Positions 1 through 31,001 of a stretch of 31,001 nt of DNA are shown in pieces (position 1 is the first letter of the stretch; each line of letters starts with the position of its first letter). The DNA comes from a virus. A program made the translations under genes and the position numbers. The stretch is from positions 1 through 31,001 of the IMG/VR virus record IMGVR_UViG_3300037320_000125; one strand, 5' to 3'. The notes beneath the pieces were generated by a model. It worked only from the letters and a program-made list of their open reading frames with translations. It had not been told where the DNA came from and did no database searches.

Positions 1-140
1 CTCCTATTGCCGCCATTCCACTCCAGCCATTGTTCGGCAAGTTCCGGGGTTATGCGGACCGTTTTAGTTCCGGTCGTTCCCTGTAACGTTTCCTGTACAA
101 AGAGTTTGGTAGTTGCTGATTGAGTAATTACATTTGACAT
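1..140 (-). CDS. Partial CDS, N-terminus only, unknown phage protein
   Basis: The reading frame opens with ATG at 140 on the minus strand and runs off the left edge after 46 codons. The visible end contains the segment ITPELAEQWLEWNGGNR. From memory this resembles the opening of a widespread phage and plasmid protein group that begins with an ITPE.A..wL..N..NR pattern, but too little is present to name a function. A good Bacteroidota promoter lies directly upstream (208-238), so this gene starts its own minus-strand transcription unit and is separated from the terminase genes by a terminator. Confidence 0.6.
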   Translation of the reverse strand, partial: MSNVITQSATTKLFVQETLQGTTGTKTVRITPELAEQWLEWNGGNR

Positions 141-207
141 ACAGTCAGTTGTTGTTGACGCTTTAGCGGCCGTCTAAAGTAGCTAAAGCACCAGGTTATT
201 GAATACT

Positions 208-238
208 CAAATATAGCACAACTATCGCAGAAAGGCAA
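208..238 (-). promoter_or_regulatory. Bacteroidota-type promoter for the gene at 1-140
   Basis: On the minus strand, TATATTTG (208-215) matches the -7 consensus TAnnTTTG exactly. TTG (236-238) sits 20 bases upstream as the -33 element. The start codon at 140 is about 68 bases downstream. The -33 box overlaps the stem of the terminator at 231-267. Confidence 0.6.
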
Positions 239-267
239 CCTTTAAACGGGTTGCCTTTCGCTTTTTA
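231..267. terminator. Intrinsic terminator between the terminase genes and the next unit
   Basis: A perfect 10-bp stem, AAAGGCAACC (231-240) and GGTTGCCTTT (249-258), is followed on the plus strand by a T-rich tract at 257-267. The stem has A residues on the other flank, so it may also act on the minus strand, where it would end the terminase operon before the promoter at 208-238. Confidence 0.65.
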
Positions 268-436
268 TCTGGGCTTCTTTTTAGCGTTGTACAACAGTAA
301 AATGCTGAGTTGTTTTAATTGAACCTTATTAGTCGACTTTGGCCGACTTTGGCCATCAATTTTTCATTTAAGGCTGATGCCTGGCACCAATAAGTACCAA
401 GCGAAAAACTTTATTTTATTTCCTCGGCCCGGCGCG

Positions 437-1651
437 TTACGTGCCGCCCCGTAAAGTTTTGCGCACCAATCGGATAGGCTTGAGCATTTCCATCGCGTAA
501 TATCTTGCGGCGTCCCAAGCATGGTTAAAAGCATCAACCGGGACGTTTGTAACGTCTCCCGCCCTTGCCCCGCGCTTTTCTATTTTGTAGCTGTATTTGC
601 GGCGTTCTTCGATCATTTCGACGCTGCGGGCGGTAACGTGTATATTGTACTGGTTCAGCAAGGAAAGGCCGTAAGCAATAGACCCCGCGCCTTTCTTTAC
701 TTCGCGCAGGTTGTAGCCGCTGTCCCGTAGGTAATCGCAAGCCCTGGCATCCGCGCCGTCCGCAAAAATAGGGGACCGGTCCACCCTGGCCACCAGGCCG
801 GAATTATTAACGGCCATAGCTGTTTCGTTCAGGTTCATGTGGTGCCGATAAAGCCAAAGGTCAAGGTATAAATCATTCTCGTTTTGCAGCCCGCCCCTTA
901 CTAAAGTGGTGGGATCAGCCCTATACCCAAAGTCCATCCCGAACCCAACGCGCTTTAAGTTGTCCGGCATCCTTTCGACAATGGCCATATTCTCAATACA
1001 CAATTCGCCTACTTCGCCCGTCTTGCCCAGGCCGTACACTTTCCACATTTCGGCGTCCTTATCCTTTAGGGAGCGTAATTCAATCAAAGCGCCTTCGCTG
1101 ATATAAGGGTTGTGGGTATAATTGCTGTAAAACGTAACAACTCCGGGCTGCCCTATTAAATGGTCATGTGCCCAAAACGGCGCGGTAGGGTTGTAATCAA
1201 CAAAAATTTCCTCAGCCGTCCGCATTGCAACCTGCCGGTAAATAGTGTACGGAATACCGTTGCCTTCGTTGAAAAACGCAATATCTCGTTTACCGTTTTT
1301 CGCGTCCTGTTCATCGCCAAAGCTGGCAAACTCTAATATTGAACCGTTGGTAAAAGTATAGGATAGGGTAGATTTGTTGTGGGTAGATATAAAGGATTGC
1401 AACCACGGCGCGGACGGCAAAATGCGTTCGCTAAAGTCACGGTAAGCGCCTTTTTTCAAGTTTGGTATGTCCTGGCCTACCACCGTCGCAATTCGCTTTT
1501 GCTCAATTAAGCGCAGCGCAATGACTTGCAGGATGGAATAGGTTTTGCCCGAACTGGTCCCGCCTTGGTTGATCTTGACGCGGTGGGTACGGTCTTGGTA
1601 GTTTTGCCCAAAGACCCAGGTAGTTGCATCAAATTGCGCCTCGGCGGTCAT
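437..1651 (-). CDS. terL: Terminase large subunit (packaging ATPase and nuclease)
   Basis: This 404-residue protein is the DNA-packaging motor. The ATPase half has Walker A GGTSSGKT (30-37), a Walker B-type segment IAFFNE (124-129) with the catalytic glutamate, and a coupling-type motif DYNPT (152-156). The C-terminal nuclease half shows the acidic pattern of the RNase H-like terminase nuclease: D240 in GMDFGYRADP, D298 in IFADGAD and D380 in NHAWDAARYY. Length is normal for the family. Its ATG overlaps the stop of the small subunit gene by ATGA (1648-1651), so the two are translationally coupled. It is the last gene of the long minus-strand operon. Confidence 0.95.
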   Translation of the reverse strand: MTAEAQFDATTWVFGQNYQDRTHRVKINQGGTSSGKTYSILQVIALRLIEQKRIATVVGQDIPNLKKGAYRDFSERILPSAPWLQSFISTHNKSTLSYTFTNGSILEFASFGDEQDAKNGKRDIAFFNEGNGIPYTIYRQVAMRTAEEIFVDYNPTAPFWAHDHLIGQPGVVTFYSNYTHNPYISEGALIELRSLKDKDAEMWKVYGLGKTGEVGELCIENMAIVERMPDNLKRVGFGMDFGYRADPTTLVRGGLQNENDLYLDLWLYRHHMNLNETAMAVNNSGLVARVDRSPIFADGADARACDYLRDSGYNLREVKKGAGSIAYGLSLLNQYNIHVTARSVEMIEERRKYSYKIEKRGARAGDVTNVPVDAFNHAWDAARYYAMEMLKPIRLVRKTLRGGT

Positions 1652-1956
1652 GGCTCAATATCTTCATCTATATCATCCTCATTGGTTGGCATCTTCGGCC
1701 CGTCAATTATGCCGACGTTGATAGTCAGCGGCTGGCCGTCCTTGCCCGTCTGCTCTATTCGTTGGGTCGGCTTGCCGTACATATATTCAAAATACATTTT
1801 AATAGCCCACTGCTCACCTAATCGCATGGACGCCACCAGCTTTTCAAGTCCCAAATCTTGGAACGGGCTTAGGCGCTCGACCAACTGTTGCTCTTCCGCT
1901 TTGCTTTTGCGTCCGCTGTTCGGTCTTACCCCGCCATGTCCATTCTTGTTTCCCAT
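1648..1956 (-). CDS. terS: Terminase small subunit candidate
   Basis: This 102-residue protein begins with a basic segment, GGVRPNSGRKSKAEEQ (residues 8-23), a hallmark of many small terminase and related phage DNA-binding proteins. A helical middle follows (LERLV/KLVASMRLGEQWAIKMYFEYMYG region), then a highly acidic tail (NEDDIDEDIEP). It directly precedes the large subunit and overlaps it by ATGA. The role, recognising phage DNA and recruiting the large subunit, is inferred from position and the N-terminal motif. It is shorter than most small terminases, so it may be a minimal version. Confidence 0.75.
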   Translation of the reverse strand: MGNKNGHGGVRPNSGRKSKAEEQQLVERLSPFQDLGLEKLVASMRLGEQWAIKMYFEYMYGKPTQRIEQTGKDGQPLTINVGIIDGPKMPTNEDDIDEDIEP

Positions 1957-1975
1957 CTTGGTTAAACTTGGTTAT

Positions 1976-2320
1976 TCAAGGCCTCAAATGCTCGTTTCGT
2001 AATTTGAGGTTTTTAATCTCTTCGTTTTTGCTCTTTGCGGTTTTCCTAGCGTCTTTCAACTTTTGCTCAAGTTTAATTATCACTATTTTCTGGTCGCTAA
2101 TTTCTTGCCTCAAGTCTACGTTAATCTTGACATTTTCGTACAACATCTGATCTCCTCTCCGGCTGCCTTCTAGCCCTTCAAGAACTTTGCACAGTCTTAC
2201 GGTGTAGGCAATAACCAGGTCGAGCTTTTCAACCTCTCCTTTTAGCAAGGGGCTCATTTTTCCCAGTTGGCCGTAATCCAAGGGGCCGTTAAAATCTCCG
2301 TCTTTAATATTGTACTGCAT
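1976..2320 (-). CDS. Hypothetical coiled-coil protein
   Basis: This 114-residue protein has no recognised family. Its second half (about residues 60-114) is a long amphipathic helix with alternating Lys/Glu and Leu/Ile, probably a coiled coil. The first ATG is at 2320; an upstream in-frame TTG at 2338 could add six residues. It sits 24 bases after the VRR-NUC gene and 19 bases before the small terminase gene, so it belongs to the packaging end of the operon. A packaging or DNA-bridging accessory role is only a guess. Confidence 0.7.
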   Translation of the reverse strand: MQYNIKDGDFNGPLDYGQLGKMSPLLKGEVEKLDLVIAYTVRLCKVLEGLEGSRRGDQMLYENVKINVDLRQEISDQKIVIIKLEQKLKDARKTAKSKNEEIKNLKLRNEHLRP

Positions 2321-2344
2321 GGGGCGGTTTTTTGCCAATATATA

Positions 2345-2827
2345 TCAATAATTTCCTGTTTCCAAATACCCTCCCACAACCCGGATAAACTGATTTAGGG
2401 TAGTAGGCATTGCGTACCCAAACCCACCGGCCAGGGCTTTTTGTTCAAAGCTGATTTGAGCCGCGCTTTGCCGCCCGCGCTTCGTTTTCATTTCGATGTA
2501 TAGGCCGTTCAGGTCCCCGCTACCGCACGAAAGGAACAGGTCAGCAACGCCTGACAATGCGCCTTCCCGCTCTAGTCTCTTCCATTCCCTGCCGCCACCC
2601 TGCAACTTTACACCGTTCAGGCTACTAAAGAGCAATAGTTTAGGATGTTGAGTACGGAACCAGGCCACGCAATCAGCTTGCAATGCTGATTCCTTACCCA
2701 ACCCTGCGCCGACAAACTCAGCCGGTGACATTATCGACTTGACGCCGGGGCGCTCAGTCCTGCGCTTGCCGGTCAATGACTTAGGCAGCGCGTTGTATTC
2801 CGCTTTGGTTAGGATGGTGGGTATCAT
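2345..2827 (-). CDS. VRR-NUC family nuclease
   Basis: The product (160 residues from this start) matches the phage VRR-NUC nuclease family: an alpha/beta fold with E/Q at KESALQADCVAWFR, then GVADLFLS and IEMKTKRGRQS, supplying the D..ExK catalytic set of the PD-(D/E)XK superfamily. Such nucleases occur widely in phage replication and packaging operons and are thought to cut branched or single-stranded structures. I start at ATG 2827 because it overlaps the upstream TGA as ATGA (2824-2827). An earlier in-frame ATG at 2851 would overlap the neighbour by 28 bases. Confidence 0.88.
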   Translation of the reverse strand: MIPTILTKAEYNALPKSLTGKRRTERPGVKSIMSPAEFVGAGLGKESALQADCVAWFRTQHPKLLLFSSLNGVKLQGGGREWKRLEREGALSGVADLFLSCGSGDLNGLYIEMKTKRGRQSAAQISFEQKALAGGFGYAMPTTLNQFIRVVGGYLETGNY

Positions 2828-3183
2828 TGTTCTTGAATTATTGCATTCCAAATTGAGTCTGCGGCTTTAGCTATTGCATTCCAAATTGAGTCTGCGGCTT
2901 TAGCCCTTGACGCTAGGTTAAGGCTGTCAGTTAGCGGTATTTCGTACTCATCTCCGTTTAAGCACTTATCTAAGAAGATGACGCTACCACCGTCTACCGT
3001 TCGGTTGTGCCACGTTATGCTTAGCGTCACCAAATCATTCTCCTTGGAATATGTAGTCCAATTGGTGTCGCAATATTCTTTCCACTCGTTAGCGAGTAGG
3101 AACGCAGACGCCTCTTGCCTTTGGGATTTCTCATCCTCTATTAGTGCGATGTAGCCGGTTTGCGGGTCTGGGGTTCTATCCAT
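2824..3183 (-). CDS. Hypothetical protein with recent 11-residue duplication at its C-terminus
   Basis: This 119-residue acidic protein belongs to no family I recognise. It shows mixed alpha/beta composition without signal peptide or membrane segment. The C-terminus carries KAADSIWNAIAKAADSIWNAI-type duplication, produced by two perfect 33-bp copies (2839-2871 and 2872-2904). The stop overlaps the VRR-NUC start by ATGA, so the two are coupled. A gap of 98 bases without a gene separates it from the methyltransferase upstream. Confidence 0.75.
   Translation of the reverse strand: MDRTPDPQTGYIALIEDEKSQRQEASAFLLANEWKEYCDTNWTTYSKENDLVTLSITWHNRTVDGGSVIFLDKCLNGDEYEIPLTDSLNLASRAKAADSIWNAIAKAADSIWNAIIQEQ
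2839..2904 (-). repeat. Perfect 33-bp tandem duplication inside a gene
   Basis: Positions 2839-2871 and 2872-2904 are identical. The unit begins TATTGCATTCCAAATTG on the plus strand. The length is a multiple of three, so the reading frame is kept and 11 residues are doubled. Perfect identity suggests a very recent event. Confidence 0.95.
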
Positions 3184-3281
3184 AATTAAGATTTTTTACT
3201 AAACCACCTTTATCATTGATACAGTTAGTTAGGTAAATAACAAGCCGCGCAACAGTCTTGCGCAGTTCAAATATAAGGAAT

Positions 3282-4181
3282 TTATAGGGGTTTTGTTTGG
3301 TCTGTATAAGTTTCAAGATTACGGATAATGCGGCGCTCTCTATCGCTGACCTTAAAAGCAATAACAGGAGCCTTCGCCTTCGCCTTCGCCTTCGCCTTCG
3401 CCTTCGCCTTCGCCTTCGCCTTCGCCTTCGCCTTCGCCTTCGCCTTCGCATCAGATATTAGCAGACCGCCCCCGAATATTGATTTTTTGTGCTTTTTTTG
3501 GTCGTCAAGTCTTGAGACAAAAGCCCCCTCGCCCTTTTTAATCGAAAATTCAACGCCTTTACTCAGCATGAACTGAAAGTCCGAAACAGTGCACACCTCC
3601 TCCGGGTACTTGTACTTAGGCCGCGGGTTAGGGTTAAGGTTCAGCGCGTCCAATTTAGACAGCAAAGAATAGTCGCTAAACGCTTGTAATTCACCGAATA
3701 GACTAGAGACAAAAGAGGTTTTGACGATAGCGCCATTTTCGTATTTAACCGTGGCCCCTATTACTAAGTAGTTCGCCGCTGTCATCTTAGGACCAAATAA
3801 GGTCATGTGAGGCCCAAACAAAAAAAACGGTATTTTCCGATCTAGATAAAATCTCAATATTTCGGTAAAAATAGAAAAAGGGGGGTTGTCGATTACAACA
3901 CACCCGTCGGGGTAGTCCACTTTAGAATAATCGTTTCCGGGAAAGAACGGACGAATTATTTTTTGCCCGTTCCTTAATTTGCCTTTTTCCTTCAAGTAGT
4001 TTAAGATAACATCATAGACAGGCTTGGGGGTATAGCAGTCATCCGTAGTCTTTTTCTCTTTAAACTTGTCAATAAATTCGTCATATTCAAAAAGTAAGGT
4101 TCCCCGCTTAGGCTCCCCCTTTAGAAATAAAATTTCAGAATTTCCGAACAGGTCGTTAGTTTTAATAAATGTATCAGGCAT
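3282..4181 (-). CDS. Phage adenine-specific DNA methyltransferase with (KA)n linker
   Basis: The 299-residue protein resembles a phage N6-adenine methyltransferase group. It has TTDDCYTPKPVYDVI (45-59), a core strand VVIDNPPFSIF carrying catalytic motif IV NPPF (99-102), and conserved downstream segments IPFFLFGPHMTLF (117-129) and VKYENGAIVKTSFV (145-158). The domain ends at FGGGLLISDA. A run of lysine-alanine dipeptides (about 245-271) follows, then a short tail with SDRERRIIRNLE. From memory, relatives also have an Ala-rich helix followed by an SDRE tail, so the repeat seems to extend an existing linker. The likely role is self-methylation to evade host restriction. The target site is unknown. 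Confidence 0.82.
   Translation of the reverse strand: MPDTFIKTNDLFGNSEILFLKGEPKRGTLLFEYDEFIDKFKEKKTTDDCYTPKPVYDVILNYLKEKGKLRNGQKIIRPFFPGNDYSKVDYPDGCVVIDNPPFSIFTEILRFYLDRKIPFFLFGPHMTLFGPKMTAANYLVIGATVKYENGAIVKTSFVSSLFGELQAFSDYSLLSKLDALNLNPNPRPKYKYPEEVCTVSDFQFMLSKGVEFSIKKGEGAFVSRLDDQKKHKKSIFGGGLLISDAKAKAKAKAKAKAKAKAKAKAKAKAKAPVIAFKVSDRERRIIRNLETYTDQTKPL
3371..3448 (-). repeat. Hexanucleotide microsatellite, (CCTTCG)13
   Basis: Thirteen uninterrupted copies of CCTTCG on the plus strand encode alternating Lys-Ala on the minus strand inside the adenine methyltransferase gene. Because the unit is six bases, slippage changes linker length without breaking the frame. Confidence 0.98.
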
Positions 4182-4191
4182 ATTCTATTTT

Positions 4192-4482
4192 TTATACTTT
4201 TGTTCCGTTCCTGTTCCAAACAAACAATTCAATATCCTTGATGTGGTACTGAGCGTTTGACGCCCCGCCCCGCTTGGTCAACCGACCGTCCCGGCTGTAT
4301 TTTCGGATCGTCTCGGTGCTGACTCCGATCATTTGCGCCGCCTGCTCAGCAGTGTAATACTTGATTTTACCGATCATAGCGGTACGTTGCCGGTCACATT
4401 CGAATTGGACCTGACCGGCGACGGCATCGGTTGCGACCTGGGCCAACTGTTCGCGGGTAAGTTGGATATAGGTAGTAGTCAT
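4192..4482 (-). CDS. MerR/excisionase-type helix-turn-helix protein
   Basis: This 96-residue protein has a typical MerR-like (HTH_17) DNA-binding domain at about residues 43-90: AEQAAQMIGVSTETIRKYSR, then the wing GRLTKRGGASNAQYHIKDIELFVW. The N-terminal 40 residues form a helix probably used for dimerisation. Proteins of this type act as excisionases or small regulators. No integrase is seen nearby, so a regulatory role in the operon is as likely as an Xis role. The start overlaps the upstream stop by ATGA (4479-4482). Confidence 0.82.
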   Translation of the reverse strand: MTTTYIQLTREQLAQVATDAVAGQVQFECDRQRTAMIGKIKYYTAEQAAQMIGVSTETIRKYSRDGRLTKRGGASNAQYHIKDIELFVWNRNGTKV

Positions 4483-4730
4483 GATCTTGATCTTTTGGGT
4501 CTGGTACTCTTTTTGATGCTGATCAGCACAGCTTCGCTGACCGGGTAATAACTAGCCAACCAACTGGGGGTTAGGTATGTCCGTTCGGAATTAAGCAATG
4601 CCCCTATCTTTTTGGCATTGCGCTTATCGCGGTGGCTGCCCGGCTCAGGGTTGCGCAGCAGGACGGCCAGGTTAACGCCTGGTATAATCTCTTCCGCGAT
4701 GGATTGCATTTGTGTGTAAATGTTGTTCAT
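4479..4730 (-). CDS. Hypothetical small basic protein
   Basis: This 83-residue protein has no recognised family. The N-terminal half is hydrophobic-helical (IIPGVNLAVLLRNP) and the C-terminus is very basic (KKSTRPKRSRS). It overlaps both neighbours by ATGA, which supports it as a real, co-translated member of the operon. A nucleic-acid-binding role is possible from the basic tail but is not shown. Confidence 0.7.
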   Translation of the reverse strand: MNNIYTQMQSIAEEIIPGVNLAVLLRNPEPGSHRDKRNAKKIGALLNSERTYLTPSWLASYYPVSEAVLISIKKSTRPKRSRS

Positions 4731-5110
4731 AGTGTCTTTAATCTAGCTTTTAGGTAAGCGCGTCTCAGTCCTTCGACGGTCGTTGCATCCAAGTACGGCG
4801 CGAAGTCGGCGGCAAAGTCTTTGATCCGGTCGAGTTGCTTTTGTTTGGTTCGATCTGCCGCCCGATCAGCCCAGGCCGAAACGTTGCGGTCATAGGTGAC
4901 CAGTTGCCCGCCGTCCGCTTCGGTCACGAATACAGCCCCTTTGTCGAGCATGGAACCAACGCCGCCGCAAACGCTGCTCAGGGTCAGGTGGCACAATGCG
5001 GTTATGCGGTTGCGCGTGATCGGCCCGCTCAGCTTTAGCACCTCGGCAATGGTCTGTTCACGCCCGGCCAGGTCGAGACTTGCATAGGATAGTTGTTTTT
5101 GCGTGATCAT
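4727..5110 (-). CDS. Probable winged-helix DNA-binding protein
   Basis: This 127-residue protein contains, at about residues 17-72, a segment that reads as a winged helix: REQTIAEVLKLSGPITRNRI, then a recognition-helix-like LTLSSVCGGVGSMLDKG and the strand pair VFVTEADGGQLVTYD. The rest is helical and charged. It lies between two small genes with ATGA overlaps on both sides. Three neighbouring genes (here, 5107-5436 and 6120-6395) look like small winged-helix proteins, so this may be a set of related regulators or DNA-processing accessories. Confidence 0.65.
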   Translation of the reverse strand: MITQKQLSYASLDLAGREQTIAEVLKLSGPITRNRITALCHLTLSSVCGGVGSMLDKGAVFVTEADGGQLVTYDRNVSAWADRAADRTKQKQLDRIKDFAADFAPYLDATTVEGLRRAYLKARLKTL

Positions 5111-5436
5111 TTGGCCAAATATTTACCGGATGAACTCAGTGTGACCCGATTCCGGCGGCACAGGAAGTCCAGTGCGTTGCGCGTGTCTTTTTCGCTTGCG
5201 TTGGCAACGATGGCAATATTAGCCAGACTCTTCGACCGCACACTAACGGCGCAAACAATTGAGGTAAGCAGCTTGGTTTGCTGGTCAATCATTTGCTTTG
5301 CAGCGTCCAACGAATCAGCCGTTGCGGTTGGGTAGTAACCGTCACGGCTAAAGCAGAACCCGCCTTTGTCGGTTTCGTGAATCAAAATCCCGCCGTGCCG
5401 GGTTGATCTGGCGATAACTTTTTTACTTAGTGGCAT
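5107..5436 (-). CDS. Hypothetical protein with winged-helix-like C-terminus
   Basis: The 109-residue product has an N-terminal beta-rich part (HGGILIHETDKGGFCFS) that reads like a short strand-turn repeat. The C-terminal half, SLANIAIVANASEKDTRNAL then LCRRNRVTLSSSGKYL, looks like a winged helix. No family is recognised with confidence. Its stop overlaps the next start by ATGA. The gap upstream (5437-5540) contains a hairpin at about 5456-5483 and no gene. Confidence 0.62.
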   Translation of the reverse strand: MPLSKKVIARSTRHGGILIHETDKGGFCFSRDGYYPTATADSLDAAKQMIDQQTKLLTSIVCAVSVRSKSLANIAIVANASEKDTRNALDFLCRRNRVTLSSSGKYLAK

Positions 5437-5540
5437 TTGACTGTCTTTTTTGCCCCCACCCTAGCAAGCGTTCTTGTAGGTGGTGGCGGTTTACTTACTA
5501 ATTTATTTTTACTATTAGACGTTGTAAACAATTAAAAATA

Positions 5541-5747
5541 CTAGCGAGTAGTTATCACAAACCTATCGCTTTTTTTGTTAAGGTCTGTCCATATCATATA
5601 CTCTTTATCTTCAATTGTTATTCCTGTTCCATAGCAATACTGTTTGCCATCGTTGCTAATTCTGCCCTGTTTAATTACTTTACCAACTAAGGTGATTGCG
5701 TCAAGGTCTGTTAATTCTGTTCGGTTGTCTATTATTAGTTTGTTCAT
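5541..5747 (-). CDS. Hypothetical small protein
   Basis: The product is 68 residues from ATG 5747, an acidic beta-rich protein (ITLVGKVIKQGRISNDGKQY, then ITIEDKEYMIWTDL). It does not match the C-terminal part of a cytosine methyltransferase, although it follows a truncated one directly. A longer frame starting at 5810 would overlap that fragment, and ATG 5747 is preferred because it follows the fragment's stop. Function unknown. Confidence 0.55.
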   Translation of the reverse strand: MNKLIIDNRTELTDLDAITLVGKVIKQGRISNDGKQYCYGTGITIEDKEYMIWTDLNKKSDRFVITTR

Positions 5748-5769
5748 TTCATCCGTATTTTTAAAAGAT

Positions 5770-6042
5770 TTACAACATCGTGTATATGGCATTAAAACGA
5801 CCACATACACAAACTGGACACGGAGGGGATGTCCAGATAAAATCGAACTTGTTATAGTGGTCTAAAAGGTACTGGTGCGCATCTGCTACTATTACAGTAT
5901 CATTTGGGAAACGCTCTTGGTACATTCTCGCCAGTTCTGGGTCAAGTTCTACGGCTGTAACTTCTATGTCCGCTACTTCATCCCACTTATACCTGTTCCC
6001 GCCTAAACAAGCGTAAAGGTTCAATATTTTGTATTTTGACAT
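5770..6042 (-). pseudogene. Truncated C5-cytosine DNA methyltransferase (N-terminal 90 residues)
   Basis: The frame encodes the start of a phage cytosine-5 methyltransferase: SAM-binding motif I in KILNLYACLGGNRYKW (residues 4-19), the acidic end of strand 2 in TAVELDPELA, motif III-like IVADAHQYLLDHY, and catalytic motif IV FIWTSPPCP with the active cysteine. It then loses similarity within a dozen residues and stops at 5770. The usual enzymes continue for 150 to 300 residues with motifs VI, VIII, IX and X. None of these is found downstream on any frame I read, so the catalytic domain is incomplete and I call it a remnant. A short expressed SAM-binding product cannot be excluded. Confidence 0.75.
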
Positions 6043-6119
6043 TTGGATTTCCTTTTTTTGGGGTTAAATAACCGGGCGGGTGATACCGTCAATCCCGCCC
6101 GGCTGAAAATTGCTTAGGC

Positions 6120-6395
6120 TTATTTTCGGGTGCGGGTTGCGCGTTCGTAGTTGCCCGTTGTCAGGTTGTACAGTACGAACCCGTCCCGGCATAACTGATT
6201 AAGAGAACTACGTACTTCCGTTTGGTTGTGGTCAACCAGGCTGGACACATCCTCAAGGCTCAGCGCGGCGCGGTTCCGCAGCGCCACTAGGGTTTTGTGG
6301 TTCAGTTCATTTTTTTGCTTTTGGTTCATCTTGGGTTGATTTTGTTTGATTTTAAAAACCATTAGGCGTTTCCAGTTGGTTGGTATTTGGGTCAT
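6120..6395 (-). CDS. Small winged-helix-like protein
   Basis: The 91-residue product is basic. At about residues 33-80 it shows a helix-turn-helix or winged-helix pattern: LVALRNRAALSLEDVSSLVD, then HNQTEVRSSLNQLCRDGFV and the wing LYNLTTGNYERA. The ATG at 6395 overlaps the helicase loader stop by ATGA (6392-6395), which decides the start; internal Met12 and Met23 are alternatives. It lies right after the replication genes and may assist replication or regulate the operon. Confidence 0.65.
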   Translation of the reverse strand: MTQIPTNWKRLMVFKIKQNQPKMNQKQKNELNHKTLVALRNRAALSLEDVSSLVDHNQTEVRSSLNQLCRDGFVLYNLTTGNYERATRTRK

Positions 6396-7387
6396 AGTTT
6401 TCGGAATGATTCGCCGGTCATCTTGATGATATGGTACTGCTGGAATAGTCGGTCTGTTATCCGTTCGTCTTCCATCGCCTCGACCAGTCCGGGGTTGTCA
6501 GCGTTGCCGGTTTGCGGCGGCACGTTGGTAGTAATGATTGTATGCCGCCCTTCTTGTTTCCATACGTGGTGCCGGTTCAGCAGAATGTCAGCAACTATTG
6601 TCACATCATTGCCGAAGTGCTTATACCCTACGTGCTTAAGTCTTAATTCGTCAAGTACTACATTCCCGTGGCTGAGTTCCTGCACTGGCTCCAACGTGCT
6701 TTCGCCGTACACCTTAGTAATCAGCTGGTCCATACTGGTTAGACCAAAAGACATTCCGGTTTTGTACTCACCCGCTAGTTGTCGGCTGGCATAGTGCGCA
6801 GCGATTGCTAGGGTTGACTTGCCGGTGCCAACCCCGCCGAACAGGTAAAGAGACTTAAGCGGGCTAATACACTTGCCGCCCGGATCACCTTGCCATTCAT
6901 CTAAGCCAACTAGCCAGTGCGCAACCTGAGCCAACGCCGTGGCCAACTGACCGCCACGCGGCACAACGGGGGCCGCGCCCGTCTCATTCATTACCTGTAT
7001 TTTATAGGATGTCCACAGCAGCGACCGACTAGCACGGTACAACTCAGCCGGTGACGATGTGGCGCGGCTACCGGCGCGGCCCCGCATCATAGTGCGGAAC
7101 AATCGCGCCCCCGCAACGGTAAGCCGGTCGTCTTCGCTTGGCCCGTCGCTCTTCACGTTCAGGCTGGCCCCGTATTCCGCTTTGCGGCGCTCAGCGTCTA
7201 AATCTTCCGGCGTCATTGCTGACCGCAGGTATTCGGCCAGCCATTCCTTTTCCTGATCCGTGCCGCCGTTGGCAATAAAATTCTGCTTGAGCGGTCCGGG
7301 AGGTTGGGCAAGGAACGGATTAGTTGAAGGCGGGGAGGTTGTCGTAGTCGTAGGTGGCTGGGTTGTCGTTGGGTTGGAATTTTGCAT
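6392..7387 (-). CDS. dnaC: DnaC-like replicative helicase loader (AAA+ ATPase)
   Basis: The 331-residue protein is an AAA+ ATPase of the DnaC/phage loader type. Walker A GGVGTGKST lies at about 184-192, Walker B VVLDE at 243-247, sensor-1 asparagine in TIITTNVP at about 288, and the C-terminus ends DRLFQQYHIIKMTGESFRK, a typical helicase-loader ending with the arginine-rich box. The N-terminus is low complexity (Thr/Pro-rich, residues 1-30). It would load the host or phage DnaB helicase. It follows an initiator-like gene and overlaps that gene by 68 bases in another frame when ATG 7387 is used. A TTG 36 bases further upstream is possible but less likely. Confidence 0.85.
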   Translation of the reverse strand: MQNSNPTTTQPPTTTTTSPPSTNPFLAQPPGPLKQNFIANGGTDQEKEWLAEYLRSAMTPEDLDAERRKAEYGASLNVKSDGPSEDDRLTVAGARLFRTMMRGRAGSRATSSPAELYRASRSLLWTSYKIQVMNETGAAPVVPRGGQLATALAQVAHWLVGLDEWQGDPGGKCISPLKSLYLFGGVGTGKSTLAIAAHYASRQLAGEYKTGMSFGLTSMDQLITKVYGESTLEPVQELSHGNVVLDELRLKHVGYKHFGNDVTIVADILLNRHHVWKQEGRHTIITTNVPPQTGNADNPGLVEAMEDERITDRLFQQYHIIKMTGESFRKL

Positions 7388-8315
7388 TTGTAGGTTTTTT
7401 AGAATAGTAGGTTTTGTTTTCAATCTGTTTGGCTTCGTTGCTGGCCTGGCTGCGTAGGTAGCCGCCTAACCTATAAATAGGGTCGGTGTGGATTTCCCGG
7501 CCTTGCTCAGCGCGGTGCTCAGCATATCGGGCAACGGCGGCCAGTAGGTTCTTAGGCATCGGGTTGACGCCTCCGCGCCCGGCTGCAAACTTTAGCTTAC
7601 GTTGCCCTTCCGTGGTTTCGATTTCGGCCATGATCGCAGTGGTGGCCTGTTCGATGGTGAGCGGGGCCGGTGCGGTCCTAGCTTCATCGGTAGTAGTTGG
7701 GGCCGCGCCGCTCATTTCACGAATTGCAGCATCACGACGGCGGGCGGTTTCAATAGTAACCGGGCCGTCTTTTTCTTTTTTCGCGGAACCTTTTTCTTTT
7801 TTTACAGAGACGCTGTTAGGCAAAGCGGTGTCGATCTGTTCGGGGGTTAGGGGTTCGGCATCAATTAAATTCTGCAAATGGGTTTTACCTACCTTACCTA
7901 CCATTGATAATACTTCATTGGATAATACTTCGGGTTCATTTCCTGCACCCCCCCCGTTCATATTATGCACCCCCTTGTTTATTAGGGGTTCATTTGCTGC
8001 ACCCCTGTTGATACCATCGTCCGAAATGTCCGAAGACGGGACGTAAACGCTAATGTGTGGGGTGGTTAGTCGGTACAGATTCGACATACTCATTCCCTCG
8101 TTATTGGCGCGGCGTAGGGTGCTGATGTACCCCTTACTTTCGCAACGTTGGCGAACCTTTAGAACTGTATTTTTAGTCCATCCGGTGAGGCTGATTAACC
8201 GCTTCATCCCAGGCCACGCCGATCCATTGCGACCGATATGGCGGGCTATTTGGAGCGTCAGGTATAGTTCCTGTTCGTCCATCTTGTCCAGGGCGTCGGT
8301 GTGTAGGTTCAGCAT
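7320..8315 (-). CDS. Replication initiator-like helix-turn-helix protein
   Basis: The 331-residue protein begins with a helix-turn-helix domain of the HTH_36 type (about 12-65: LYLTLQIARHIGRNGSAWPG, then LISLTGWTKNTVLKVRQRCE and GYIST). A long disordered middle rich in Lys, Glu, Ala and Thr follows, then a helical C-terminal part (LLAAVARYAEHRAEQGREIH, IYRLGGYLRS). Phage initiators of the lambda O or DnaD type have this design and sit just before the DnaC-like loader, as here. So I infer origin recognition and recruitment of the loader. Direct sequence evidence covers only the DNA-binding domain. Confidence 0.72.
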   Translation of the reverse strand: MLNLHTDALDKMDEQELYLTLQIARHIGRNGSAWPGMKRLISLTGWTKNTVLKVRQRCESKGYISTLRRANNEGMSMSNLYRLTTPHISVYVPSSDISDDGINRGAANEPLINKGVHNMNGGGAGNEPEVLSNEVLSMVGKVGKTHLQNLIDAEPLTPEQIDTALPNSVSVKKEKGSAKKEKDGPVTIETARRRDAAIREMSGAAPTTTDEARTAPAPLTIEQATTAIMAEIETTEGQRKLKFAAGRGGVNPMPKNLLAAVARYAEHRAEQGREIHTDPIYRLGGYLRSQASNEAKQIENKTYYSKKPTNAKFQPNDNPATYDYDNLPAFN

Positions 8316-8509
8316 TTTTTGGTACTTGTGGTTGTCAATAATTTGCGCCGCTTGGCCAGCGCAGAACTGTACTTTTTAGATACGGACAGCATCGACCCCC
8401 GCACGCGGTCCCGGCCGCGCCCCGGCTGCAATTGGTAGTAAGTTTTGCGCAACGCTGAGTATTCGCGGGAGAAGTAGGCAATCCGATTGTTTATTTGTTC
8501 TAGGGTCAT
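8309..8509 (-). CDS. Hypothetical small basic protein
   Basis: The 66-residue protein is strongly basic and helical (RIAYFSREYSALRKTYYQLQ, RGRDRVRGS, SKKYSSALAKRRKL). No family is recognised. It overlaps the preceding gene by ATGA (8506-8509) and the initiator gene by 7 bases, so it is co-translated with the replication genes. A nucleic-acid-binding accessory is plausible from charge alone. Confidence 0.65.
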   Translation of the reverse strand: MTLEQINNRIAYFSREYSALRKTYYQLQPGRGRDRVRGSMLSVSKKYSSALAKRRKLLTTTSTKKC

Positions 8510-8808
8510 GCTGCAATAATTTCCGGCTGATCACAAAGCACCGTTACTGTGTAGTCGTGGCCGCAACCATCAACCAGCACGTCCACGTTCGACGGCCCGC
8601 CTATTAGGTTGGCGATTGCCGCCAACGTAAGCGGCTGCACCATATCAGGGCTAATTCCGTAGTGCACGGTGCGTTCCCCACCACGCCGGACGATCACGCT
8701 AAAGTTCACAAACCCGCACTGGTCGCGCCCCATCTCTAGGATTCGGGCCGGGGTTGCATTGTCGTTGAAGACAACTAAGTCTCCTGGGCTATAAAATTGC
8801 TTTTTCAT
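8506..8808 (-). CDS. Hypothetical protein, first gene of the replication operon
   Basis: The 100-residue protein starts at ATG 8808. Its N-terminal part, YSPGDLVVFNDNATPARILE, reads as a small SH3-like or KOW-like beta barrel. The rest is beta-rich without known motifs. An upstream in-frame TTG at 8880 would add a hydrophobic stretch, but that part overlaps the terminator hairpin region and is rejected. It overlaps the next gene by ATGA. It lies downstream of a terminator-like hairpin and an operator-promoter, so it may be under attenuation control. Confidence 0.65.
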   Translation of the reverse strand: MKKQFYSPGDLVVFNDNATPARILEMGRDQCGFVNFSVIVRRGGERTVHYGISPDMVQPLTLAAIANLIGGPSNVDVLVDGCGHDYTVTVLCDQPEIIAA

Positions 8809-8874
8809 AAGGCATAGAATTGACCCGCCGCCCAAAGGCAGCGAAGTGGTTAATATTAGAATGATGGTGGGCGG

Positions 8875-8919
8875 CAACAAAAAACGCCGCCTCGGTTCAG
8901 TTAAGAACCGGGCGGCGTT
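8875..8919 (-). terminator. Strong intrinsic terminator in the replication-operon leader
   Basis: AACGCCGCC (8883-8891) pairs with GGCGGCGTT (8911-8919) and CGGTTC (8893-8898) pairs with GAACCG (8905-8910), leaving one bulged base and a 6-base loop. On the minus strand the stem is followed directly by a run of T residues. It lies between the operator-promoter at 9066-9106 and the first replication gene. Confidence 0.8.
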
Positions 8920-9065
8920 GTGCGGTAAGGTTGCAGTAGAATAAAGAGGGGCTACAAAACGAGCGGCTAACTCAGCCCAAATTCATATTGGCGCGGGGCC
9001 AAATAATCTTACTCTTATATACTACTGCAAACAACACACAAACCAGGGCCACCCGGATTGTGTGC

Positions 9066-9106
9066 AAGTTACGTTATGAATAACCATATTACCAACCGAA
9101 TGGTAA
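9066..9106 (-). promoter_or_regulatory. Operator 1 and probable promoter of the replication operon
   Basis: The 18-bp inverted repeat TTACC-N8-GGTAA occupies 9089-9106. Read on the minus strand, TTGGTAATATGGTTAT matches the core of the promoter cassettes at 12353 and 15432. At the same distance (21 bases after TTG) the sequence TAACTTGC occupies the -7 place, a weaker match to TAnnTTTG. The operator covers the -33 position, as expected for repression. Confidence 0.6.
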
Positions 9107-9111
9107 GTTAT

Positions 9112-9258
9112 TTACAATAAAGGTAATTTTAAAGCGGATGCAATTAAGGCGTCTAACTCAATGGTGACAGACTCAAGCCTTTTTATATCAACCAAAATGG
9201 TCGCTAAGTCAAGATCAGCGGTGGTCAATCCGCATAGTGCATTTGCTTCGTGTAACAT
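9112..9258 (-). CDS. Possible small protein, 48 residues
   Basis: A short frame from ATG 9258 encodes an acidic, leucine-rich helical peptide (LTTADLDLATILVDIKRLES, IELDALIASALKLPLL). A longer version would begin at TTG 9306. Nothing recognisable. It lies downstream of the 9341-10036 gene on the same strand and upstream of operator 1. Support is limited to composition and position. Confidence 0.35.
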   Translation of the reverse strand: MLHEANALCGLTTADLDLATILVDIKRLESVTIELDALIASALKLPLL

Positions 9259-9340
9259 TATGTGCGTTATTTTAATGGGTTCGCGTCCTATATTTAGGAA
9301 CGGCAAGTTAAACCAAAAATGGTAACAAACAGGTAATTGG

Positions 9341-10036
9341 TTAACCCATGTTTTGTTTTATATCTGATAAAGCTGACTTAATAACACTCTGGTCCCCGCC
9401 CCTGACGCTCAGAATCCCTTCCAGCCGTGAAATTTGATCTCTCACCTTTTCCCCGGCTGCTTTCGCCCTCTTTAAGGCGTCCTGCATATCCTCGTTATTT
9501 TCTTTCAGGCGGTTCATTTCGCGCTGCCGTTGTTCCCACTCTTTTTTTGCTTTGTGTGCCATTTGTATAAGCTGGATATGATAAGGGGCTTCTATTGTGG
9601 CCCCGGCCTGCAATGCCTGGGCACTTGTAAATGCTCTGTTTATTTTGTCTTGTCCGTTCTGTTCAGCGTAGTTTTTTACCAGGTCAAAGTATTTCCCGCC
9701 CGAAAATTCTTTCACAAACTCGGTGGTTTTGGGCCATCCGTGCGGCTGGGCCAAGTCTTCGTAAAAAAAACGAATAACTGTCTTCAATCTGTCAATTGAT
9801 ATTGACCTTTCGGACGGATCGGACGCATCGGCGTTGATTCTGTTATTGATATAAACGATCTTGAAAAACGATCTTGACACCTCAGCCGGGTATAGAGCAT
9901 TCATATCGCCCTGTAATTTTTCGAAGCTGATCGAGTACACCCTCTGCCCCAGGTTCTTTTGATCCTCCCAGTCCTGAGCCAGCGGAACCTTAATTTTTTC
10001 TAACAGTGTTGTGATTTCCACGCTTTTGGTATTCAT
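9341..10036 (-). CDS. Unknown protein with C-terminal coiled coil, next to the divergent control region
   Basis: The 231-residue protein starts at ATG 10036; an upstream TTG at 10069 lies inside the operator and is rejected. The first 140 residues are mixed helical without a family I recognise. Residues from about 155 to 205 form a charged coiled coil (AHKAKKEWEQRQREMNRLKE, DALKRAKAAGEKVRDQISRL). It is divergently transcribed from the membrane operon across operator 2, a position typical of a phage regulator. No helix-turn-helix is obvious, so its candidacy as the regulator binding the TTACC-N8-GGTAA sites rests on location only. Confidence 0.75.
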   Translation of the reverse strand: MNTKSVEITTLLEKIKVPLAQDWEDQKNLGQRVYSISFEKLQGDMNALYPAEVSRSFFKIVYINNRINADASDPSERSISIDRLKTVIRFFYEDLAQPHGWPKTTEFVKEFSGGKYFDLVKNYAEQNGQDKINRAFTSAQALQAGATIEAPYHIQLIQMAHKAKKEWEQRQREMNRLKENNEDMQDALKRAKAAGEKVRDQISRLEGILSVRGGDQSVIKSALSDIKQNMG

Positions 10037-10053
10037 AGGTAGCTGATTTACCA

Positions 10054-10101
10054 CAAATGTAGTGAGCAATTACCAATATTAAGGTAATTGTCTTAAATTT
10101 G
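10054..10101. promoter_or_regulatory. Operator 2 in a divergent promoter region
   Basis: A perfect palindrome CAATTACC-N8-GGTAATTG covers 10067-10090. It is flanked by exact -7 elements on both strands: TACATTTG on the minus strand (10054-10061) and TAAATTTG on the plus strand (10094-10101). The operator therefore lies between two outward promoters, overlapping the expected -33 region of each. Confidence 0.75.
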
Positions 10102-10134
10102 CAATTGATAGCTGCGCCGCCAACTTTGGCGAAT

Positions 10135-10461
10135 ATGCAACCCCTATACGGTTTCCTAATAATTTGCGCCCTCGTATTTGGCGTTCCTGCGCTTTGCGTC
10201 GTTGGTGTCTTTTGGCACTTAGGGCGCAAGCGAAGCAATGCACTATTGCCGCGCCCCATTAGTCCCCTACCCCCTTGCCCGGAACTACCGTGCCACGATC
10301 CAGAGCGGGCCGAATGGCCTACCGTAGTACTATACCCTGATGTTAAGCACTGCCGACTAGGGCAGGAGGATATGGATAATGTAACCCCGGAACAAATAGC
10401 CCTAGCAACCGCACGAATTGAGGCTAAAAATAACAGCACCATCACATTTACCATCTTATGA
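10135..10461 (+). CDS. Small single-pass membrane protein
   Basis: The 108-residue protein starts at ATG 10135, because the -7 element at 10094-10101 removes the upstream TTG at 10099. Residues 4-28 form one hydrophobic segment (YGFLIICALVFGVPALCVVG), followed by a basic stretch (HLGRKR) and a proline-rich cytoplasmic part with several cysteines. No family is recognised. It overlaps the next membrane protein gene by ATGA (10458-10461). First gene of an operon under operator 2. Confidence 0.75.
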   Translation: MQPLYGFLIICALVFGVPALCVVGVFWHLGRKRSNALLPRPISPLPPCPELPCHDPERAEWPTVVLYPDVKHCRLGQEDMDNVTPEQIALATARIEAKNNSTITFTIL

Positions 10462-11897
10462 GCAAATTAACCCTATCGGACCAACTGAATGGTTCCTTAC
10501 CCATCATTTCCACAACCGCCCGCGCTGCCTTTATCGGTTCGCATCTATTCTTAGCGTTGGGTTCCGGCCTGGCCATCATGTACTTAGCGATTGGCACAAT
10601 TGGCGAATCGCTCACCCCCTGGATCGCCTATACCGTTGGCTGGGCCGGTTCGCTCGTTTGGTTCCGGGCTGTTGAGAACCCGCTTAGGAAGTTCATTCTC
10701 TTTGCCTGGGCTTACCGGCTAACAAGTAAGGAGGAACGCGCCGAACTGACGCAAAACCTGCGCAGGACAGGTAAGGCCAGCGTTACTGTTACCGCAATAC
10801 TCATTGTCGTTACATTGTCGCTTTCGCTGCTGATTAATATGGACGTTGCCGAAGCGGTGACGACTGAACAGGACAGCACAGACGAGATGGCGCAATCGAA
10901 GAGCGTCACAACTAGCTATGACCGTGACGTTGACCTGTTGCGCGATCAGTTGGAAAGGGCGCGGGCGCGGGATGCACAGAACGTTCTTGACGCCACGCGG
11001 CAACGAGCGTCTTGGATAGGCCAAGCGGAAACCAGCAAGGGCCAAGCCATGCGCGATCTGCTCCACAAAGGGAACGGCTGGGCCGCGTCGCAACTACGCC
11101 CTGCAATCAACAGGGCAACCCGTAAAGGGGACGACCATATAAAAGGCGTTAAGGCCGCAGCCGAAGCCCCCACCCTACAATCCCAACTGACCAGCTACGT
11201 GGGCACCCGCTCAGCATCGCGGGACACGGTAGCGGCGATGACTAGCGGATTGGTCGCCGCCCGCCGCGTTGACTTTTTGAACACTAAGGGGCGGCGCAAT
11301 TGGATGCTGTTTGCCGCTTCGTGTTTTGTGCTTTGCATATTTATTTATACGTCGCGCTTACTGGTCCTAGCTTGCTTAGAGACGGGCGAAAAATTGGACG
11401 ATGAAGAACCGGGTGAAGGCATCCCAAAAGTAGCCGTGCGGAAGGTCAAGCAACTCAACGCCTGGTTAGGCGCTAAACTTGATCGCATGGGTTCGGATAA
11501 GTTCGTACTGGCACAGGTTGACGCATCCGTGCCATCCGTGCCAATCCGTGCCGACACGGACGGCACAGATTACGAACCCGTGCCGACACAGGTAGACAAA
11601 ACCCCTCAAACCCGCGTGCCACGCAACTCTCAGGATGACACGGATTCGGGTGTAATCGAAATGAGTACCCGCGAAATTGCGCTACTGGTCAAGCTGTGCC
11701 GCACAACTTACGACCGCATCGAAACCGCCAAAACACCGGCCGGCACGGATTCGGCACGGATCAAGTTCAACGCGGCACGCGATAAGTTGCGTGGGCTGGG
11801 CTTCAAGGTTCGGCCAGGTACTGAGGTTGTAAAAAAGACGGTAAAGAAGTCCGGTAAAGCCGTCAATGTGTCGTATAAAAAGCTGCTAATAGACTAA
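10458..11897 (+). CDS. Large multi-pass membrane protein with charged helical domain
   Basis: The 479-residue protein has four probable membrane helices at about 23-46, 53-70, 108-127 and 283-305. Between the third and fourth is a charged helical domain of about 150 residues (LLRDQLERARARDAQNVLDA, NGWAASQLRPAINRATRKG), probably a coiled coil facing one side of the membrane. The C-terminal 170 residues are soluble, with an acidic linker and a basic end (KKTVKKSGKAVNVSYKKLL). No family is recognised. Linked with two other small membrane proteins near the phage control region, it could act in superinfection exclusion or membrane attachment of replication; both are guesses. Confidence 0.8.
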   Translation: MSKLTLSDQLNGSLPIISTTARAAFIGSHLFLALGSGLAIMYLAIGTIGESLTPWIAYTVGWAGSLVWFRAVENPLRKFILFAWAYRLTSKEERAELTQNLRRTGKASVTVTAILIVVTLSLSLLINMDVAEAVTTEQDSTDEMAQSKSVTTSYDRDVDLLRDQLERARARDAQNVLDATRQRASWIGQAETSKGQAMRDLLHKGNGWAASQLRPAINRATRKGDDHIKGVKAAAEAPTLQSQLTSYVGTRSASRDTVAAMTSGLVAARRVDFLNTKGRRNWMLFAASCFVLCIFIYTSRLLVLACLETGEKLDDEEPGEGIPKVAVRKVKQLNAWLGAKLDRMGSDKFVLAQVDASVPSVPIRADTDGTDYEPVPTQVDKTPQTRVPRNSQDDTDSGVIEMSTREIALLVKLCRTTYDRIETAKTPAGTDSARIKFNAARDKLRGLGFKVRPGTEVVKKTVKKSGKAVNVSYKKLLID

Positions 11898-11900
11898 CTG

Positions 11901-12299
11901 ATGCTACTAGATTACCGACAACTATATCTGTTCCGAATCAGGAAACGCCGCCGCACGGTAAAGGCTCATAAGGTCATCGCTGTGCGGCTACCGTTCGCGG
12001 GCTGGCACGAACGCCGATTGCACAAGCTGTTTGCCTCCGACCGGTACAGCGACGTAAGAACAATACCCTGGCACCAATTCGGCCAGGGCGTTGTCAAGAT
12101 AGGAATCAGCGTTGATGCTGAAAAGCGACGTAAGCAGTTCGAGAACAAACCGGAAAGCGGCAAGACGGAAACGTTCGCGCTCAGCGCCATGCAACGCACC
12201 GCAGCGCGTAACCTTATAATAGGGTACTGGCTCCGGTGGCAGTTGCTCCGGTGGGGCGTGGTTGTCTCGGTTGTGATGTGGTTGTTCTGGGTGGGGTAG
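11901..12299 (+). CDS. Small protein with GIY-YIG-like fragment and C-terminal membrane helix
   Basis: The 132-residue protein begins very basic (FRIRKRRRTVKAHK). It then has HERRLHKLFASDRYSD (36-51), a GVVKIGISVDAEKRRKQF segment (63-80) and ETFALS (90-95), and ends in a Trp-rich hydrophobic helix (about 116-131). The segments resemble pieces of the T5orf172/Mug113 branch of GIY-YIG nucleases, but in a different order from the usual one, and the catalytic GIY-YIG strands are not evident. So nuclease activity is doubtful. It starts three bases after the large membrane protein gene. Confidence 0.65.
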   Translation: MLLDYRQLYLFRIRKRRRTVKAHKVIAVRLPFAGWHERRLHKLFASDRYSDVRTIPWHQFGQGVVKIGISVDAEKRRKQFENKPESGKTETFALSAMQRTAARNLIIGYWLRWQLLRWGVVVSVVMWLFWVG

Positions 12300-12332
12300 G
12301 CGGTGGGCTTTGGGGGGTTAATCGTAAGGCGT

Positions 12333-12421
12333 GGTAATTATATTACTATATATTTGGTAATATGGGTATAGTGGCGTTATATTTGTGGCGTCACCGAATC
12401 AATCACCCCCAATACTTAGAT
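12333..12421 (+). promoter_or_regulatory. Operator 3 with promoter-leader cassette, copy A
   Basis: The inverted repeat TTACT-N8-GGTAA covers 12343-12360, with an extra GTAAT-N3-ATTAC just before it (12334-12346). The -33 TTTG (12353-12356) overlaps the operator; the -7 TATATTTG (12378-12385) lies 21 bases later. A leader with GGCGTCACC and AATCAATC follows to the ATG at 12422. The whole cassette closely matches 15411-15486. Confidence 0.8.
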
Positions 12422-13444
12422 ATGAGTACCCAACTAACTACCGTGCTGTCTGATGCTGGCCTTGACCAGAACAGCAATGCCGCAATCTTAGAAAAATTCG
12501 CGGCGTTCGACGCCCAAGCAAGCGAATGGATGGCTAAGGCCAAAACCTTAGTTGTCACAGGCGCAGACCAAAAAGACGAAATAAAGCAAGCCCGCGAAGC
12601 GCGGTTGGCATTGCGCAAAATCCGCACCGAAGCGGACAAAACGCGCAAAGAACTAAAGGCCGAATCGTTGCGCTACGGTAAGGCCGTTCAAGGGGTGTAC
12701 AATTTCCTTGAGTACAAAATCAAGCCGATTGAAGACCACTTACAATCCCAGGAGGATTTCGCTAAGATCGCGGAACAGAAGCGGGTTGACGCGCTGCGGG
12801 CAGAACGTGAATTGCTAGTAAACGACCTTCGCGAGTTCGTGGGCTACGGTGACGACTTCGGCGCAATGTCCCAGCCCTCATTTGACGCTGTTCTTGCGAG
12901 CGCGAAGCAGCAACGGGCCGACCAAATCAAGCACAACGAAGAAGCTAAGGCGGCGCACGAGGCTGAGGTATTGCGCCAAGCGGAAGACCAGCGCAAAATG
13001 AGGGCTGAGAACGAACGGTTACGTTCCGAGGCTCAAGCCCGCGAAGCTGCGCTAAAAGTGGAACGTGATTTGGTCGCCGCTGAGCAAAAGGCCGCTGCTG
13101 ACGCTGCACGTATTGAGCGCGAAGCCGCCGCAGCTAAGGCCAGGGCTGAGCGTGAAGCCGCCGAAATTGCACGGCGAAAAATCGCTAATGAATTGGCCGC
13201 GGCAAAACGGGCGCAGGCTGAGCAGGACGCCAAGGTTGCAGCACTGGCAAAGGCCAAAGCTGAACAGGAGCGTAAAGCCAACGCCGCCCCCGATAAGGCG
13301 AAGCTGAGGGCATTCCTTGCCGGCCTTAGCTGCGGCGGTGACCCTTCCCTCAATTCAGTAGACGCAACCGAAATACTTAACGACTTCCGCAACGACCTTG
13401 CGGCCATCGTTTCCACGGCAATCAGCCGCGTGGAAGCACTATAA
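12422..13444 (+). CDS. DUF1351-like coiled-coil protein of the recombination module
   Basis: The 340-residue protein starts at ATG 12422; an in-frame ATG at 12362 is upstream of the promoter and so not used. Residues 35-110 (LVVTGADQKDEIKQAREARL, LRKIRTEADKTRKELKAESL, YNFLEYKIKPIEDHLQ) match the helical pattern I know from DUF1351-type phage proteins, which commonly precede recombinase or exonuclease genes. Residues 160-300 are a long Ala/Lys/Glu-rich coiled coil. It is headed by the operator 3 promoter and closed by a terminator at 13478-13521. It probably serves recombination or ssDNA processing; mechanism unknown. Confidence 0.78.
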   Translation: MSTQLTTVLSDAGLDQNSNAAILEKFAAFDAQASEWMAKAKTLVVTGADQKDEIKQAREARLALRKIRTEADKTRKELKAESLRYGKAVQGVYNFLEYKIKPIEDHLQSQEDFAKIAEQKRVDALRAERELLVNDLREFVGYGDDFGAMSQPSFDAVLASAKQQRADQIKHNEEAKAAHEAEVLRQAEDQRKMRAENERLRSEAQAREAALKVERDLVAAEQKAAADAARIEREAAAAKARAEREAAEIARRKIANELAAAKRAQAEQDAKVAALAKAKAEQERKANAAPDKAKLRAFLAGLSCGGDPSLNSVDATEILNDFRNDLAAIVSTAISRVEAL

Positions 13445-13477
13445 GACTAACCCCGGCGCAGCTATCACTACCCCGGA

Positions 13478-13521
13478 GCCGGGCGGCGCAACCCAAAATA
13501 GACGACGCCCGGCATTTTTTT
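13478..13521 (+). terminator. Intrinsic terminator after the DUF1351-like gene
   Basis: GCCGGGCG (13478-13485) pairs with CGCCCGGC (13506-13513), followed by A and seven T residues. No clear promoter is seen between this terminator and the next gene at 13561, so partial read-through or antitermination may feed the exonuclease gene. Confidence 0.8.
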
Positions 13522-13560
13522 AACCAAAGCCCTAAAGGTAAGGGCGCAATTTTTTATATT

Positions 13561-14112
13561 ATGAGTAAGATAGAACTACCAACGTCAACGGCCACGCGGT
13601 TCAGGTCTTTTGCCGCAGGTCCAAGCATTCACGAAGTTGAGCAACGCGCCGCACGCTTCGCCGCGCTGGAAAGTGCAGACGAAACCAAAGCTCCGCAAAT
13701 CGAAACGGGCACTTGGTCCCCCCGCACGGGGGACGAATTGCGCGGGTTCTTTTTGGGCATCGCTACTTTAGGGCGCAACCCACGGCCCGAAGAGGTTGAC
13801 CAGGTAAAGCTGATGAAAGAGAACATCGAAGCGGGGGACGAAGAAACGATTGGCGGCCTCACCCCGGCCTATATTGACGAATACCGCAAGGGGCTTGTTC
13901 CGTTTTCGGCGGGGGCTATTGAGACAAAGAACGGGCTTCGTTTTTTGTCGAGAATCCACGCGATGGAAGTATTCGCATCCGGGCGAATTCCGCAAAATGG
14001 CGGCGTGTGGATCAAGTGCATCCACGAGAAAAGCGGCGAAATGTCTAAGTTTGACATTCGCGCTATTGACAGCGGCGGGGACGTTGAAGATACAACCTAC
14101 ACAGAGGAATGA
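13561..14112 (+). CDS. Unknown recombination-module protein, possibly ssDNA-binding
   Basis: The 183-residue protein lies directly before the YqaJ exonuclease gene and overlaps it by ATGA (14109-14112). Its second half (RTGDELRGFFLGIATL, FSAGAIETKNGLRFLSRIHA, GGVWIKCIHEKSGEMSKFDI) is beta-rich and could be an OB fold. The end is acidic (DVEDTTYTEE), like the C-terminal tail of ssDNA-binding proteins. In phage recombination modules this slot often holds an SSB or annealing protein. This assignment is inference; no diagnostic motif is visible. Confidence 0.7.
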   Translation: MSKIELPTSTATRFRSFAAGPSIHEVEQRAARFAALESADETKAPQIETGTWSPRTGDELRGFFLGIATLGRNPRPEEVDQVKLMKENIEAGDEETIGGLTPAYIDEYRKGLVPFSAGAIETKNGLRFLSRIHAMEVFASGRIPQNGGVWIKCIHEKSGEMSKFDIRAIDSGGDVEDTTYTEE

Positions 14113-14885
14113 TTAGGGACGGTATAACAATTCAGTCGGTCGAGGATGCGCGGGCAGCAATGCCCGCCATCTTTGATAAAATTGACGCGGACAGAGGCAA
14201 AAGAGAACGCCGCGCCGAATGGCTCGAAGCCAAGCGGGGCAAATTCGGTGCCAGTTCAGCCGGTAAGTTGTGGACTTCAACGTTGCAACTGGCCGACAAC
14301 GCAACCAGCCGGGGTTATCTTGCGGAAAAGGCGGCAGAGATTGACGGGGCAATGTCTTCTGAACTCGGTGGCGCTTCCGTCAAGTGGGGCAGCGAGCAGG
14401 AAGGGCCGGGAATGCTTGAGTTTATAGAGCGCAGCGGCCTTGCGGTAACCCATCACGGCGAAGATCAGGAATGGATTGCGGCCAGTTGGTCGGATCAAAT
14501 CGGCTGCACCCCTGACGGCATCGCAACCAACACGGAAGGGCAGCGCATCCCGATTGAGCAAAAGAACCCCCACAGCCGGGCCATTCACGCCCGGTACATG
14601 ACAATGCAGGACGGCGCGGACCTGCTGAAATACGCACATTCGTACTGGTGCCAGGTTCAACACCAAATAATGGTCCTAGATGCCCCGTTCGGCATCTACT
14701 TCACGCGGGACAGTCGCCGCACAGAGCAAGCCGCACGGATAGGGTGGTGGGTAGTACCAAGGGACGACGCTTTTATTGACCAGCACAAGGCGCGGCTGTT
14801 AGATGCAGTTAAAGAACGGGACGACCTATTCAACGCTCAAGCGGGGCGGGTTTGGGTTGATTTATCAAATTTTATAAAGCAATAA
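14109..14885 (+). CDS. YqaJ/lambda-Exo-type recombination exonuclease
   Basis: The 258-residue protein is a YqaJ-family viral exonuclease. It has the expected order of motifs: KRGKFGASSAGKLW (42-55), WGSEQEGPGMLEF (93-105), GCTPDGI with catalytic D136, IEQKNP with the E150-x-K152 pair, and YWCQVQHQIMVL (179-190). Such enzymes degrade one strand of double-stranded ends to prepare single-stranded DNA for annealing recombination. It partners with the neighbouring recombination proteins. Start and stop overlap both neighbours (ATGA before, TAATG after), so the three are co-translated. Confidence 0.92.
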   Translation: MIRDGITIQSVEDARAAMPAIFDKIDADRGKRERRAEWLEAKRGKFGASSAGKLWTSTLQLADNATSRGYLAEKAAEIDGAMSSELGGASVKWGSEQEGPGMLEFIERSGLAVTHHGEDQEWIAASWSDQIGCTPDGIATNTEGQRIPIEQKNPHSRAIHARYMTMQDGADLLKYAHSYWCQVQHQIMVLDAPFGIYFTRDSRRTEQAARIGWWVVPRDDAFIDQHKARLLDAVKERDDLFNAQAGRVWVDLSNFIKQ

Positions 14886-15316
14886 TGCCCCACCATACCG
14901 CATACATTCGCAACGGTAAAATCCATTCGGACACGCCCCGCGCTCAGTACCTGGCTGAGGTATTGGCGCAAATACCGGACGGCCCGGTACTAATAACGAC
15001 CGAACCGCTTCCCCGGAAACGTTCGGGGCCGTTCAATCGGTACTATCACGGCACCGTCTTAAGTCATCTACTCCACGCGCTGAACGATGCGGGGAATGAT
15101 GTGGCGGTATCGGACCACAACCGGAAGATCGTACACGAGGAGCTACGGGACGGGCCACTATATCCTGATCCGGTGGCGGGCAAGAAGAACAGCACGGCCA
15201 GGCTTACTGATCAGCAGTTTCAGCGGTTCGTTAGGGATGTGGTGAGCGTAACGGATTACTGTTTAGGCTACGCTATACCGGCCCCGCCGGTTTACTGGGA
15301 AACGGTTGACGATTAA
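14885..15316 (+). CDS. NinB-like recombination protein
   Basis: The 143-residue protein has the pattern of NinB/YbcN-like phage proteins: KRSGPFNRYYHGTVLSHLLH near residues 45-64, then DHNRKIVHEELRDGPL, the conserved STARLTDQQFQRFVRDV, and YAIPAPPVYWETVDD at the end, comparable to the usual ...G..IPdP.e. ending. Lambda NinB works in phage recombination and can modulate the RecF-type pathway. The gene is downstream of the exonuclease with a TAATG junction. A terminator follows at 15370-15400. Confidence 0.7.
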   Translation: MPHHTAYIRNGKIHSDTPRAQYLAEVLAQIPDGPVLITTEPLPRKRSGPFNRYYHGTVLSHLLHALNDAGNDVAVSDHNRKIVHEELRDGPLYPDPVAGKKNSTARLTDQQFQRFVRDVVSVTDYCLGYAIPAPPVYWETVDD

Positions 15317-15335
15317 AAACTAAGACTCCACGCAC

Positions 15336-15479
15336 GATTTGGTGACACACGTTGCGCGTGTTGAGCATACCCCCGCTGGATTAGTCCGGCGGGGGTTTTT
15401 ATTTAATGTGCGGTAATTGTATTACTATATATTTGGTAATATGGTTATAACGGAGCTATATTTGTGGTGTCACCAAATC
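15336..15479. repeat. 13-bp inverted repeat flanking a terminator and operator-promoter
   Basis: GATTTGGTGACAC (15336-15348) and GTGTCACCAAATC (15467-15479) are perfect reverse complements 118 bases apart. The right arm lies in the leader of the 15487 gene and has a diverged counterpart in the leader of 12422; the left arm lies just after the NinB-like gene. Confidence 0.75.
15370..15400 (+). terminator. Intrinsic terminator after the recombination module
   Basis: CCCCCGC (15370-15376) pairs with GCGGGGG (15389-15395), with an inner GGA/TCC pairing, followed by five T residues and an AT-rich stretch. Confidence 0.85.
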
Positions 15480-15486
15480 AATACAA
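15411..15486 (+). promoter_or_regulatory. Operator 4 with promoter-leader cassette, copy B
   Basis: TTACT-N8-GGTAA covers 15422-15439; the -33 TTTG is at 15432-15435 and the -7 TATATTTG at 15457-15464, again 21 bases apart. The leader carries the palindrome TGGTGTCACCA and AATCAATAC before the ATG at 15487. Geometry and sequence are nearly those of copy A at 12333-12421. Confidence 0.82.
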
Positions 15487-15951
15487 ATGATACAACCTAC
15501 TCCAACCTGCCTAACTCTAGAATTGGAAGGCATATACGCCGAAGGGCATTACTTATTTGCTGAGTTTGTCGGCGGGTCAATGATGCGTTACCCATTCCCA
15601 GCCGAATGCATCGAAGGCGTTGTATTCGACTTTGATACTCAGGCCGGCACCTGGGAAATTGAGGGGGAAGAAGACACGGTGACGATGACCACCGCCGAAC
15701 TATTGGACAACGCCGCAGCGGGTGAGGTTGAGTTCTATTTGGGGTTGTACAATTTGTACCATTTCAAGTACACTGATCACGCACTCAATGCCTGGCAATG
15801 GCTTACCACAACCCGAACTGCTCAGGTCTACGCGCCTACCCTGGCCGACGCGTACGCCGCGTTCCACGCCCGTTTCAAGGGTGCAACCAACGTGGACAAT
15901 ACCAGCCTTCAAAGGGTTAGCCAGGGCCGCGTACTAGTGCAGGCCGCATAA
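15487..15951 (+). CDS. Unknown acidic protein under its own operator-promoter
   Basis: The 154-residue protein is acidic and mixed alpha/beta, with GIYAEGHYLFAEFVGGSMMR near the start and a helical second half (YTDHALNAWQWLTTTRTAQV, LADAYAAFHARFKG). No family, signal peptide or membrane segment is seen. It is a single-gene unit: a strong terminator lies before it, operator 4 controls it, and a tRNA-like element follows. Sharing its control cassette with the recombination gene at 12422 suggests coordinated early expression. Confidence 0.78.
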   Translation: MIQPTPTCLTLELEGIYAEGHYLFAEFVGGSMMRYPFPAECIEGVVFDFDTQAGTWEIEGEEDTVTMTTAELLDNAAAGEVEFYLGLYNLYHFKYTDHALNAWQWLTTTRTAQVYAPTLADAYAAFHARFKGATNVDNTSLQRVSQGRVLVQAA

Positions 15952-15957
15952 GAAAAA

Positions 15958-16044
15958 GGCCGGTCGTATAACGGCTATTACACCGCACCGCTCAGGTGTA
16001 CAACTGAGCGGGACGACATGAACGGTTCGAGTCCGTTCCCGGCA
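15958..16044 (+). tRNA. tRNA-like element, unusual or degenerate
   Basis: The T arm is canonical: AACGG, loop TTCGAGT, CCGTT (about 16020-16036). The D-arm region GTATAACGGCTATTAC is typical of bacterial tRNAs. Acceptor ends pair over five bases (GCCGG with CCGGC) but the outer positions do not fit. The middle departs from the standard form: instead of a 5-bp, 7-base anticodon arm there is a perfect 8-bp stem CCGCTCAG/CTGAGCGG (15988-15995, 16004-16011) with loop GTGTACAA, preceded by surplus bases. If T15997 is position 33 the anticodon would be GTA (Tyr). It could be a decayed tRNA, an unusual phage tRNA or a tRNA mimic. Confidence 0.45.
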
Positions 16045-16079
16045 TCGAGGTTTTTTTCATAATAGTATGGTTTTTAGTC

Positions 16080-16110
16080 CGGCCCCGCCTTGAGATAGCG
16101 GGGCCGCTTT
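16080..16110 (+). terminator. Hairpin terminator before the secreted-protein gene
   Basis: CGGCCCCGC (16080-16088) pairs perfectly with GCGGGGCCG (16098-16106), followed by CTTTAAACC. The T tract is short, so termination efficiency is uncertain. It closes the unit with the tRNA-like element. Confidence 0.6.
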
Positions 16111-16134
16111 AAACCAAACCCAAAATATAAAATA

Positions 16135-16419
16135 ATGAAGTTGATTATTATCTTGGTCATGTTCCCCGCGCTGGCATTTGCTCAGTATAGCCCTGTTTAT
16201 CAGGGCACGGTAGATACCTTCATCGTAAGGCAGCACCAAGAAGTTACTTTTGAGTACCAGACTAAGGACTTACGGATATGGTTTCGCAAAACGCGGGACT
16301 CGGTTCTGGTCGGCGCTGCGGGAGTAGTGTACTACCGCGAGTCCATCGCAAAGCCTGAGTCGTTGTGGCGGGCTTCGGCCTATTACCGGCTGATGGGCCG
16401 GGGCATATTCCCCAAGTAA
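16135..16419 (+). CDS. Small secreted or periplasmic protein
   Basis: The 94-residue protein has a clear Sec signal peptide, MKLIIILVMFPALAFAQ, with likely cleavage after ALAFA, the usual Bacteroidota pattern before Q. The mature part is about 77 residues, beta-rich and basic (VTFEYQTKDLRIWFRKTRDS). No family is recognised. It stands between two terminators as a single-gene unit, like a moron: a cargo gene that is not part of a virion or replication operon. Possible roles are host-envelope alteration or superinfection exclusion, neither shown by the sequence. Confidence 0.75.
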   Translation: MKLIIILVMFPALAFAQYSPVYQGTVDTFIVRQHQEVTFEYQTKDLRIWFRKTRDSVLVGAAGVVYYRESIAKPESLWRASAYYRLMGRGIFPK

Positions 16420-16443
16420 AAATCCTCTTCATTCCGAACGGGT

Positions 16444-16484
16444 CGGGCCGTCTCATCTTGTGGGAGCAAGGGACGGCCCGTTTT
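16444..16484 (+). terminator. Intrinsic terminator after the secreted-protein gene
   Basis: CGGGCCGTC (16444-16452) pairs with GACGGCCCG (16472-16480), with inner CTTG/CAAG pairing (16457-16460, 16467-16470), followed by TTTT. Confidence 0.85.
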
Positions 16485-16816
16485 AAACAAGCGGGCAACC
16501 GCACAGAATGAAAAACCATGATTTCAGGTATAATTTATAGCTGCCAATTCCTCATAATTTCGGCCGACCAGCCAGGGCTGGCCCAGCAGATAATGAACGA
16601 AAGCGGGTATTCAATGGATGACCTTCTCTCAGAGCAGAGAAGGACGCGACATGAAAGCAGAAAAGTGAATCCTGTAATTCGTGAAGCATTCCGCGAGAAA
16701 AGCCTTGAGCCAAACCTAAAGTGCCCTGAGTGCCTTAATCCAACTTCTCCGGAGGAGCTAAAAGTCTTCGGCGGTTTGTGCGAAGAGTGTACATCTTTTT
16801 AAACCAGCGGGCAACC
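16481..16816 (+). repeat. 20-bp direct repeats bracketing the 16518-16802 gene
   Basis: TTTTAAACAAGCGGGCAACC (16481-16500) and TTTTAAACCAGCGGGCAACC (16797-16816) match at 19 of 20 positions with a period of 316 bases. The unit between them contains exactly one gene. Confidence 0.9.
16518..16802 (+). CDS. Small zinc-ribbon protein, possible cargo gene
   Basis: The 94-residue protein ends in a four-cysteine zinc-ribbon motif, CPECLNPTSPEEL then GGLCEEC (about residues 69-91, CxxC-x18-CxxC). The middle is charged and helical (DDLLSEQRRTRHESRKVNPV). Met26 (16593) is an alternative start. Such small ribbons often bind nucleic acid or a protein partner. The gene stands alone, bracketed by 20-bp direct repeats and by terminators, so it looks like a separately acquired cassette. 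Confidence 0.7.
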   Translation: MISGIIYSCQFLIISADQPGLAQQIMNESGYSMDDLLSEQRRTRHESRKVNPVIREAFREKSLEPNLKCPECLNPTSPEELKVFGGLCEECTSF

Positions 16817-16829
16817 CCCCACCACCCTA

Positions 16830-16864
16830 AAGCCCTGCGCCCTAATCCGTCGCAGGGCTTTTTT
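16830..16864. terminator. Terminator between converging operons
   Basis: AAGCCCTGCG (16830-16839) pairs with CGCAGGGCTT (16851-16860) as a perfect 10-bp stem, followed on the plus strand by TTTTTT. It lies where the plus-strand genes meet the end of the minus-strand late operon, overlapping the last codons of the membrane-cupin gene, and probably works in both directions. Confidence 0.88.
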
Positions 16865-17525
16865 GTTCGCGCTGAATAAAGCTGACCCCTTCGCAATATT
16901 CTAGGGCATCGAAAAAGTGAACTACGCCTGGCTTCATCTCAATGCGCCCGCCTTCGTTGACTGTTCCGTTCCCGCGCAGCATACGCGCCCGCCCTTTGGT
17001 AAGATAGGTGAACTCAAGCCCTTTGTGGAAATGGTCGGGGAACTTTGCTTTTTTTTTAACCTTGAAAAATATGGCAATAAATTTATCCTTACCGTGCCTT
17101 TTTGTGATCTCAATTAGGCGGTGTTCGTCAGGGACCAACGCCGGGCTTTCGTAGTCGTAGTTGCGCAGGAATACGCCCGGTTCAGCCTCAAGGTAATGAT
17201 CTGACGGCAAGCTGATGAACTTGGAATTGTCAGCCATTTCGACCGGAAAGTTAACGTACGTTTTCCGGTATCGGCTGGTCATCACCAGGGCGATAACCAT
17301 CACCGACGTATTGAATAATATCCAGAATAGTTCTGCGCTGTTCGGCAGCAGCAAGAAACCAAACTGGCTAATCAAGATACCGGATAGTGCAATTTTCATT
17401 ATCCTACCGGACAAAAAAGGGTGTTCTTGTTTCAGGTTCGAATCCTTTAGGGCCGACGCCAAAATATAGAACGTTGCGGAAATTATGCCCGCGCTGATTA
17501 TTTGCGTTAAGATTTCAAAATTCAT
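16842..17525 (-). CDS. Membrane protein fused to a C-terminal cupin domain
   Basis: The 227-residue protein starts at ATG 17525. The N-terminal part has three hydrophobic helices (about 6-25, 43-61, 67-84). The C-terminal part is a cupin: HFHKGLEFTYLTKG (165-178) fits cupin motif 1, HxH(x)3E(x)6G, exactly, with metal ligands H165, H167 and E171. KPGVVHFFDA (198-207) fits motif 2, with fourth ligand H203. So all four metal ligands are present. Cupins bind a metal and often a small ligand. As the last gene of the late operon next to a holin candidate, it could act in lysis timing or envelope sensing; this is inference. I do not recall such a fusion in phages. Confidence 0.8.
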   Translation of the reverse strand: MNFEILTQIISAGIISATFYILASALKDSNLKQEHPFLSGRIMKIALSGILISQFGFLLLPNSAELFWILFNTSVMVIALVMTSRYRKTYVNFPVEMADNSKFISLPSDHYLEAEPGVFLRNYDYESPALVPDEHRLIEITKRHGKDKFIAIFFKVKKKAKFPDHFHKGLEFTYLTKGRARMLRGNGTVNEGGRIEMKPGVVHFFDALEYCEGVSFIQREQKSPATD

Positions 17526-17538
17526 TTCATCGTATTGT

Positions 17539-17904
17539 TTAACTCTTCCCCTGGTCAGAGTCGGGAAAGAACCGTTTAGCGAAAATTGTAAAAGCGTCAA
17601 TTATCAAGTTCGTAAGGGTAGGTGCCTTCGTTTTTACGCTGTTCAAAACGTCAACTAATAAATAAGATACCGCGATGTTCGCCATCAACGCCACGGCCCG
17701 CAACTCGGTAACCGTGTCTAAGTACTGAATAGAATACCCACAAACTCCCAATCCTGCAACCACTGTCAACCCGGCCCGCCGCAACGTAAAACTGTTACCG
17801 TTCACAACAAACAAAGAAAGCGCCGCCCCGATCAGGCCGGTAAAAACGCCGTGCGGGTCCATTTCCAACGCTGCGCACAATTCTAATATAACGTTATGTT
17901 TCAT
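17539..17904 (-). CDS. Holin candidate, three membrane segments
   Basis: The 121-residue protein has three hydrophobic stretches at about 20-36 (GVFTGLIGAALSLFVV), 42-61 (RAGLTVVAGLGVCGYSIQYL) and 68-88 (LRAVALMANIAVSYLLVDVL). A short amphipathic C-terminus ends with acidic and basic residues. Size, topology and late-operon position fit phage holins, which make the membrane holes that release the endolysin. The endolysin is 5 kb upstream in the same operon. A terminator sits just before it, so it may have separate timing. Confidence 0.6.
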   Translation of the reverse strand: MKHNVILELCAALEMDPHGVFTGLIGAALSLFVVNGNSFTLRRAGLTVVAGLGVCGYSIQYLDTVTELRAVALMANIAVSYLLVDVLNSVKTKAPTLTNLIIDAFTIFAKRFFPDSDQGKS

Positions 17905-17921
17905 CGCTTTTTTTTCATACC

Positions 17922-17957
17922 AAAAAAGGGACTGAGCAAACGCCCAGCCCCTTTATC
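17922..17957 (-). terminator. Hairpin terminator before the holin candidate
   Basis: On the minus strand, AAAGGGGCTGGGC pairs with GCTCAGTCCCTTT around a GTTT loop with two imperfect pairs, followed by a run of T residues. It lies between the 17979-18401 gene and the holin candidate. Confidence 0.65.
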
Positions 17958-17978
17958 TTTTGCGCTAAAAAGTAGCCT

Positions 17979-18401
17979 TTAGTCGATCAGTTCGGCCAGT
18001 TGTTCAGCCGTCCAACCGTCACCCGATGCAGCAATAGGCCCGTTATTCAGGGCTGCTGCTACTTTGGTCAAGGTGCTTTTTTTCGTCTTGCGTGCGGCCA
18101 TACTGACCGCGCCCTGTATGCCACCGATCAGGGCGGCAATGTCGGCGGCGTCGTCAACCGGAACGTCGCCAAGCAACTCAGCGGTAACGTCATCAACGAC
18201 CCCCTGCTTGCCGTCCGGCGTAGCGTCGGCCAGTTCGGAAGTGATTTCACTAACGCCCTGAATGCCTTGCTCACCACGCAGAAAAACGTTGATGTAATTG
18301 CCGATGTCGGTAAGGGTCAATTTGCCGTCCGAAAGGCTTTTGTAGGTTGCAGCGATGCCACTAGATAGCAAGGATACGAACTCTTTTGTCTCTTTTAACA
18401 T
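17979..18401 (-). CDS. Hypothetical late protein
   Basis: The 140-residue acidic protein has no recognised family. It begins helical (LKETKEFVSLLSSGIAATYK), has an Asp-rich middle (DDVTAELLGDVPVDDAADIA) and a basic patch (ARKTKKSTLTKV), with no signal or membrane segment strong enough to call. It sits between a structural-type gene and the lysis-type genes, with a terminator behind it. Confidence 0.7.
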   Translation of the reverse strand: MLKETKEFVSLLSSGIAATYKSLSDGKLTLTDIGNYINVFLRGEQGIQGVSEITSELADATPDGKQGVVDDVTAELLGDVPVDDAADIAALIGGIQGAVSMAARKTKKSTLTKVAAALNNGPIAASGDGWTAEQLAELID

Positions 18402-18481
18402 AACTCTTTAGGGGTTTGGATTTGAGGGCTTAGGGCGGGCCTGGGTATTACCAGACCGCACCCGTTAACCCCAAAATAGAT

Positions 18482-18961
18482 TTACTTTTTGGCCTTGGCC
18501 TTTGTCGCTGTCGCCGTGATCCCAACGGTGGAAATGTTGGTGCGGCTAAGGTCTGCGTCTACGCCATCAACAAGAACGTCCGTAACCGTCCCGGAGCCGG
18601 TATGCATCACGGTAAGCGTATCGGACGCCTTCGTTACGCTTACGATGCTGTCGATTTCGTGCAGAGCGATAATGTCGTGAATGGCGGTCTGGATAACCAG
18701 CGGCGTGGATTGTGCGCTGATCGCGTACGGAACGCGGGCCTGCGTCAACTGGTCTTCGTTGGAAAACGGCAAAAACGTACTGACGCCATCCTTTCCAGTG
18801 TAGCGGATGCCCTCAATACTGACGGAAGAACTCACGTCAATGTCGCCGGAATCAACGCGGGGCGTTCCGGTGCCGGTGACCGGCTTGAGTTTCAGGGCGT
18901 TTTCTTTATTCGCTGATGGGTTGGCCCGAAAAAGGCCGATTTTGTTGGCGTCGAATGACAT
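18482..18961 (-). CDS. Hypothetical structural-type protein
   Basis: The 159-residue protein is beta-rich with Thr/Ser/Asp/Gly-dense strands (DSGDIDVSSSVSIEGIRYTG, VMHTGSGTVTDVLVDGVDA), a composition usual for phage head-decoration or tail proteins, and ends in a short basic run (KAKAKK). Its start overlaps the stop of the zinc-cysteine protein gene by one base (TAATG). Position downstream of portal suggests a virion component, but no family is recognised. Confidence 0.7.
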   Translation of the reverse strand: MSFDANKIGLFRANPSANKENALKLKPVTGTGTPRVDSGDIDVSSSVSIEGIRYTGKDGVSTFLPFSNEDQLTQARVPYAISAQSTPLVIQTAIHDIIALHEIDSIVSVTKASDTLTVMHTGSGTVTDVLVDGVDADLSRTNISTVGITATATKAKAKK

Positions 18962-19293
18962 TAGTAGAATGTTTTATCTGTTATTTCCCATTTGCCCAGC
19001 GGACAGACGGCCTTGACTATTCGTAATTTGATGGGGCTAAAGTACCGGAGCGTCCGGGTTTTGACGGATAGGAAACAGCCGCAACGGGTGCAGCCTTTCA
19101 CCCCACCGATCACGCCGGGCGCGGTCACTTTTCCCAAATGCGGGCACGCATTACACACGTTCATTCTTTCGCTGGCCTGTTCAGGGCTGACCAGTTCACC
19201 GCCTGCGGCAACGTACATTCCTACTAGCCGCTCAGCTAAACTATCCGAATCGGTAGCGGCCGACGTTGTTGGGTCGTCTGTCTTTGCATTCAT
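18961..19293 (-). CDS. Cysteine-rich putative zinc-binding late protein
   Basis: The 110-residue protein has a metal-binding cysteine arrangement from about residue 47 on: NVCNACPHLG, then GCTRCGCFL and a further VCPLGKW. So CxxC...CxxCxC...C could hold one or two zinc ions. The N-terminus is disordered and acidic. The first ATG (19293) overlaps the neighbour by 53 bases; an internal Met26 (19218) would avoid the overlap. From memory, small proteins of this kind occur in head-tail regions of Bacteroidota phages, but function is unknown. Confidence 0.68.
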   Translation of the reverse strand: MNAKTDDPTTSAATDSDSLAERLVGMYVAAGGELVSPEQASERMNVCNACPHLGKVTAPGVIGGVKGCTRCGCFLSVKTRTLRYFSPIKLRIVKAVCPLGKWEITDKTFY

Positions 19294-19921
19294 GGCAGGT
19301 ATTTAGGTTGCAATTGCACGGCGTTATTGCCTCGTCTACGTATAGCTTCCACCCGGACAACTCTTCATCCTCCCGGTTTTCATCGCTCAACATGAAGTTC
19401 TCAAGTACTTGCCAGGCCCGTTCGCGGTCCCGGAACACGGCGCGTTCAATTGACTTGATTCTGTCAACGTCTTGCGCGTTGTACCTGCGCCCTCCGTAGT
19501 TCATGCCCTGATCTGTGACCTGGGTAAGAATGTAGGGCAACCGCTGGCTAAGGGCAACATAGGCTAGGTACGGACCCAGAAAAGAGCAAAACAAATCCTC
19601 ATAAGTTGCAGAACCAAAGCGCGGCGCGTCCCCCCATGCTAACGCATAGTCAGGCGCTTGCGTTGTTTCGACCAGGGCCACGCGGTAACCGCCGCGCCAA
19701 ACCACAGCATCCCCCACCGCGTAGGATTTTGTTACGTACGGGCGTGCTGAGGAATAGTCCACCAGGTTGGCCACCATCGCGTTCCAGAGCGTTGCGCCAA
19801 TGCACCGGACCGCCTCAGCGTATTCTATTGCGTACAGTTCGCGGAACGTGCATGGGTTGAAGTCCAATTTTACCGGGGTGTACCTGATTATATCAGCCGG
19901 GGTGAGTAGTCCTTTACGCAT
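19241..19921 (-). CDS. Head-tail region protein downstream of portal
   Basis: The 226-residue protein begins LLTPADIIRYTPVKLDFNPC and has an aromatic-rich body (FCSFLGPYLAYVALSQRLPY, GMNYGGRRYNAQDVDRIKSI). The end is Cys-rich (CNCNLNTCHECKD), probably metal binding. The start is ATG 19921, overlapping the portal stop by eight bases; a longer frame upstream would run far into portal. Position just after portal is that of a head-completion or adaptor protein, which is my inference. I do not recognise the family. Confidence 0.75.
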   Translation of the reverse strand: MRKGLLTPADIIRYTPVKLDFNPCTFRELYAIEYAEAVRCIGATLWNAMVANLVDYSSARPYVTKSYAVGDAVVWRGGYRVALVETTQAPDYALAWGDAPRFGSATYEDLFCSFLGPYLAYVALSQRLPYILTQVTDQGMNYGGRRYNAQDVDRIKSIERAVFRDRERAWQVLENFMLSDENREDEELSGWKLYVDEAITPCNCNLNTCHECKDRRPNNVGRYRFG

Positions 19922-21284
19922 TTTGTGGTTCATTTTGTGGTTCGGGAATGATACCGGGCGCAGCCTGGGCCGGATCGGGCCGCAACTGTTCCAGCTTCTT
20001 GGTAATCTCGTTGGGGAATTGGATGCCCATTGCACGAAGGGCGGGCGGTGCCCCTTCCGTTTCCATTATTTCGCCAATTACGCCGTTCCAAATTGCCTCA
20101 AAATAGTTCTGTTTAGGCTCGACCGTTTCCGTGTTTTTCAGCACAAACGTATCAATCAGCAGGTTACCGCCTAACGTTGCGGTTGCCTTGCGCAAACTGG
20201 TAAGTATAGTGTCCCAGCCCAGCGCCGCCGCCACCTTATCTTCGGCCTTATCGCCCTGGTATTGCAGGTAAGCAACGTCCCGGTTTACTTCTAGGTCTAT
20301 TTCGGTGGGGGGTTTGCCGCCAAATGGGTACTCAAGTAGTCCGATGCTGGCTTGGTTTTTCTTTGGCCCCATCGCGTTGCCCTTCGTGGCTACGCTTGTT
20401 GTCACCTCCTGAATAGTGCGCAGGTTTTGTGTGAACGTGTCCACCGCCTTTCCGTCGTCCCCCAACTGGTCGCCTATCGCGTTCGGGTCTTCGCCTTCGA
20501 TGGCCAGCAACTTCTTTGTTACGAACTCAGCCGCGCTTACCTTGCTGATGTGGTTACCGTGCTGAAAATCAACGTACAACCAGGTAAGAAACGCAATAAG
20601 GCGGGTGCGGCCGTAGTAGTCGCCGCCGCCGCTGCGCTTTTTGGCCTTCATGTGGATAACCGTTGCTTCCGTGCCGTCCGGCATTTCCATGAACCGCAAC
20701 GGCTGACCGGCGGGCGTTACCCGGTACAGGTCGGGCGGGTACTTGTCCAGCTTTGCTGTGTCGAACAGGAACTTAGAGTTTAGTACGAATTCGTCCAACG
20801 GGTCATCGCTGAATACGTACATCGTATCTAGGTAGTCGAGTACTTCGAACCCGTACCGCACGGCCCCACCAGCGCGGGCGCGGGTAACACGTAGGTACCC
20901 GTTGCCTGATTCGGTAAGGTGGCCGTCCGCTTCTTTGCTCAGCGTGTTAATGTCCGTAACCGTCAAGCCGTAGCCGGACAACGCCTTGCAATACTCAATT
21001 TGTTGAGGGATAGGCGCGGGCACGGCCTCAATATCAAGCCCCGGATAGGTCCGCGCCACAACGTTCAGGTTCAGCCCAAACGTATAGGCTTGCCGCGCTT
21101 CCAATACGGTTTGATAGGTAGGGCTAAGTTCACATAAGTCCCGCAATAGGCGCAGGAATAAATGACTGGACCGCTCCCACGTTCCGAAATACGGAATGGC
21201 TTTGTGTTCCCGAATCCAATGTGCCAGGTCTTGCGGGTCGGGCGTCTCGGTAGGAATTGGATTTTGAAGTTGGAATAAAGACAT
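19914..21284 (-). CDS. Portal protein
   Basis: The 456-residue protein reads as a phage portal. It has an N-terminal alpha/beta wing, a helical stem and crown, and characteristic segments: SSHLFLRLLRDLCELSPTYQ near the start, ATVIHMKAKKRSGGGDYYGR (conserved G-x-S/Y-G stretch), IAFLTWLYVDFQHGNHISKV, and a C-terminal disordered PEPQNEPQNA tail. The portal forms the dodecameric ring through which DNA enters and leaves the head, and it docks the terminase. Unusually, it is about 18 kb from the terminase genes and downstream of capsid, fibre and lysin genes. Confidence 0.85.
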   Translation of the reverse strand: MSLFQLQNPIPTETPDPQDLAHWIREHKAIPYFGTWERSSHLFLRLLRDLCELSPTYQTVLEARQAYTFGLNLNVVARTYPGLDIEAVPAPIPQQIEYCKALSGYGLTVTDINTLSKEADGHLTESGNGYLRVTRARAGGAVRYGFEVLDYLDTMYVFSDDPLDEFVLNSKFLFDTAKLDKYPPDLYRVTPAGQPLRFMEMPDGTEATVIHMKAKKRSGGGDYYGRTRLIAFLTWLYVDFQHGNHISKVSAAEFVTKKLLAIEGEDPNAIGDQLGDDGKAVDTFTQNLRTIQEVTTSVATKGNAMGPKKNQASIGLLEYPFGGKPPTEIDLEVNRDVAYLQYQGDKAEDKVAAALGWDTILTSLRKATATLGGNLLIDTFVLKNTETVEPKQNYFEAIWNGVIGEIMETEGAPPALRAMGIQFPNEITKKLEQLRPDPAQAAPGIIPEPQNEPQNA

Positions 21285-21293
21285 GGTGCGGGT

Positions 21294-22772
21294 TTAGGCG
21301 TAGTGAAGGGCGGCGGCGGCAGCGGGGCGCTGCTCCAAATCCTTGACGCGGGCGGCGATTTCGGAACGTTCAACGCTGACCGGAACGCCGTCATCGGTAT
21401 GCGTAACAATTCGGTCAACAACCAGGTCCATGCGTATGCCGAACAGTTCTTTTGCGCGGTCATCGTCAGCGTTGAATTGTAAGAAAGCGGCGCACCACAC
21501 CAGCGCGTCCCGCACGTCCTCCTTTTCGCGGATGACCATGACGCGGCTACCGAACCAGTCGGCTACGTAGGCGCGTACAATCGTTGCCAGGTACTCAGTG
21601 CTGACGTCGCCAGTTACGCGAACATCAAGCGCGGAAACAATCAGGTTTTTAAGGGCGCGTTCATCATTCGCCCGCCATTGCAAAACGTAGGATTGGCCGG
21701 TTGACGGGAAAAGGGTTGTGGCCACGTTGGGGCGGCGGGGTATTACGGGTTCGGCTGGCTGCTCCGGCTCTTCGTCAACCGGATCGTCAACCGGATCGTC
21801 CGGCGTGTCCGGCTCGTCTGGTTCGCCCGGCTGCAAATCAAGGTATTCGGTAAGTACCGGCGTGCCCATTCCTGTTTCCCGGTCAATACCAGGGCTGAGT
21901 ATATCGGTAATGTTCGCGGCCAAGAACGCGGTAAGTTGCGCTTGGGTTACAATTTCAGGGTAGGCGCTGAGCAACAACGCCGCAACCCCGGCCATTTGTG
22001 GGCACGCCATTGATGTCCCGGATAACCGAGCGTAGCCGCCGCTCCTGTGTGTAGAATATATCTGACCGCCCGGCGCGGCAATATCTACTTCGTTGCCAAC
22101 GCTGGAAAATCCAGAGCGGGACGTACCTGGCCGGTCAGTGCTGGCCACGGCGATAACGGGACCGTAGCGGCCTGGTGCCCCTACCGTGCTTTTTGATCCG
22201 TCACCGGCCCCGCTGTTTCCGGCGGCGGCAAAGATGAAACAGCCCTTTTCTATCGCGTAATCAATAGCAGACTTTAGAACCGGCGGCGTGGCCATACCAG
22301 CCGGGCCGCCAAGCGACATACTAATAATGCGCTTCTTGTTTTTGATCGGGCCGGATTCGGGAATATCCGCAGCGTATCGGACCTGATCAGCAACCCAATT
22401 AAACGAACCGCCGCCCGTGTCGTTCAGCGCCTTCAACGCAACCAGCTTTGCGCCTGGTGCAATGCCGATCACGCCGATATTGTTATCAGCCGCCGCGCTG
22501 ATTCCTGCGCAGTGCGTACCGTGCCCGTGCGCGTCCGGCGGCGGGCTGTTCGTAATGTTGCGGTCGTACTCTGGTAAGCAATTAGGGCGCAGGTCGGGGT
22601 GGTCGGTGAATTGCCCGGCGGTGTCAATGATGAATATCACGGCACCTTCGCCACGCGAAGCGCGGTAAAAGTCTTCGGCCTTCAAATAGGCGTTGCCCCA
22701 ATCTACTACCTGCCCACCCTCAAGGGCTACAAGTTCGATGCTGTACGGGTCAAGTTGAATATCTTTTTTCAT
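21294..22772 (-). CDS. Subtilisin-like serine protease with C-terminal extension
   Basis: The 492-residue protein is an S8 protease. Catalytic residues are D50 (VIFIIDTAG), H84 (AHGHGTHCAGI), oxyanion N186 (AAAGNSGAG) and S254 (SGTSMACPQMAG), all with standard flanks, so activity is expected. There is no signal peptide or long propeptide, so it acts in the cytoplasm or in the virion. A Pro/Glu/Asp linker (about 307-345, DDPV repeats) leads to a C-terminal domain of about 150 residues unknown to me. It lies between endolysin and portal in the late operon. Roles in virion maturation or in attacking host proteins at entry are possible; the operon already has an S49 head protease. Confidence 0.9.
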   Translation of the reverse strand: MKKDIQLDPYSIELVALEGGQVVDWGNAYLKAEDFYRASRGEGAVIFIIDTAGQFTDHPDLRPNCLPEYDRNITNSPPPDAHGHGTHCAGISAAADNNIGVIGIAPGAKLVALKALNDTGGGSFNWVADQVRYAADIPESGPIKNKKRIISMSLGGPAGMATPPVLKSAIDYAIEKGCFIFAAAGNSGAGDGSKSTVGAPGRYGPVIAVASTDRPGTSRSGFSSVGNEVDIAAPGGQIYSTHRSGGYARLSGTSMACPQMAGVAALLLSAYPEIVTQAQLTAFLAANITDILSPGIDRETGMGTPVLTEYLDLQPGEPDEPDTPDDPVDDPVDEEPEQPAEPVIPRRPNVATTLFPSTGQSYVLQWRANDERALKNLIVSALDVRVTGDVSTEYLATIVRAYVADWFGSRVMVIREKEDVRDALVWCAAFLQFNADDDRAKELFGIRMDLVVDRIVTHTDDGVPVSVERSEIAARVKDLEQRPAAAAALHYA

Positions 22773-22774
22773 TA

Positions 22775-22873
22775 TTAGGATAGGTAATCCGCGAGCGCGG
22801 CAATGATTATAAGAATGATGGCAGGAACGGCGCAGCCTTTAGGTATTGGCTCCGGGTCGGATAACGCACTCAC
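22775..22873 (-). CDS. 32-residue membrane peptide coupled to the endolysin gene
   Basis: A GTG start (22873) overlaps the endolysin stop as GTGA, and TAA (22775-22777) lies two bases before the protease ATG. The peptide has a short polar N-terminus with DPEPIPKGC followed by a single membrane helix, VPAIILIIIAALADYL. Perfect fit between two genes, coupling to the endolysin and its hydrophobic character support a real gene. It could be a mini-holin, antiholin or lysis regulator. It is below the size of most gene callers, and no family is known to me. Confidence 0.6.
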   Translation of the reverse strand: MSALSDPEPIPKGCAVPAIILIIIAALADYLS

Positions 22874-23490
22874 AAGGCAAGGAGTAAGGCGATTATACTA
22901 AGGATTAAAGCGATTGTACCCATTGCCCAGGTGTCTTTGTTCGTCTCCGGTTCGGTTGGTTCCGGTTCGGTTGGTTCCGGTTCGTCCGGTTCAGCATCGG
23001 GCGGCAAAGTGTAGTACTCATTAACCCGCCGCATTATCTCAACGCGGGGCATAAACTTACCAGGGCAAAGCGTCGCTACATAATCGTTATGCCAAACGAT
23101 ATTTAGCCGCCGCCCTAGTTCAAAGTTTTCCTTTATAATTTCATTTATAAGTGAATCAACCTGGTCTGTTGTCGGTGCGTGCAGCTCCATATTTCCGCGC
23201 AGGCAAATGGGCAATGCTGTCCAATTCATACTACCGCCCCGGCAGTGCCAGCCCTGTTCTGTTCTCTTGCGGCAAACGTAAACCGTGCCATCATAATCAA
23301 TAGACTTGTAGTAAGCCACGCCCCACCAGTCGTTGCCCTCAACGTGCCATGCCGCATCGGTGAAAATGTCGTTTTCTGCGCCGCTGTTGTGGACCATTAC
23401 GTTGACCAAATTGGCCTGATTCAAGAACGGCGGGAACTTGGTTGGGTGGCGCTTTAGTTCGGTTGATATGTTGCGGGTTCGGTAGTTCAT
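22870..23490 (-). CDS. Endolysin: N-acetylmuramoyl-L-alanine amidase with C-terminal membrane anchor
   Basis: The 206-residue enzyme is of the Amidase_2/T7 lysozyme type and cleaves the amide bond between muramic acid and the peptide stem. Zinc ligands are visible: H34 in VMVHNSG, H134 in VWHNDYVA and C142 in LCPGKF; the eight-residue spacing of the last two equals that in T7 lysozyme. After the catalytic domain, a linker of Pro-Glu-Pro-Thr-Glu repeats (about 165-183) leads to a C-terminal hydrophobic helix, MGTIALILSIIALLLAL. No N-terminal signal is present, so the anchor would hold it at the inner membrane until release, an unusual layout. Confidence 0.88.
   Translation of the reverse strand: MNYRTRNISTELKRHPTKFPPFLNQANLVNVMVHNSGAENDIFTDAAWHVEGNDWWGVAYYKSIDYDGTVYVCRKRTEQGWHCRGGSMNWTALPICLRGNMELHAPTTDQVDSLINEIIKENFELGRRLNIVWHNDYVATLCPGKFMPRVEIMRRVNEYYTLPPDAEPDEPEPTEPEPTEPETNKDTWAMGTIALILSIIALLLAL
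22946..22990 (-). repeat. 15-bp tandem repeat in the endolysin linker
   Basis: The unit TCCGGTTCGGTTGGT occurs twice perfectly (22946-22960, 22961-22975) and then in part. It encodes the PEPTE linker repeats. Confidence 0.85.
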
Positions 23491-23495
23491 TAATA

Positions 23496-24161
23496 TTATT
23501 GATTACTAGTGTACAGTTTGCGAATTATGTACTTCCCGTCGATGGTTGTAAAAACGTCGCGTCCTTCTTGCATCCTATAAAAAGACAAAATACCTGTCTC
23601 AAGGTAGGCGAAGTCTCTTATTCCTATTTCGTCCTTGCTGTAAGCGAAACACTTTGTCCCCTTATCCTCAGTAACAGCCGCAAAACGACCATTAGGTCTA
23701 CGTATGATTATAAATTCAGTACGAGTAGTGTCGCCAGTTTCGCGGAACTCCCAATCACCTACGTAGATACCATCTAGCCCTATATCAATTCGGTCCGTGT
23801 CAATGCCGGTAAACGATTGAAATAAATTAGGGTAAACTTCCCCTACCGCCTTCGATGTGATGAAAAATTCACGGGCCAGTTTTGCAACCTGTTTCCGGCC
23901 ACTTACTCTAATGCGGCCTGATCGCAAACCTCGCAAGTCTGCACGTAAGATATACCTAGCAACTCCGGTGCTGTCTAGGTATTCCGATGTAATCGTAGAC
24001 GATGTTTTTTCTCCGTTTGGCCCCTCAAACATCACAAAGGTTTTCACCTTGTAGGTGCTGTCATTTACCGTGATCACTTCTGCGCTCAGGGAATCAGGGT
24101 AGTTCTGCGCGGTGGCCGTTAGGCTGATGGCGAAGAGTAGAATTAAGATTAAGTACTTCAT
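23496..24161 (-). CDS. Secreted protein of the late operon, unknown
   Basis: From ATG 24161 the 221-residue product begins MKYLILILLFAISLTATAQ, a clear Sec signal with cleavage before QN. The mature part is beta-rich and resembles lipocalin-like or immunoglobulin-like repeats only in composition (FVMFEGPNGEKTSSTITSEY, IGLDGIYVGDWEFRETGD, FAAVTEDKGTKCFAYSKDEI). No family is recognised. It lies between the endolysin and the fibre-like gene, with which it shares the signal-peptide feature, so both may reach the host envelope. Confidence 0.78.
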   Translation of the reverse strand: MKYLILILLFAISLTATAQNYPDSLSAEVITVNDSTYKVKTFVMFEGPNGEKTSSTITSEYLDSTGVARYILRADLRGLRSGRIRVSGRKQVAKLAREFFITSKAVGEVYPNLFQSFTGIDTDRIDIGLDGIYVGDWEFRETGDTTRTEFIIIRRPNGRFAAVTEDKGTKCFAYSKDEIGIRDFAYLETGILSFYRMQEGRDVFTTIDGKYIIRKLYTSNQ

Positions 24162-24169
24162 AGTTTTGT

Positions 24170-26332
24170 TTATTTTAGGATTCGGATTGTCCACGGCAGG
24201 TTGGTGCGAACTGTTGCGTGCGTTATGGCGCTACTTGTCACGTTTGCAGCGCCTATAATTACTTGCGACTGCCCGGAGCGTATTGTATAGATTATGCCAG
24301 CTGTTACGCCCTCGACTGGGCTTAGAACTGCCGGGTTGCCAATTCTTGCCCCGGCCAAAGGAACCGTAACCTCAACAATAGAGTGCGCGGGAATAGTACC
24401 GAACGACGGCGCTGCAGTCCCGGTTAAATCATTGGTAGGCTGAGGGTAAGCCTCGTTGTAATTTTGATTCCAGCCGGAAAAGTCAGCCCCAACGGTTGCC
24501 CTAGTCCACGACTTCCCCAACTTTACAAACCTGTTTTGTACCGTCCCTATTTCGCTGTACGTCTGCATCTTCGAGCTTGATCCATCTGCAACTGGAAGGG
24601 TTGTAACCCAGCCGTCTACCGCGCCGGTCGGAGCATTCGTGCAGCCGTCACAAATCACGGTTCCGAACACCAGCGCGTCGAGGTCGCCGGTATAATCATT
24701 CGCTGCCGCTGAGGATAGATTACCCCAGGGCAATTCGTTCCCTATTGTGCCGTCAACCTCGCTTTCAAGGTAGCCGTTGTTATCTGCGAAATCGTCGACT
24801 TGGGATTCTGTTAGTTTTTCGTAGTAGCTCCCTTCTTCGCCATCAAGTTTGAAGGCGTTTACGTCTGTTAATCCTGAACCATCGCCAGTAAAAGAATAGG
24901 CTGTAATATCTGCGGTGGTCGTCGCTCCTTCGTCTGTTACTTGTTGAAGGCTCGGTACGTCTGTTAGAAATTGAGATATGTCTAAACTCTCTGAATTATA
25001 ATCTAGCGCCCAGTCCGAATATTCGCCTTGAAATGATCTCCTTTTATAATGATGCTCAAACCCACGGTTAAAAGGCCACAGTATTTGGATGTCACCCAAG
25101 GTATTATCTATGTTCTCAACCACAAATATTGTGTTCGTAGGTAGACCGGCGGGAACGTTGGTGTAGTTAGCTGCGTTGTAAACGCTTCCCGCTATCCCTT
25201 GCGTGCTGTTGAATATAGTATTAAAATTCGTTCCGCTCACCGCGTCGCTCCGATTGCCTACAATGTTGGCCAACTGAATCCACTGCGATTGTGCAGGGCT
25301 ACTGCCTCGTCTTTGCGCTTGATACCACACCCCCGGTGAACCTGACGTTTTTAATTCTGCGGCAAAAACCCCTCTAAAGTTGGTGTACGTAGCCAGTGTA
25401 AATGGCAAATATTCCGCTGAAAGGGCAGACTGAGGGCTCCCGTTTGTCTGATGGTTGAGAGTCGATCTATGCGCCCCGACATCCACGAGCGTAAAGTCAT
25501 TTATCGGACCGCCTTTAATTCCCGATGAGTTTATGTAGTGGTCAGTAGACAATGTTGGGACTAACACACTCGAAGACCTTGATAGCGAGAATTGGCCGCT
25601 CGTCAAATCGTAGCTAAGTGCTTGGTTGTCTGTGTTTGCGTCGTTAGCATCAGCGTAGTTCTGCGCTGCTGTTTGCGCGTTCGAGACGTCTGCATCAGTA
25701 GGCAAGGCGGCGATGGCGGCAACGTTCTCGCTTATGCCTGTACTGTTCGTGGCAATATCCGCAACTACATCAGTATCATCATAGATGTCGTTTGCGTCGT
25801 TAGCATCAGCGTAGTTCTGCGCTGCTGTTTGCGCGTTCGAGACGTCTGCATCAGTAGGCAAGGCGGCGATGGCGGCAACGTTCTCGCTTATGCCTGTACT
25901 GTTCGTAACAATGTCAGCTACCACATCAGTATCATCATATATTTCGTTTGTCGGGTCGCTATCCGCATCGTTCACCAAATCAGTGAAACCAACTTCAATA
26001 ACGGAAAGGGGGGCGCTCCTAGTTAGGCTTAGTGTTTTAGATGTTGAGCCGGTGATAAGACCAGACGTTACAACCCCATCATTCTGGCCCTCAAGCGCAT
26101 TTATAGCACCTGCGTTCGCGTCAATATCTACGCGATGAACAGCCAAGCTATCGTTTGCCTCAGCTATAAAATAAGACTTCAACGTGTCAAGCCGAAAAGC
26201 AGCCGGAAACCAGCGCGTTTTGGTTTCCAGCCGGTCCGCGTTTTGCGGGTTCTTTATAGTTGGCAAATTCCCGGTTTGCGCGAATACGCAAGCGGGGAAT
26301 AGTGCAAGGAATAGTATTAAAAATGTCTTCAT
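24170..26332 (-). CDS. Fibre-like repetitive protein with signal peptide
   Basis: The 720-residue protein starts with a Sec signal, MKTFLILFLALFPACVFAQ. Residues about 130-235 hold two nearly identical 52-residue repeats (IYDDTDVVADI...NSTGISENVA...YADANDAN), predicted elongated and helical. Two later segments look like pyocin-knob-type domains (ending GVWYQAQRRGSSPAQSQWIQ and YKRRSFQGEYSDWALDYNSE), found in tail fibres. The C-terminal part is beta-rich. Position after the capsid genes fits a receptor-binding fibre, but a signal peptide is odd for a virion part that assembles in the cytoplasm. It may instead be exported to the host surface. Confidence 0.75.
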   Translation of the reverse strand: MKTFLILFLALFPACVFAQTGNLPTIKNPQNADRLETKTRWFPAAFRLDTLKSYFIAEANDSLAVHRVDIDANAGAINALEGQNDGVVTSGLITGSTSKTLSLTRSAPLSVIEVGFTDLVNDADSDPTNEIYDDTDVVADIVTNSTGISENVAAIAALPTDADVSNAQTAAQNYADANDANDIYDDTDVVADIATNSTGISENVAAIAALPTDADVSNAQTAAQNYADANDANTDNQALSYDLTSGQFSLSRSSSVLVPTLSTDHYINSSGIKGGPINDFTLVDVGAHRSTLNHQTNGSPQSALSAEYLPFTLATYTNFRGVFAAELKTSGSPGVWYQAQRRGSSPAQSQWIQLANIVGNRSDAVSGTNFNTIFNSTQGIAGSVYNAANYTNVPAGLPTNTIFVVENIDNTLGDIQILWPFNRGFEHHYKRRSFQGEYSDWALDYNSESLDISQFLTDVPSLQQVTDEGATTTADITAYSFTGDGSGLTDVNAFKLDGEEGSYYEKLTESQVDDFADNNGYLESEVDGTIGNELPWGNLSSAAANDYTGDLDALVFGTVICDGCTNAPTGAVDGWVTTLPVADGSSSKMQTYSEIGTVQNRFVKLGKSWTRATVGADFSGWNQNYNEAYPQPTNDLTGTAAPSFGTIPAHSIVEVTVPLAGARIGNPAVLSPVEGVTAGIIYTIRSGQSQVIIGAANVTSSAITHATVRTNLPWTIRILK
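25634..25945 (-). repeat. Two 156-bp tandem repeats in the fibre-like gene
   Basis: Copies 25634-25789 and 25790-25945 are identical over about the first 110 bases and differ at scattered positions afterwards, for example GTGGCAATATCCGC against GTAACAATGTCAGC. The 156-bp period keeps frame and encodes 52 residues. Confidence 0.9.
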
Positions 26333-26400
26333 CTACTTTGGATATTCAGGCCAAGACGGAACCTAAAACAGTAGCCGCCTTGAGGTTTTTTTGTGCAATT

Positions 26401-26432
26401 AAGGCGTGCCGGTAACAGTACCGGCACGCCTT
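26401..26432. terminator. Perfect 14-bp hairpin between capsid cluster and fibre gene
   Basis: AAGGCGTGCCGGTA (26401-26414) and TACCGGCACGCCTT (26419-26432) pair perfectly around a 4-base loop. No T run follows on the minus strand (AATTGCAC), so it may reduce transcription into the fibre gene, stabilise the capsid transcript end or be a processing site rather than a plain intrinsic terminator. Confidence 0.6.
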
Positions 26433-26445
26433 ATGTATTACGGGT

Positions 26446-27099
26446 CTATGACTTTGCCGTCTTGACTTTAGGCTTTGCGTCGAACGTGGCGGCCGAAGTT
26501 GACAGGGGGTTACCAATCAACGCGGGCGTAGCGGCTGCAATCATGTCAGCAATTGGCACGTTCGCGTGAAGCGGTGCAAATTCGAACTGGCCTGAAAAGT
26601 CGATTTCGTCCCGGCTTTCGTCACCATCGAATACGCCGGAACTGTCGAGGTGGCGGCTAATCTGGACCTTATCCAGCGGGCGGTCAAACGCTACGCCGTC
26701 GTAGTCGATGCCCACGACGCGCTGGGTTCCATCAGCCATGTAAAAGTGAAGGGTCAGGTCACAACAGGCGGCCATGCGCTTAAGCGAGTTGGTGCGGGTC
26801 CGGTCCTTGCCTTCAACAATCATTTGAAAAACAACGTCGTAAGCGCCGTTTTCGCGGGTGTACGTAGAATCAAACTGCCCGCTTTTGCGCTCAAAGTTCA
26901 GTTCAACGTGCTTACCGCCGGTCAGGTACGTGTACCCTAAAACCTGTTCATCGTCCGCGCTGAATTTTTCGGCATCTGCCAACATAGCCGCCCAGTCAAT
27001 CAGGGAGCTTTGGGCAGCGAATACCCGGCGAACCCCTTTCTTTTTGGTACAGGTGGTGGGAATACCAATCCCGTCTAATTCACACACGATAAGTGCCAT
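26446..27099 (-). CDS. Probable virion structural protein next to the major capsid gene
   Basis: The 217-residue protein is beta-rich with evenly spread charged residues (YLTGGKHVELNFERKSGQFD, DLTLHFYMADGTQRVVGIDY, RDEIDFSGQFEFAPLHANV) and a basic Lys-rich end (KPKVKTAKS). It sits directly after the major capsid gene and before a strong hairpin. Position and composition suit a head decoration or tail-tube-like protein. I recognise no family, so the virion role is inference from context. Confidence 0.7.
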   Translation of the reverse strand: MALIVCELDGIGIPTTCTKKKGVRRVFAAQSSLIDWAAMLADAEKFSADDEQVLGYTYLTGGKHVELNFERKSGQFDSTYTRENGAYDVVFQMIVEGKDRTRTNSLKRMAACCDLTLHFYMADGTQRVVGIDYDGVAFDRPLDKVQISRHLDSSGVFDGDESRDEIDFSGQFEFAPLHANVPIADMIAAATPALIGNPLSTSAATFDAKPKVKTAKS

Positions 27100-27155
27100 G
27101 ATGTTTTTGTTTTATGGTTAGGGGACCAAGCCGTTAAGCCTGGCCCCGGTTTGGT

Positions 27156-28385
27156 TTACGATGGTTCGTTGAAGCGGTAGGAACCGGAAATGTAGTCGGT
27201 GTCATTGATGCCGACCGCGCCCAACATATGACTTAGGTAGGTCGTCTTGCCTAGGTCTTCGTTGCGCGTGCTGCGCTGAATACGTACAGCAACGTTTGCG
27301 CCGCCACGCTCAGGAATGGCACCAAAGGAGCCGCCCAACTGGATGACCCCGGTTAAGGTCAGGTACTCAAAGTGCGGCGTTCCGCTTAGGTACTCGCTGA
27401 ACACCTCAACCTCTTGAACAGGAATCAACGGGATGCCGTCAATCATGTAGATCGTCAGCGGCGTGGTGCCGCCGCGCCCGTTGGCAACCAGCAATTCGCT
27501 GGTCGTGATCCGGGGCCGGTTCGTTGCGGTTGCAACGCCCTGGTCTAGGTAAGCATCGTACGCGCCGCCGATCATGGACGGGCTTACCATCCAGACCGGA
27601 ATATTGCGACCGCCGAAGCCGCCGCGCCCTCCGTTACGAACCGCGCTGCGCAGCTTCTTAGGGCTGGCCGCTACGCGGGCGTCGAACCGGGCAATGATGT
27701 CACCGGTAAACTCTTCGCCGTCCTGACTGATGTCGCCGTTAACGATAAGGCCGTCGTCCAGGTGGGCGTATTTGGCGCTGTCCTGAACCTTGAGCGCCCG
27801 GAGCGCCGTAATCCAACCTTGCCCGACCGCAGCCGAACGGGTGAACGCATCGCGGATGCTGGTTGGCAGGTTGTCGGTAAACGACATTACACCGGTGAAC
27901 AGGCCGCCCGCCGTAAGCGTAGCGCGTGCGCCCAAGGTGGTGCTGTCGAGAATCAAGCGGGTGAGCCTGTCGGTCAGGGCAACGCCGCCTTCGCTCATCC
28001 CTACACTATCACTGCTTCCGTACTCAATAAACCGTTCGAACGTACTGTCAAAAAGTTCGTCGTAGCACTGTTCCACGTTGACCTTCATCCGGTACGGGGA
28101 AATGCTTTTTTGCGCCATGCGGAACTCGCCCTGCGGTGTCCATGCGCAACTGTTGTGCGGCTGGATCACGAGGGAAGGGCCGGTGGGGTAGTGCATCACG
28201 TATTCGCCGGTGCTGTTGAAACGCATATAATTATACATTCCGTAGGCCGACTGATACGCGCCCAGGTGGGAGTTGTATTGAGCGTCGGCAAGGGCGTTGA
28301 CTGAGCCTACCTGGAACTCCATTGTTGCGGCGCTGCCTACATCGGTGAAGTCCGGCTCAATTAAAAACTGTTCGTTGGGAATCAT
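27156..28385 (-). CDS. Major capsid protein (probable)
   Basis: The 409-residue protein follows the S49 protease-scaffold gene and has the size and composition of an HK97-type major capsid protein. Features include an N-terminal region, a long Gly-containing middle (RGGFGGRNIPVWMVSPSMIG), and the P-domain-like segment with ALRALKVQDSAKYAHLDDGL. A beta-rich end follows (IPLIPVQEVEVFSEYLSGT, FEYLTLTGVIQLGGSFGAIP, VAVRIQRSTR). Gene order protease, scaffold, capsid supports this. Sequence alone does not prove the family, and the mature cleavage site cannot be placed. Confidence 0.7.
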   Translation of the reverse strand: MIPNEQFLIEPDFTDVGSAATMEFQVGSVNALADAQYNSHLGAYQSAYGMYNYMRFNSTGEYVMHYPTGPSLVIQPHNSCAWTPQGEFRMAQKSISPYRMKVNVEQCYDELFDSTFERFIEYGSSDSVGMSEGGVALTDRLTRLILDSTTLGARATLTAGGLFTGVMSFTDNLPTSIRDAFTRSAAVGQGWITALRALKVQDSAKYAHLDDGLIVNGDISQDGEEFTGDIIARFDARVAASPKKLRSAVRNGGRGGFGGRNIPVWMVSPSMIGGAYDAYLDQGVATATNRPRITTSELLVANGRGGTTPLTIYMIDGIPLIPVQEVEVFSEYLSGTPHFEYLTLTGVIQLGGSFGAIPERGGANVAVRIQRSTRNEDLGKTTYLSHMLGAVGINDTDYISGSYRFNEPS

Positions 28386-28434
28386 TTTAGATTATTGATT
28401 GATGTCATAAAGGCCGGGCCTTATAGACGATTAT

Positions 28435-28866
28435 TTAGTACTTGCTGCCAAACTTTTTGTCGTGATTGACGGCGGTCGCGAACTGTTCGCGGTCGGTAGC
28501 GTGTCCGTTTGATTTCGGCGTTGGCTTGCCGATTTTGGCGGCGGCCAGTTGCGTTTCAAGGTCCGCGATTTGCGTTTCAAGGTCCGCGATTTGCGCGGCG
28601 CGTTCGGTGGCGGCGTCGTCGAATGCGGCAATTGTCACGGCCTGGCTTTCGATCGTTTCGGCCAGGGCTTCCACCCGCTCGCTCAGCGCGGTAAAGGCTT
28701 CGTCCGTTTCCGGGATTGCCGCGCCTTCCGGTTCGGCCGGTGCCGTTTCGGAGGCCGGTTGCAGCGTTTCCGTTACTTGTTCGTCGGTGGCATCCTCAGC
28801 CATCGCGGACCCGAAAATGCTGTTCAGCAAGCGGATAAAGCCGCCGCGTTCATTGGTATTACTCAT
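28435..28866 (-). CDS. Possible nested scaffolding protein from an internal start
   Basis: Within the protease frame, ATG 28866 begins a 143-residue product, MSNTNERGGFIRLLNSIF onward, made of an amphipathic start, an acidic Pro/Glu/Thr-rich region and a coiled coil. It lacks the protease domain and matches the boundary between domains. Lambda C/Nu3 and several other phages make a scaffold this way. The AT-rich sequence just before the ATG is compatible with Bacteroidota initiation. Expression is inference. Confidence 0.35.
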   Translation of the reverse strand: MSNTNERGGFIRLLNSIFGSAMAEDATDEQVTETLQPASETAPAEPEGAAIPETDEAFTALSERVEALAETIESQAVTIAAFDDAATERAAQIADLETQIADLETQLAAAKIGKPTPKSNGHATDREQFATAVNHDKKFGSKY

Positions 28867-29763
28867 GGTGGTAATTGGTTGGGCCGCGTCCTGAACGGTT
28901 GCAGCGGAATAGGTATTTTTTTTCTTTCGTTTCAAGAATTGCATTGCGTCGGCAAACGTGCCCACCGCGTCGATCAGGCCGATCTGTGCGGCTTCGGTGC
29001 CGGTGAAAAGGTCTCCTGATTGTAGCCGGTTGGCCTGTTCTTTGGTGCGTCGCATCGCGGGCCGCATCGCTTCCACGTTGTCGATAAAGCCCTGCGCCCG
29101 ATCGCTGACGTAATCCAAAAGCGGTTCCAAATCGCCTTCCAACAATGCACGGCTGGGCAGGTTTTTCATTGTTGACTGACGGGCGTAGATGTCAAGTTGG
29201 GCCTCCTGTATTTCCTTTATCGCCTTGCGGTCAAGGCTGACCATAGTACCGACTGAGCCGACAACCGCCGTAGTGCTTGCTGCTACGATGTAGTCAGCAG
29301 CCAACGCGCCGCGAAGGGCTGCACTGGCCAGGGTTTGAGCGTAGACGACCGTTTGCGTTTTGCCGCGCCGCCGAATATCCAGCAGGGTATTTTGCAATTC
29401 TGTTCCGGCTACTGATTCGCCGCCGCCGCTGTTCACCTCAAGCACAATACCCGAAATATTAGGGTTCGCGTCCGCTGCGGCCAGGTCAGCGTTCAGCGAC
29501 CGAACACCACGCGAACACATACCGTCTTCAAGCATCATTGCGCCCGATAGGATCAGGTGGGCAATAGAACCGTCCTGTACCTCAGCGCCAAAATTGGCGG
29601 CGGCGGTGCTGATCCCTTCGGATAGTACGAACGTGCTTTGCGAACGCTCGACCGCTTCGCCATCGGATAGCAAAAAAGCGGACAGGTATTGTAAGCCGTG
29701 CGTGGCTTCGATTTCCCAGGTTGCGCTTAGCAACGCCCGCTCAACTGTTCTTTGGTTCGGCAT
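28435..29763 (-). CDS. S49-type head maturation protease with scaffold-like C-terminus
   Basis: The 442-residue protein has an SppA/S49 (ClpP-fold) domain at about 60-290. The strand ISGIVLEVNSGGGE (103-116), the nucleophile region TLASAALRGALAADYIVAAS with probable catalytic S147, VVGSVGTMVS (167-176), and K200 in STMKNLPS as candidate general base all fit, and FTGTEAAQIGLID is conserved. The C-terminal 140 residues are acidic with coiled-coil heptads (QIADLETQIADLETQL), as in scaffolding domains. The protease would cleave scaffold and capsid during head assembly. An internal ATG at 28866 may start a separate scaffold product. Confidence 0.85.
   Translation of the reverse strand: MPNQRTVERALLSATWEIEATHGLQYLSAFLLSDGEAVERSQSTFVLSEGISTAAANFGAEVQDGSIAHLILSGAMMLEDGMCSRGVRSLNADLAAADANPNISGIVLEVNSGGGESVAGTELQNTLLDIRRRGKTQTVVYAQTLASAALRGALAADYIVAASTTAVVGSVGTMVSLDRKAIKEIQEAQLDIYARQSTMKNLPSRALLEGDLEPLLDYVSDRAQGFIDNVEAMRPAMRRTKEQANRLQSGDLFTGTEAAQIGLIDAVGTFADAMQFLKRKKKNTYSAATVQDAAQPITTMSNTNERGGFIRLLNSIFGSAMAEDATDEQVTETLQPASETAPAEPEGAAIPETDEAFTALSERVEALAETIESQAVTIAAFDDAATERAAQIADLETQIADLETQLAAAKIGKPTPKSNGHATDREQFATAVNHDKKFGSKY
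28550..28591 (-). repeat. 21-bp tandem repeat in the scaffold coiled coil
   Basis: Two perfect copies of a 21-bp unit (28550-28570, 28571-28591) encode two identical heptads of the coiled coil (QIADLET). Confidence 0.9.
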
Positions 29764-29847
29764 GGTGCGAATTTGCTACCGTGCCGGGCGCGTTGGCGAT
29801 ATGTTAGCGTTAAGGCGGGTGCAGGGTTTCACCCTTTCTATATTATT

Positions 29848-29900
29848 TTACCCTAATCTTGGTTAGTGCTTGCAAAGTTATAATATTGGTTGTATATTTG
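29848..29900 (+). promoter_or_regulatory. Operator 5 and promoter of the 29938 gene
   Basis: TTACC-N8-GGTTA, one mismatch from the operator consensus, covers 29848-29865. Just after it TTG (29870-29872) and TATATTTG (29893-29900) form an exact promoter with a 20-base spacer. On the minus strand TAACTTTG (29873-29880) is a -7 match facing the late operon, so operator 5 may affect both directions. Confidence 0.65.
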
Positions 29901-29937
29901 TGTAACGAAAGCGGGTAGCTTTCTAAACAATGTCAAA
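29901..29937 (+). promoter_or_regulatory. 5' leader hairpin of the 29938 gene
   Basis: The leader begins TGTAACGAAAGC and forms GAAAGC/GCTTTC (29907-29912, 29918-29923). The same leader start and an analogous hairpin with changed bases occur at 30534-30553. Confidence 0.55.
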
Positions 29938-30189
29938 ATGATTAACTCAAACGACTTCAAGGCAGCAGGATACGCCGAATCTTTAAGCTTGGGAGAGCTT
30001 CTCGCTCCTGCTAATTGCAAAGCTTACCTTTCACTTGAGGCTGAATACATTAAGCAGAATGGCGGAGTAATGACATTTGAGTTAATCAAACCAATCATGA
30101 AGGCTTGGAATGCCGGAAGCATGACGGGAATGTTTGAGGCCGCAGAGATAACGTTAATGGAGAAGTACCCGGAACTCGCAACAGTGTAA
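29938..30189 (+). CDS. Small early protein, unknown
   Basis: The 83-residue protein starts at ATG 29938, after a clear promoter and leader; an upstream in-frame start at 29890 overlaps the promoter and is rejected. It is helical and moderately acidic (DFKAAGYAESLSLGELLAPA, AYLSLEAEYIKQNGG, AEITLMEKYPELATV) without known motifs. It shares promoter and leader architecture with the 30576 gene, and the two proteins are not obviously similar. Confidence 0.75.
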   Translation: MINSNDFKAAGYAESLSLGELLAPANCKAYLSLEAEYIKQNGGVMTFELIKPIMKAWNAGSMTGMFEAAEITLMEKYPELATV

Positions 30190-30199
30190 CCCAACCCCA

Positions 30200-30224
30200 G
30201 CCCGCTATCGTATTGGTAGCGGGC
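30200..30224 (+). terminator. Hairpin after the 29938 gene
   Basis: GCCCGCTA (30200-30207) pairs perfectly with TAGCGGGC (30217-30224). No T run follows, so it is a weak terminator or an RNA-stability element. Confidence 0.4.
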
Positions 30225-30241
30225 CAACCAAAACCAACCCC

Positions 30242-30418
30242 ATGCCAAAACACGGAGGCCCGCGCAACAACGCAGGGCCAAAACCCAAATTCAGAGGTAA
30301 GCGATATACCGTTTACCTTAACGCTGATCATTGCGAACTGGTCCCCGGCTTGTTTGCTGAGTACATCCGGGGCGCGATAAAGGCCCGGCTCGTTAGCGAC
30401 GGGCTGATTCAGGAATAG
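30242..30418 (+). CDS. Small basic protein, 58 residues
   Basis: ATG 30242 to TAG 30418 encodes a basic peptide. It begins HGGPRNNAGPKPKFRGKRYT, similar in style to the GG.RPN.GRK openings of phage DNA-binding proteins, and continues YLNADHCELVPGLFAEYIRG. The middle looks like a ribbon-helix-helix unit (a YTVYL strand, then two helices), typical of small dimeric repressors. It is short but has sensible composition and follows the preceding gene on the same strand. Confidence 0.6.
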   Translation: MPKHGGPRNNAGPKPKFRGKRYTVYLNADHCELVPGLFAEYIRGAIKARLVSDGLIQE

Positions 30419-30427
30419 TAAAACCCT

Positions 30428-30475
30428 AAGCCCTGCATCATAGCCGGGCGGGGCTTCATCTATTTTAAATAAAAT
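30428..30475 (+). terminator. Weak hairpin terminator before the 30576 promoter
   Basis: AAGCCC (30428-30433) can pair with GGGCTT (about 30451-30456), followed by an AT-rich stretch with short T runs. A separate palindrome, AATAAC-N6-GTTATT, lies at about 30473-30490 and does not match the five-operator consensus. Confidence 0.4.
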
Positions 30476-30496
30476 AACGATAATGTTATTAAATAC

Positions 30497-30527
30497 TTGC
30501 ACAGTTATATCAATGGTGTTATATTTG
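30497..30527 (+). promoter_or_regulatory. Promoter of the 30576 gene
   Basis: TTG (30497-30499) and TATATTTG (30520-30527) are 20 bases apart, an exact Bacteroidota promoter. The leader that follows starts TGTAACGAAAGG, like that at 29901, and forms a hairpin with GCG/CGC and AAA/TTT pairs (30534-30553). Confidence 0.8.
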
Positions 30528-30575
30528 TGTAACGAAAGGCGATAACGCTTTTTGAAACCATACAATACCAATATC

Positions 30576-30839
30576 ATGTCTACCGTAATCATTACTTCCG
30601 TTTCAGCATCAGCAGCTAAAAGAGCATTCAATAAGGTAGTAACCACAAACGACGTTATCTTATCTTCTCCTACGCACGCAACAGGGAACGCCCTTAGCAT
30701 CTCTATCCAGCCAGAAGGAGACTACACGAATGCCGAAAATAACGCAGTAGTCTTAACTTCAAGCTACTTCAACGAAGTAAGCCTGTTGGAGTTTGCCCAG
30801 AAAGTAGCAGGACGCGGGACTGTAACAGTAAAAGCGTAA
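30576..30839 (+). CDS. Small early protein, unknown
   Basis: The 87-residue protein is beta-rich and Ser/Thr/Val-dense (TVIITSVSASAAKRAFNKVV, GNALSISIQPEGDYTNAENN, YFNEVSLLEFAQKVAGRGTV). No family, signal peptide or membrane helix is seen. The gene is the first of a unit with the downstream helix-turn-helix gene, three bases away, and is driven by a strong promoter with a structured leader. Together they may form part of the lysogeny or early control region. Confidence 0.75.
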   Translation: MSTVIITSVSASAAKRAFNKVVTTNDVILSSPTHATGNALSISIQPEGDYTNAENNAVVLTSSYFNEVSLLEFAQKVAGRGTVTVKA

Positions 30840-30842
30840 CCC

Positions 30843-31001
30843 ATGACCTTACAAGAATACAGAACAATCTTGGGCCTAACTCAACGACAAATGAGTGAGG
30901 CACTAGGAATACATCAGCCGGGCTTAGCCCGCGCTGAAAAGAACTGGCCTTTGGTTAGTGCTGAGTTCCTGACCAAGTTGGTCATGGAATACCGCGCTCC
31001 G
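30843..31001 (+). CDS. Partial XRE-type helix-turn-helix protein
   Basis: The frame starts at ATG 30843 and runs off the right edge after 53 codons. It shows a standard XRE/HTH_3 start: YRTILGLTQRQMSEALGIHQ then PGLARAEKNW, with the expected recognition helix. It is a phage repressor, Cro-like or antitoxin-type regulator. It is the only obvious classic helix-turn-helix regulator near operator 5, so it is one candidate for binding the five operators. Confidence 0.75.
   Translation, partial: MTLQEYRTILGLTQRQMSEALGIHQPGLARAEKNWPLVSAEFLTKLVMEYRAP

Follow-up and report, generated by a model that had tools for sequence, protein, structure and literature searches.

The KfrA proteins of plasmids RK2, R751 and RA3 are mostly helical, end in a coiled-coil tail and have an operator that overlaps their own promoter, this operator being a 24-nt imperfect palindrome in RK2 and a set of iterated 9-nt repeats in RA3 (PMC7783346). 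In lambdoid phages, CI and Cro act on near-identical palindromes, arranged as operator triplets on divergent early promoters. In mycobacteriophages, one repressor site, the stoperator, recurs at several places in a phage genome (PMC9283540).

The window, the whole stretch of 31,001 nt analysed here (positions 1 to 31,001 of IMG/VR record IMGVR_UViG_3300037320_000125), was compared with a near relative, G001 (IMGVR_UViG_3300028217_000215; 43.9 kb, probably complete because it has a terminal repeat of 127 bp), which is about 97-99% identical to it, and with a more distant one, G005 (IMGVR_UViG_3300040801_004504; 43.7 kb, 64% in the terminase), which is too far away for the operators to be aligned site by site; no relative intermediate between these two and covering the operators was found. 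Like the lambdoid systems, the window carries near-identical palindromes on divergent early promoters, with presumed autoregulation, but its operators are single and no HTH repressor is recognisable beside them. Moreover, neither a tyrosine integrase (PF00589) nor a serine recombinase (PF00239) was matched in the window or G001, so that lysogeny is not shown; a PF00589 match is present in G005 (42204-42638). The recurrence of one site recalls the stoperators, from which the window differs in having just four sites, palindromic, all on promoters and none among late genes. The two forms of the KfrA operator resemble the palindrome of the window and an iterated repeat of G005, respectively, and by analogy the candidate regulator described below, which may resemble KfrA in its predicted helical build and in the placement of its operator, most likely works like plasmid KfrA. 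It is not filed as a KfrA because a search for the KfrA_N domain (PF11740) at E 10 came back empty for the window, G001, G005 and G406, a further terminase relative; furthermore, the window sites cover several promoters, in contrast to the one locus that KfrA occupies in RA3. The control system is real but of an ordinary viral kind, and its regulator belongs to no known family.

To our knowledge, early gene control in uncultured Bacteroidota phages has been little studied. The phage probably infects Bacteroidota, judging from its terminase and promoters. The terminase matched 1028 phage records from many hosts, all below 60% identity, and of the best matches listed, the first is an unassigned faecal phage and all the others are Bacteroides phages; the promoters fit the TAnnTTTG box, which in flavobacteria is the -7 box of sigma-A, at positions -12 to -5 (PMC9723704).

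Operators and their promoters

The original prediction had taken five 18-bp stretches as operators of a phage-wide regulon. All five are present in the sequence at the positions given, and four of them (9089, 10070, 12343 and 15422), all intergenic, share a palindrome of about 24 bp with the core TTAC[CT]-N8-GGTAA.

9089..9106 (-): operator O1, TTACCATTCGGTTGGTAA read leftward, in the promoter of the leftward replication unit; 24 bp identical in G001
9064..9071 (-): -7 box of the replication promoter, TAACTTGC, 17 bp after O1; predicted transcription start (TSS) about 9059
10070..10087 (no strand): operator O2, TTACCAATATTAAGGTAA (CAATTACC-N8-GGTAATTG), between divergent promoters
12343..12360 (+): operator O3, TTACTATATATTTGGTAA; -7 box TATATTTG at 12378-12385; unchanged in G001
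15422..15439 (+): operator O4, TTACTATATATTTGGTAA; -7 box TATATTTG at 15457-15464; promoter a duplicate of that of O3
9059, 10049, 10106, 12390, 15469: predicted TSSs

With at most one mismatch, TTACYN8GGTAA gave 17 strand-matches in the window against 3.7 expected, a number equalled in none of 100 shuffles. At the same tolerance, TTACC-N8-GGTAA occurs at 5 sites in 2.8 kb of intergenic DNA (0.2 expected; none of 2000 Markov simulations reached 4) and at 2 sites in 28.2 kb of coding DNA, an intergenic excess that bears out the original prediction against a motif equally frequent in coding DNA. Scored with a 24-bp position weight matrix (PWM), the four sites reach 25.9-34.8 against 9.3 bits at the next place, with maxima of 4.3-13.8 in shuffled sequence; since the matrix was trained on the same sites, this test is partly circular, and it is the gap rather than the absolute score that counts. 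By this matrix the window has exactly four strong sites, with none among the late genes, and G001 has the same four and none besides. In G001, O1 and O3 are unchanged over their 24 bp and O2 and O4 differ by 1 base each, O4 being a perfect palindrome there, and the flanks of the sites diverge by about 1-8%; this retention says little because G001 is so close to the window. An in-gene match at 10712, overlooked earlier, lacks the extended symmetry.

The fifth stretch, 29848..29865 (+), was rejected as an operator: at 9.3 bits it lies inside the background range, and it is broken in G001, which reads TTTTGCCCTAAAC---GTTA there. The four sites are kept in G001 and 29848 is not, and the placement on early promoters holds for five promoters and not for the right early unit. 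Nor is the regulon phage-wide, because all four strong sites are confined to a 6.4-kb early block (9.1-15.4 kb). In its sites the window fits a shared-operator early regulon, with near-identical palindromes confined to promoters at four intergenic places. Two promoter regions of the right early unit, 29821-29911 and 30448-30538, are duplicates of each other (73% identical), with TTGC and TATATTTG boxes and without a strong operator.

O2 overlaps both divergent promoters, the leftward one serving the candidate regulator gene and the rightward one the 10135 operon, and is flanked by their -7 boxes (TACATTTG at 10061-10054 (-) and TAAATTTG at 10094-10101 (+)). The operators at 9089, 12343 and 15422 cover part of the -33 region, each with a spacing of exactly 17 bp to the -7 box, and at the latter two the right half of the palindrome itself provides the -33 TTTG. 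From the TSS estimates, the operator centres are predicted to lie at -38.5 at these three promoters and at -29.5 and -27.5 at the divergent pair. Sites 12343 and 15422 are not independent of each other because both lie within one duplicated promoter of about 92 bp (82% identical). The box TAACTTGC agrees with TAnnTTGY, the shorter box of the flavobacterial motif SM5, which most likely belongs to an alternative sigma factor (PMC9723704); the replication promoter of G005 (L076 5240-5345) has at the matching place a -7 box, TACCTTGC, that is likewise of the TAnnTTGY type. The genes behind the operators are as follows.

6392..8808 (-): first genes of the replication unit behind O1, namely 8506-8808, 8309-8509, initiator 7320-8315 and DnaC-like helicase loader 6392-7423, from PHROGs matches
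10135..12299 (+): operon rightward of O2, with open reading frames for proteins of 108, 479 and 132 aa that have hydrophobic membrane-like stretches; family searches of the products gave no match
12422..15316 (+): operon behind O3, including a YqaJ/RecE-like exonuclease (14109-14885)
15487..15951 (+): gene behind O4, for a 154-aa protein with no assigned function

Candidate regulator and proposed mode of action

We propose, with a probability of about 0.6, that the early block is controlled by an autoregulated repressor, the predicted coiled-coil protein encoded at 9341-10036, acting as a dimer on the four operators and their five promoters.

9341..10036 (-): candidate regulator P0001, 231 aa, with a predicted long C-terminal helix; the G001 copy is 96% identical

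In the predicted mechanism, a phage-encoded dimer, most likely this 231-aa coiled-coil protein, would bind the four operators, repress its own promoter and, at the other promoters, block sigma-factor contact, and its accumulation would turn down the early units together, namely the replication unit, the candidate regulator gene itself, the 10135 operon, the recombination operon and the 15487 gene. We infer repression because the operators overlap the -33 region. Alternatively, the regulator may be an activator at 9089, 12343 and 15422, where a centre near -38.5 would be class II-like, and a repressor of its own promoter at 10070. The fixed 17-bp spacing at these three promoters and the weak -7 box at 9089 speak for activation, but two of the three spacings stem from one duplication, and the promoters at 12343 and 15422 should need no activator because TTTG and TATATTTG are both full there; we therefore regard activation as unlikely and keep to repression as the preferred reading.

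The original prediction of one dimeric regulator for most early units is well supported for the four sites and five promoters, and not for the right early unit or most of the phage. From the three binders that it had named, we infer the 9341-10036 product, favoured because it alone has its own promoter covered by a strong site. The 58-residue basic protein at 30242 is excluded, since G001 lacks it yet keeps the operators. A MerR-like protein was also rejected as the regulator, its HTH part being lost in G001, where the operators are kept.

4192-4482 (-): MerR-like protein with an HTH; in the G001 copy the HTH stretch is missing in frame

The third named binder is the XRE protein (30843, right edge of the window), of which G001 has an 89% conserved copy. 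Like an HTH_23-type protein whose gene lies past the edge of the window (G001 8587-8925), and unlike the 9341-10036 product, it has a recognisable HTH. That one of these two binds the same four operators nevertheless appears unlikely: in G001 no strong operator lies near either gene, and the XRE protein is disfavoured because there is none near its own gene or promoters; moreover, G005 has the HTH_23 protein at about 50% identity but lacks this operator.

For the favoured 9341-10036 product, family searches recognised no DNA-binding or HTH domain and gave no weighty family match. Two AlphaFold models of it are too poor to show an HTH; the C-terminal helix, predicted at 141-211, is their most confident part (pLDDT about 70-80 in part, the model being otherwise poor). 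Searches of phages, plasmids and viral contigs yielded no homologue besides the G001 copy and a doubtful protein of G005, and none of the other terminase relatives gave a counterpart. A search of 395 genomes from the phylum to which a Bacteroidales genome belongs gave no more than matches that were short or of the coiled-coil type, and comparison with the PDB by sequence and by fold gave nothing credible. When viral contigs were scanned for the extended operator, only the matches in G001 were followed by a promoter, the others looking like chance or coding matches. Tentatively, the 9341-10036 protein could found a phage regulator family whose members join a coiled-coil tail to a DNA-binding head of undescribed type, with fast operator turnover on stable promoters and a regulon that includes a structured, terminated leader RNA.

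A different repeat at the matching promoters of G005

The window operator is absent from G005 when no mismatch is allowed. G005 has instead seven copies of AGTTTGCA in its 43.7 kb, against 0.87 expected and a maximum of 3 in 100 simulations. All copies lie within 5.3-7.9 kb. Six of the seven stand at three matching promoters, namely three at the rightward one, two at that of the replication unit and one at that of the regulator gene; the seventh is found where the regulator gene ends. The position and orientation of the 9341-10036 product are taken in G005 by a protein of about 235-244 residues; it matches the candidate weakly (shuffle P 0.02-0.06; not significant by BLASTP), and searches for its own homologues led nowhere. 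These observations suggest that G005 has a parallel regulon with another operator, and hence operator turnover. The parallel is support rather than proof, because the TTTG in AGTTTGCA is also a -33 element and the homology is marginal.

This arrangement also bears on the reading that a host regulator, exploited by the phage, binds the sites. No phage protein with a clear HTH adjoins the operators, and the candidates compared were phage proteins; however, related promoters with another repeat in the same places fit better with a phage-encoded, co-evolving regulator, and we consider a host regulator improbable. For the proposed repressor encoded at 9341-10036, four sites on five promoters, a favoured binder and a relative with another repeat would make recognition and turnover testable, and the outcome would give an orphan protein a function.

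Other terminase relatives have intergenic repeats of their own, different again (G406, G412, G413, G414 and G418), among them ATCAATAG (G406, L172), AAACACTT (G412, L178-L179) and AGTGATTA in an 11-bp array (G414, L180-L181).

Replication unit and its predicted leader RNA

Initiators often bind repeats within their own promoters, and O1 fronts the replication unit, but hardly any weight can be given to the operators being initiator-binding sites, since all four sites persist in G001 despite the replacement of the initiator's DNA-binding N-terminal half, a comparison that already largely refutes this reading, and since the initiator gene itself contains iteron-like repeats (3 x 20 nt) at 7932-8005. 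Between the window and G001 that N-terminal half is wholly different, the remainder of the protein being 93% identical, and the initiator gene of the window, with its three 20-nt repeats, is perhaps an exchanged origin module.

The transcript from the 9089 promoter is predicted to begin with a structured leader.

8880..9059 (-): predicted structured leader RNA, 180 nt, upstream of the first replication gene and ending in a terminator-like hairpin with T6 after it

The fold has a z of -6.1, and the terminal hairpin, at -28.8 kcal/mol, is followed by the T run at about 8880. The leader of G005 is also structured (z -3.75) and similar in layout; neither leader matched Rfam above thresholds. The predicted leader is laid out as if it were controlled by attenuation, antitermination or a small RNA.

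Structural region and other observations

In the structural region, 21294-22772 (-) encodes a subtilisin-like serine protease that is 58% identical in G005 and has matches of 39-40% in Bacillus phages. A G005 protein (L076 7242-7850) ends, by sequence reading, in what looks like a T9SS-type sorting domain. A tandem duplication of 156 bp (25634-25945; 95% identical) lies within the 720-aa open reading frame 24170-26332.
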